A DNA stretch of 51,534 nucleotides from Candidatus Parcubacteria bacterium (GTDB lineage Bacteria; Patescibacteriota; Minisyncoccia; UBA6257; 2-01-FULL-56-20), in NCBI GenBank assembly GCA_027450205.1, contig DAIDJL010000004.1, positions 268,413 to 319,946 of the forward strand, in the 5' to 3' direction. The notes beneath the pieces were generated by a model. It saw only the letters and a list, made by a program, of their open reading frames with translations, made no database searches and was not told where the DNA came from. Of the stretch, positions 1-51,534 are shown in pieces (the stretch's first letter is position 1; every line of letters starts with the position of its first letter). A program made the position numbers and the translations under genes.

Positions 1-432
1 CGGCTCAAAATAACTGTATACTCCCGGAACGTTAAGTTCGTCCACTCTTTGCGCCGCCGCGGGATCCGCTTTGTTTATTAAAAGCTCGTACTGGTCATTC
101 GGGCGGGAAAATATCTTTTTAAGGGAAGATACCGGCATGTTCAGTATCGGCGCGAATGTGGCTGCGGCTGTGGCAGGATCTTTGATCGCCGTCGGCACGG
201 CATAGATCACCGGAAACGGCTGGTCGATCGCTGCGGGCAGCGTATTGCCGTTCTTATCCGTAAAATAAATGGCGCCTCGGTTGGCGTTGTTGCTTGCGGC
301 AGCCGACTGTTCGGATTCCGCCTGGGCATAATAATAATCCCCTTTCACCAATTGCAGCTGATAAAGATGGAATCCTAAATACGTAAAGGCAAGTACGAGC
401 AATACGACTATTGTTGTGAAGCGATAGGCCAT
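1..432 (-). CDS. ftsI: FtsI/penicillin-binding protein 2-type transpeptidase, N-terminal part (runs off window)
   Basis: Minus-strand reading from ATG at 432 gives MAYRFTTIVVLLVLAFTYLGFHLYQLQLVKGDYYYAQAESEQSA...RGAIYFTDKNGNTLPAA; one TM helix plus FtsI-like N-terminus; directly after the FtsL-like gene in dcw order. Confidence 0.8.
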   Translation of the reverse strand, partial: MAYRFTTIVVLLVLAFTYLGFHLYQLQLVKGDYYYAQAESEQSAAASNNANRGAIYFTDKNGNTLPAAIDQPFPVIYAVPTAIKDPATAAATFAPILNMPVSSLKKIFSRPNDQYELLINKADPAAAQRVDELNVPGVYSYFEP

Positions 433-725
433 TGGTTATCTGTCGTGAAATATTGGGGATTCTTATCCTGTACCAGTCCGTCCGCGGATGCGAGCGATTG
501 AAAATCAGCCCCTCCTAATGTTGCGAGGACCTGGTTGCTCAATGCCGTGTTCTGCGCTCCGACCGCATCAAGCTTTGCTTTAAGGGAAATAATATTATGA
601 CTGAGATCTACCGTCTTATTATAAGCGATAACCAGCAAAAATGTCCCGCCGAGCAGCGCAACGACCAACAGCGCAATGACTGCGTTCAGAATGTTGATAT
701 GTTTTGTTGGTTGTATGAATGTCAT
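408..725 (-). CDS. FtsL-like cell-division protein
   Basis: Small single-TM plus coiled-coil protein between rsmH and ftsI. Confidence 0.6.
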   Translation of the reverse strand: MTFIQPTKHINILNAVIALLVVALLGGTFLLVIAYNKTVDLSHNIISLKAKLDAVGAQNTALSNQVLATLGGADFQSLASADGLVQDKNPQYFTTDNQWPIASQQ

Positions 726-747
726 TTTTATAATATGCGCTCTGCCT

Positions 748-1641
748 TTATATTATTTTTGCCGCTCTTATCTTTGCCGACCTGCTTCGTGGATTTTCTT
801 TTATTTCTTCCCGCGTCGCTCCGACCGGCTTCTTTGTAACGATCTCTATATTTGATCCCTTTGCCAATGATTGAAATGCCCGCTTTACGATCCCGTCTTC
901 CGCCGAATGGAAGGTTATGATCACCACCCGCCCGCCGTGCTTTAGAACTTCACTGAGGTTCTTTAATAACGTTTTAAGGTTCTCCAGCTCGCCGTTTGCG
1001 TAGATCCGGAACGCCTGGAATGTGCGCGTGGCCGGATCGATCCTGCCGTGCTCGTACCTTCCCGGCAGCACTTCTCGCACCACATCCGCCAATGCGCCTG
1101 CGGTCATGATCGGCTGACGCCGTCCGCGATCCTTGATCGCTTTCGCGATCTGCCGTGACATCCGCTCGCCGCCAAATTCATACATGATGTTCGCAAGCGC
1201 TTCCTCGCTCTCCTCGCGGAGGATCTGCCATACCGGCGTCCGCGAATCATCGTATGTCATAAGCAGCGGCTCGTTGCGCGCCGCCTCGCCAAAGCTGAAT
1301 CCCCTGCCTGACGCTTCAAGCTGTTCGCTGGAAAATCCAAGGTCGACCAACAACCCATCCGCTTTTTCGAGATCGTGTTCGCGCATGATCTCCGGAAGGT
1401 CGGCATAATTGCCGTGAAGCAGTGTTATATTTTTTTTGTCGGCAAATCGCTTTCGCGTCCGTTCAAGTAATTGCTCATCCCAATCGAGGCCAAGCAATTT
1501 CCCCTCCGGCCCGATCACCTCCGCGATCGCCGCGGCGTGTCCACCGCCATCCACCGTGCCGTCGATAATGAAATCTCCGGGCTGTGGATCTAAAAACGTC
1601 ATTACCTCATGTAAAAGAACTGGTGTGTGCACCGACTCCAT
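748..1641 (-). CDS. rsmH: 16S rRNA (cytosine1402-N4)-methyltransferase RsmH/MraW
   Basis: HTPVLLHEVMTFL...DGTVDGGGHAAAI...GLLVDLGFSSEQL...ITFHSAEDGIVKRAF motifs. Confidence 0.95.
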   Translation of the reverse strand: MESVHTPVLLHEVMTFLDPQPGDFIIDGTVDGGGHAAAIAEVIGPEGKLLGLDWDEQLLERTRKRFADKKNITLLHGNYADLPEIMREHDLEKADGLLVDLGFSSEQLEASGRGFSFGEAARNEPLLMTYDDSRTPVWQILREESEEALANIMYEFGGERMSRQIAKAIKDRGRRQPIMTAGALADVVREVLPGRYEHGRIDPATRTFQAFRIYANGELENLKTLLKNLSEVLKHGGRVVIITFHSAEDGIVKRAFQSLAKGSNIEIVTKKPVGATREEIKENPRSRSAKIRAAKII

Positions 1642-1643
1642 CG

Positions 1644-2075
1644 TTATATTCCCAACTCTCCTAATTGTTCGGCAATCGCCTCAGAGGAACTTTCAGTCTT
1701 GGTCTTATATGTGGACCACGCCGCCTCATCCCAGATCTCGATGCGATTATACAAACCTGCAACAACAACTTCTTTTTTTAAACCCGCATACTTTCGTAAA
1801 TAATCAGGGATCAATATCCTCCCCTGTGCATCCAATTCCACATCGCTCGCGCCGGCCATCATGAGCCGTGTGAACGCCCGCGAGTTCGCCTGTGCGAGCG
1901 GGAGCGCGATCAGCTTTGCCGCCAAGGCTTCCCATTCGTTATTCGCGAACACGAACAAACAGTTATCGATTCCGCGTGTGATGATAGCGCCCGCCGTTAA
2001 TTTATCGCGGAATTTTGCGGGGATCGCCATCCGGCCTTTGGGGTCCAAATTATGTTGGAATTCTCCTAATAACAT
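1644..2075 (-). CDS. mraZ: Transcriptional regulator MraZ
   Basis: MLLGEFQHNLDPKGRMAIPAKFRDKL ... DAQGRILIPDYLRKYAGL; upstream of rsmH. Confidence 0.95.
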   Translation of the reverse strand: MLLGEFQHNLDPKGRMAIPAKFRDKLTAGAIITRGIDNCLFVFANNEWEALAAKLIALPLAQANSRAFTRLMMAGASDVELDAQGRILIPDYLRKYAGLKKEVVVAGLYNRIEIWDEAAWSTYKTKTESSSEAIAEQLGELGI

Positions 2076-2106
2076 GAAAATAAGAGGTTTTATGGATGGT
2101 AAAAGT

Positions 2107-2187
2107 TATGCACAGAAAGAGGCAGTTATCCCCAGTTTCCTCCACAACCCACCACTTATATACAATTGTACTCCACTTCTACAACAA
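2107..2187 (-). promoter_or_regulatory. Candidate mraZ upstream region with repeated GTGG/TGGG boxes
   Basis: Minus strand: AAGTGGAGTACAATTGTATATAAGTGGTGGGTTGTGGAGGAAACTGGGGATAAC; MraZ is known to bind G-rich repeats upstream of its own gene. Confidence 0.35.
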
Positions 2188-2359
2188 GTCAAAATATCCC
2201 CTATCCAGGAGCTATTAGCCAATTAAGCATTGATTTTGCTGAATTTTTAAAGCCTAAATCGGTAAACGATCAAAAGATATGCACAGTTATAACTATTTCT
2301 AAAAAAATCTTAATTCCCCACTCTCTACTATCGTGCTAGACTTCGGTCAGGAGGTTAGG

Positions 2360-2959
2360 ATGAAACGATCAGTCGCTCTGCTTCTGTTGTTCTTTTCAAC
2401 CATCACCTGCGCCGCCGCGTCCGAATGCAACCAGGAGCTTCCGGGAAGCGTCCCGCTGGAAACCGGGCACCGCGCCTACGCGACGCTCGAAGCATTACAA
2501 CATCTGGCAACCGGCCACGTTGAAATCATCCAGCTCTGCGTTCTCAAAGATCAAGACGCTTCAGTGATCGAATGCGTACAAATGAATGGAAAAGCGATCG
2601 GTGGTTCAAGAGTTATCTTTGACAGTTTTTCGGATGACGCCCTGAAAGGCGCGCTTGCCCATGAACTCGGACACTTGAGGAGAAATGTTTGTTCTTCCAT
2701 CCGGAATCCGCGAATGCTGGAATGGGAGGATAAGATGGCAGACGCTTTCGCCATCGCTCTCGTAGGGCCCGAAATACTCCGGACAACGTACATTGAATAT
2801 ACGGGAGATGAGGCCCTGGTCAACAGGAGGATCTCTCGGGCGCAAAAGATCCTTAAGCAATACCCCGCCGCGTTTCGTATCAACGCGGCGGTTTTTTGTG
2901 GGCGTTGCAGGGATCGGACCTGCGACCTCTCCGATGTGAACGGAACGCTCTACCACTGA
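2360..2959 (+). CDS. Secreted M48-like zinc metalloprotease (ORF as read continues past its terminator)
   Basis: Start at ATG 2360 behind AGGAGG; signal peptide MKRSVALLLLFFSTITCAAAS; HELGH plus downstream EWEDKMADAFA; C-terminus GRCRDRTCDLSDVNGTLYH is translated antisense tRNA. Confidence 0.65.
   Translation: MKRSVALLLLFFSTITCAAASECNQELPGSVPLETGHRAYATLEALQHLATGHVEIIQLCVLKDQDASVIECVQMNGKAIGGSRVIFDSFSDDALKGALAHELGHLRRNVCSSIRNPRMLEWEDKMADAFAIALVGPEILRTTYIEYTGDEALVNRRISRAQKILKQYPAAFRINAAVFCGRCRDRTCDLSDVNGTLYH
2865..2897 (+). terminator. Intrinsic terminator CCGCCGCG-N11-CGCGGCGG-T6
   Basis: 8-bp GC stem followed by TTTTTT. Confidence 0.85.
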
Positions 2960-2970
2960 GCTAAACGCCC
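2899..2970 (-). tRNA. tRNA-Val(CAC)
   Basis: Cloverleaf GGGCGTT...GTTCCGTTCACATCGGAGAGG...AACGCCC-A; anticodon CAC; no encoded CCA. Confidence 0.9.
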
Positions 2971-3016
2971 TTTGCAAAGTTATAGTAAGCCACTTTTTCT
3001 TTCTTTTCAACTACAG

Positions 3017-3099
3017 AAAAACAAAGAGGCCCCTTCTTTTTAGACGGTCACGTTCCTACGTGGCATTTCCGTCTAAAAAGAAGGGGCCTCTTTGTTTTT
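3017..3099 (-). terminator. Long hairpin after rplL: 31-bp perfect arms, 21-nt apical segment
   Basis: 3017-3047 is the exact reverse complement of 3069-3099; apical TCACGTTCCTACGTGGCATTT contains CACGT/ACGTG. Confidence 0.9.
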
Positions 3100-3466
3100 A
3101 TTCAATGACCGCTTCTCCTCCTGCCTCCGTGATCTTTTTCTTGATCTCTTCGGCCTCCTCTTTCTTGACGCCTTCCTTGATCGGTTTCGGCGCGCCGTCC
3201 ACGAGGTCCTTCGCCTCCTTGAGGCCGAGGGTCGTCACTTCGCGCACGACCTTGATGACGTTGAGCTTGCTCGCTCCGCCGGATTTGAGGATGACGTTGA
3301 ACGCCGTCTTCTCTTCTGCCGCAGCGCCGGCTCCCGCACCACCGCCTGCCGCCACCGGAGCCGCAGCAGAGATGCCGAACTTCTCTTCCAGCTTCTTCAC
3401 GAGCTCCGCGAGCTCAACCACCGTGAGAGACTCTATTTTTGAAATGAGATCGTCGTAATTTGCCAT
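3098..3466 (-). CDS. rplL: Ribosomal protein bL12 (L7/L12)
   Basis: [16 protein letters not shown]...EKTAFNVIL...[34 protein letters not shown]-type sequence. Confidence 0.98.
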
Positions 3467-3470
3467 TGTT

Positions 3471-4139
3471 TTATTGTGCTTGCGTTAGCTCGACCTTTTC
3501 ATCGGGATTTTCGGTATCAGTGGAAGTAGTAGGGGCTGGGGCTGCGGGTTCCGCAACCGGTTCCGGCGCGGACGGCGCCGCGGGTGTCGGCGATTCGGCT
3601 ACGGGCTGAGCCGCGGCTCCGCCGCCCATCTTGGATTTCTCGTCCAGGATGTATAAGAACGAACGGATCGGCGCCGCGAGCATGCCAAGCAATTGTGCCA
3701 GCACGATCTCGCGCGGCGGAAGCTTGCCGATATAGATGATCTGTTCCGCGTCCATCGGCGCCTTGCCGGTGATATTGTAGCCCGCAAGGATCTTCTTTAT
3801 CCAGATATCCTTCGCCTCGCCTTCGGAAACCTCCATGCCCGAGAAAAACTTGAATGCCGGGCCCGCAATGTGTTCGCTGTCCACTTCCGAGAAGATCGTG
3901 CCGACGGACGTTTTGAACTGCTTCAGGTCAATGTCAATTCCCTTTTCCTTCAAAAGAATGCCGAGGATACGCTTTTTGATGACAAGAAAATTCGCGCCTG
4001 ACTTTTTGAGCTCAATGCGCAGCTTGCGGAGATTCTCTGCGGTTATCTTGGTGAAGTCGGCAAAAATGAGCGCCTGGCTTTTATCAAAAAGCTCGCGTGC
4101 ATGCGCCAATTCAGTTTCTTTCTGTGCCCGTGTTTTCAT
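3471..4139 (-). CDS. rplJ: Ribosomal protein uL10 with Ala/Pro/Thr-rich C-terminal extension
   Basis: [55 protein letters not shown]; tail [36 protein letters not shown]. Confidence 0.95.
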
Positions 4140-4173
4140 AATGGTTATTTAATGTTTTATTACCCCTTTAAAA

Positions 4174-4290
4174 ACAAAAACGGCCGTTCCAAGGCCGCGA
4201 GCAATGATCAAAACGCTGGGGTTTCATCACTCCTCTCACAGGGTTTTTATATGCCCCGCCGCCGAGACAAAACCTGTGGTCTTTGGAATT
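4174..4290 (-). promoter_or_regulatory. L10-type ribosomal leader ending in an intrinsic terminator (attenuator)
   Basis: Minus: CCAAAGACCACAGGTTTTGTCTCGG ... GCGGCCTTGGAACGGCCGTTTTTG, between the rplJ promoter and rplJ. Confidence 0.7.
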
Positions 4291-4296
4291 GGTTCA

Positions 4297-4324
4297 AGTA
4301 TAGCGGAAACCCGAAATTTGTCAA
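4297..4324 (-). promoter_or_regulatory. rplJ promoter TTGACA-N16-TATACT
   Basis: -35 at 4319-4324, -10 at 4297-4302. Confidence 0.8.
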
Positions 4325-4348
4325 CTGTTTTAGATGTATAATGATCAT

Positions 4349-5077
4349 ATGAACAAAATAGGCTTGGCCATCGTTTTCATCCTGGTCATAGCAATGCTTA
4401 CCGCCGGGATCATGTACTTTGTGAATTCCGGTGGTCCGAATGGCGCTATATTGCCTTCTGGTTCTACCGGTAGTTCGTCAGGCGGAACACCGATACTCGT
4501 TTTAGGGGCGCCAAGCAGCACCGCGCCCGCGGGAGATCAAAGCGTTTCCGACGGAACGATAACCATCACCTATCCGACCTCGGAATTCGGGCTTGCCACC
4601 ACGCAACAACAAATACTGGTGCGATCGTACATCCCTCCATGCGACGCCAATCTCACCTATTGCCTCTACTACATCGGCAACGCATATCAGGGCACCAACT
4701 TTGACAGTGCGGGCATCCGCATAGAAAAGCGTACCGACCTCGCGACGGTGAACGCGTGCCTCACCGCCCCGCCGAGCGGCTTCGCAAACTTTACCCCGAC
4801 GAGCACCGCTGCCTCCGATTATTCCGTGAGCGAGTTCAGCCCGATCGGCAACGCCGGCGCCGGCCATTTTTCAAAAGGCACGCTCTACCGGTTGGCATAT
4901 AACGGCACATGTTACGAATTCGAGACGCGCATCGGGCAAAGCCAGTTCGCCAATTATCCGTCAGGCACGATCCAGCAGTTTACCGATGCCGATCAGGCCA
5001 GCCTCGCGGCGGAGATACAAAACATTCTGGATGGAATAACGCTCCCATCGGGAGAAACCGTGGTTTTTCCGAACTGA
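4349..5077 (+). CDS. Membrane-anchored/exported protein of unknown function
   Basis: MNKIGLAIVFILVIAMLTAGIMYFV TM anchor; ATG 6 nt after TATAAT (4337-4342). Confidence 0.75.
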   Translation: MNKIGLAIVFILVIAMLTAGIMYFVNSGGPNGAILPSGSTGSSSGGTPILVLGAPSSTAPAGDQSVSDGTITITYPTSEFGLATTQQQILVRSYIPPCDANLTYCLYYIGNAYQGTNFDSAGIRIEKRTDLATVNACLTAPPSGFANFTPTSTAASDYSVSEFSPIGNAGAGHFSKGTLYRLAYNGTCYEFETRIGQSQFANYPSGTIQQFTDADQASLAAEIQNILDGITLPSGETVVFPN

Positions 5078-5101
5078 TTCATGGCATCGCGCCACACTGC
5101 C

Positions 5102-5368
5102 TTATATGGCGGCGTATACGCAGTCACCCTCCCGCACCCGCTCGCTCACCCTTACGCCGACCTCCTCGCCTTCTTTCGCGAACATGATCTTATGATGGTC
5201 ATATTCCATTGAATCAATGTCTTCTTCGAAATCGGTCGTCGCTCCAAGGAACTGGACATGCGCGCCGAGCGGCAGGTCACCTTTGCACCGTATGACGGCA
5301 ACGTGCGGATGCCCATAATAATGGACGACCGTGCCGACAACTTTCGGCTCCTTTTTGGTTTCAGTCAT
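5102..5368 (-). CDS. Small translation-factor-like beta-barrel protein
   Basis: KVVGTVVHYYGHPHVAVIRCKGDLPLGAHVQFLGATTDFEEDIDSMEYDHHKI resembles the EF-Tu domain II-like family. Confidence 0.6.
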   Translation of the reverse strand: MTETKKEPKVVGTVVHYYGHPHVAVIRCKGDLPLGAHVQFLGATTDFEEDIDSMEYDHHKIMFAKEGEEVGVRVSERVREGDCVYAAI

Positions 5369-5858
5369 ATATATAGGCAATGGTATGTTTTTTATCGACC
5401 TTTTGCATGAGTGCAAAGAGGCGGCGCTGGAGGATCCTGCGAAAGATATTTTCTCGCGTCACAATGCCCACAAGTTTGCCATGGTCAAGTACCGGCAATC
5501 GATGAAGACCATGCGCAAGCAATAATCCCCCTGCACGGAGGATGGGCGCATCAACATCCACCGTAATGGCCGGACTCTGCATATATTTTACGATCGGTTC
5601 ATGGCGAAGCTCGCTCATGCGCTCTTCCTGTTCCTCCTGGTCACGATAGGCTTGCGGGTCCGCAAGATATTCCCGATAGAGCGGAAACATCGCCCGAAAG
5701 AGGTCTTTTTCGGATAAAATACCGACCAGCTCGCCCCGGGCGTTAACGACGGGGGCCCCGCTGATGTTGTTGCCATATAAAATCCGGGCCGCCTCCTCGT
5801 AGCTCGTTTCCGGCGAGACAGTGACCACTTGATGGATCATGATATTGCGAACTTTCAT
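5361..5858 (-). CDS. CBS-domain-pair protein
   Basis: MKVRNIMIHQVVTVSPETSYEEAARILYGNNISGAPVVNARGELVGILSEKDL ... LPVLDHGKLVGIVTRENI. Confidence 0.9.
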   Translation of the reverse strand: MKVRNIMIHQVVTVSPETSYEEAARILYGNNISGAPVVNARGELVGILSEKDLFRAMFPLYREYLADPQAYRDQEEQEERMSELRHEPIVKYMQSPAITVDVDAPILRAGGLLLAHGLHRLPVLDHGKLVGIVTRENIFRRILQRRLFALMQKVDKKHTIAYIYD

Positions 5859-6024
5859 GGTTATGCTTGAATCGGTTATTATGCATGGCCTTTTAGGACA
5901 TCATATACTGCTACCTTCCTATCGCAAGGATTATTACCGATTTTTTGCCAAACAACGATCCCGCCCCGCGATACAAGCGATCATGGGGCGCCATATTCCG
6001 ACGGCTTCGTCGTCGGATACCAAC

Positions 6025-6777
6025 CTATGCGGGCCGGTCAAGCGTCCCGCCGCTCCGAAGCCACAAGCTTTCAAAGAAAATTTCCATCGTATGGTGGATA
6101 TCCTCGTCTTCGATCAATACGCCCGTGGCAGATTTTGACTTGACGGAGATGATCGCCGTCCTATTGCCGTAGATAAAATTTGTATTTGCCACAGTGACGC
6201 CCCCGGGAAGAAATTGGGTGACGCGCATATCTCCGGCGTCCCGATCCTTTAACTCAAGCGACATTTTTGTTTTTGGCGTCAGCAAGCGGATGCTGAGATA
6301 ATGCTCTTTACGCGTTTTTATAAACTCGTCCAAGAACGGTTTGCCGAGCAGCCCCACCCAATCATCCCACGATATGACCGCAAACACATGATTTTTCGTC
6401 TCAATGATATCGTCCATGATCTGCCTGATTCCTTCAACGCCGGAAAAGGCGCGCATTATCGGCGGCGGGACGGCGGATCGCCGCATAGATTGCAGCTCTG
6501 GCAATAACGTCTTGAGTATCGCCTGGCGCGTATGGATCACCGCCATGAACCGTTCCGGATTTTCCGCCGCCCAGATCTTCCTGCGTCCTTTGAGATACGC
6601 GCTCATCAACCCCTTTTTTTGGAGCGACTCGATGACGGACGCGACCGTCGTGCGCGCCAGCTTTGCCCGTTCCGCGATCTCCGTCTCGGTACTGCTGCCA
6701 AGCTCAAGCGCAGCCAAATACACCGTCGCCTCATGCGGCGAGTAGCCAAGCTGCTCGATAAGCGTACGAACATTCAT
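6025..6777 (-). CDS. TrmB-family HTH transcriptional regulator
   Basis: LIEQLGYSPHEATVYLAALELGSSTETEIAERAKLARTTVASVIESLQKKGLM plus C-terminal PLD-like sensor region. Confidence 0.85.
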   Translation of the reverse strand: MNVRTLIEQLGYSPHEATVYLAALELGSSTETEIAERAKLARTTVASVIESLQKKGLMSAYLKGRRKIWAAENPERFMAVIHTRQAILKTLLPELQSMRRSAVPPPIMRAFSGVEGIRQIMDDIIETKNHVFAVISWDDWVGLLGKPFLDEFIKTRKEHYLSIRLLTPKTKMSLELKDRDAGDMRVTQFLPGGVTVANTNFIYGNRTAIISVKSKSATGVLIEDEDIHHTMEIFFESLWLRSGGTLDRPA

Positions 6778-6896
6778 TGTCTTACACTCCCAGTATACAC
6801 CCGCGCAACGACCAGTTCGTCGTCATATTCTTATAATAATTAGTGCCCGTGAGTTAATTTTTGCCCAGAAAGACAGGTGTCCCGGCCTTCAACAGG

Positions 6897-7037
6897 CTAT
6901 CCCCTCCTTATTAACACTTCTTTATTGGCAACCGTAAAAAGCAACGCACAATTGATGTTGGGTTTGCCCTCGCCGTTCTTTGAGAAGGCAAGGCTTCTGA
7001 TCAAATAAGGCTTTTTATCACGTGCCCATATATGCAT
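6897..7037 (-). CDS. Possible 46-aa protein MHIWARDKKPYLIRSLAFSKNGEGKPNINCALLFTVANKEVLIRRG
   Basis: ORF below the track cutoff in an otherwise empty 300-bp region; protein-like composition; no clear promoter or SD. Confidence 0.3.
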   Translation of the reverse strand: MHIWARDKKPYLIRSLAFSKNGEGKPNINCALLFTVANKEVLIRRG

Positions 7038-7146
7038 CCATCCGTGGATGATGCTGCGGGCCGATCATTGATAACCCAGCGGAAGTCATCCCTTCGCACC
7101 CGTGCGCCGATTATGGGACGGCCGCACGAATTCGCAGACGGGCGAG

Positions 7147-7187
7147 CCCAACAAAAAAACCTTTTTGAGAAAGGTTTTTTTGTTGGG
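7147..7187 (-). terminator. Terminator downstream of tRNA-Trp (17-bp arms, A7/T7 tract)
   Basis: cccaacaaaaaaacctt / aaggtttttttgttggg. Confidence 0.85.
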
Positions 7188-7201
7188 AAAACGTAGATTT
7201 G

Positions 7202-7272
7202 CGGGGGCTGAAGGAGTCGGACCTTCGACAAGCGTTTTGGAGACGCTTATTATACCGTTTAACTAAGCCCCC
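7202..7272 (-). tRNA. tRNA-Trp(CCA)
   Basis: GGGGGCT...AGCGT-CTCCAAA-ACGCT...AGCCCCC-G. Confidence 0.9.
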
Positions 7273-7358
7273 TTTTTCATCTTTACTATTTTAATACAAA
7301 TTTAAAAAATGCGCCTGTCCTTGATAGGGGCGCGCGCATTTTCCTTCCTGAGCAGTCG

Positions 7359-7538
7359 TTACTTTCCTGTGATCCGCGCCTCTTTATGCAATGTTTTGAC
7401 GCGGCACCATTCGCAAAACTTCTGAAGCTCGATCTTTCGCTCCACCAATTTCTTGTTTTTATTGGTGTAATAATTACGGCGTTTGCAAACGCTGCAACGC
7501 ATCGTGATCAACCTGTCGGCATGCTTTATCTTGGCCAT
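7359..7538 (-). CDS. rpmG: Ribosomal protein bL33 (zinc-ribbon form)
   Basis: MAKIKHADRLITMRCSVCKRRNYYTNKNKK...LQKFCEWCRVKTLHKEARI; ATG 7 nt after TATCAT. Confidence 0.93.
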   Translation of the reverse strand: MAKIKHADRLITMRCSVCKRRNYYTNKNKKLVERKIELQKFCEWCRVKTLHKEARITGK

Positions 7539-7681
7539 GGGAACGATGATACTATATTCCTTTAAAAAACGCAACGGCAGGCCGTTTTAGACAGTTTTAA
7601 TCACTGATCTGGTATGCTTCACCCAAATCAAGAAACTAAAGGTCGTGATTTTACCATATAAAATAAGCCACTACACCGACA

Positions 7682-7756
7682 ATGAGCGCACTTTTTTTCT
7701 GGCTGTCGTTCCTTGCGGCCATCATCAAAGCGGTCCTTCCATTCCTGCATGGGTGA
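7682..7756 (+). CDS. Candidate 24-aa hydrophobic peptide MSALFFWLSFLAAIIKAVLPFLHG
   Basis: Short ORF ending 1 nt before a 36-bp perfect palindrome terminator; below the track cutoff. Confidence 0.4.
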   Translation: MSALFFWLSFLAAIIKAVLPFLHG

Positions 7757-7757
7757 T

Positions 7758-7798
7758 ATGGTCCCCGCACCGCCATGGCGGTGCGGGGACCATTTTTT
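7758..7798 (+). terminator. Perfect 36-bp palindrome plus T6
   Basis: atggtccccgcaccgccatggcggtgcggggaccat then ttttt. Confidence 0.85.
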
Positions 7799-7802
7799 GC
7801 TG

Positions 7803-8091
7803 AGCCGTTGGCCGGAATTGAACCGGCGACCTACTCCTTCATTAATACCTCAGTTTCGCACAAAAACGCTTATATGAGGATTAGACTGTATCTTACGCAT
7901 ACCGCCCATGCGGCGCAGCGTCCCTTGTCAGTCGTTCGGGCGAAAGCCACGTGCCATTCGCGGTTTCGCCACGGTCTCTGCCATTTCTGGCCTTTGACCG
8001 TAATTCGGGGCTCGCGGATGGGTTTCCCCTTCCGTGGGCATGACCCTGTGGGTCCACCATGGAGTTGCTCTACCAGCTGAGCTACAACGGC
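7803..8091 (-). tRNA. tRNA-Thr(GGU) interrupted by a group I intron
   Basis: Exons GCCGTTGTAGCTCAGCTGGTAGAGCAACTCCATGGT and AAGGAGTAGGTCGCCGGTTCAATTCCGGCCAACGGC-T rejoin into a complete cloverleaf with loop AT-GGT-AA. Confidence 0.9.
7840..8055 (-). other. Group I intron, 216 nt, inserted after tRNA position 36
   Basis: 5' exon ends in U; P1 CAUGGU pairs with intronic GUCAUG giving a terminal U.G; intron ends in G; conserved segment AAGATACAGTCTAA (P7-type) near the 3' end. Confidence 0.88.
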
Positions 8092-8666
8092 AACAAACCG
8101 ATCAATAGATCTCGAAGCTTCTTATTATGGTACATCACGGTCATAACGCCATACTGGCTTTTCTTCCGGTAGGTACCCAACGATCTCGCCTTCGTGACGA
8201 TAGGTCTATTTATCTGGTCTCTATGTATATTAAGTTTTTTTATCCAAAAGTCCAGCGCTATCGCTGGATCTATATCGGTAAATAATTGAAGTCCAAATTT
8301 TAGGTCATCTCTATCTATATTGAACGTCAAGACAAGAAATCTAATAAAAACTTCAATGAGCGCAGGATCTGTGTTCCCTAATCTTACCGAGTTTAAGTTT
8401 GTTTTATTGCCTTCGCCCCAATATAATCCGATTCCTAGTCCAAATAAGTTGATTTCTTCTAATGTTTTGGGTTTATGGAAAGAGAATGGGTCGCCGGCTG
8501 GGTTCCGCTTAACATAGGTTGCCTCACCATGAGACCGCGTAGGAATTTTATATTTCTGAATCCAATACGATATCGTATTTTGCGAACAATTAAACTTATC
8601 TGCGATTTCTCGCATGGATTTCTTTTGTTCAAGATATAGGATGGAAAGCGTCGATTTATCGAACAT
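8082..8666 (-). CDS. HTH plus LAGLIDADG-like homing-endonuclease-related protein
   Basis: SMREIADKFNCSQNTISYWIQKYKIPTRS HTH, then LFGLGIGLYWGEGNKT (degenerate LAGLIDADG); stop TAG lies inside the tRNA-Thr gene. Confidence 0.7.
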   Translation of the reverse strand: MFDKSTLSILYLEQKKSMREIADKFNCSQNTISYWIQKYKIPTRSHGEATYVKRNPAGDPFSFHKPKTLEEINLFGLGIGLYWGEGNKTNLNSVRLGNTDPALIEVFIRFLVLTFNIDRDDLKFGLQLFTDIDPAIALDFWIKKLNIHRDQINRPIVTKARSLGTYRKKSQYGVMTVMYHNKKLRDLLIGLLPL

Positions 8667-8723
8667 CATCCGCATTATAGCAATGCGGGATTAAAAAATG
8701 ATTAAATAGAGCCCGCCGTTCTT

Positions 8724-9353
8724 TTACTCCTTCAGCTTCATTGACGCCAATATGCCGTTGAAGACGGAAAGATCGGCGCTTGCCGCAGCGTCGCCTGCCG
8801 GATACGAGAAATATATCTTCCACAGCTCGGTGCCGCGGAGGCAATAGAGTGAAATATTTTGCGCGGTAGCGCTCTGGGAATAATTGGCCCGATACGTTGC
8901 TTTTGTGCACGCGACGCCATCCACCGCCGTGGTGGAAGATGCCACGTCTGTGGCGTTCATAAGCTCGGTTGCTATGATGTTCTCAACTGGGCCATACGAC
9001 GTAGTGGTCGCTATGGCGAGCTGAGCGCCGCCAGCCGGTATCACCCCGCCGGCTTTATATTTGCCACTGAAATCGTCCATCAATAATGGCATCGCGGAAG
9101 ATATGGTCCACGCGCCCGGATAGGTAAAAGAGAATGACACGCCGGAGTAGCTCTTTGGCGTATTGGTGGAGATCACAATCGAGAGCCCGGAGGAACTCGC
9201 CGTGGACGTGGCGGTTTGCGGAGCAGTGGACGTCGGAGCCGTACCATTAGAAACCTCCGGCGCTTTTGCCTTATTGCCGAACGCAAATATCCCCAACACG
9301 ACCACAATGATCACCACAAGAGCAATGACGATCGCGAGTTTCTTTTTGTTCAT
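8724..9353 (-). CDS. Membrane-anchored/exported protein of unknown function
   Basis: MNKKKLAIVIALVVIIVVVLGIFAFG anchor plus Thr/Ser/Ala linker; ATG 6 nt after TATAAT. Confidence 0.75.
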   Translation of the reverse strand: MNKKKLAIVIALVVIIVVVLGIFAFGNKAKAPEVSNGTAPTSTAPQTATSTASSSGLSIVISTNTPKSYSGVSFSFTYPGAWTISSAMPLLMDDFSGKYKAGGVIPAGGAQLAIATTTSYGPVENIIATELMNATDVASSTTAVDGVACTKATYRANYSQSATAQNISLYCLRGTELWKIYFSYPAGDAAASADLSVFNGILASMKLKE

Positions 9354-9376
9354 TTCGCCATTATACAATATTTTCA

Positions 9377-9784
9377 TCAGGATAAATAGCCCTCATCAAT
9401 GATCTTTTTTGCATAAATATCTATATTTGGATGCTGTCTTAATTCTTCGAGTGAAAGCCATTTATATGCGACGTTCTCGGTGATATCGAGGATCGGCTCT
9501 CCGGCTGTCTCACCGACATACGAAAGCCGTACCACATGTTTTTCCTCGTTAGGAATGATATCTTGCGCGTAAACAAGCTTCGGTTCTGAAGTTATTTCAA
9601 GCTGAGTTTCTTCCTTCACCTCTCGTCGCAAATTCTCGATCAACAACGATCCCGGATTGATGCGACCACCAGGAATGTCCCACTCCCCCTTGACCCCCGG
9701 ATACTTTTCCGGTGAGCGGCGCATAAAAAGATATTTCCCGGCGGGATTTCGGAGAAAGATTTTGACGCCGACCTGGAGGATCAT
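9377..9784 (-). CDS. NUDIX hydrolase
   Basis: GGRINPGSLLIENLRREVKEETQL Nudix box. Confidence 0.9.
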   Translation of the reverse strand: MILQVGVKIFLRNPAGKYLFMRRSPEKYPGVKGEWDIPGGRINPGSLLIENLRREVKEETQLEITSEPKLVYAQDIIPNEEKHVVRLSYVGETAGEPILDITENVAYKWLSLEELRQHPNIDIYAKKIIDEGYLS

Positions 9785-10377
9785 GATATTTTTCGAGAAA
9801 TGAAATTTAAATAATTTTTTGATTTCGGCTGAAATTGATCAAAAAAGACGATTTCAAAACCCGTCTTTTTTAGTATATCCCTTAGCTCATCTTTTTTATA
9901 GAAAGCGAACAGTCTCGGCATCCCCACTCCTGAACTGTTCCGATACACTTCCCCTTCGCCCTCAATCATCCCAAGGAAAAATATTCCACCTTCTTTTAAT
10001 ACTCTCTTGATCTCTTCGATCGCTTTTCCAATATCAATCTTTTTAAGATGGAGTAGCGAGGTATAAGCCCAGACACCCTCAAAGGATTCATCTGGGAATG
10101 GAAGCGACATCAGATCTCCTACAACCGAAGCAAGTCCGTTTTGAGAAGATAATTTTACCATTTCTTCCGAAGCGTCAAGGCATGTTATTTCAAGTCTGCG
10201 CTGTTGGAGTATAAGCCCGTCCTTTCCCGGACCGCTTCCAATATCTAAAATTTTTCCGCTTACCAGACCAACAAAAGCATCAATAATTGCGGATGGAAAA
10301 TGCTCCCAAAAATCTTTGGTCTCATTATTATATTCCTTTGCCAGTTCGTTATACGCCTTGATTGTCTGATCATCCAT
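9781..10377 (-). CDS. Class I SAM-dependent methyltransferase
   Basis: ILDIGSGPGKDGLIL motif I; EEIKRVLKEGGIFFLGM. Confidence 0.88.
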   Translation of the reverse strand: MDDQTIKAYNELAKEYNNETKDFWEHFPSAIIDAFVGLVSGKILDIGSGPGKDGLILQQRRLEITCLDASEEMVKLSSQNGLASVVGDLMSLPFPDESFEGVWAYTSLLHLKKIDIGKAIEEIKRVLKEGGIFFLGMIEGEGEVYRNSSGVGMPRLFAFYKKDELRDILKKTGFEIVFFDQFQPKSKNYLNFISRKIS

Positions 10378-10378
10378 G

Positions 10379-10451
10379 AGCCACCTCCCGGATTCGGACC
10401 GGGGACCTTCGCTTTACAAAAGCGTTGCTCTACCAGCTGAGCTAAGGTGGC
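10379..10451 (-). tRNA. tRNA-Thr(UGU)
   Basis: GCCACCT...ACGCT-TTTGTAA-AGCGA...AGGTGGC-T. Confidence 0.9.
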
Positions 10452-10474
10452 TTAACATTCAAAATACTTCCCTA

Positions 10475-10592
10475 TAGTATAGTCAAAAAACGATTATGTA
10501 AATGATGGCGTTCCATACCTGTATGTCTTTGAAGGGCGTCGCGGAGCCGCGAGAGTGGAGATTGTATTTTTAATCGTTTTTTAACTATAATA
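10475..10592 (+). repeat. Imperfect inverted repeat (22-nt arms, 2 mismatches) spanning the divergent tRNA-Thr/dnaE promoters
   Basis: tagtatagtcaaaaaacgatta / taatcgttttttaactataata; internal GATGGCGTTCCATACCTGTATG and CGCGGAGCCGCG. Confidence 0.7.
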
Positions 10593-10646
10593 GAGTGGTC
10601 AATTTAATGTTCTGCATCCTCGCTTGCGGGGGTCAACACGCGAACA

Positions 10647-13600
10647 ATGGAAACCAAATTCACCCATTTACATACGCATTCGCATTATTCCCTGCTCGAC
10701 GGGCTCACAAAGATCCCCCAAATGGTGGCGCGCGCCAAGGAGACAGGAATGGATTCGATCGCACTCACCGATCACGGCGTCCTCTATGGCGCTGTTGAAT
10801 TTTATAAACTGGCAAAGAAGAACGGCATCAAGCCGATCCTTGGTGTTGAGGCGTACATTGCGCCGCGCGACCGGTTCTCCAAGGAGAATGGCGAACGGTA
10901 TTACCACCTGATTCTTCTCGTTGAAAATCAAACCGGGTGGAAGAATCTTATTACCCTTGTTTCAAAAGCCCACCTTGAAGGATTCTATTATAAACCGCGT
11001 ATGGATAAAGATCTCCTGCGCGAACATCACGAAGGGTTGATCGCGCTCTCTTCGTGCCTGGGCGGCGAAGTTGCACGGGCGCTCACCGCCGATCAATACG
11101 AAGAGGCAAAACGCATCGCATTGGAACACCAGGAGATCTTTGGCAAGGGAAATTATTTTTTAGAGATACAAAAGCATCCAAACATCCCCGAATCCGAAAA
11201 GATCGAACCGTTATTGGTAAGATTGTCCGGAGAGACCGGCATCCCGCTCGTCGCCACGCAGGACAGCCACTACACGCACTCGGATGATGCCGAGTATCAT
11301 GACGTGCTGCTTGCGGTGCAGACCGGCAACAAGCTGACGGATGACGACCGGATGACGATGAAGTCGGACGACTTCTCCATCCTTTCGCCGGAGGTGATGA
11401 TGGAAAAATTCTCGAAGATCCCGGGCGGCGCCGAGGCGGTGGCAAGGACGCACGAGATCGCGGAGCGATGCACTATTGAGCTTGAGCTCGGGAAGACCCT
11501 TCTTCCCGATTTTCCAAAACCGGCCGGCAAGACCGCGAACGCGTACCTCCGCGAGCTCATCGAAGAACGCCTGCCGAAAAAATATCCGGCGGGAATACAG
11601 ACCAAAGAACTGCGCGAACGGATGGAATACGAGCTCGGCGTCATCGAAAAGACCGGCTTCGCCGATTATTTCCTTATCGTTCAGGACCTTATTCGCTGGG
11701 CAAAAGATCACGGCATCGCCGTCGGGCCCGGCCGCGGTTCAGCCGCAGGGAGCATCGTCTCATACGTGCTCGACATTACGGATATTGACCCTCTCAAGTA
11801 TGGCCTGCTCTTTGAGCGATTTCTCAACCCTGAGCGCATCCAGATGCCTGATATCGACATCGACTTTGCTGACACCCGCCGCGACGAGGTGCTTGCATAC
11901 GCGCGGCAAAAATACGGCGAGGACCATGTGGCGCGCATCATAACCTTCGGAACGATGGCGGCCCGCGCTGCCATCCGCGACGCCGGACGCGCCATGGGAT
12001 ATTCGTACGCATTCTGCGACCAGATCGCAAAACTGATCCCCTTCAATCCCACACAGGGCATGAAAGAGGGCTGGCTCGACGAATGCCTTAAAAAAGTGCA
12101 GGAACTCAAAACCATCTACGATTCAAATCCTGAGGCGAAAAAACTGATCGACACCGCGCGGCATCTGGAAGGCGTCGCCCGGCACGCGTCGGTGCACGCC
12201 TGCGCGACGGTGATCGCAAAGGACGCGCTCATGGAACGCGTGCCGCTGCAGTTCGCGCCCGGCGAGGAGAATATCATCATCACGCAGTTCGAGATGCACG
12301 CCGTCGAGGATCTCGGCCTCCTTAAGATCGACTTCCTCGGGCTGAAAAACCTGACAATAATAGAGAGCACCATCAACCTCATCAAAGAACTCCACGGCGC
12401 GGTGATCAATATTTCCAACATCCCGCTCGACGACAAGAAAACGTTCGAGCTTTTACAGCGCGGCGATACCACGTCCATCTTCCAATTTGAATCGAGCGGC
12501 ATGCGGCGGTACATGAAAGATATCAAGCCGACGCAGGTGGACGATCTCATTGCGCTCGTGGCGCTCTTTCGCCCGGGACCGATGGAACTTATCCCCACGT
12601 ATATCGCCCGCAAACAGGGCAAGGAGGCCATCCGCTATATCCATCCCCTCATGGAGGAGACGCTCAAAAATACCTACGGGGTCATCGTCTACCAGGAACA
12701 GGTGATGGACCTCGCAACAAAGCTTGCCGGACTCACGCGCGGCGAAGGCTATCTGCTTGTCAAAGCGGTGGGAAAGAAAATCAAATCCCTGCTTGATGAA
12801 CAAAAAGAAAAATTCATCAACGGATGCCTTAAAAATAACATCCCGAAGAAGGTCGCCGACCAGGCGTGGGAGCTTATCGAGCCATTTGCCCGTTACGGAT
12901 TCAACCGCGCGCACTCCGCATGTTATGCCATGATCGGATATCGCACGGCATATTTGAAGGCGAATTATCCGGAGGAGTTCACCGCCGCGGTGCTGAATTC
13001 GGAAATGAGCGACATTGAGCGCATCTCATTCCTCATCCAGGAGGCAAAAACCGCCGGCGTAGAGATCCTGCCGCCGGACATCAACCGCAGCTTTATCAAC
13101 TTTACGCCGGAAGGACCGAAGATCCGCTTCGGCCTGCTCGCCATCAAAAACGTAGGCTCCGAGATCGCTCGCGCGATCATAGAAGAGCGGGCGCGGGGCG
13201 GTCCTTTTGAAAGTTTCGACAATTTTTTGAGCCGCATCCAGCATAAGGATCTCAATAAGAAATCACTTGAAAGCCTGGCAAAGAGCGGTGCGTTCGATTC
13301 GCTCGGCGTGGAACGAAAACAGATCCTTGAGAACATGGAGGAGATCCTGCGTTTTGTGAATGCGCTCAAACGCAGCGGCGCGGCGCAGGCGAATTCGCTT
13401 TTTGGCATGTCGGCACCGACAATCACGCTAAAGTTGAAACCGGCGACCCCCGCGACGAGCGGAGAGAAACTTATCTGGGAAAAGGAGCTTATTGGGTTTT
13501 TCATTTCCACGCACCCGATGACGCACCATGCGGCAACGATCGACCATTACCGGTGCAAGCCGATCAGCGAGATCGCGGCGATGAGCGACGAGAAAACGAT

Positions 13601-13847
13601 CGTCCGCACCGCCGGCCTCGTTTCAAAAGTAAAGAAAATATTCACCAAGAGCGGCCAGCCGATGATCTTCGCCACCATCGAAGACAACCGGTCCAGCCAG
13701 CCGATGGAGGTCGTGGTCTTCAACAGCGTGCTCGAGAAGACGTCGCCAGCGTGGGTGGAAAATGCATGCGTCATCGTGGACGGCCGCGTATCGCACCGTG
13801 ATGGCGAAACAAAACTGCTCTGTGAAAACGCGAAGAAATTGGAATAA
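10647..13847 (+). CDS. dnaE: DNA polymerase III subunit alpha (PHP domain, C-terminal OB fold)
   Basis: FTHLHTHSHYSLLDGL; GPGRGSAAGSIVSYVLDITDIDPL; PDIDIDFADTRRDEV; FNRAHSACYAMIGYRTAYLKANYP. Confidence 0.98.
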   Translation: METKFTHLHTHSHYSLLDGLTKIPQMVARAKETGMDSIALTDHGVLYGAVEFYKLAKKNGIKPILGVEAYIAPRDRFSKENGERYYHLILLVENQTGWKNLITLVSKAHLEGFYYKPRMDKDLLREHHEGLIALSSCLGGEVARALTADQYEEAKRIALEHQEIFGKGNYFLEIQKHPNIPESEKIEPLLVRLSGETGIPLVATQDSHYTHSDDAEYHDVLLAVQTGNKLTDDDRMTMKSDDFSILSPEVMMEKFSKIPGGAEAVARTHEIAERCTIELELGKTLLPDFPKPAGKTANAYLRELIEERLPKKYPAGIQTKELRERMEYELGVIEKTGFADYFLIVQDLIRWAKDHGIAVGPGRGSAAGSIVSYVLDITDIDPLKYGLLFERFLNPERIQMPDIDIDFADTRRDEVLAYARQKYGEDHVARIITFGTMAARAAIRDAGRAMGYSYAFCDQIAKLIPFNPTQGMKEGWLDECLKKVQELKTIYDSNPEAKKLIDTARHLEGVARHASVHACATVIAKDALMERVPLQFAPGEENIIITQFEMHAVEDLGLLKIDFLGLKNLTIIESTINLIKELHGAVINISNIPLDDKKTFELLQRGDTTSIFQFESSGMRRYMKDIKPTQVDDLIALVALFRPGPMELIPTYIARKQGKEAIRYIHPLMEETLKNTYGVIVYQEQVMDLATKLAGLTRGEGYLLVKAVGKKIKSLLDEQKEKFINGCLKNNIPKKVADQAWELIEPFARYGFNRAHSACYAMIGYRTAYLKANYPEEFTAAVLNSEMSDIERISFLIQEAKTAGVEILPPDINRSFINFTPEGPKIRFGLLAIKNVGSEIARAIIEERARGGPFESFDNFLSRIQHKDLNKKSLESLAKSGAFDSLGVERKQILENMEEILRFVNALKRSGAAQANSLFGMSAPTITLKLKPATPATSGEKLIWEKELIGFFISTHPMTHHAATIDHYRCKPISEIAAMSDEKTIVRTAGLVSKVKKIFTKSGQPMIFATIEDNRSSQPMEVVVFNSVLEKTSPAWVENACVIVDGRVSHRDGETKLLCENAKKLE

Positions 13848-13945
13848 ACTTCTGCCGCCCAGATATATTGACAAAAACAAATAGAAGTGGATAGAATATC
13901 CGCGGTTGACTTGTAAGCCCAAATTTCATTTCCGGAGGAAACACC

Positions 13946-14278
13946 GTGAAGGATGGAAAACGAATTAACACCCGAACACCCGAAGAACAGCTGATCTTAA
14001 ATGAATATCTTCGCGTGGCACTTACGGCAACACGCCGCATTCTTGAATACGACGGGCTGCTTTTAGAGGTTTTCACCCGCCTCGTCATTGACGAGGAGCA
14101 GTTCATCCAGGTGTACCGCGACCTACGTACGCGATTCGGAAAAACATTCACAAAAAAGAAGCTGACCCTGCTCAAAGAACAGGCCACCCAGCGCGTCCGT
14201 TTTTTTCTTCCGAAAAAGATCGAGGTCTTGCTTAAAGAAGAGCACTTCAAGAAAAAATACGGCCATCTGCCGCAGTGA
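13946..14278 (+). CDS. Hypothetical protein, 110 aa, SD-led monocistronic gene
   Basis: TTGACA-N17-TAGAAT promoter upstream, GGAGG before GTG start, terminator after. Confidence 0.7.
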   Translation: MKDGKRINTRTPEEQLILNEYLRVALTATRRILEYDGLLLEVFTRLVIDEEQFIQVYRDLRTRFGKTFTKKKLTLLKEQATQRVRFFLPKKIEVLLKEEHFKKKYGHLPQ

Positions 14279-14306
14279 CCGTCCGGCCCCGGCCGGATCC
14301 ATAGAC

Positions 14307-14335
14307 AACCACCGCTTCCCAAAGCGGTGGTTTTT
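14307..14335 (+). terminator. Intrinsic terminator between convergent genes
   Basis: AACCACCGCTT-CCCA-AAGCGGTGGTT-TTT. Confidence 0.85.
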
Positions 14336-15787
14336 CTATTTCTTCGGACGCATCAACGGGAAAAATACCGTCTCGCGGATGGGCTTGTCCATCAATACCG
14401 CAAACAGGCGCTCGCTCACGCCGAACCCTCCTGCGGGCGGCATGCCGTATTGCAGTGCTTCCAAAAAATCCTCGTCGAGGCGCTGAGCCTCCGCATCCCC
14501 CGCTTCGCGCAGCTTCATCTGCTCCTCAAACCGGGCACGCTGATCATCCGGATCATTCAGTTCCGAAAATCCTTTGCCGAGCTCCGTACCGCACGCGACC
14601 ACCTGGAACCGCTCCACGACCGCAGGGTTCTCCGGATGCCGCTTGGCGAGCGGCTCGATCTCCACGGGCGGATTGGTCAAAAAGCACGGCTGGATGAGGG
14701 CCGGACGGACGGTTTTTTTGAAAATAAGGTCGATAAGGCGGCCCTTGCCCGCACCCTTTTCCGGCTCAAGTTTCAGTTCTTTGGCTTTTTTTAATAATTC
14801 CGCTCGATCAGCGGTAATCGGATCGAGTCCGCCGTTCGCTTTCTTGAACGCCTCCACGTAATCCACGGCCGGCCATTCGCCAGACCAGTCGATCTTCTTG
14901 CCGCCGAACTCCGTGACAAGCCCGCCGACGGTTTTCTCGATCACTTCTTTATATGTCCGTTCCACCAATTTCATCACATCACCGTAGTCGCTGTAAGCCC
15001 AATAGAACTCCAATGCGGTGTAATCCTGGAGATGCTCGCGGTCGATGCCCTCGTTGCGGAACACACGGCCGATCTCGAAGACCTTATCATACCCTCCCAC
15101 GAGCAGGCGTTTCAGCGGTAATTCAAGCGAGATACGCAGATAGAAGTCGGCATCAAGTGCATTGTGATGGGTGCGGAACGGCTCCGCTTCGGCACCACCG
15201 GGAAGATTCTCCAATACCGGCGTTTCCACTTCTAAAAATCCCTCCCTTTTTAATGCATTGCGGAACGTTTCCCAAAAAACGGTTTTTTTGCGGAATAGTT
15301 CGCGGAGGTTCTCGCCCGCGATCAGGTCGAGGTAGCGTTTGCGGAAACGAATATCCTCATTCTCCAAACCCTCCCACTTATCGGGCAGCGGCAAAAGGCT
15401 TTTTGAAGCCATTTGCAGCTCATGCGCCTCCAGGCTCTTCTCGCCACGCTTAGTAATAAACAAAGGTCCGGTGACGGAAATAAAATCCCCCATATCGAGC
15501 ACCGAGCGCCAAAAGGCGAGGTCGCTCAACGCGTCATCTTTTAACACCGCCTGGATCTTTCCCGATTCGTCCTCGATGTCGGCAAAAATAATCCTCCCTT
15601 GGTCGCGCAGACTTCGCAGCCGCCCGGTAAGCGAGACTTCCCCACCCGACGCAACCAACGCCTCAAAATCCTTGAGCGCGTGTGCGACCTCGAACGAACG
15701 CTTCACCCGCGCCGGATACGGATCGATGCCGGCCGCCTTTATGGCGTCCAGCTTCTTTCGCCGTTCCTGCACAATATCCTCTAACAT
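14336..15787 (-). CDS. lysS: Lysyl-tRNA synthetase, class II
   Basis: RFRKRYLDLIAGENLRELFRKKTVFWETFRNALKREGFLEVETPVLENLPGGAEAEPFRTHHNALD; GGFGVSERLFAVL. Confidence 0.97.
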   Translation of the reverse strand: MLEDIVQERRKKLDAIKAAGIDPYPARVKRSFEVAHALKDFEALVASGGEVSLTGRLRSLRDQGRIIFADIEDESGKIQAVLKDDALSDLAFWRSVLDMGDFISVTGPLFITKRGEKSLEAHELQMASKSLLPLPDKWEGLENEDIRFRKRYLDLIAGENLRELFRKKTVFWETFRNALKREGFLEVETPVLENLPGGAEAEPFRTHHNALDADFYLRISLELPLKRLLVGGYDKVFEIGRVFRNEGIDREHLQDYTALEFYWAYSDYGDVMKLVERTYKEVIEKTVGGLVTEFGGKKIDWSGEWPAVDYVEAFKKANGGLDPITADRAELLKKAKELKLEPEKGAGKGRLIDLIFKKTVRPALIQPCFLTNPPVEIEPLAKRHPENPAVVERFQVVACGTELGKGFSELNDPDDQRARFEEQMKLREAGDAEAQRLDEDFLEALQYGMPPAGGFGVSERLFAVLMDKPIRETVFFPLMRPKK

Positions 15788-15806
15788 TACTTAATAATAC
15801 CGCGCG

Positions 15807-16265
15807 CTATGCAATCTTCAAAATTTCGTATATCATCACGCCCGCCGGAGTTGTGACACTAATCTTATCTCCCACCTTGTGATCCATGAACGCCTTGCCG
15901 AGCGGAGATTCGTCCGAGATCTTTCCTTCCTCCGGCTTGGCCTCATACTTGCCGACGATCGTATAGACCGACGTCTTTTCACCCTTCTTGATAGTGACCA
16001 CCGATCCGACCTGCACGGCACCGTTGGCCTCCGTTTTTTCTATGATGACCGCGTCTTTCAGCAGATCCTCCAGCTCAAAGATGCGTGTTTCCACGTTTGC
16101 CTGTTCCTCGCGCGCTTCAGCATACTCCGAATTTTCGGAGAGGTCGCCGTATTCTTTTGCCTGCTTCAACCGCTGCGCAACGTCGTTACGACGCTTGTTC
16201 TTAAGCTCATCAAGCTCCGTCTTGAATTCTTCCAAGCGTTCTTTTGTTAAATATTGCTTGCTCAT
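15807..16265 (-). CDS. greA: Transcription elongation factor GreA
   Basis: YLTKERLEEFKTELDELKNKRRNDVAQRLKQAKEYGDLSENSEYAEAREEQ. Confidence 0.97.
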   Translation of the reverse strand: MSKQYLTKERLEEFKTELDELKNKRRNDVAQRLKQAKEYGDLSENSEYAEAREEQANVETRIFELEDLLKDAVIIEKTEANGAVQVGSVVTIKKGEKTSVYTIVGKYEAKPEEGKISDESPLGKAFMDHKVGDKISVTTPAGVMIYEILKIA

Positions 16266-16304
16266 TCTGGTTAATAATAGCCGCCCGATGGCGGTATTGA
16301 ATGG

Positions 16305-17036
16305 TTAAAGGCGGTATTGACCCCTCCATAACCTCCAACGGATTATACAGGTTTCGCCCAGAACATTCAAGTAGGCCGATGCTTTAACGTGCGAACGGGT
16401 GTCGTTGACCCAATGCACCGGTATTTCCTTGATCTTATAGCCCATCCGCTTGGCAAGGGCGAGAATTTCCACGTCAAATCCCCAGCCCCCGATCGTGGAT
16501 ATGGTGAATATCTTCTCCGCCGCTTCGCCGGTAAACGCCTTGAACCCGCACTGCGTGTCCCAGATGCCCCACAGGCCGAGAACGGTTTGGAATATAAGGT
16601 TTCCCACCTTGCCCGGGATCCGGCGATACCATGGTTCCGGCGGATCAAGCTGCGCACCGCTCATTGCGCGCGAACCGATCACCACATCCGCCCCCTCCTT
16701 AAAAAGCGGCATCATCTTCTCAAACTGATCAATGGATGTTGAATTGTCGGCGTCGGTAAAAAGCCGCACCGTGCCCGTCGCAAGCAGCATCCCCTGCCGC
16801 ACCGTGCCGCCCTTGCCGCCATTGTTCTTTATATCGATCAGCTTGAGATTCTTCACCATCTTTGCCATATTCTTTACGATCGTCGAGGTATTATCCGTAG
16901 AACCGTCGTTCACCACCAGGATCTCATACGAAAAATCCACGCTGGCGAGGCGCTTGTCCATGTCGATGAGCGTCTGCGGGATCCGTTCGGCCTCGTTGTA
17001 CGCAGGAATAACGATGGAGAGATATGGCTGAGCCAT
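16305..17036 (-). CDS. Family 2 glycosyltransferase (dolichyl-phosphate glycosyltransferase-like)
   Basis: YLSIVIPAYNEAERIPQTL...EILVVNDGSTDNT...FTDADNSTSIDQF. Confidence 0.92.
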   Translation of the reverse strand: MAQPYLSIVIPAYNEAERIPQTLIDMDKRLASVDFSYEILVVNDGSTDNTSTIVKNMAKMVKNLKLIDIKNNGGKGGTVRQGMLLATGTVRLFTDADNSTSIDQFEKMMPLFKEGADVVIGSRAMSGAQLDPPEPWYRRIPGKVGNLIFQTVLGLWGIWDTQCGFKAFTGEAAEKIFTISTIGGWGFDVEILALAKRMGYKIKEIPVHWVNDTRSHVKASAYLNVLGETCIIRWRLWRGQYRL

Positions 17037-17089
17037 GTACTACCATAATATCACGAATCAGCGTACGACGCTCCCCGATTCACGCGCGA

Positions 17090-17848
17090 TTACACCCTGG
17101 TCAGAATCAATGGACCCGCATCCGTGATCGCCACCGTGTGCTCAAAATGCGCCGCGTGCGAGCGATCCATCGTGCCATAACTTTCATCCTTCAGCTGCAC
17201 GATCGCACCGGCACCGACCGTGACCATCGGTTCTATCGCGATCACCATGCCGGACACAAGCTTTACACCGGTTCCCCGGTCGCCGAAGTTGAACACCGTC
17301 GGATCCTCGTGAAGCGCGCGGCCGATACCGTGCCCGGTCAACCCTTCCGCAATGGAAAACTTATGCTTACGAACCACGCGTTCGATGGCGTAACCGATAT
17401 CGCCAAGCGTGTTGCCGGGTTTTGCCTCTTTTATTCCCGCATAGAGCGATTCTTCGGTGACGGCCATGAGCTTCTTATCTTCGGCAGGAACTTTCCCGAC
17501 GGCCGCGGTGATCGCAGCGTCAAGATAAAATCCTTCGTGCTTCAATCCGAGGTCAAGCTTTACGATGTCGCCGTCGCGCAGAACGTAGTTGGACGGCTGG
17601 CCGTGCACCACGACGTCGTTCACTGACGCGCACAGCGTGTATGGATACGCACGGCGCGCGCCTTCGGGCCGATAGTTCAAAAATGCAGGCGTATCGCCGC
17701 CCTCCGTTATTATCTTTCGAGCGACGCGATCCAATGAAAGCGTCGTAACGCCGGGGCGCACCTCGCTCCTGAGCCGCTGGAGCACGGCGCCGAGGCGGCG
17801 TCCGCCTTCCGCCATGATTTTTATTTCCTGCGGAGTTCGTAATTCCAT
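17090..17848 (-). CDS. map: Methionine aminopeptidase type I
   Basis: MELRTPQEIKIMAEGGRRLGAVLQ...CASVNDVVVHGQPS...TGHGIGRALHEDPTVFNFG. Confidence 0.96.
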   Translation of the reverse strand: MELRTPQEIKIMAEGGRRLGAVLQRLRSEVRPGVTTLSLDRVARKIITEGGDTPAFLNYRPEGARRAYPYTLCASVNDVVVHGQPSNYVLRDGDIVKLDLGLKHEGFYLDAAITAAVGKVPAEDKKLMAVTEESLYAGIKEAKPGNTLGDIGYAIERVVRKHKFSIAEGLTGHGIGRALHEDPTVFNFGDRGTGVKLVSGMVIAIEPMVTVGAGAIVQLKDESYGTMDRSHAAHFEHTVAITDAGPLILTRV

Positions 17849-17857
17849 GTTGTGACG

Positions 17858-18472
17858 TTATTTCATGCCGGCGATATGCCGGCGGACGGCCGCTTCGATC
17901 CTTTTTCCCACCGCGGCTTCGGTGCCCATTCCCGATATCCTCTTAACCGTATACCGCCCGTTAAAAAAGGCAACCACGCGCACGACCTGTTCTTTATAAT
18001 ATTTCTGCCGGTTGCGGAGCGCGCGGACACTGTCGTCATCACGCTTCACTGATTTCCCGTTCATATAAATGCGGCGTGCCGCGGCGCGCTTGAACATTTC
18101 TCCCGCGGGAATATGCAGATAGATGACGAGCGGGTCGCTCCGTTTCGCCCGCACAAGCTCGCGCGCGACGAGCTTCGCCTCGTTGATCATTTTGGGCGTG
18201 CCATTAAAAAGGATGCCTCGTGCGGCAGGGGTTCCCGCGATCACCCGCTTGAAGATAGTACGCACCACCGCCGTGGGCGTCAGCTTGCCGACCGCCGTCG
18301 TCCTGGCGTAATCATATTGCGCGAGCACGGCAGGCATTCGCACTTCGCGGCCCATATCAAGATTATAAAAATGATATTTCTTAGCCAGCCGCACTGCCTG
18401 TGTTCCTTTTCCGGACGCGGGATCTCCGAGGAGTATCACATTGAACGGCTTTCGCGGGGCTACGGGTCTCAT
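17858..18472 (-). CDS. Adenylate kinase-like nucleoside monophosphate kinase (divergent)
   Basis: NVILLGDPASGKGTQAVRLAKKYHFYNLDMGREVR P-loop; FNGTPK in place of DGFPR. Confidence 0.8.
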   Translation of the reverse strand: MRPVAPRKPFNVILLGDPASGKGTQAVRLAKKYHFYNLDMGREVRMPAVLAQYDYARTTAVGKLTPTAVVRTIFKRVIAGTPAARGILFNGTPKMINEAKLVARELVRAKRSDPLVIYLHIPAGEMFKRAAARRIYMNGKSVKRDDDSVRALRNRQKYYKEQVVRVVAFFNGRYTVKRISGMGTEAAVGKRIEAAVRRHIAGMK

Positions 18473-18478
18473 ACTTTT

Positions 18479-19048
18479 TTAATCAATGCCAAGCGCTTTA
18501 TTGATGTTTGCAGCGATCTCGTCCGGCGCAGGGGTGCCGTCAACGGCAATAAATGCCGTCTGCTCCTTTAAATAATCCATTGCGGGCTTTATCGTATCAT
18601 CGTAATCACGAAAGCGCTGGGTGATCGCTTCGGGCGTATCGTCCACCCGGGTCTCGTGCTGGGCACGCAACAGCAGCCGTTTGATGCACTCCTCGCGCGG
18701 CACATCGATAAAAAGCGTCGCCATCCTATCCATTCCATGTTCTTTCAGATATTCCACCAAAAATTTCCCCTGGCCAAGCCGGCGGGGTACGCCGTCAAAA
18801 ATGATCCCCTTCTCATACGGGATCAACGGAAGCTGATCCTTCAACACCTCTATGATGAGCTCGTCCGAAAGCAGTGTTCCGTGATCTATCGCCTTGATCT
18901 TATCCGCAAGTGGTCCGCCCTTCGCCAAAATTGCGCGAAGCGTACCCCCCATCTCCCAAAATAAAAAACCGAGCTTCTCCGCCAGTCTTTTTCCCTGCGT
19001 TCCCTTGCCCGATCCCTGCGGCCCGGCAATGAAAATTATATTGTAGTT
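18479..19048 (-). CDS. adk: Adenylate kinase (short form)
   Basis: MNYNIIFIAGPQGSGKGTQGKRLAEKLGFLFWEMG; GIIFDGVPRRLGQ. Confidence 0.88.
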   Translation of the reverse strand, partial: NYNIIFIAGPQGSGKGTQGKRLAEKLGFLFWEMGGTLRAILAKGGPLADKIKAIDHGTLLSDELIIEVLKDQLPLIPYEKGIIFDGVPRRLGQGKFLVEYLKEHGMDRMATLFIDVPREECIKRLLLRAQHETRVDDTPEAITQRFRDYDDTIKPAMDYLKEQTAFIAVDGTPAPDEIAANINKALGID

Positions 19049-19130
19049 CATTGGTGATTGTATAATAGCAAATATTTCAAATACTTCCAAATATTAGAAA
19101 ATTATTCACTAAAACACGAATAAAACACCC

Positions 19131-19205
19131 CTTCTTTTAAAAGGGATCCCGGAGCAGTGAAAGCGGTGGGGTCGGCAGACCGGAACGCCATCCTGTTAAA
19201 AGAAG
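19131..19205 (-). repeat. Hairpin element downstream of secY (10-bp arms, structured apical domain)
   Basis: cttcttttaa ... GGTC-GGCA-GACC-GGAACGCCATCC ... ttaaaagaag. Confidence 0.65.
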
Positions 19206-19212
19206 AATTGTC

Positions 19213-20484
19213 TTATTCGATTCCCTCATACTCCCTGACTGTCAACTGCGAATCCACCTGCCGCATGGTCTCCAAAGCGACCGCAACAACGATAAGAAGC
19301 GCGGTGCCGCTGATCGTAAGCACGGAAACGCCCGTAACCGACTGCACGATAATCGGCAAAATCGCAATAAGACCAAGGAATGCCGCGCCGAAGAAGGTGA
19401 TGCGGTTCACGACACCATGAAAATATTTCTCGGTGCTGTCACCAGGACGAATGCCCGGCACAAATCCTCCGCTCTGCTGAAGATTCTTGGCAACCTCTTC
19501 CGGATTGAACGTGATCGCGGTATAAAAATACGTGAAGACGAACACCAGTAAAAAGTAGAAGATGCCGTAATAAAGCTGGTTCGCCACGAAGCCTTGCGCG
19601 AAGTCGCTCACCCTGAGCCCCCATGTCGGCGAGAAGAGCACCACGATCTGCGCGAGGAACTGCGGGAAGAGCAATACCGAGATCGCGAAAATAAGCGGAA
19701 TCATGCCCGCCTGGTTCACCTTGAGCGGGAGGTAGCTCTGGGCGCCGCCGTACATCTTGGTGCCCCGTACGCGCCGCGCGTACGCAACCGGTATTTTTCG
19801 TTCGCCTTCATTAAGATACACGACGCCGGCGATGAGCAATAATCCGATGACGATGAACCCTATATATGAGGTAAGAAGCTGGGCGGTGTATGACGCGAAC
19901 GCGAGTCCGACGCTCGACGGGAGGCGGCTAATGATACCCGCCAAAATAATAAGTGAAATGCCGTTGCCTACCTTCTCCTCCGTAATGAGCTCACCGAGCC
20001 AGAGCGCGATCATGGATCCACACGTGATCACGATGACATTACGAACGAGACTGAAGGTGTCGGGCCGCGCGATAACACCCTGCGAGATGAGCAGGCTTAA
20101 AAAGCCGTATGACTGCACGAATGCGAATGGCACGGTGAGCAGGCGCGAATATTGGTTGAACTTTGCCTGGCCGCGCGCGCCCTCCTCGTAATACATCGCC
20201 TTCATCTTCGGGAAGATGATCGTCATAAGCTGCATGACGATGGTGGATGTAATGTACGGACCGACGCCAAGCATGACCACCGAAAGGTTCGCAAGGCCGC
20301 CGCCGGAAAAGAAGTTAAGGAACCCAAGGAGCTGGTTGGAGTTGAAATAGTTCTGGAGCGCCGCCGCGTCCACGCCGGGGATCGGAATGGCGGCCAGCAC
20401 GCGATATGCAACCAAAAGTCCGAGAACAATGAGTATCTTGTTCCGGAGCTCCTTTACTTTGAATATCTGTAAAAATCTTTCCAT
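19213..20484 (-). CDS. secY: Preprotein translocase subunit SecY
   Basis: IPIPGVDAAALQNYF; LSVVMLGVGPYITSTIVMQL; VNQAGMIPLIFA. Confidence 0.98.
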   Translation of the reverse strand: MERFLQIFKVKELRNKILIVLGLLVAYRVLAAIPIPGVDAAALQNYFNSNQLLGFLNFFSGGGLANLSVVMLGVGPYITSTIVMQLMTIIFPKMKAMYYEEGARGQAKFNQYSRLLTVPFAFVQSYGFLSLLISQGVIARPDTFSLVRNVIVITCGSMIALWLGELITEEKVGNGISLIILAGIISRLPSSVGLAFASYTAQLLTSYIGFIVIGLLLIAGVVYLNEGERKIPVAYARRVRGTKMYGGAQSYLPLKVNQAGMIPLIFAISVLLFPQFLAQIVVLFSPTWGLRVSDFAQGFVANQLYYGIFYFLLVFVFTYFYTAITFNPEEVAKNLQQSGGFVPGIRPGDSTEKYFHGVVNRITFFGAAFLGLIAILPIIVQSVTGVSVLTISGTALLIVVAVALETMRQVDSQLTVREYEGIE

Positions 20485-20512
20485 TTCTTTATCTTACATT
20501 AAACAAAGGAAG

Positions 20513-20581
20513 AAACGAATATGACCAGTCCTTTGCCGAACGGTCCATCTTGGGGAGGCAAAGGACTGGTCATATTCGTTT
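20513..20581 (-). repeat. Hairpin element between rplO and secY (25-bp perfect arms, 19-nt loop)
   Basis: aaacgaatatgaccagtcctttgcc / gaacggtccatcttgggga / ggcaaaggactggtcatattcgttt; overlaps the rplO stop codon. Confidence 0.9.
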
Positions 20582-21023
20582 AAGATACCACCTTTCCCCC
20601 GGCCTTTTCGATCTTTTCTTTGGCGCTGGCAGACACCTCAAAACCGGTGACCGAGATCGGGAATGCGATATCCCCGGCGGCAAGGATCTTTACTTTACCC
20701 TTATAATCCTTTTTTAACAATTTTATGCTGCGCAGAAACGCATAGCCGACCTCCAGCGGTACGCCGGCCTTGACATGCGGCTTAAGGCTGTTTGAAAGCA
20801 TGCCGAGGTTGAACACGACCGGGACGTCGCGCTTGGGTTTATTGCGGAACCCCCGCATCTTCGGGATCTTAAGGATAATGTCGCGCTCCGCCGGGCGGAT
20901 ACGATGGCCTGAACGGGACCGCTGTCCTTTTACGCCGCGGCCGGAATAACTGCCGCGCTTGCCGCTGCGGCCGATACGCTGGAGGCGCTTGGCGCGAATA
21001 GGAGTTTTTGAATGAAGTTTCAT
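20580..21023 (-). CDS. rplO: Ribosomal protein uL15
   Basis: KRIGRSGKRGSYSGRGVKGQRSRSGHRIRPAERDIILKIPKMRGF-type sequence. Confidence 0.96.
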   Translation of the reverse strand: MKLHSKTPIRAKRLQRIGRSGKRGSYSGRGVKGQRSRSGHRIRPAERDIILKIPKMRGFRNKPKRDVPVVFNLGMLSNSLKPHVKAGVPLEVGYAFLRSIKLLKKDYKGKVKILAAGDIAFPISVTGFEVSASAKEKIEKAGGKVVS

Positions 21024-21045
21024 GATAGTGATAGTGGTCAGAAGG

Positions 21046-21546
21046 TTATGCCTTTAATTTCTTTAGCGCCTCAATGGTCGCCATCGCATTCGTGAGCTTG
21101 TTCGGCGTACGGCCAAGGATCTTTGCCGTTGCGTCCTTGATGCCGGCGAACGCAAGCACAAAACGCACCGAACCGCCGGCGCGGAGGCCATGCCCCTTGC
21201 TGGCCGGCTTGATCATCACCTTGGCGGCGCTGTACTTCGCGTTCACCTCGTGCGCGATGGTGCGGCCGTCCTTAAGGCTGATCGTCAAAAGATTCTTCTT
21301 TGCGTCGGCTTTTGCCTTTGCCACTGCCTGCTGGACGTCAAGACCTTTCGCCACGCCGATGCCGATGCGGCCGCGCTCGTCGCCGATCACGATCGTGACG
21401 CGGAAACGGAAGCGCTTGCCTCCGGCGACGACGCGGGTCACGCGGCGATTGTCCAGCACGCGCTCTTTGAACTCCTCGCGCACCACAGGGCGATCGCGAT
21501 CCGGCCGTCTATTGAATGTTCTTGGCGATGATGTCTTTTCTGCCAT
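21046..21546 (-). CDS. rpsE: Ribosomal protein uS5
   Basis: VREEFKERVLDNRRVTRVVAGGKRFRFRVTIVIGDERGRIGIGVAKGLDV. Confidence 0.97.
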   Translation of the reverse strand: MAEKTSSPRTFNRRPDRDRPVVREEFKERVLDNRRVTRVVAGGKRFRFRVTIVIGDERGRIGIGVAKGLDVQQAVAKAKADAKKNLLTISLKDGRTIAHEVNAKYSAAKVMIKPASKGHGLRAGGSVRFVLAFAGIKDATAKILGRTPNKLTNAMATIEALKKLKA

Positions 21547-21550
21547 GATT

Positions 21551-21922
21551 TTATATAGTAAGTCCGCCTTTTTTTGCTCCATCGACGAAGCTCTTTACCC
21601 GGCCGTGGAACTTATAAGAGCGGCGATCGAACACTGCGGATTTGATGCCCAGCTCCCCTGCTTTCTTTCCGATGAATTCGCCGACGGAAAACGCGTCCGC
21701 GGTTTTATTCCCTTTAACCGCTCCCTTTGCAGCCTTCTCCATAGCAAAGCTCGATGCAGAAAGAAGCGTATTCCCCTTTACATCATCAATAAGTTGCGCG
21801 TAGAAATAGCGGTTACTGCGTCGTACGGCAAGGCGCGGGCGCACCGCGGTGCCGGAAATCGCGGCGCGAACGCGTGCAACGCGGCGGATCCTTTTTTGGT
21901 TGAGTTTCTTTTTTGCTTTCAT
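21551..21922 (-). CDS. rplR: Ribosomal protein uL18
   Basis: RRVARVRAAISGTAVRPRLAVRRSNRYFYAQLIDD. Confidence 0.94.
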   Translation of the reverse strand: MKAKKKLNQKRIRRVARVRAAISGTAVRPRLAVRRSNRYFYAQLIDDVKGNTLLSASSFAMEKAAKGAVKGNKTADAFSVGEFIGKKAGELGIKSAVFDRRSYKFHGRVKSFVDGAKKGGLTI

Positions 21923-21939
21923 GGAAATGGATAATGATA

Positions 21940-22482
21940 TTATGCCGCAGCGGCGCCAGCCTTCTTACCAACCTTTCTGCGGATGACCTCGCCCTGATAA
22001 TGTATGCCCTTGCCCTTGTATGGCTCCGGTTTCTTAAGTGCGCGGATCTCTGCAGCAGCCTGGCCGACGGCGTCTTTATCAATGCCGGTCACCTTGATGA
22101 TGTTCTTATCAACCGTGATCGCAACATTCTCCGGGATCGGCAAACGGACCGGCAGTGCGTATCCCAGGAAAAGCACGAGCTCCTTCCCTTCCACCGTGGC
22201 GCGATAACCGACGCCTTCAATCTCAAGGATCTTGGTGAATCCGATGGTCACGCCTTCGATCGCATTCTTTGCAAGCGACCAGATCGTTCCCTGGAGAGCG
22301 GTCGTCTTTATTTCCGGCGCGGCGCTGACCCAAAAGTTCCCGCCCTCGGTCCTGACATCAACTCCGGCGGGAAGCGCTATTTTCAACTCCCCTTTCGGCC
22401 CTTTGATCGTCAATATACCGCCATTCTGGACGAGGGTCGCGCCTTCGGTGATCGCAATAGGTTTTTTGATAAGTCGGCTCAT
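21940..22482 (-). CDS. rplF: Ribosomal protein uL6
   Basis: MSRLIKKPIAITEGATLVQNGGILTIKGPKGEL...KPEPYKGKGIHYQGEVIRRKVGK. Confidence 0.97.
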   Translation of the reverse strand: MSRLIKKPIAITEGATLVQNGGILTIKGPKGELKIALPAGVDVRTEGGNFWVSAAPEIKTTALQGTIWSLAKNAIEGVTIGFTKILEIEGVGYRATVEGKELVLFLGYALPVRLPIPENVAITVDKNIIKVTGIDKDAVGQAAAEIRALKKPEPYKGKGIHYQGEVIRRKVGKKAGAAAA

Positions 22483-22498
22483 GGGATTCAGTGATAAA

Positions 22499-22879
22499 TT
22501 ACCAGATTTCAAAAAGATATTCTCCGCCGACCTTCTGTTTTTTCGCCTCGGAACCGGTCATAATGCCCTTCGAGGTCGAAAGCATGGAAAGCCCGTGGCC
22601 CCGCTTGACCGTCGGAAGGCTGCGATAGTCCGCATACGTATGGCGGCTCGGCTTGCTCATGATCTTGAAATCGTTTACCGCCGCTTCTTTGTTTTTATAG
22701 GCAAGGCGCACTACGATCATGCTTTTCTTTCCCACCGCCTCCTTTTCCGCGCTTTTAACATACCCGTGCTCAACAAGTTTTGTGAGTATCGCAAAATCCA
22801 TCTTCGTGAACGGGAAGGTTATTTTGTCTTTCTTTGCCCGTGTGGCATTTTTAAGTTCGGAAAGGATGTTGTAGTGCAT
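22499..22879 (-). CDS. rpsH: Ribosomal protein uS8
   Basis: LSELKNATRAKKDKITFPFTKMDFAILTKLVEHGYV...GHGLSMLSTSKGIMTGSEAKKQKVGGEYLFEIW. Confidence 0.95.
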   Translation of the reverse strand: MHYNILSELKNATRAKKDKITFPFTKMDFAILTKLVEHGYVKSAEKEAVGKKSMIVVRLAYKNKEAAVNDFKIMSKPSRHTYADYRSLPTVKRGHGLSMLSTSKGIMTGSEAKKQKVGGEYLFEIW

Positions 22880-22883
22880 AAGA

Positions 22884-23069
22884 TTACCAGCTGGCTTTCT
22901 TTATTCCCGGGATCTGCTGAGCAGTCGCCATTTCACGGAAGCAGATGCGGCAGAGCCCGAAGTCGCGCATATAGCCGCGCTTGCGACCGCAACGGAAACA
23001 GCGCCGCACGATGCGGGTGGAATACTTTGGTCGCTTTTTGCTTCGCGCGATGACGGACTCTTTTGCCAT
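22884..23069 (-). CDS. rpsN: Ribosomal protein uS14, zinc-binding type Z
   Basis: RRCFRCGRKRGYMRDFGLCRICFREMATAQQIPGIKKASW. Confidence 0.97.
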   Translation of the reverse strand: MAKESVIARSKKRPKYSTRIVRRCFRCGRKRGYMRDFGLCRICFREMATAQQIPGIKKASW

Positions 23070-23070
23070 A

Positions 23071-23619
23071 TTATTTCTTCTTTCGCTTTCCTTTTGCCGC
23101 CGGCGCCTCTTTTTTCATCGGCACGCCGAACGCGGCGAATTTCTCCACCGACCTCTCGCGGCTCCTCGTCTTCGGCACAATGCTTACACCGATCGAGAAC
23201 GATACCGGGGACTTTTCCGGAGATATCTCCGGGAACACCAGGTGGTCGCGGACACCTACATTAAGGGTGCCGCCCTGATCGATCGCGGAATGCTCCAAAC
23301 CGGCAAAGTCTCGAACGCGAGGTAACACTATTGTAATCAATCGCTCAAAAAAATCAACCGCTTTCTCGCGGCGCAGCGTCACGCGAAGACCCACGATCTG
23401 CCCCTCGCGCACTTTAAATCCGGCGATGGATTCCTTCGCTTTACGGAGCTGCGGCTGCTGGCCGGTGATCGCGGCAATGTCACGCATCACCTGCGGAAGG
23501 ATCTTTTCCTCAAAGTTCGGCTGCTGGCCAAGGCGGCCGACGCCCGCGTCAACGACGACCTTCTCCACGAAGGCGCGCATTGCTTTTCTATCGGTATGTG
23601 TTTTTTTGATTTCAGCCAT
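23071..23619 (-). CDS. rplE: Ribosomal protein uL5
   Basis: ITGQQPQLRKAKESIAGFKVREGQIVGLRVTLRREKAVDFFERLITIVLPRVRDF. Confidence 0.97.
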   Translation of the reverse strand: MAEIKKTHTDRKAMRAFVEKVVVDAGVGRLGQQPNFEEKILPQVMRDIAAITGQQPQLRKAKESIAGFKVREGQIVGLRVTLRREKAVDFFERLITIVLPRVRDFAGLEHSAIDQGGTLNVGVRDHLVFPEISPEKSPVSFSIGVSIVPKTRSRERSVEKFAAFGVPMKKEAPAAKGKRKKK

Positions 23620-23634
23620 GGCCGTATTATTTAT

Positions 23635-23946
23635 TTAGAGCGTTGCCTTGCATTTTTTGCAATAGCGGACCTTGCGATTGCCCTCCATGCGGCCACCGAT
23701 ACGGGTCGGTGCTTTGCAGTTCGGACAGATGATCATAACCTTGGAAACGGCGAGTGGGCGCGATACCGCGACGACCTGGCCCTTTTCTCCCTGCTTGCGC
23801 GGCTTTGAACGCTTTTTGAACACGTTCAATCCGTCGATCTGGATGCGGTCATCTTCCGGGAACGCCTTTAAAACCACCCCGGTCTTTCCGCGGTCTTTTC
23901 CCGATAAGATCTTTACGTTGTCTCCTTTCTTGAGTTTCATGGCCAA
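23635..23946 (-). CDS. rplX: Ribosomal protein uL24
   Basis: KLKKGDNVKILSGKDRGKTGVVLKAFPEDDRIQIDGLNVFKKRSKPRKQGEKGQ. Confidence 0.97.
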   Translation of the reverse strand: MAMKLKKGDNVKILSGKDRGKTGVVLKAFPEDDRIQIDGLNVFKKRSKPRKQGEKGQVVAVSRPLAVSKVMIICPNCKAPTRIGGRMEGNRKVRYCKKCKATL

Positions 23947-23959
23947 ATAATATTAGTTA

Positions 23960-24328
23960 TTAAACGATTTCTTCCGCCATGGTCATTAATTTTTCATAAC
24001 CCCTCTCTTTGAGCTCGCGCGGAAGCGGGCCGAAGATACGGGTCGCCACCGGCTCCTTTTTGGCATCGATCAGAATGACCGCATTCTCGTCAAAACGGAC
24101 ATAGGAACCGTCTTTCCGGCGAAGCGCGCTCTTGGTGCGAACCACCATTACCTTCACAACATCTTTCTTCTTTACCGTTTTGCGCGGCTCCGCGCTCTGC
24201 ACGGACGCGACAATGATATCCCCCACGCCCGCGTAACGGTGATGCGTACCGCCAAGAATGCGGAAACACCGCACCACCTTGGCGCCGCTGTTATCCGCAA
24301 CTTTGATTACCGATCGTTCTTGTATCAT
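23960..24328 (-). CDS. rplN: Ribosomal protein uL14
   Basis: MIQERSVIKVADNSGAKVVRCFRILGG...VRFDENAVILID...RIFGPLPRELKERGYEKLMTMAEEIV. Confidence 0.98.
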   Translation of the reverse strand: MIQERSVIKVADNSGAKVVRCFRILGGTHHRYAGVGDIIVASVQSAEPRKTVKKKDVVKVMVVRTKSALRRKDGSYVRFDENAVILIDAKKEPVATRIFGPLPRELKERGYEKLMTMAEEIV

Positions 24329-24347
24329 ACCAGAAAAATTATAGTGA

Positions 24348-24605
24348 TTATGCGATCTTATTTATGATCCTCCAGCGCTTTTCGCGCGAGAGCGGGCGGG
24401 ATTCCTCGATGGTCACCTTGTCTCCCATCTTATATTCATTATTCTCATCGTGCGCCTTGAACTTGGTCGTCACCTTATAGTACTTGAGATACTTCGGGTG
24501 CTTCTTAAGGCTCGCAACCGCAACCACGCGCGTCTTCATCATCTTATCCGAGACGACAACGCCGATGATCTTCCTTATTTTTTTGGTTTTTGGAGTCTGT
24601 GCCAT
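24348..24605 (-). CDS. rpsQ: Ribosomal protein uS17
   Basis: [64 protein letters not shown]. Confidence 0.96.
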
Positions 24606-24609
24606 AATA

Positions 24610-24813
24610 TTATGCTTTTGATGCCTGTTGCCGTATGAATGTTTTCGCGCGGGCGATCCCGCGGCGCGTCTGATGAAGCTCGTTCACATTCTTCACTTTT
24701 CCGGCCGCAAGGTCAAATCGCAATGTCCGCAACTTCTCAGCCGAATCAAGCACTATGCGCTCGAGTTCGCCAAGTGACTTGTTCTTCATTTCTTGTACTT
24801 CTTTTTTCTTCAT
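24610..24813 (-). CDS. rpmC: Ribosomal protein uL29
   Basis: [47 protein letters not shown]. Confidence 0.92.
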
Positions 24814-24830
24814 GGCTCTTTGGTGAAAAA

Positions 24831-25241
24831 TTATTTTACGATGACGCGGGTTTTTACCGGAAGCTTGAATGATGCAAGACGCAACGCTTCCTTGGCGCGC
24901 ACAAGCGTCACTCCGTCGATCTCGAACAGCACGCGGCCCGGTTTTACCGGAAACACATAGTGGTCAACGGATCCCTTTCCGCCTCCAAGTGTCTTTTCCG
25001 GCGCCTGCTGCGTGATCGGCTTGTCGGGGAATATACGGATCCAAAGGCGTCCATCACGCTTGAGGTAGTTCGTGATCGTCTTGCGCGCCGCTTCGATCTG
25101 GCGGGAATTCACCCATGCCGACTCCGTGGACTTCAATCCAAAAGAACCATAGCTCAACGCAAGCCCGCGCGTTTCAACCGTGCGCTTGCGGGAGCGTCCC
25201 TTTTGCCACTTGCGATGTTTTACTTTCTTTGGAAGAAGCAT
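24831..25241 (-). CDS. rplP: Ribosomal protein uL16
   Basis: MLLPKKVKHRKWQKGRSRKRTVETRGLALSYGSFGLKSTESAWVNSRQIEAARKTITNYLKRDGRLWIRIFPDKPIT. Confidence 0.97.
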   Translation of the reverse strand: MLLPKKVKHRKWQKGRSRKRTVETRGLALSYGSFGLKSTESAWVNSRQIEAARKTITNYLKRDGRLWIRIFPDKPITQQAPEKTLGGGKGSVDHYVFPVKPGRVLFEIDGVTLVRAKEALRLASFKLPVKTRVIVK

Positions 25242-25258
25242 GGTTTTTTAATCAAATA

Positions 25259-25978
25259 TTAATAGTTGGATGGAGCACGGCGGCGCGATTGGCGGCCGGC
25301 CTCTTCCTCCTGTTCCTTGGTGACTTTTTTGAAAACCTCTCCTTTATATATCCAAACACGGATACCGATCGTGCCGTACGTGGTGAACGCGGTCGCGGTG
25401 CCGTAATCGATGTCGGCGCGGAGCGTCTGCAGCGGCAAAGAACCTTTTGAAAGATGCTCATTGCGCGCGATCTCGTTCCCGTCCAGGCGGCCCTTCATTA
25501 AGATCTTCGCACCTTTGACATCGCGATTCTGCAAGATCTGCTCCAAATACTTCTTCATGGTGCGGCGGAAGCGGATACGCTTCTCCAGATCCCATGCGAT
25601 CTGCTGAGCAGTATAGCGGGCAGAAACATCCGAGCGCTTCAATTCCTCTACGTTCAAACTGAGCGCAACCTTGGAGCGGGTCTTGCGCACCTTCATGAGC
25701 GCGTCGACGACCGCCTTATTGAGATCTTCCATTCCTTTTCCTCCGCGGCCGATGATAAGGCCCGGCCGGGCGGCGCGGATGAACACGCGAAGGTTGCCCT
25801 GCGTGCGCTCGATCTCAATGGCGGCGACACCGGCAAGCGCGATCTTTTCATTGATCGTATTGCGGATCGCTTCGTCCTCTTCGAGGAATTTTGCATAGCC
25901 GCCCTTAAGGAACCAGCGTACGGGCCAGCCTTTTGAAACTCCCAAGCGATATGAATTTGGATTGATCTTTTGTCCCAT
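25259..25978 (-). CDS. rpsC: Ribosomal protein uS3
   Basis: MGQKINPNSYRLGVSKGWPVRWF...RPGLIIGRGGKGMEDL. Confidence 0.97.
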   Translation of the reverse strand: MGQKINPNSYRLGVSKGWPVRWFLKGGYAKFLEEDEAIRNTINEKIALAGVAAIEIERTQGNLRVFIRAARPGLIIGRGGKGMEDLNKAVVDALMKVRKTRSKVALSLNVEELKRSDVSARYTAQQIAWDLEKRIRFRRTMKKYLEQILQNRDVKGAKILMKGRLDGNEIARNEHLSKGSLPLQTLRADIDYGTATAFTTYGTIGIRVWIYKGEVFKKVTKEQEEEAGRQSRRRAPSNY

Positions 25979-25984
25979 GATATT

Positions 25985-26497
25985 TTATTCGCCTACCACC
26001 TTACGTCCGAACCGGCGCTTCCAGAATCCGGGGGTCTGCTTCGATCTCGGCGCTTCCTTCTCGGGAGTCTTTGGTTTCTTTGTTTTTGAACGCACATCCT
26101 CGCCCGGCGGGAGTTTCGTCTTCTTCGGCGGCACGATCGTAAAGCGCGACTTCAACTTTTCGTTGACACCCAGAACCATCGTGACATGGCTCATCTTTTT
26201 CTGAATGGGAGACGCGCTGCCGCGCGCGCGGGGAAGCATCCGCTTCAACATCGGGCCGCCGTCAACACGGACGCTCGAAACGAAAAGATGCTGAGGGTCA
26301 ACGGTCTTGCTATTTTTAGCATTCGCGACAGCCGAACGCAAGAGTTTCAACAGCACCTTTGAAGGCCGCCGCGTCTGCACGATCAATTGCGCTTCGGCTT
26401 CGTTCACCGGCAAACCTTTTATAAGGTCACCAACGCTGCGCACTTTGCGGGGCGCCTGGCGAAGGAAACTAAGTTTTGCGGTGTATTGCTTTTCCAT
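25985..26497 (-). CDS. rplV: Ribosomal protein uL22 with basic/Pro-rich C-terminal extension
   Basis: LSFLRQAPRKVRSVGDLIKGLPVNEAEAQL...VRVDGGPMLKRMLPRARGSASPIQKKMSHVTMVL. Confidence 0.95.
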   Translation of the reverse strand: MEKQYTAKLSFLRQAPRKVRSVGDLIKGLPVNEAEAQLIVQTRRPSKVLLKLLRSAVANAKNSKTVDPQHLFVSSVRVDGGPMLKRMLPRARGSASPIQKKMSHVTMVLGVNEKLKSRFTIVPPKKTKLPPGEDVRSKTKKPKTPEKEAPRSKQTPGFWKRRFGRKVVGE

Positions 26498-26502
26498 GGT
26501 TT

Positions 26503-26841
26503 TTATTTCTTAGCAGGCGCTGCCTTTGCGGCGGCGGCCTGGGTCTTGGCGGTCTCGGTAGCCTTTATCTCAAGCTCCTTCTGCATCTTGCCGCCGTGGC
26601 GGATGAACTTGCGGGTCGGGGAAAATTCTCCGAGGCGATGGCCAATCATTTCTTCCGTCACGCGCACTTCAACGTGCGTGCGGCCGTTGTGAACGCCAAA
26701 AACCTGTCCGACGAATTCCGGTGCGATCTCCGATGCGCGGGACCAGGTCTTGATGACCGTGCCGCTGCCGGACTTGGTATTCAAAACCTTCTTCATAAGC
26801 TTCGGATCGACGAACGGGCCTTTTTTGAGTGAACGTGACAT
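26503..26841 (-). CDS. rpsS: Ribosomal protein uS19 with Ala/Lys-rich tail
   Basis: [20 protein letters not shown]...[48 protein letters not shown]. Confidence 0.97.
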
Positions 26842-26858
26842 GGTAGTAAGGTTAAAAA

Positions 26859-27707
26859 CTATTTATTGTTGCGATTGCGAATGCTGACGCGCCGCTTGAC
26901 GATGAATTGGCTCGACCGCTTCTTCTTATTGCGTGTCTTATGACCGCCGGTAACCTTGCCCCAAAGGGTCTTCGGTTTGCGGGTACCGCGCGGCTGTGCG
27001 CCCTCACCGCCTCCGTACGGATGATCTACCGGATTCATGGCGCTGCCGCGGACCGTCGGACGGATACCCATCCAGCGCGAGCGGCCGGCCTTGCCAAAAT
27101 TCACGAGCGACCACTCCGAGTTGGAAACCTGTCCGAGCGATGCAAGGCAGGTCCACAATACGCGGCGAACTTCGCCGGAGTTGAGCTTAAGATCGGTATA
27201 GCCGTCGGCATTCGCAAGAACCTCCAGATACGCGCCGGCGGAACGCGCCAATTGGCCGCCGCGGCCCGGCGTCATTTCAACATTATAAACCTGCTGGCCT
27301 ACCGGAATATTCTTGAGCTGCATGCGATTACCGCTCTTGACCGGCGCCGCCTCCGCGGTGATGATCTCGTCCCCTGCCTTCATTTTCTCCGGAGCCAAAA
27401 TATACGCCCTCGCACCATCGGCATACTTTATGAGCGCGATGAACGCGGTGCGATACGGATCGTACTCGATCGTTTCCACGACCGCCTTTTGATCCATGCG
27501 GTTCTGCTTAAAATCGATCATGCGATAAAGCTTCTTGTTGCCGCCTCCCTGGTGGCGGACAGTGATGCGGCCCGCGGAGTTGCGCCCGGAATTTGATTTC
27601 AGCCGCGTAACGAGGGGTTTGTAAGGACGCGCGCCCTTGGTGAGGGTGCTGTAGTCAGAAGACGTCATATTGCGCCGTGAAGCGCTTGTAGGCTTGAAAC
27701 TTTTCAT
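26859..27707 (-). CDS. rplB: Ribosomal protein uL2
   Basis: [24 protein letters not shown]...[26 protein letters not shown]...[21 protein letters not shown]. Confidence 0.98.
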
Positions 27708-27714
27708 TACCTTA

Positions 27715-27993
27715 TTAATTCAGGTCTATTTTTTGTCCTTCTTTGATGGTGACGATCGCCTTGCGGTGTCCCTGGGTCTTGCCTTTGATGCCGCGGCCGG
27801 AACGTTTTGTTTTTCCGACGCGATTCAAAATATTCACGGAGAGCGCATCTACCTTATAGAGTGCGTGGACCGCCTTTTTGACCTCCGGCTTCGTCGCCCC
27901 GGATTTTACCAAAAAAACATACTGATTGGAAGCGGTCAGCTTTGTGGCTTTTTCGGTGATCCACGGTTTCTTGATGAGAAGGGGGTCGGTCAT
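27715..27993 (-). CDS. rplW: Ribosomal protein uL23
   Basis: MTDPLLIKKPWITEKATKLTASNQYVFLVKSGATKPEVKKAVHALYKV; start trimmed from the ORF track. Confidence 0.93.
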   Translation of the reverse strand: MTDPLLIKKPWITEKATKLTASNQYVFLVKSGATKPEVKKAVHALYKVDALSVNILNRVGKTKRSGRGIKGKTQGHRKAIVTIKEGQKIDLN

Positions 27994-28003
27994 GAAAATA
28001 ATA

Positions 28004-28648
28004 TTAGATCTTATAGTGCTTTTCGATGGTAGCGACCACGTCCTTGTCGATAAAGAGGTTCTTGTGGTTGATGATATCAAAAATATTGAGCGAACCTGCC
28101 TCAATGACCTTCGTCTTTTGAAGGTTGTTCGTGGCACGGAACAGGTTCTTGTTCGTATTGTCCGAAACGAGCAAAACGTCAAAACGCTTATCGCCCTTGC
28201 GCGGCGCCAGGATCGCCTTCAATGCCGTTGCAACATGCTTTGTCTTCGGCGCTTCCAGAACAAGGCTATCAAACACCTTGACCTCACCATCTTTGGCTTT
28301 CTTGGAAAGCACGGAAAAGAGCGCGACACGCTTCATCTTTTTGTTCACCTTTTGTGAATAATCCTTATCGTTGCGAGGACCATGAGCCTTTCCACCACCT
28401 ACCCAGATCGGGGAGCGGGTGGAGCCGTGACGCGCGCGGCCGGTGCCTTTCTGCCTCCACGGCTTCTTGCCGCCGCCGCGCACTTCGCTGCGATCTTTCA
28501 CGTGCGCCCACGGCGCGCGCGCGTTCGCGAGCTGTGCTTCCAATACCTGTTTCACGAGCGCCGCATTCCACTTTGCGCCAAAAACCTCCGCCGGTAATTC
28601 CATCGTTCCCACCACTTCGTTCTTTAAATTATAGACGTCGGCCTTCAT
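28004..28648 (-). CDS. rplD: Ribosomal protein uL4
   Basis: RSEVRGGGKKPWRQKGTGRARHGSTRSPIWVGGGKAHGP. Confidence 0.97.
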   Translation of the reverse strand: MKADVYNLKNEVVGTMELPAEVFGAKWNAALVKQVLEAQLANARAPWAHVKDRSEVRGGGKKPWRQKGTGRARHGSTRSPIWVGGGKAHGPRNDKDYSQKVNKKMKRVALFSVLSKKAKDGEVKVFDSLVLEAPKTKHVATALKAILAPRKGDKRFDVLLVSDNTNKNLFRATNNLQKTKVIEAGSLNIFDIINHKNLFIDKDVVATIEKHYKI

Positions 28649-28649
28649 G

Positions 28650-29213
28650 TTATTTCGTATTTGAAATTTCGATCAATCCGCCGCGATTGCCCGGCACCGC
28701 GCCGCGCAGGAAAAGCAGATTATTCTCTTTGTCTATCGCCGCAATGACGAGATTCTTTATGGTGACGCGCTCGGTGCCCATGTGTCCGGCCATACGACGG
28801 CCCGGGACGACACGCTGGAATGCGGTGGAACCGATGGAGCCGGGGTGGCGGTGGCGATTCTTCTGGCCGTGCGTCTTCGGACCGCCGCGGAAGTTATAAC
28901 GCTTGACGACACCCTGGAACCCGCGTCCCTTGGTTATGCCACTCACGCGCACTTTGTCCCCTTCTACAAACGAATCGACGCCGATCATGTCATCGAGCTT
29001 AAGTGCGGCAACGTCCACCTTTTGATTCGGGCGGTTCTTAAACTCACGCTTTTTCTTGCCCAACGTCAGCTGAACGGCCTCGTAGCCGTCGCGTTCCGCG
29101 GTACGCAAAATCGAAACCTTGTTGGGTTCCGCTTGGACGACCGTAACCGGAACGACTTTGCCGTCCTTCCAGATCTGCGTCATTTTAAGTTTTTTGCCTA
29201 ATATATATGACAT
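28650..29213 (-). CDS. rplC: Ribosomal protein uL3
   Basis: MSYILGKKLKMTQIW...VSGITKGRGFQGVVKRYNFRGGPKTHGQKNRHRHPGSIG. Confidence 0.97.
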   Translation of the reverse strand: MSYILGKKLKMTQIWKDGKVVPVTVVQAEPNKVSILRTAERDGYEAVQLTLGKKKREFKNRPNQKVDVAALKLDDMIGVDSFVEGDKVRVSGITKGRGFQGVVKRYNFRGGPKTHGQKNRHRHPGSIGSTAFQRVVPGRRMAGHMGTERVTIKNLVIAAIDKENNLLFLRGAVPGNRGGLIEISNTK

Positions 29214-29221
29214 TTTCTTGA

Positions 29222-29452
29222 TCGTCCGGTGGGATACTCCTTTGAATGAGTACGTGCGGAATCCAGTAAAAAATAATTAACTCCGGGGTCGAATCCCGGA
29301 GTTTTTAGCACAATCAACCGACCCACCCCGCTTTTATACGGGATCCAGAGAAAACGGCGACCGTTTTTCTGCGCCTGGCCCGCGAACACATTTCGCGTTC
29401 GTAGCCGAGGCAAAAGGGAGATATTGCATAAAAACTAACCGAGCAAACCTTG
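29222..29452 (-). promoter_or_regulatory. Long structured 5' leader of the rplC operon with internal terminator
   Basis: Minus: hairpin AACTCCGGG-ATTCGA-CCCCGGAGTT then AATTATTTTTTA, preceded by AGAAAAACGGTCGCCGTTTTCTCT hairpin. Confidence 0.6.
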
Positions 29453-29458
29453 ATGACG

Positions 29459-29486
29459 ATTATAGCAAAATGGCTTCCAATGTCAA
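29459..29486 (-). promoter_or_regulatory. rplC operon promoter TTGACA-N16-TATAAT
   Basis: -35 at 29481-29486, -10 at 29459-29464. Confidence 0.85.
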
Positions 29487-29494
29487 ATGGGCTA

Positions 29495-30496
29495 TTACGG
29501 CAACAGCTGTTTCATCTCGTCCGCATTCAGCGTATATGCCCGCACAAACGAGTCGTCCACATGCGCATAAAGGACACCGCTCCCCTTCCCCTGCTCCACG
29601 AATTGGCTTGCAAACGTGATCGTCCGCGCCGCGCTGTCTTGAATGAATGGTTCAGGCGAGACCCAGTCGATCTTCCCATTCTCGTAATCGTAGATGAACA
29701 AGCCAATTGAAAACATGCCATATTGTATTTCGTCTCCCACGCGCCGATTCGCCTCGCGGCCATTTATAACGCCCAACCGTTTTCCCTCGCCAACATCAAT
29801 AAAACTTTTAGGGAATAGCGGCCCGGGCGATGCGTGCCCGCCAATCCACGGGATATTACGCTCCTTGGGATGGAACACCGTCTCGCCGAACTTCCAGGAT
29901 TTTCCCATATCCTCCGCGATAGCAACACGGACGGTGGAATAATCAAAGTCTTCTTCTTTTATTGAAGACTCCACAAGGTTGTTTCTAACGCCATTACTGT
30001 TCAATGGCGCAATCGAAACTTCCTTCGCGCTGGCCATGCCTTCATCCCTAAGCACCGGCGCCGTCATTTCCAAAGACCCAATATCATTCCCGACGGCATG
30101 ACCAAGATGAATCAGTATTCCATGCTTTTCTTTTTTGTGAAACGGCATCGTGAAATAGAGATGCATTAATCCCGTCTTCTCATCGATGAAAATATCCGGA
30201 TCTTCGAGGCCGAGAAAATCTGCGCCAGCGCCGCTTAATTGCGCGATGACCACTTCCTGATTTTTTATTACTAATCTTTCGCCGATAGAAAATCGTTCCA
30301 GTGAATCTCCGCGAACTTTATACAGAACGCTCCGGTCTATATAGCCGGATGTTGCAACATCGCCCGCGCGATTTGTGATGCATCGAATGACACCGTCTTT
30401 ATATCCGGTGCGCGGGTCGAGCGAGATCGCCATCACATGCTCAAACTTCCCACCCGTCTCCACCGCTTTCCCCGGATGCTCAATATAACCCTTCAT
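29495..30496 (-). CDS. Beta-propeller glycoside hydrolase/phosphorylase-like protein (GH43/GH130-like)
   Basis: GLEDPDIFIDEKTGLMHLYFT; WIGGHASPGPLFP; ATG 6 nt after TATAAT (30503-30508). Confidence 0.6.
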   Translation of the reverse strand: MKGYIEHPGKAVETGGKFEHVMAISLDPRTGYKDGVIRCITNRAGDVATSGYIDRSVLYKVRGDSLERFSIGERLVIKNQEVVIAQLSGAGADFLGLEDPDIFIDEKTGLMHLYFTMPFHKKEKHGILIHLGHAVGNDIGSLEMTAPVLRDEGMASAKEVSIAPLNSNGVRNNLVESSIKEEDFDYSTVRVAIAEDMGKSWKFGETVFHPKERNIPWIGGHASPGPLFPKSFIDVGEGKRLGVINGREANRRVGDEIQYGMFSIGLFIYDYENGKIDWVSPEPFIQDSAARTITFASQFVEQGKGSGVLYAHVDDSFVRAYTLNADEMKQLLP

Positions 30497-30522
30497 ATTT
30501 CTATTATAACCCTGCCGCAAAC

Positions 30523-30550
30523 AAAAAGCCCCGCTTTCGCGGGGCTTTTT
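30523..30550 (-). terminator. Terminator of rpsJ
   Basis: AAAAAGCCCCGC-TTTC-GCGGGGCTTTTT. Confidence 0.9.
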
Positions 30551-30573
30551 ACAGTCGTTGCCAGTGGCAACTC

Positions 30574-30897
30574 CTAGACCATCTTGATCTCGATATCGAC
30601 GCCGGCGGGAAGGTTCAAGTTCGAAAGTGATTCGATGATCTTCTGGCTGGGATTCAATATCTCGACGAGGCGCTTATGAACACGGAGCTCGAACTGCTCG
30701 CGGGCATCCTTGTGGACGAACGTGGAACGGTTGACGGTATAGTGTTTTACTTCCGTGGGGAGCGGGATAGGTCCCGTCACCTTTGCGTCGTTCCGCTCGG
30801 CGGCCTCGATGATCTGACGTGCCGAATTGTCGATCAGTTTGTGATCGTACGACTTGATGCGGAGGCGCAGCTTTTGTGGGGTATCGGTCTTAGCCAT
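30574..30897 (-). CDS. rpsJ: Ribosomal protein uS10
   Basis: [71 protein letters not shown]. Confidence 0.98.
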
Positions 30898-30911
30898 TTG
30901 AGTACCAAGAG

Positions 30912-30939
30912 ATTATAGCAAATCCGGCACGAGTGTCAA
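30912..30939 (-). promoter_or_regulatory. rpsJ promoter TTGACA-N16-TATAAT followed by CTCTTGGTA
   Basis: -35 30934-30939, -10 30912-30917; ATG 14 nt after the -10. Confidence 0.85.
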
Positions 30940-30994
30940 TAAGCAACGGTGTAAATCACTTTAGATAGTTTTAACGCCCAATTCATTACACTCC

Positions 30995-31068
30995 CCGCGG
31001 GGGTGGCATAGTGTTGGGTCCGAGGTGACGCTATGGATCCACGAGGCGCAAGTCCTCGCACCCCCGCG
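30995..31068 (+). ncRNA. Candidate structured RNA, tRNA-like/three-way-junction fold
   Basis: Outer stem GCGGGGGTG/CACCCCCGC; hairpin CGAGG-CGCAAGT-CCTCG shaped like a T-arm; GGGTCC/GGATCC or CATAG/CTATG internal pairing. Confidence 0.4.
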
Positions 31069-31110
31069 CATAGACGCAAAAAGAAACATTAAATAAAGAT
31101 TAAAAATGTT

Positions 31111-31209
31111 TTGACGAATGTTTTGGTGTTGTTATTATGGTTATGGTGTCATCTCGGACCATCCAGCATTATGTTTGGATTCGCAAAAAACCCGGCAACG
31201 GGTTTTTTG
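31111..31209 (+). ncRNA. Candidate small RNA: promoter TTGACG-N16-TATTAT to terminator, no ORF
   Basis: -35 31111-31116, -10 31133-31138; hairpin ATGGT/ACCAT; terminator AAAAAACCCG-GCAA-CGGGTTTTTT at 31185-31208. Confidence 0.4.
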
Positions 31210-31220
31210 TTTGTGCGGGG

Positions 31221-31748
31221 TCACGTACGTCCGCCGATTACCTCAATAATTCGATTAACCACGCCATCCAGATCCCCTTTTGTGCTAAACGGGATTGCAC
31301 CATACGAGAGCAATAACGGATCGTATTCTTTCTGCCATTCAACATTATCATCCTGTTCTGCTTTGGTTTTCCCATATCCGGATTTATTGGTCCTCGTTTG
31401 CATACGATAGACAAGGGACTCCGAATCGGCCTGCAAAAGGATTATCTTATCAAAAAAGGATAGAAATTCTTTTTGATTGCCGCTGCCAGTCGTGCCCGCC
31501 ACAACGATATCCCCATGCTCGGCGAATAGTTCCTTCAATTTATCCATATCGCAGACTCTATCCACAGTTTTGAACCACGCCTTGTCATTGACCGGCTTGT
31601 ATTCAACTCTTTCTTTCGTGACCTTATCCTGCCAATAGAACAAGCCTGGGACGTCGTGAAGATCAATGGCGGAAATTCCCTTTTCCGTTAACGCCTTCGC
31701 TATTGTGGATTTTCCCGTTCCCGCAACGCCAGTTAATAATATTTTCAT
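31221..31748 (-). CDS. P-loop nucleoside/nucleotide kinase-like protein
   Basis: MKILLTGVAGTGKSTIAKALTEKGISAIDLHDV; ATG 6 nt after TATAAT. Confidence 0.75.
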   Translation of the reverse strand: MKILLTGVAGTGKSTIAKALTEKGISAIDLHDVPGLFYWQDKVTKERVEYKPVNDKAWFKTVDRVCDMDKLKELFAEHGDIVVAGTTGSGNQKEFLSFFDKIILLQADSESLVYRMQTRTNKSGYGKTKAEQDDNVEWQKEYDPLLLSYGAIPFSTKGDLDGVVNRIIEVIGGRT

Positions 31749-31806
31749 CCCTCAATTATATACCGCGCTCGGCATCGCCGACGATAGCCCATATATAGCA
31801 GGTAAA

Positions 31807-31908
31807 ATAAAACACCACTCTTGAGGGGAATCGCGGAGCCGCGTAGGCGGCGAGCGTTAGGGGGCGGCCAGCAGGCCGCAACCCGTCCCCGAGAGAGTGG
31901 TGTTTTAT
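31807..31908 (-). repeat. Hairpin element downstream of tuf (15-bp perfect arms, structured apical domain)
   Basis: ataaaacaccactct / agagtggtgttttat; GCGGCC-AGCA-GGCCGC internal hairpin; CGCGGAGCCGCG. Confidence 0.85.
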
Positions 31909-31913
31909 CTTGC

Positions 31914-33113
31914 CTACTTGATAATCTTCGTCACGACACCGGCGCCGACGGTCTTGCCGCCCTCGCGGATGGCGAAACGCATCTTGTCTTCCATCGCAAC
32001 CGGGGTGATGAGTTTGACCGTGATCTTGACCGTATCACCAGGCATGACCATTTCCATTCCTTCCGGAAGGGTCACCTCGCCCGTCACGTCCGTGGTGCGG
32101 ATGTAGAACTGCGGCTTGTAGCCCTTGAAGAACGGAGAGTGGCGGCCACCCTCTTCTTTTGAGAGCACATAGATCTCGCCCTCAAACTCCGAGTGCGGGG
32201 TAACGCTGCCCGGCTTTGCGAGCACCTGTCCGCGCTCCACGTCCTCTTTCTTGAGACCGCGGAGGAGCAAACCGGCGTTGTCGCCTGCCTGGCCTTCATC
32301 CAAGCTCTTATTGAACATCTCAATGCCGGTGACGACGGTCTTGGCGGTCGGCTTGAGACCGACAACCTCGACTTCCTCGTTCACTTTGACTTTGCCGCGC
32401 TCGATGCGGCCCGTAACGACCGTACCGCGGCCTTCAATGGAGAAGATATCCTCGATAGGCATAAGGAACGGCTTGTCCAATTCGCGGACCGGATCCGGGA
32501 AGAAGTCATCCATCGCTTTTACGAGATCCAGGATCGGCTTGGCATCCGGTGAATCGGCATCGGTCGCATTCAACGCTTTGAGCGCCGAACCGCGGATGAC
32601 CGGGGCGGTGTCGCCGGGGAAACCGTTCTTGGTGAGCAGCTCGCGGACCTCGGACTCCACGAGGTCGATCAATTCCGGATCATCCACCATGTCGCACTTG
32701 TTGAGGAACACAATGATCGAAGGCACGCCTACCTGACGGGCAAGCAGGATGTGCTCGCGAGTCTGCGGCATCGGGCCGTCGGTTGCGGCAACCACGAGCA
32801 CTGCGCCGTCCATCTGGGCGGCACCGGTGATCATGTTCTTGATATAGTCGGCGTGACCGGGAGCATCAACGTGCGCATAGTGGCGCTTCTCCGACTGGTA
32901 CTCCGAGTGGTGAAGGGCGATCGTGATACCACGCGCCTTCTCTTCCGGAGCGTTGTCGATCTGATCAACCTTCTCTTCTTTCTTTGCCCAACCCTTCAAA
33001 AACAGAACGTGGGTGATGGCCGCCGTCAAGGTGGTCTTGCCGTGGTCAACATGGCCGATCGTGCCGACGTTCAGGTGCGGCTTGGACCGGTCAAATTTTT
33101 CTTTTTCTGCCAT
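31914..33113 (-). CDS. tuf: Elongation factor Tu
   Basis: [66 protein letters not shown]-type sequence. Confidence 0.99.
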
Positions 33114-33235
33114 AGTTAAAAATTGATTAAAAGTTTATTTTGATTTTTTACCCCACCCCCTCTCAAATAAAAACAGCTGTTACGCTGTAAAAACCTAAAC
33201 CAATCGACCGGTTTAGAGAAAGGGTTTACCAAGAG

Positions 33236-33265
33236 ATTGTAAAGCAAAGTTGCCGATTTTGTCAA
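33236..33265 (-). promoter_or_regulatory. tuf promoter TTGACA-N18-TACAAT followed by CTCTTGGTA
   Basis: -35 33260-33265, -10 33236-33241; leader contains ACAGC/GCTGT-T5 hairpin. Confidence 0.7.
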
Positions 33266-33373
33266 ATTGGACGGGGAAAACCTGGGGATTTCCCGTAGCT
33301 TCCATCTGCGCCTTCCCGTAACCGATTTACTTTTCCGCCCGGTTGCGATATATTTCCCGCGGGAGGAGCTCAT

Positions 33374-33694
33374 ATGAGCCTTAAGGAACGCCGCAAGAAA
33401 TTCAAAAAACTGCTGATCCGGCACTGTGCCGGATCGTACAGCATCATCGGGATGCGCGCCGCGTTGTACGACGATGAACGCATTGAAGTGTCGATCGACA
33501 TACGAAGCAAGCAGTACGGCAAGCGATTTGTAAAATTGGCCAAGAAGATCAGGCTTATGGAGGCTGACATCAGAAAAAAGTTCTCCGGATGGAACGTCCG
33601 CGTGGAAATATGGCCCGATGAAAACGCGCTGGCCAAGAAGGGCAAGCCATTCCGGGGAAAGAAAATCGTTCTTTCGCATCCCCATAAACTCTAA
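33374..33694 (+). CDS. Hypothetical basic protein, 106 aa, SD-led monocistronic gene
   Basis: GGGAGGAG before ATG; terminator AGATCGCA...TGCGATCTTTCTT after. Confidence 0.7.
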   Translation: MSLKERRKKFKKLLIRHCAGSYSIIGMRAALYDDERIEVSIDIRSKQYGKRFVKLAKKIRLMEADIRKKFSGWNVRVEIWPDENALAKKGKPFRGKKIVLSHPHKL

Positions 33695-33786
33695 GATCGT
33701 TTTACCGCCGCAACAGATCGCAGCCCCCGGGTTGCGATCTTTCTTTAGATAATTAGATAAAGAGGGTTTTATCAACTTCTTCCGTT

Positions 33787-34431
33787 TTATTTCTCCAGGG
33801 AGATCATCTCCAGCGATATTTTCCCTTCGCGTAAAACCTCCACGCGCCCGCGGCGAACGCGCACGATCGTGGATGGCAGTGATCGCGTGAGTGTGCCCGC
33901 GTCCAGATACATATCCGGGCCGGCAACGGCGCGGCGGGCAACGGCGCGAGCCGCGCGCCGAGCGCTGCCACCCAACTGCCGCTTTACTGCGCGAACCGTA
34001 AAACATCCCGGCTTGCCGGACAGGTTCGCCGACGTGGCAATGATGGGCGCCCCCGTAAGGATGGCGAGCCGCGCAGCAACAGGATCCGCCGACCAGCGCA
34101 CCGCGACGCGATCCCCGCCAACGGCCAACGCAACGCGTCGTGACCGCGCCTTGAGCACGATGGCGAGCGGTCCCGGCCAATACCGCCGGGCAAGCGATAG
34201 CTCCGCCCGCGAGAATAAAAAGAATTTCCGCGCCTGCGCAAAGCTCCCCACGATCACCGGCAATTGCTTCTCCAACGAGCGCCGCTTGATCGCGTACACC
34301 TTTCGCACCGCGGATGCATCAAGCACCGACGCCGCGAGCCCATAGAGCGTCTCCGTCGGAAACACCACCGTGCCTCCCCCGGCCAGCATCGCCCCCGCCC
34401 GCGCGATCAATTCCGATGAGACCTTCTTCAT
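33787..34431 (-). CDS. tsaC: Threonylcarbamoyl-AMP synthase (Sua5/YciO/YrdC/TsaC family)
   Basis: GGTVVFPTETLYGLAASVLDASAVRKVYAIKRRSLEKQLPVIV; APIIATSANLSGKP. Confidence 0.93.
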   Translation of the reverse strand: MKKVSSELIARAGAMLAGGGTVVFPTETLYGLAASVLDASAVRKVYAIKRRSLEKQLPVIVGSFAQARKFFLFSRAELSLARRYWPGPLAIVLKARSRRVALAVGGDRVAVRWSADPVAARLAILTGAPIIATSANLSGKPGCFTVRAVKRQLGGSARRAARAVARRAVAGPDMYLDAGTLTRSLPSTIVRVRRGRVEVLREGKISLEMISLEK

Positions 34432-34462
34432 CCGCTCAGTATAGCAACTATCTAAAACAAAA

Positions 34463-34490
34463 ATAGCCGCCGAAGCAGCTATTTTTATAC
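34463..34490 (-). terminator. Hairpin terminator between metK and tsaC
   Basis: aaaatagc...gctatttttata. Confidence 0.65.
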
Positions 34491-34614
34491 CAAGTCGGAA
34501 ATTTATGATCCGTAATTCACCAGATCACCATCCCTGCGATCATTTTATTACACCCAGCAACAAAGTCAAAACTCTTTTAATGATTTTTTAATCTTCGGCA
34601 AACAACAGCAAAAA

Positions 34615-35628
34615 TTATCCCCAGCTGAATTCCCTCCCAAAGTGTCCCCAAGCGGCGGTGTCCGCCCAGCGCGCGGAGTCGAACTTCAAAAGCGTGGCAA
34701 TGCCACGAGGCGAAAGATCGTAGCCCTCCACAGGGACAACGCGCACGCCACTAGCGCCCGCAGAACCTCCACCAGAACCTTCGTCTAGCTCCGCCACCGC
34801 CATCACCGGCTCCGGCTTCCCGATGGCATACGCGAGCTTTACGCGCACCGCGCTGGCGGTGGCAAAGCGCCCGAGGTAATCCACCGCGATGCGGCGGGCG
34901 ATGTACGCACCCGAGCGGTCCACTTTGGTAAGATCCTTGCCAGAGAACGATCCCCCGCCAATGCCGATCTCCGGCCCGTAGTTGTCGATCACGATCTTGC
35001 GCCCGGAGATCCCCGAGTCCGCATCGAATCCGCCAAGCGACCACTCGCCCGCGGGATTGATCAAATATTCGTCGGCCGTAATGGAAGAGCGTACAAGCGC
35101 TTCGAGCTCCGCGGTCGGCGCGTTCTGAAAGCTCGCCACCACGCACGTCGCGCGATCGCCATCGAGCGTCACCTGCGTCTTCCCGTCAAACGGATAACGG
35201 GCATACAACTTTCGGCACAGCTCTCGCGCGAGCACGTACTCCAAAGGCATGAATGACGGCGTCTCCCGCGTGGCATAGCCGATCATGATTCCCTGATCTC
35301 CCGCGCCGCCCGTATCCACGCCGCGCCCGATCTCCGGGCTCTGCGCCACAAGATTCACGTGCACCGCCACGCGTGCGCCCTCTTCGCCTCCCAACGCCGA
35401 TCGCACCACAGCCGGGATATCTACCGTCGCCGCGCTCGTCACCTCCCCCGAAATCGTGATGTGCCCGTGGCCGCCCATCACCTCCGCCGCCACGCGGCTT
35501 AATGGATCCCCCGCCAGATACGCATCTAGAATCGAGTCCGCAATGAGATCGCACAATTTATCCGGATGCCGTGGCGAAACAGCTTCTGCGGTCCTTTGGG
35601 CCGCTTCCAAACCATTTTTTATTTGCAT
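34615..35628 (-). CDS. metK: S-adenosylmethionine synthetase
   Basis: AEAVSPRHPDKLCDLIADSILDAYLAGDPLSRVAAEVMGGHGHITISGEV; GAGDQGIMIGYA; GGGSFSGKDLTKVDRSGAYIARRIA. Confidence 0.96.
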   Translation of the reverse strand: MQIKNGLEAAQRTAEAVSPRHPDKLCDLIADSILDAYLAGDPLSRVAAEVMGGHGHITISGEVTSAATVDIPAVVRSALGGEEGARVAVHVNLVAQSPEIGRGVDTGGAGDQGIMIGYATRETPSFMPLEYVLARELCRKLYARYPFDGKTQVTLDGDRATCVVASFQNAPTAELEALVRSSITADEYLINPAGEWSLGGFDADSGISGRKIVIDNYGPEIGIGGGSFSGKDLTKVDRSGAYIARRIAVDYLGRFATASAVRVKLAYAIGKPEPVMAVAELDEGSGGGSAGASGVRVVPVEGYDLSPRGIATLLKFDSARWADTAAWGHFGREFSWG

Positions 35629-35666
35629 AATTAGGTTAATTGATTGATTAATGTATTTTGATCATC

Positions 35667-35820
35667 GACCAAGAACAAAAACAACCGCCTACACGGCGGT
35701 TGAGCATATGAAGCATCTTCCCCGTGAAGGGTTGGAGTTCGCACCGTATCGAATCCTCGATCGGTTGCGGGCGGAGCATCGGGCCAAATCCCTTAGCATC
35801 TCCACTCTCTTGATGTGCTT
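35667..35820 (-). promoter_or_regulatory. SAM-I (S-box) riboswitch plus expression-platform terminator upstream of metK
   Basis: Minus: AAGCACATCAAGAGAGTGGAGATGCTAAGGGATTTGGCCCGATGCTCCGCCCGCAACC...GGTGCGAACTCCAACCC...GGGGAAGATGCTT; terminator AACCGCC-GTGTA-GGCGGTT-GTTTTTG. Confidence 0.93.
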
Positions 35821-35874
35821 ATTCGGTTGTAGAATTAGTATATCACAAAATTAAGGCCCATAGAGAAACCAACC

Positions 35875-36267
35875 TCAAAGCAATATTTTATATTTTGGAT
35901 AATTATCCTTCACTAGCTGCTTCCATAATGCGGTTTCGTTGCCACTCCCCAAATCGGTCTTCTTATAAACCAACAATACGTGCACCATACACGTGTCGCT
36001 ATGAACTGCCACGATACACCGGTTGCCCGATGCGTGACGAGACTCTTTGGTACCCGCGACGCGAAATTCTGTTTTGCAGATCCGCACCGGTGCCTGATCG
36101 GTGATTGTCTCCGCAACTGAAGTTTCGAGAAGTGAATCAAAGCGTTTTAACTCGGCGTCGATAGCGGTCCAGGTCGTCATCCAGGCACCTTTATATTTTT
36201 TCTCGAAAGATTTTATGAAGTGCCGCTCTGCGAATGGTTCAATAAGGACCCCATAGTTAGTAGACAT
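35875..36267 (-). CDS. Putative toxin of a Panacea-type TA pair (RelE/HigB-like size)
   Basis: MSTNYGVLIEPFAERHFIKSFEKKYKGAWMTTWTAIDAELKRFDSLLETS...; start overlaps the end of the antitoxin ORF. Confidence 0.65.
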   Translation of the reverse strand: MSTNYGVLIEPFAERHFIKSFEKKYKGAWMTTWTAIDAELKRFDSLLETSVAETITDQAPVRICKTEFRVAGTKESRHASGNRCIVAVHSDTCMVHVLLVYKKTDLGSGNETALWKQLVKDNYPKYKILL

Positions 36268-36940
36268 TTTCTGGGTCCTCCTGAGTGATGAGTTCATACG
36301 GGATGACCTCATCATCCGCGCAGAGTTTGTACGGGAGCTGATTATGGGTGAAGTCAACGATCTCCTTTGTTCGTTTATTCTTCCACCGATCCGACACTTT
36401 CTTAATAAAAGCTGACTCCTCAGGGTTTAGCATCGCGAGCGGACGCTTCTGCGAACCGCGATTTTCAGAAATAAGGAATGCATCTCCGGATTGTTCGATG
36501 GAAATCCTCCCACCCTCGCTCAATTCCTCTATCGCGCGGAAATATGCATCCGGCACCGGCCCGAATTGGAATTTGCGATAAGACATTCCGCTCATAGGAG
36601 AAAGATGGTCATAGAACCAGCCGAAATCAGAAAGATAAAGAAGCTTAGCGAGTTTTGTTTTAGTGATCTTCCCATCTGAATGACCGCTATTACGCAAAAA
36701 CGCTAAAACCATATCCTTATATTTTTCGTAGTTAGGAATAATGCCTTTCTCCATTTCTTCCATGCTGATACCCAAAATATCGGCTATTTTTTGAGCCTCT
36801 CCTAAGGTAAGTTCCCGCTTCCCCTGCTCCACGGCAATATATGAAGTCCGTGCGATACCGAGTCTTTTTGCCATGTCGAGCTGAGAAAGACCCTTGAACA
36901 ACCTTATTTTCCTTATTGTCTTAAATATTTCTTTGCTCAT
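36257..36940 (-). CDS. HTH plus DUF4065 (Panacea/SocA-like) antitoxin
   Basis: KIRLFKGLSQLDMAKRLGIARTSYIAVEQGKRELTLGEAQKIADILGIS HTH; KITKTKLAKLLYLSDFGWFYDHLSPMSGMSYRKFQFGPVPDAYFRAIEEL. Confidence 0.85.
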   Translation of the reverse strand: MSKEIFKTIRKIRLFKGLSQLDMAKRLGIARTSYIAVEQGKRELTLGEAQKIADILGISMEEMEKGIIPNYEKYKDMVLAFLRNSGHSDGKITKTKLAKLLYLSDFGWFYDHLSPMSGMSYRKFQFGPVPDAYFRAIEELSEGGRISIEQSGDAFLISENRGSQKRPLAMLNPEESAFIKKVSDRWKNKRTKEIVDFTHNQLPYKLCADDEVIPYELITQEDPENVY

Positions 36941-37056
36941 ATTCACATGATATCCCCAAGTGTGTCATTTTGTCAAGCATTGCAATGTCCGTATTTTCGA
37001 CATAGGATTACACGATAATAACACCATTTATGTAACGACAATGCTATGATTTACCT

Positions 37057-37335
37057 ATGGGATATCCAGTTCAGCAGGATCCATTTTCAAGCTTCTTTGC
37101 CCTCCTCACATCCCCTATTGGCTGGCTTATTATTCTCGCGGTAATAATACTGATATTCCTCATCATCCGGGAAATTCTCTGTTGGTATTGGAAGATCAAT
37201 GAAGGCCTCGACTCCATGAACGACATAAAAAGAGAAATTGCCACTACAAACACTCTCCTCCGCAACCTCGAGCGTGGCAACGCGCAACCTCAGCCAGCCG
37301 AAATAAAACCACCGACAACGCCTCCGCAGGAGTAA
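37057..37335 (+). CDS. Small single-TM protein
   Basis: LTSPIGWLIILAVIILIFLIIREILCWYW; ATG 6 nt after TATGAT. Confidence 0.65.
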   Translation: MGYPVQQDPFSSFFALLTSPIGWLIILAVIILIFLIIREILCWYWKINEGLDSMNDIKREIATTNTLLRNLERGNAQPQPAEIKPPTTPPQE

Positions 37336-37375
37336 ACCGTCGTGATATACGCAACCCAAAACGAGAATTTATAAA

Positions 37376-38467
37376 CTACTTCCCCGACTTCATCCTATTA
37401 TCCTGCCTGCATAGCATCTGGCAATTTTCAGCAATAGTTTTACCGCCCTCATGCCAAGGAGTAATATGATCCGCTTCCATTTCTTCGATGGCAAAATGCT
37501 TTTTGCATTTTACGCAAATACCATTCTGCCTTTCATACGCCTCTCTTTTTTGATTATCCGAGAATTCTCTGATATTCAAAAATCTTTCATCTTGAGTTAA
37601 AACATATGGATAGATGCCAGACTTTTTCGTGACATCTTCGTCCACCATTAACTTTTTAACCTCGTCTCCGAGTTTCTTAACGCTCAGCTTCTTATCCTTG
37701 AATTTGTTATACAACTCTCCCCATTCCACACCACTCATTTCCCTCCGATAATCTGGGAATGTCGCCCGCACCCACGCTATTACATCCTGGAAATATTTCC
37801 ACAATTTATCGGCATTCGCATCGTGCTGATGCTTGGCCATATAATCTTCAATTTTGCCGTTATTAATCCACGAGAGCGCTGTCTCCAAATATTCCTGCCG
37901 GATCGGTGTTCCGAGAACGAGCTTCCCGCCATCATTCGCCAAAAGATATGCCGCGCAGTTTGATTTGCTAAATTTAAGTTTTGCATCCGAAAGCCACGGC
38001 CCCGTGTAAACCGCATTGCGCAATTCTTGCTCGGTCAATTTTTCGCCGGCTATATTGATGATTCTAAACCAATCCAATCGCTCTTTATCTGTACCCTCAC
38101 AAAAATAGATCATCAATTCATAATCTAGAATCACTTTTTGCTCTTCATCAGTAAGATTATGGAAAAATCGATCGTTGAGCGAAAAATCTCCATTTACATA
38201 CTGTCCAATACTAATAGTGCGCTGTTGACCATCTAAAACTTCAAAATTTCCCTGATCTGTCTTCACCCAATACATCACATTCAGCGGAAAATTCTTTTTG
38301 ATCGTTTCAATCACCGCATCTCGCTGCTTTCCCGTATAAACAAACTCCCGCTGATATTTCGGACGAATATCAAGTTTCCCGCCATAAGCAACCACACCCT
38401 CTTCGGCGCTGTCTTTATAACCAGCAATCACCTCCCGCACTGAAATCCTATGCAGATCAATTTTCAT
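37376..38467 (-). CDS. DUF262 (ParB/GmrS-like) plus C-terminal HNH nuclease
   Basis: FEVLDGQQRTISIGQYVNGDFSL; RQNGICVKCKKHFAIEEMEADHITPWHEGGKTIAENCQMLCRQDNRMKSGK. Confidence 0.9.
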   Translation of the reverse strand: MKIDLHRISVREVIAGYKDSAEEGVVAYGGKLDIRPKYQREFVYTGKQRDAVIETIKKNFPLNVMYWVKTDQGNFEVLDGQQRTISIGQYVNGDFSLNDRFFHNLTDEEQKVILDYELMIYFCEGTDKERLDWFRIINIAGEKLTEQELRNAVYTGPWLSDAKLKFSKSNCAAYLLANDGGKLVLGTPIRQEYLETALSWINNGKIEDYMAKHQHDANADKLWKYFQDVIAWVRATFPDYRREMSGVEWGELYNKFKDKKLSVKKLGDEVKKLMVDEDVTKKSGIYPYVLTQDERFLNIREFSDNQKREAYERQNGICVKCKKHFAIEEMEADHITPWHEGGKTIAENCQMLCRQDNRMKSGK

Positions 38468-38468
38468 A

Positions 38469-39509
38469 TTATTTTTTTGATTTTCTCTTTTTTATAAATA
38501 ATCGCTTAAATTTTTCCTTGCCGTTTAAAATCGAACTCCTGCCATATATCCCCGCAGGGTCCTGATCTCTGTCACGGTTCGAGCCAAGCAGCTCAAATTG
38601 ATTAGGGTTATATTTGTCCAAAAATGTAATCGGCACGCCCATCACTCCATCATAATCCATTGGAATATCAGCCACCACATCGACATTGATTGCGTCATAA
38701 TTATCATATTTCGGATATTCCTCTGCCGTATATTTTTTATACATCACAAACTCTTCGTGACGCTTGCTAGTATCGAGATTTGTATACCAACAAGCCATAA
38801 TATGCTTTAATTTTTTACCATCAACAATTTTTTCATACTTCTCACCTTCTGGAACTAAAAGCCACATATCACTATTAATATTGCGATAGCCCAACCATAA
38901 CCGGTTAGCTTTTATATGCTTAAAAACGTCTTTATAAGTAATTGAATTTTTATTGCCGATAATCAGAAATTTTTTATCGAATTCCATGAGCTGAGCAATG
39001 TAATCTCCAAAAAGGGAAAATGGAGGATTCGTGCAAATAATATCCGCTTCCTTAAGAAATCCTACACATTCATCGCTTCGAAAATCACCAGTGCCTTGCA
39101 AGGGAGTGGCGATGTTTTTGTCATGCCTCAACAAGAACCTAACGTCGTCAAGATTTATGGAACCGTCTCCATTAGAGTCAGGAACTTCATTTATCTCGAT
39201 TTTGAACGGTTCCTTACCGGATGGCTTTAGTCCTTCTACTTCAAATAACGGCAACTGTCCACCCGCGATAGGTGATTTCGTGTAGCTTGTGGTAATAAGC
39301 TTTTTCAGTCCCAACGCCCTAAAATTAGCAGCAAAATATTTAAAGAAATTACTTTCAAAGGGGTCGTCGCAATTGCAATATACAATTTTCCCGCGAAACT
39401 GTTCTTTATAGTGCTTTAATTCCTCTTCAATATCGACGAGTTGAGTATAGAATTCATCATTCTTTACTTTGGCCGCCCTATTGAGGCTTGAATTTGATTT
39501 GGCTTTCAT
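38469..39509 (-). CDS. EcoRI-family adenine-specific DNA methyltransferase
   Basis: KNDEFYTQLVDIEEELKHYKEQFRGKIVYCNCDDPFESNFFKYFAANF; DIICTNPPFSLF. Confidence 0.9.
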   Translation of the reverse strand: MKAKSNSSLNRAAKVKNDEFYTQLVDIEEELKHYKEQFRGKIVYCNCDDPFESNFFKYFAANFRALGLKKLITTSYTKSPIAGGQLPLFEVEGLKPSGKEPFKIEINEVPDSNGDGSINLDDVRFLLRHDKNIATPLQGTGDFRSDECVGFLKEADIICTNPPFSLFGDYIAQLMEFDKKFLIIGNKNSITYKDVFKHIKANRLWLGYRNINSDMWLLVPEGEKYEKIVDGKKLKHIMACWYTNLDTSKRHEEFVMYKKYTAEEYPKYDNYDAINVDVVADIPMDYDGVMGVPITFLDKYNPNQFELLGSNRDRDQDPAGIYGRSSILNGKEKFKRLFIKKRKSKK

Positions 39510-39528
39510 AAAATCCTAGGCTTATCAT

Positions 39529-40302
39529 TCAAGCCCCAGCGGGTGATTTTGTGGCGAGTTTCTCACCCCTCTCCACTTCCGGCATATCTTCCAATAATTT
39601 TTCCGTTAGCTTATCGGTTTCTATCCAACGAATTGTAAGATTAATTAAATCTTTCAAATCATCGAGATCTTTCCCCTCCCAGATTCGTTCATAATGCACC
39701 TCATCGTTTCCGAGCCACGCTGCGCGTTGTGCGACGAGCTTTAGTTGGGCATGGTCAACGCGATTTTTGATTACCGTCCCCAATGATTCCTTTTTTATCT
39801 TTTCGGCTTCAGCTGGAGTTTTGCTAATAACATAATCTTTAATGAGAAATTCTAAAGCTTTCCGATAACCAGCACCGCAAATAATATCTAACCCCTCAAT
39901 CTCGGCGGTATAAGATTGATTGTAGATCTCAATAAAGTTCGGCGATATTGCTGCAATAATCTCTGAAAAATTTATCTCGATAGGGTCGGCCGGCTTAGCT
40001 TCAGCAAATTCATAAATTCCTGCGGGTTGTTTGTAATAAGCGATAAATGGATTTCGACAGCTTTCGTCTGGACAGCGGTAAATCATCCGTAAAGGATAAG
40101 AAACCGATGGATTTAAAAAGCCAGTTACCATTACGGCGGTGATTTTGTTATGACACAAAGGACAAGTTCCTGGATTTTTATCGATATTAACGCTCGTCCC
40201 CTGTCCCAGCTGATTGATGCAATTAACAAGTATCATTGCGATAATTCTAATGCTCTCAAGCGAATAACTCAACCTCCTCAACGTAGTCTTATCTAAAACC
40301 AA
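39529..40302 (-). CDS. DUF4145-like protein with zinc-ribbon-like Cys residues
   Basis: CPLCHNKI ... YRCPDESCRNPFIAYY ... YRKALEFLIKDYV...LKLVAQRAAWLGNDEVHYERIWEGKDLDDLKDLINLTIRWIE. Confidence 0.75.
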   Translation of the reverse strand: MVLDKTTLRRLSYSLESIRIIAMILVNCINQLGQGTSVNIDKNPGTCPLCHNKITAVMVTGFLNPSVSYPLRMIYRCPDESCRNPFIAYYKQPAGIYEFAEAKPADPIEINFSEIIAAISPNFIEIYNQSYTAEIEGLDIICGAGYRKALEFLIKDYVISKTPAEAEKIKKESLGTVIKNRVDHAQLKLVAQRAAWLGNDEVHYERIWEGKDLDDLKDLINLTIRWIETDKLTEKLLEDMPEVERGEKLATKSPAGA

Positions 40303-40308
40303 TGATCA

Positions 40309-40346
40309 AGAAAATATGCCGGCCGCTGGCGGGATATTTTCTTAGG
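40309..40346 (-). repeat. Hairpin upstream of the DUF4145 gene
   Basis: aagaaaatatgccggcc gct ggcgggatattttctt. Confidence 0.6.
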
Positions 40347-40455
40347 GTCTCCGAATTAGTTCCGCAACTATCATCGCTATCTCTCAAGCACTACCATCGT
40401 CCATCCATAATCTAAGCGACTCAAGCACTCGTTAGGTCTTCGGAATTTTTACTCC

Positions 40456-40725
40456 CTAATATCTCGGCAATGAAAGGAGGTTGTCACCCCAATCACCATC
40501 TGCATACGTTTGAATGTATGCGTCCCGTCCCGCTGGTCGACGGACATAGACATATGCACGCAACCCTTTTGCGATATCGTAAACATAGAAATCATATAAT
40601 TTCGCATCTATGTCGTTGATAACGGCTTGCCGAGGAAACGATTGGCCATCAATCATAACCGCACTGATGTGCTCGTGGCTATTATGACCTTCCACCATAT
40701 GCACCTTCGTTATTCTTCTATCCAT
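40456..40725 (-). CDS. DUF3892-like small protein
   Basis: RRITKVHMVEGHNSHEHISAVMIDGQSF...AYVYVRRPAGRDAYIQTYADGDWGDNLLSLPRY. Confidence 0.65.
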   Translation of the reverse strand: MDRRITKVHMVEGHNSHEHISAVMIDGQSFPRQAVINDIDAKLYDFYVYDIAKGLRAYVYVRRPAGRDAYIQTYADGDWGDNLLSLPRY

Positions 40726-40941
40726 TCTAACTGTTTTATTCTCTGCCTTTCGGCGGATTAATTTTTATTGCCTTAGGAGGACGGACCTTTAAAATTTCAC
40801 TCCCTAGCAGCTTTAAGGATAATCGAAAATTAAGGCGTGTCAAGAGTTACGTTTGTGCATAAATTGTTAACTTCCCGGCTCAAAAACAATGTGCCGCAGA
40901 TCCCGATGGAACGGATCGCTAAAACATAATACGGGCACTTG

Positions 40942-41024
40942 CTTTTGAAAGGTGTCTCGGAAGCGCGAAGGCGGCGAGAGCCAAGGCGGCCAGCCGGCAG
41001 GCTGGAACGCCGTCCTTTCAAAAG
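40942..41024 (-). repeat. Hairpin element downstream of fusA (11-bp perfect arms, structured apical domain)
   Basis: cttttgaaagg / cctttcaaaag; CAGCC-GGCA-GGCTG internal hairpin followed by GAACGCCGTCC. Confidence 0.8.
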
Positions 41025-41038
41025 GGGTCTTATGGTAT

Positions 41039-43156
<2,118 letters not shown>

Positions 43157-43338
43157 GGTTCGTAATTTTTTTATTATAAGAATTTTTTAAAAGGCGGCTC
43201 GTGCCGCCCAAAAGCGATCATGCAACGCTGATTATCGTAGCACGGAAACACCGAAGGTGCAAACGTATTGACTAATTCCCTGGAAAATAGTATATTCTCA
43301 GCAGTATTCCGCGCGGCAACCGCCGCAGAAGGAGATGT

Positions 43339-43767
43339 ATGATCCACATCAATGTCTCGGGAATTCCTCTGGATTTCCCGGAGGAGAATGTCCCGCTGCT
43401 CAAAAAGAACCTCGTCATGGAGGCGATATCCAGCTTCCGTGCGCCGCCGGAGGAGATCTGCGTGGCGATCTTCCGGGACAGCCATGCGTTCTCAATGGAC
43501 CTTGAGGACATCTTCTCGCTCGAAGCGATCATGGCGGAGAACATGTTCAAAAATCCGGTACTGATGCGAGGGCGCGTCATTCGGACGATCAAACGCTATC
43601 CCCGCTTCCCCGTGCAACCCGGCGAACCCCGGATCCTGCGCAAAGGCGAAAACCTGTGCCTCATCAAGGAAAAGACATTCGGCGCCCTCCCGGGATGCGG
43701 CGCTGAGATGCTTGACCTCGTCAGGCGCATCATGGACAAGAACGGGCTTGCCTTCAAGATGGAATGA
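43339..43767 (+). CDS. Hypothetical protein, 142 aa, SD-led monocistronic gene
   Basis: TTGACT-N17-TATATT promoter, AGAAGGAGATGT before ATG, terminator after. Confidence 0.7.
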   Translation: MIHINVSGIPLDFPEENVPLLKKNLVMEAISSFRAPPEEICVAIFRDSHAFSMDLEDIFSLEAIMAENMFKNPVLMRGRVIRTIKRYPRFPVQPGEPRILRKGENLCLIKEKTFGALPGCGAEMLDLVRRIMDKNGLAFKME

Positions 43768-43808
43768 GCCATCACACCAGAACAAACCATCGGCCATAGA
43801 AACACAAA

Positions 43809-43842
43809 GGCCGCGGCATGGTAATGCCGCGGCCTTTTTTTA
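43809..43842 (+). terminator. Intrinsic terminator
   Basis: AGGCCGCGGCAT-GGTA-ATGCCGCGGCCT-TTTTT. Confidence 0.9.
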
Positions 43843-43855
43843 TGACGCGCTCAGC

Positions 43856-44323
43856 TTATCGCGCGAAATGCGCGAAGGCGCGGTTTGCTTCTGCCATCCG
43901 GTGCATGTCGAGCTTTTTCTTGATAGCGCTGCCTTCGTTCTTTGACGCGGCAATGATCTCTTCAGCCAGCTTGTCGGCCATGCCCTTGCCCTTTTTGGCA
44001 CGGGCAGCGCCGATGATCCAGCGGAGCGCGAGCACAAAGCGGCGCTCGGGGCGCACCTCGCGCGGCACCTGATAGTTGGCACCGCCGACGCGCTTGGAAG
44101 CGACTTCCAGAAGGGGCATCACGTTCTCCATCGCCCGGTCGAAAACGACCAACGGATCTTCTTTTGTGATTTCCTTCACCTTATCGAATGCACCATACAC
44201 CAGCTTCTCCGCGGTGGATTTTTTGCCATCTTCCATTACGTAATTGATGAGGCGGCCCAATTCAACGCGGCCATGGACGACGTCGGGCTGATGGAACTTT
44301 TTATATATCCGTTTCTTGCGCAT
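43856..44323 (-). CDS. rpsG: Ribosomal protein uS7
   Basis: [47 protein letters not shown]. Confidence 0.97.
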
Positions 44324-44329
44324 GATATT

Positions 44330-44746
44330 TTATTTTGCCTTTGCGCGCTTGGCGCCGTATTTTGAACGCTGCTGTTTGCGGCCTTCAACACCGGTGGTAT
44401 CAAGTACGCCGCGAACAATGTGATAGCGGACCCCCGGAAGATCTTTCACGCGGCCCCCGCGCAACATGACGATGGAGTGTTCCTGCAGGCTATGGCCTAT
44501 TCCCGGAATGTAAGCCGTGACCTCCATGCCGTTCGTCAGGCGCACGCGCGCAACCTTACGGATGGCGGAGTTCGGTTTCTTCGGCGTCTGAGTGAACACT
44601 TTTACGCACACTCCCCGCTTGAACGGCGAAGTTGAATCCACCGGCCGGTTGTGGATGGAATTAAAATAATATGCCAAAGCCGGCGCCTTGCTCTTTGTGG
44701 CAAGCGGCTTTCGGCCCTTTTTTATGAGTTGACGGATGGTAGGCAT
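44330..44746 (-). CDS. rpsL: Ribosomal protein uS12
   Basis: [24 protein letters not shown]...[70 protein letters not shown]. Confidence 0.98.
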
Positions 44747-44761
44747 TGCGAATACCAAAGA

Positions 44762-44790
44762 ATTGTAAGCGAGGTGCGGTTTTATGTCAA
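44762..44790 (-). promoter_or_regulatory. rpsL promoter TTGACA-N17-TACAAT followed by TCTTTGGTA
   Basis: -35 44785-44790, -10 44762-44767. Confidence 0.8.
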
Positions 44791-44800
44791 ATAAAGCGCC

Positions 44801-45097
44801 CTATCCCCGCTTCTCCACCACCCGAAGTCGGACGTCAAAATCCCTATCAGATCCCTGAAGCTTTGAGATGTCTTCATCGGTGCGGGCCATATATGCGGAA
44901 AGTCGCGCATCCACGCCCATTGTTATTTTGCGAAGGTCCGCGATAGCTTTGAGAATTTCATCCTTGAACGACCTCAGTTCGTCCTTTGTAGCCATCGTGG
45001 CCTTCATCTCTATTATCTCAACTTTCATCTCTGCTATCTCCGCGTGGACCTCATCAAAATCTTTTTGAATTGCGAGTGCTAATGTGCCTATTGTCAT
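44801..45097 (-). CDS. Coiled-coil protein of unknown function
   Basis: FDEVHAEIAEMKVEIIEMKATMATKDELRSFKDEILKAIADLRK; TTGACT-N16-TAAAAT-6 nt-ATG. Confidence 0.65.
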   Translation of the reverse strand: MTIGTLALAIQKDFDEVHAEIAEMKVEIIEMKATMATKDELRSFKDEILKAIADLRKITMGVDARLSAYMARTDEDISKLQGSDRDFDVRLRVVEKRG

Positions 45098-45198
45098 GCA
45101 CTAATTTTATTGCGACAAAAAATTAAGTCAAAAACTTTTTCATGATTTTTTAATCTTTTTGAATTACCCATCACCGAAGTGCCACCACGCAAGAAAAC

Positions 45199-45237
45199 AA
45201 CTTTCGCCGAACGGTCATCTGCCTGGAGGCGAAAGTT
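45199..45237 (-). repeat. Hairpin element downstream of tRNA-Ala (10-bp inner arms, 19-nt loop; outer pairing reaches the tRNA 3' end)
   Basis: aactttcgcc / gaacggtcatctgcctgga / ggcgaaagtt. Confidence 0.8.
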
Positions 45238-45252
45238 ATTTCTTTGCGTTGT

Positions 45253-45326
45253 TGGTGGACCTGAGGGGAATCGAACCCCTATCTATCGGATGCAAACCGA
45301 TTGCTCTACCACTAAGCTACAGGCCC
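45253..45326 (-). tRNA. tRNA-Ala(UGC), CCA encoded
   Basis: GGGCCTG...ATCGG-TTTGCAT-CCGAT...CAGGTCC-A-CCA; G3.U70 identity pair. Confidence 0.92.
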
Positions 45327-45350
45327 GAAAAATATCCCTATAGTTATATC

Positions 45351-46034
45351 CTAAAATAGCCGCCCCGCAAAGAGGGCGAAGAAAAAGTTGATGATGGGAA
45401 AAATGATCTGGAATCCGAAGAAGACAAAAATGAGCACAAGGATCAACCCCCAACGCTCCATGAAATACATGAATTTGTAGGTCGCCGGCGTCGGCGGCAG
45501 GATCAAAAATAAAAGCTTGGAGCCGTCGAGCGGCGGGATCGGCACAAGATTAAAGATCCCCAGAAGCACGTTGATGTAGACGATGATCAAAAAGAAAAAA
45601 TATATGCCGTCGAACGGGCCGGTAAAGACCGGCATCGCGCCGCCCGCGAGCGCGTTAAAGAACGCATCCTTCGCGGCGCCGGCCACCGGCAGCATGATAC
45701 TCAGCACGCCGAACACGAGCGCGATGAAAAGGTTTGTGACCGGACCGGCAAGTGCGACCTTCACCGCGCCCGTGCGCGGGTTTTTCAGGTTGTTGGGATT
45801 GTACGGCACCGGCTTCGCGCCCGCGAAGAAAAAACCCGTGGTAAAAAAGAGTACGAGCGGCATAAGGAACGAAAGAAACGGATCCAGGTGCGCAAGCGGA
45901 TTCAGCGTCAGCCGCCCGGCGCGCCGCGCCGTGTCATCCCCCAGCCGTTCCGCCTCGTAGCCATGCGCCACTTCGTGGAGCACCGCGGAAAAAAGCAGGA
46001 CGACGAATTCAAACACGATGATTGCAATAGTCAT
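45351..46034 (-). CDS. M50 site-2-protease-family membrane metalloprotease
   Basis: LFSAVLHEVAHGYEAERLGDDTARRAGRLTLNPLAHLDPFLSFLMPLVLFF; IFNLVPIPPLDGSKLLF. Confidence 0.93.
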   Translation of the reverse strand: MTIAIIVFEFVVLLFSAVLHEVAHGYEAERLGDDTARRAGRLTLNPLAHLDPFLSFLMPLVLFFTTGFFFAGAKPVPYNPNNLKNPRTGAVKVALAGPVTNLFIALVFGVLSIMLPVAGAAKDAFFNALAGGAMPVFTGPFDGIYFFFLIIVYINVLLGIFNLVPIPPLDGSKLLFLILPPTPATYKFMYFMERWGLILVLIFVFFGFQIIFPIINFFFALFAGRLF

Positions 46035-46112
46035 AGAAGTAATTGTAGCATTAGAGCGTACGGAAGAAACCCACCATTGAGTACGCCCCGCAGGGCGCCG
46101 ATGGTGCACTAT

Positions 46113-46184
46113 GCCCTCGTAGTGAAACGGATATCACGCATGGCTTCGAACCATGAAGTCTGGGTTCAACTCCTGGCGGGGGCA
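46113..46184 (+). tRNA. tRNA-Arg(UCG)
   Basis: GCCCTCG...CATGG-CTTCGAA-CCATG...CGGGGGC-A. Confidence 0.85.
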
Positions 46185-46301
46185 CTGATAGAAAAACAAA
46201 GAGGCGCAGCAGACCCGTCGCGCGCCGGACAGGACAGTGGAATTCCCGGCATCATCTCAATTGCATTTTTCATCAATTCTTAATAAACTATTTTTGATAT
46301 T

Positions 46302-46374
46302 GCCCCTATAGCTCAGTTGGTAGAGCTGCTCCCTCTTAAGGAGAAGGTCCCAGGTTCGAGTCCTGGTGGGGGCA
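46302..46374 (+). tRNA. tRNA-Lys(CUU)
   Basis: GCCCCTA...GCTCC-CTCTTAA-GGAGA...TGGGGGC-A. Confidence 0.9.
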
Positions 46375-46451
46375 CGACAAATTATCATCGGCACCATCCC
46401 GTCCGATTTTTGAATCTTCGGGGTGGAGTGTGGTATACTGTGTGCACATCA

Positions 46452-48671
46452 ATGCTTCAGATAGCACCGAATACGCCGCTTTTTGAGGTAGTGGGAGCAA
46501 GGGTTCCCGCTTTGCGCCGTCTTGAAAAGATGGGGATCAAAACCGTGCGCGATCTTCTCTGGCACTTCCCCACCCGTTACGAGGATTTCACGAAAGTGTA
46601 TCCCGTCGCCGAGCTGGAGCCCGGACAGCAGGCAACCATCACCGGCATCGTCGAAGACATCCAGTCCAAGCACAGCTGGCGGCGCGGCATGAGCATCGTA
46701 GAGGCCACGATCGCGGACGAATCGGGTTCCATCCGCGCAGTATGGTTCAACCAGCCGTACGTGGCGAACGTCCTGAAGACCGGACGCGCGGCAAATTTCG
46801 CCGGCAAGGCGTCCGTGTCAGAAGAAGGCGAGATCTATTTGAACAATCCCGTTTACGAAGTGATCCGCATGCGCAATCAGGCGGACGGAAACGGCCAGGA
46901 AATGAACCATACCGCGCGGCTCGTGCCGGTCTATCCCGAGACCCGCGGACTCACCTCGCGCGGAATACGGTTCGTCACCCAGATACTTTTTAAAAAGAAC
47001 CCCGCGCTCAAGGAATGGATCCCCGCCGAAGTCCTGGCGGAATTCAAATTTCCCGAACTGAACGAGGCGATCCATTCCATCCATTTTCCCCGCCAGATAG
47101 AGGATGCGACCGTGGCGCGCGCCCGATTCTCGTTCGAAGAACTATTTTTGCTCCAAATCCTGAACATGCAGCAGAAGATGAAGCTCGCGGCCGAGCGGGC
47201 GCCGGTCATCAAGGCGGATGTCGAACGCGTGAAGACGATGCTCGCGCGGCTTCCCTTTGAGCTCACCCATTCGCAGAAGCAATCGCTGTGGGAGATCATC
47301 CAGGACATAGAGAAGGCGCGGCCGATGAACCGCCTCCTGCAGGGCGACGTCGGCTCCGGCAAGACGGTCGTTGCCGCCGTGGCGGCGGTGATCGCCGCGG
47401 AGAACGGGATGCAAACGGCGTTCATGGCGCCTACGGAGATCCTCGCGCGCCAGCACTTTGAGACGATGAAGAAATTCTTTGCGGCGCTCGCGCAGGGTGA
47501 TGCCGCGCAGCCCGCGATCGGGCTCATCACCGGCAGCAGCGCGCATATTTTTTACGGAAAGGAGCTGGAATCAAAAACGACCAAGCCGGAATTTTATAAG
47601 AAGGTGGCCGCCGGCGAGGTCTCCATCATCTTCGGTACACACGCGCTCATCCAGAAAGCGATGGAGTTCTCCGCGCTCGGACTCGTAATAATAGACGAGC
47701 AGCACCGGTTCGGCGTGCGCCAGCGCGCGGAACTGAACGCAAAGAAGGATGCCGGCCGCGGCGGCAATGGCACGGCGAAAAGCGGCGGTGCGCCCATCCC
47801 CCACTTCCTCAGCATGTCCGCCACGCCGATCCCGCGCACGCTCATGCTCTCCGTGTTCGGCGATCTGGATCTTTCGCTCATTACCGAACTGCCGGCCGGA
47901 CGAAAGGAAATTAAAACGGAGATCGTTCCGCCGCTCAAACGCACGGCCACGTACAACTTCATTCGCGCACAGATAAAAGAAGGCCGCCAGGCGTTCGTTA
48001 TCTGTCCGCGCATCGATGCGGAGGAAGAAACGGAAGCGGAAACGAAACCGGGCGGTATGCACGCTGCGGCGGCGAAGAAACTGGAATTGAAATCGGTCAA
48101 GGAAGAATACGATAAGCTTTCGACCAAGATCTTTCCCGACCTCCGCATCGCGATGCTGCACGGCCAGATGAAGCCCGGGGAAAAAGAAGCGGTGATGAAA
48201 AAGTTCAAGGGCCGCGAATTCGACATCCTCGTCGCAACGTCCGTGGTGGAGGTGGGCGTGGACGTGCCGAACGCGTCCATCATGATGATCGAAGGCGCCG
48301 ACCGTTTCGGCCTCGCGCAGCTCTATCAGTTCCGCGGCCGCGTGGGCCGGGGCGAATATCAATCGTATTGTTTTTTAATGGCAGACTCGCAGGCTGCCGC
48401 AGCGAACGCGCGGCTCAAGGCGATCACCGAGGCGAAGAACGGTTTTGAGCTCGCGGAAAAGGACCTTGCTCTCCGCGGTCCCGGACAATTCTTCGGCCAC
48501 GTACAGACCGGATTGCCCGACGTGGCCATGGAAGCGCTCCGCGACCCGGAGCTCGTAAAGAATTCACGCGAGGCGGCCATCAGAACGCTCGCGGCGGACC
48601 CGCAACTGAAAAAAAATCCTCCGCTCCGGAAGAGGATGGAGGAATTCCGCGCGCGCGTGCATCAGGAGTAG
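46452..48671 (+). CDS. recG: ATP-dependent DNA helicase RecG
   Basis: True start MLQIAPNTPLFEVVGARVPALRRLEKMGIKTVRDLLWHFPTRYED; LLQGDVGSGKTVVA; IIDEQHRFGVRQR; QFRGRVGRGEYQSYCFL. Confidence 0.97.
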   Translation: MLQIAPNTPLFEVVGARVPALRRLEKMGIKTVRDLLWHFPTRYEDFTKVYPVAELEPGQQATITGIVEDIQSKHSWRRGMSIVEATIADESGSIRAVWFNQPYVANVLKTGRAANFAGKASVSEEGEIYLNNPVYEVIRMRNQADGNGQEMNHTARLVPVYPETRGLTSRGIRFVTQILFKKNPALKEWIPAEVLAEFKFPELNEAIHSIHFPRQIEDATVARARFSFEELFLLQILNMQQKMKLAAERAPVIKADVERVKTMLARLPFELTHSQKQSLWEIIQDIEKARPMNRLLQGDVGSGKTVVAAVAAVIAAENGMQTAFMAPTEILARQHFETMKKFFAALAQGDAAQPAIGLITGSSAHIFYGKELESKTTKPEFYKKVAAGEVSIIFGTHALIQKAMEFSALGLVIIDEQHRFGVRQRAELNAKKDAGRGGNGTAKSGGAPIPHFLSMSATPIPRTLMLSVFGDLDLSLITELPAGRKEIKTEIVPPLKRTATYNFIRAQIKEGRQAFVICPRIDAEEETEAETKPGGMHAAAAKKLELKSVKEEYDKLSTKIFPDLRIAMLHGQMKPGEKEAVMKKFKGREFDILVATSVVEVGVDVPNASIMMIEGADRFGLAQLYQFRGRVGRGEYQSYCFLMADSQAAAANARLKAITEAKNGFELAEKDLALRGPGQFFGHVQTGLPDVAMEALRDPELVKNSREAAIRTLAADPQLKKNPPLRKRMEEFRARVHQE

Positions 48672-48678
48672 CCCCCCC

Positions 48679-51369
48679 CTACCCGTGCGTTGCGATATAC
48701 CGTCGCGTCATCGGTCCGAAGAATCCGGTGGCGGGGATGCCATGGGATGCCTGGAATTCCATCAAGGCATGATAGGTGAGGTAGCCGAAGACGCCCGAAG
48801 GACCGTGATTTGCCAAAGCCTCTGCCGCAGGTCCTTTCCGTACGTGGATAAGATACTCCTGAAGGGCGGTCACCGCGGGACCGCGGTCCCAGAGGGAAAG
48901 GTCATCCGTAAAAGCGTATGCCGATGAAAGCGTTCTGCCTTGCTCCCCTGCCTGGGCCATGAGGGACTGGAGCTGTTGCGTGAGCAAGGATATCTCCGAT
49001 CGGATGCTTGCGGCAACGGTGTCCGAAGGAGAAGAAGTGCCGGAGGCGGAGATGGACGGAGGCGAAGCCGTGACGGAGGAAGACGAGGAAACCGGGAGCG
49101 GGGTTCCGGGTGGCGGAACGGCGGGATGGGCATAGCCTGCGGCGACCGCCACGACAGGGCTGTTCGTTGATATGACGGCCGCCTGCGTCGTCGCCGATAT
49201 GGATGTGCTCGTGGCGGAGACGTTGCCGGCGGTGTCAAACGCGGCAATGGCGTAGGAATACGAGGTTCCCGCGGTTAGACCGGTGTCGTTGTATGAAAGC
49301 GCGGTCGTGCTCGCGATGAAGGTGCCGTTGCGATAGATGTCATAGCCTGCCATCTCGACCGGATCCGTGGATGACGCCCAGGAGAGATCGATCTCCGCGG
49401 GAGAAACGGCGATAGCGGTGAGGTTCGTGGGGATAGAAGGAGGGGCACCTTCTTTGAAGGCTAACGTATAAAGATAATATGTGTAATATCCCGTAGTGGT
49501 TGTAAATTGCGCTTCCGTGGAACCGGCATTCGCCTGTATCTGATCTTCCGTTGCATAGCCGTTTGCATTGCTGATCCGGGTGGTGAAAGGACTTACCGCG
49601 GTACAGCTGTTGCAACCACTCGCCTCATAGCTTGAAACAAGGGCGCCGTAGATATAATCACTGCCCGCCGTGGTTGTGATCGGCGTCCCGCTCGGGAAAA
49701 ATCCTGTATCGCTCAACACATGCACGCTGTTTCCATCAAGGGCGTTAACGGCGGCAACTCCCGATACCTCGGTGATAACGACGTCGCTCCAGCCTGGCGT
49801 GCTGGTAGAAAAAGCAATCGTAACCGTACGATTCCCTCCCTTCACATTCAGGGCGTAAAAGCTCGCCGCACTGCTGTTATTGCTGACGCTGCTCGTGGCA
49901 TTCACCAATATATAGGAGTCGGAACCGCCTGGCGCATTATCGGTGACATTGGCAATGGCAATGGAAGAGCTCGTAATAACCACACTGCCTACAATCGCAT
50001 CGCCCGGCGTTACACCATTCAATTGTACAGAAAGAGAAGTGCCGCCATATTCCTGTGAAGAACTTGCCTGGACAAAGGTGATCAAGCGCGTTGCTCCTGA
50101 AGCGATAGATGAGGAGGCGGATACATTTCCCACGCTATCCTGCGCCGTCACATAATAATAATATGTGGTGGATGCAGAAAGACCGGTATCCGTATACGTA
50201 AGGCTGGTTGTTGTGGCAATCGGGGAAGAAGATATCGTGGAGAAAGAAAGGCCTCTGTAGATGGCATAGTAGGAGATGGTCGCCCCATTATTGGGAGAAC
50301 TGCTCGCCCAGGAGAGCGAAAGGGTTGATGCCGTGGTGGCGCTGGCGACCGAACAAGAGCCCGGCGCCGTGGGGGCGGTCGCAATAAAAACTGTCGTCGT
50401 CGCGGTGCTCGTGCCGTTCGCATTCGTGGCAGTCAGGGTATATACGGTGGTAGAGGTAGGAGCAACCGTTATTGAACCCGATAGAGTGGATGTCGTGATA
50501 TTGCCCGGAGAAATGGTCATCGTGGTGGTCGAGGTAACTATGCCATTCACATTCCAGGACAATGTGGATGTCCCTGACGAGGCAATGGAAGACGGAGATG
50601 CAGTGAACGAAGAAATGATTGGGGACGAAGACGCGGAGATGAACGTAGCGATTTCGGCAAAAAGGCCGAATTGCGTGGAGGTGGCGCCGCCAAAGGTATT
50701 GGAATAGGATCCGGTAGAGGTCACTATCTGATCGGCAGTGATCAGGTTTGCTCCGGGTAGGATATTCTCGGTCTCAAGCGTCCAACCGGCCGACACGGTA
50801 GTGGAAGTGCCCGCCGGCGCAGTGGGAGTAAAGGAGAATAATAGTTCGTTTGGAGCCATCGTGGTTACAATGCCCGTACTCACGGAAGTCGCACTGCTTA
50901 TGCTCGAATTGGTCTGGTCCAAGGGATTCACGGAGGTGATACCGGCATATTCATGGATTCCCATGGAATACCATCCCGTAGGACTGCTCCAAGCAAAATT
51001 GACGGCATCGGATCCCCCTTTGATGTTCGTGGCATAATAAAGGAATGAATCAACATAGTTACCACTGCAAAGACAGTCGGTTGAGGTGGCAAGGATGAAC
51101 GTGTTCCCTGCAGTATCGGAAATCGTTCCGGTGGGATAGGCGCTGCTTCCGATACTAACCACATTCACAATGAGAACATCGCCAGCGGTTGTACTGGAAC
51201 CAAAAGCATCCGTTGTGGTGCCGATGCCTCCGAGATATGAAACGCTGCTCGTCGCCTGCACCAATGCAATTGCCGCATGCGCCGGCTTTGCCTGCAAACC
51301 AAGAAAAACAAATCCTGCCAGAATGGCGAGAATAATGAGTGTGGGTGATTTTTTTCGCAGATCCTCCAT
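48679..51369 (-). CDS. Secreted surface protein: signal peptide, beta-sandwich repeats, fibronectin III domains, C-terminal peptidoglycan-binding domain
   Basis: LIILAILAGFVFLGLQAKPAHA; FN3-type PTNLTAIAVSPAEIDLSWASSTDPVEMAGYDIYRNG; WDRGPAVTALQEYLI...GVFGYLTYHALMEFQASHGIPATGFFGPMTRRYI. Confidence 0.85.
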   Translation of the reverse strand: MEDLRKKSPTLIILAILAGFVFLGLQAKPAHAAIALVQATSSVSYLGGIGTTTDAFGSSTTAGDVLIVNVVSIGSSAYPTGTISDTAGNTFILATSTDCLCSGNYVDSFLYYATNIKGGSDAVNFAWSSPTGWYSMGIHEYAGITSVNPLDQTNSSISSATSVSTGIVTTMAPNELLFSFTPTAPAGTSTTVSAGWTLETENILPGANLITADQIVTSTGSYSNTFGGATSTQFGLFAEIATFISASSSPIISSFTASPSSIASSGTSTLSWNVNGIVTSTTTMTISPGNITTSTLSGSITVAPTSTTVYTLTATNANGTSTATTTVFIATAPTAPGSCSVASATTASTLSLSWASSSPNNGATISYYAIYRGLSFSTISSSPIATTTSLTYTDTGLSASTTYYYYVTAQDSVGNVSASSSIASGATRLITFVQASSSQEYGGTSLSVQLNGVTPGDAIVGSVVITSSSIAIANVTDNAPGGSDSYILVNATSSVSNNSSAASFYALNVKGGNRTVTIAFSTSTPGWSDVVITEVSGVAAVNALDGNSVHVLSDTGFFPSGTPITTTAGSDYIYGALVSSYEASGCNSCTAVSPFTTRISNANGYATEDQIQANAGSTEAQFTTTTGYYTYYLYTLAFKEGAPPSIPTNLTAIAVSPAEIDLSWASSTDPVEMAGYDIYRNGTFIASTTALSYNDTGLTAGTSYSYAIAAFDTAGNVSATSTSISATTQAAVISTNSPVVAVAAGYAHPAVPPPGTPLPVSSSSSVTASPPSISASGTSSPSDTVAASIRSEISLLTQQLQSLMAQAGEQGRTLSSAYAFTDDLSLWDRGPAVTALQEYLIHVRKGPAAEALANHGPSGVFGYLTYHALMEFQASHGIPATGFFGPMTRRYIATHG

Positions 51370-51396
51370 TACGCTTTATTGTATCCCATCCCCCCC

Positions 51397-51534
51397 CTAC
51401 ATCCCAAGCGCCGCTTTGGTCTTCGGGCCAACATGGCCATAGCCATAGCCGCCGGTGCAGACGATGTTTTGCACGCACTGGAAGGTCTCTACGGCACGCA
51501 GGGTGGCGGCATCAAATGTGCCGTTCGTGAAGAC
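51397..51534 (-). CDS. C-terminal fragment of a second peptidoglycan-binding-domain protein
   Basis: Minus reading VFTNGTFDAATLRAVETFQCVQNIVCTGGYGYGHVGPKTKAALGM*. Confidence 0.75.
   Translation of the reverse strand, partial: VFTNGTFDAATLRAVETFQCVQNIVCTGGYGYGHVGPKTKAALGM

Follow-up and report, generated by a model that had tools for sequence, protein, structure and literature searches.

The long hairpins that follow secY, tuf and fusA in the analysed DNA (51,534 nucleotides of a Candidatus Parcubacteria contig, hereafter the window) are members of one dispersed family, called family A. It is read as a non-autonomous element family of Paceibacteria, and consists of a small, previously unnamed repeat contained in hairpins just past gene ends. 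As judged from sequence comparison, the gene-side arm of these hairpins is the native gene end, and the far arm is its inverted copy. The relevant features of the window are the following.

3017..3099, + strand: perfect 31-bp hairpin whose 21-nt apex is a different one and which begins within the rplL (L7/L12) stop codon
10472..10595, + strand: possible decayed relative near tRNA-Thr, with 25-nt arms, 88% complementary
19117..19219, + strand: degenerate family-A element after secY (covariance-model match 19.8 bits, E 0.0026)
20513..20581, + strand: family-B hairpin between rplO (L15) and secY, with 25-bp perfect arms and the 19-nt apex GAACGGTCCATCTTGGGGA
31792..31923, + strand: family-A element after tuf (covariance-model match 31821-31894, 73.3 bits; fold z -10.2)
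40942..41024, + strand: family-A element after fusA (covariance-model match 40945-41021, 87.6 bits)
45184..45252, + strand: family-B hairpin directly after tRNA-Ala, with the apex GAACGGTCATCTGCCTGGA and arms 84% complementary

All three family-A hairpins are found where the initial annotation had placed them, with complementary arms. Those of the secY element (19117-19144/19192-19219; 28 nt, 82%) enclose a core remnant (19145-19191), and the secY stop codon (19213-19215) falls inside the gene-side arm. The arms of the tuf element (31792-31829/31886-31923; 38 nt, 79%) span the tuf stop codon (31914-31916), and those of the fusA element (40942-40952/41014-41024) pair perfectly over 11 bp, the fusA stop lying at 41039-41041. 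The scores come from a covariance model based on 49 copies, of which the fusA element is one and the tuf and secY elements are not, and bear out the common interior proposed for the three hairpins; the low secY score is due to erosion of the P2 hairpin and of the outer P3 stem. When fold stability was compared with that of dinucleotide shuffles, the secY and tuf elements exceeded all of them and the fusA element 198 out of 200. For the secY, tuf and fusA elements, the core sense corresponds to the + strand, antisense to the gene in each case. The match of the tRNA-Thr hairpin to the core model was not significant (10.6 bits, E 1.2).

Core structure, copy number and distribution

The conserved family-A core is about 63 nt long and forms a three-way junction, as seen in 8 gap-free copies, on which a first covariance model was built. 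P1 is made up of the gene-specific arms, P2 has the form CTC-GGA-stem-GNAG-stem-GA-GAG, and P3 the form GGCG-G-stem-AGNA-stem-AA-CGCC. About 7 element-coded bases flank the core on each side and are complementary to each other.

By comparing the 65-nt interior of the fusA element with its own 860-kb genome (G000) by BLAST, near-identical interiors were found elsewhere, enclosed by arms which were completely different and mostly perfectly complementary. The covariance-model search proposed in the initial annotation identified 16 copies in this genome, and the family is present in all 7 other members of the genus, ranging between 1 and 33 copies per genome. Among the relatives, 15 of the 41 genomes searched carry it. 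Of a sample of 286 genomes of the class, 21 were found with a second model to carry family A, with a patchy distribution and arms that are still site-specific; in a scan of named genomes, all matches fell in MAGs, assigned to Paceibacterota/Parcubacteria or, in two cases, titled just "bacterium". The genomes compared are drafts, one per species. Amplification of family A is lineage-specific and takes place within genomes, the nearest relative of a core being located in the same genome in 32 out of 58 cases, versus 13.9 expected.

Comparison of the window with 4227 Rfam families returned only tRNAs above the gathering threshold and, at a relaxed E-value over the elements, nothing near a gathering score. 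Plasmid records searched with the element produced only chance GC matches and viral contigs no match. In the open-licence literature, neither a described patescibacterial hairpin family nor an inverted target duplication was found.

Covariation of the core stems

The stem covariation noticed initially in three elements becomes overwhelming with more copies. In the 49 gap-free copies, 24 of the 27 core pairs show double changes. Double-change cells number 339, against 103 +/- 10 in shuffled and at most 69 in slid alignments, and standard pairs occupy 95.2% of pair cells, against 70.7% after shuffling; the covariation score is 0.678 (0.218 shuffled, at most 0.124 slid). Unpaired core positions are mostly more than 90% conserved, while the stems vary freely. 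The core-sense strand, which features G.A internal loops, is the more stable one in 46 of the 49 copies when folded as RNA, and in 44 of the 49 when folded as DNA.

G-U pairs are scarce. They represent 31 of 1682 core pairs (1.8%) and are not significantly commoner than A-C (21 of 1682; p = 0.21), whereas in 68 tRNAs of the same loci they account for 99 of 1449 pairs (6.8%), a control in which just the G-U fraction is comparable, as ARAGORN appears to mark standard pairs only. Of the features used to recognise functional RNAs, covariation above shuffled and slid controls was observed, but not G-U tolerance accompanied by A-C avoidance; the "structured RNA" originally suggested is only a possible reading. 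The scarcity of G-U indicates that the stems may owe more to DNA pairing, or to copying, than to a function as RNA; pairing may be kept at the DNA level, or one side may be copied from the other, and the covariation is not a proof of RNA. The GNAG loop of P2 fits, loosely and as a hint only, the ultra-stable GNA loops reported for DNA (PMC4686876). A kink-turn was also considered for the P2 loop, and rejected because of too few bulged bases.

Arms and gene ends

Family-A arms measure 20-46 bp, are often perfect and are unrelated between copies. At least 18 matched bases are present in the arms of 75 out of 82 copies, and arms at least 18 long with an identity of at least 90% in 40 out of 82; many are 100% identical over 25-45 bp. 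Cores from the same genome can be 98.4% identical, yet their arms are 20-32% alike, a chance similarity. Many arms run past the stop codon into coding sequence, last codons included. Beside tRNAs, the perfect portion of the arms mostly ends at about 3 nt or less from the tRNA end.

The secY locus offers the clearest example. In genome G003, 39/39-bp perfect arms cover GGTATCGAATAA (codons plus TAA), and in G005 the arms copy that gene's own, different end, GATAGAATAG (codons plus TAG); G000 contains an old, diverged element copy. No element follows secY in G001, G004, G006 and G007, and an 11-bp terminator is found in G001 and G006. As the terminal residues of SecY are identical in all these genomes, the gene side is native and the far side the copy.

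Sites devoid of the element could also be compared. Upstream of metG (named from sequence), G003 shows 45-bp perfect arms including 24 coding nt, and G000 has, between the same flanking genes, a plain gap of less than 90 nt and no hairpin. At a second G003 site, after a 694-codon gene, the same flanking genes are separated in G000 by a gap of about 20 nt, again hairpin-free. Long hairpins at the gene end were looked for in the G000 orthologues of 10 element-bearing genes, and rplL alone has one. In two convergent gene pairs of G003, both genes end in one copied stop codon. Perfect inverted repeats (arms of at least 18, loop 8-130) are 0 in 391 kb of G001, a genome with three weak copies, 11 in 440 kb of G000, where 7 contain the core or a long-P2 variant, and 19 in 220 kb of G003, where 15 contain the core and the contigs were partly chosen for elements. 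Good support exists for insertion as well as for inverted copying.

The correspondence between the arms and the inverted end of the upstream gene, often with its stop codon, had been missed in the initial annotation.

Position relative to genes

In 50 out of 82 copies, a tRNA or a gene of 100 codons or more has its end no further than 60 nt away, on the strand opposite to the core; together with the further copies, this agrees with the earlier proposal of a dispersed, REP/MITE-like element with a specialisation for gene 3' ends. For these 50, the median distance from the core to the stop codon or tRNA end is 27 nt. The folded, core-sense strand is antisense to the adjacent gene; two copies in one distant genome are in the sense orientation. 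Some copies are located inside apparent operons (rplO-B-secY-A-adk).

A T-rich end (6 of 8) in gene sense accompanies 32% of copies, versus 5% at positions chosen at random and 7% when the opposite side is examined; given this enrichment, some copies probably end transcripts. The earlier label "terminator-associated" may hold to this extent, but most copies are without such an end, and a gene in the same direction lies downstream in 22 of the 50. On these sequence features, a role of the hairpin as 3' end or partial terminator is put forward tentatively.

Hairpins with other apices

Family B has a much smaller apex of 19 nt; 5 copies were found in G000, and none in the 40 relatives in which it was sought. 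Its arms are unrelated between copies, and perfect over 25-27 bp in three of them. After rplL, family A is present in four relatives, and G000 has the different 31-bp hairpin instead; old rplL copies keep co-varying arms across four species, which is also compatible with selection alone. In G023, a 41-bp inverted copy of the fusA end encloses an unrelated loop. Family B, the rplL hairpin and the G023 loop together indicate that more than one apex shares the arm-making process; inverted copying is not strictly tied to the family-A core, as seen from the G023 fusA loop and the family-B apex.

Alternative explanations

The location of the elements at transcript ends and the enrichment of T-rich gene-sense ends could also be produced by long intrinsic terminators evolving in place under selection, their stems kept perfect by template switching, a known source of perfect stems and of their repair (PMC8794818), and their shared apex being a loop that binds protein or RNA and has spread by gene conversion; the rplL arms co-varying in four species would fit as well. 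This explanation is considered unlikely, since ordinary terminators of the genus have 10-11 bp stems and stay out of coding sequence, whereas family-A arms copy codons and stop codons, and since it accounts neither for the lack of long-arm hairpins in the 391 kb of G001 nor for copy numbers of 1-33 with within-genome amplification. The terminator-like location and the T tracts could alternatively result from a mobile core that targets the loop of existing terminators, the arms being the old terminator stem, with precedents in group IIC introns and in DGRs, where hairpin DNA is recognised (PMC3240598). The two empty orthologous sites are hairpin-free, one of them with a 20-nt intergenic gap, rplL alone among the 10 G000 orthologues has a long gene-end hairpin, and arms pass stop codons into coding sequence, all of which makes pre-existing stems very unlikely.

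The conserved loops, the core-sense G.A internal loops, the strong covariation and the higher stability of the core-sense strand in 46 of 49 copies are what would be expected of a cis- or trans-acting structured RNA, transcribed antisense to the gene and working as a regulator or processing signal; the low G-U content in comparison with tRNAs, the 31:21 ratio of G-U to A-C and the absence of a match in Rfam render it quite unlikely. Finally, since the assemblies are drafts and some copies lie near contig ends, the hairpins might derive from chimeric snap-back reads in metagenomes. An assembly or amplification artefact of this kind is extremely improbable, as the MAGs come from several independent studies, the core is conserved, its spacing and orientation to genes are fixed, and diverged old copies exist, with old sites common to several species.

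Proposed mechanism and candidate enzymes

The explanation that we favour, with some reserve, is that family A is an insertion element of the non-autonomous kind, with gene-specific arms arising from self-templated (snap-back) copying, and that the hairpin may afterwards act as a 3'-end structure. The core of about 63 nt, with about 7 complementary bases on each side, would insert downstream of a gene or tRNA, about 20-40 nt from its end, in such a way that the folded strand is antisense to it. At insertion, or at later repair or re-copying of an old element, a strand synthesised from the gene side across the element would fold its new 3' end onto the complementary element termini (TTGAGGG/CCCGAAA or GAAAGG/CCTTTC) and copy back its strand of origin, so that about 20-40 nt of the adjacent gene end, often through the stop codon, would be copied. 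The product would be gene end - element - inverted gene end, with the target duplicated inverted and not in the usual direct orientation. Template switching is an established single-event route to perfect inverted copies (PMC8794818). The resulting long hairpin would be used at the 3' end, as terminator and/or for end protection, a role that would explain the long retention of some copies.

A rather doubtful extension of this scheme is a new form of mobility, in which a DNA or cDNA hairpin of about 63 nt inserts at transcript ends and self-primes along the target strand, each insertion duplicating the target inverted and forming the gene-specific arms of its hairpin, possibly via a resident reverse transcriptase (RT). 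Among the 8 genus genomes, RT genes were found in all five that have 9-33 copies and in none of the three that have 1-3 (exact p = 1/56, without correction for the two families tested); the association is small, involves RTs of at least two kinds, and is a lead, not a result. The RTs of G000 and G003 are of the DGR type, as indicated by visible VR/TR repeats and the LPLGNLTSQ motif, and those of G002, G004 and G007 of another type; in assigning RT classes, NCBIfam gave no family above cut-off and PADLOC general RT models only. A Y1 transposase (RAYT) was found in none of the 8 genus genomes, control genomes being positive. The element was also considered as a DGR target, and this was rejected, as the variable region of G000 is not followed by an element.

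Comparison with known systems

Family A resembles REP, BIME and REPIN sequences in that its palindromes are short and dispersed, lie in gene 3' regions and vary in copy number between lineages. In REP elements the arms are the conserved part, whereas here the apex is conserved and the arms are unique to the site; moreover, REP/REPIN sequences have RAYT Y1 transposases, lacking in the 8 genus genomes. Like MITEs, family A consists of short non-autonomous repeats amplified within genomes, but it has, instead of conserved long terminal inverted repeats, the approximately 7 complementary bases on each side, and its target is copied inverted, outside the element, instead of being directly duplicated.

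The target hairpin/cruciform of the BPP-1 DGR, linked to reverse-transcriptase-driven insertion, is located 4-34 bp behind the variable region and has a 7-10 bp stem, with a GRNA tetraloop on the sense strand (PMC3240598). It is likewise a DNA hairpin at a gene 3' end with free stem and fixed loop sequence; family A differs by its three-way junction, 20-46 bp arms and GNAG/AGNA loops on the antisense strand, and follows ordinary genes and tRNAs, not a variable region. Group IIC introns, which target terminator stem-loops, also tie insertion to structured DNA at transcript ends, but here there is no intron or intron-encoded protein, and a 63-nt core sits inside the hairpin. Template-switch hairpins are perfect inverted copies from a single event as well, without a dispersed conserved core or systematic targeting of gene ends (PMC8794818). 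The repetitive hairpin-forming elements of mitochondria are similarly mobile and intergenic; in the part of that report considered here, flanking duplications are noted as lacking in Allomyces, and gene-specific copied arms are not reported (PMC2800124).

Strong covariation need not mean RNA function: paired stem changes almost without G-U intermediates are what rewriting of one side from the other would produce. To our knowledge, the known insertion elements leave their target either unduplicated or duplicated in direct orientation; the inverted copy of a gene's own end, if true, would be a new insertion signature. It would also supply perfect long hairpins and ready-made 3' ends by a natural route, and allow the stop codon of one gene to pass to its neighbour.

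Variant and possibly recombined copies of the element

One copy of the element in G004, a genome of the same genus, located at L095:2262-2350 (corresponding to G004:C36:2861-2949), carries mismatched arms that resemble those of two different tRNA-linked copies, one arm per copy, as if the element were the product of recombination between two copies, within the core. At two loci of G003, a further member of the genus (L099 and L078), the core is flanked by convergent genes, both terminating in one identical copied stop codon, as if the C-terminus of the neighbour had been overwritten by the inverted copy. A variant with a far longer P2 domain (gcttggtc...) is found in the window's own genome, G000 (L192:1275-1419 and L207:12443-12603), and resembles loci L047, L048, L229 and L231, from other genera.

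Other apices and neighbouring retroelements

In the relative G023 (L138), the fusA end, AAGAAGCGCTAG included, is repeated 3' of the gene as a 41-bp inverted copy, the enclosed loop, 107 nt long, being unrelated. An apparent tRNA gene lies between 20-bp perfect inverted repeats at L191:18947-19079 (G000), as if the tRNA took the role of the apex. Three more long-armed hairpins, whose small apices measure 17-25 nt, are located in L287 and L281 (G003), and perhaps represent another apex family, private to this genome. A perfect 32-bp hairpin with a 26-nt apex, at L258:707-796 (G007:C4, same genus), follows a reverse transcriptase motif by a few hundred bases.

A diversity-generating retroelement, composed of variable region, template repeat, Avd-like protein and reverse transcriptase (LPLGNLTSQ), is found at about 14,400-16,700 of G000:C6 (L250), with two family-A elements about 2-3 kb away; a second such retroelement is present in G003 (L255).
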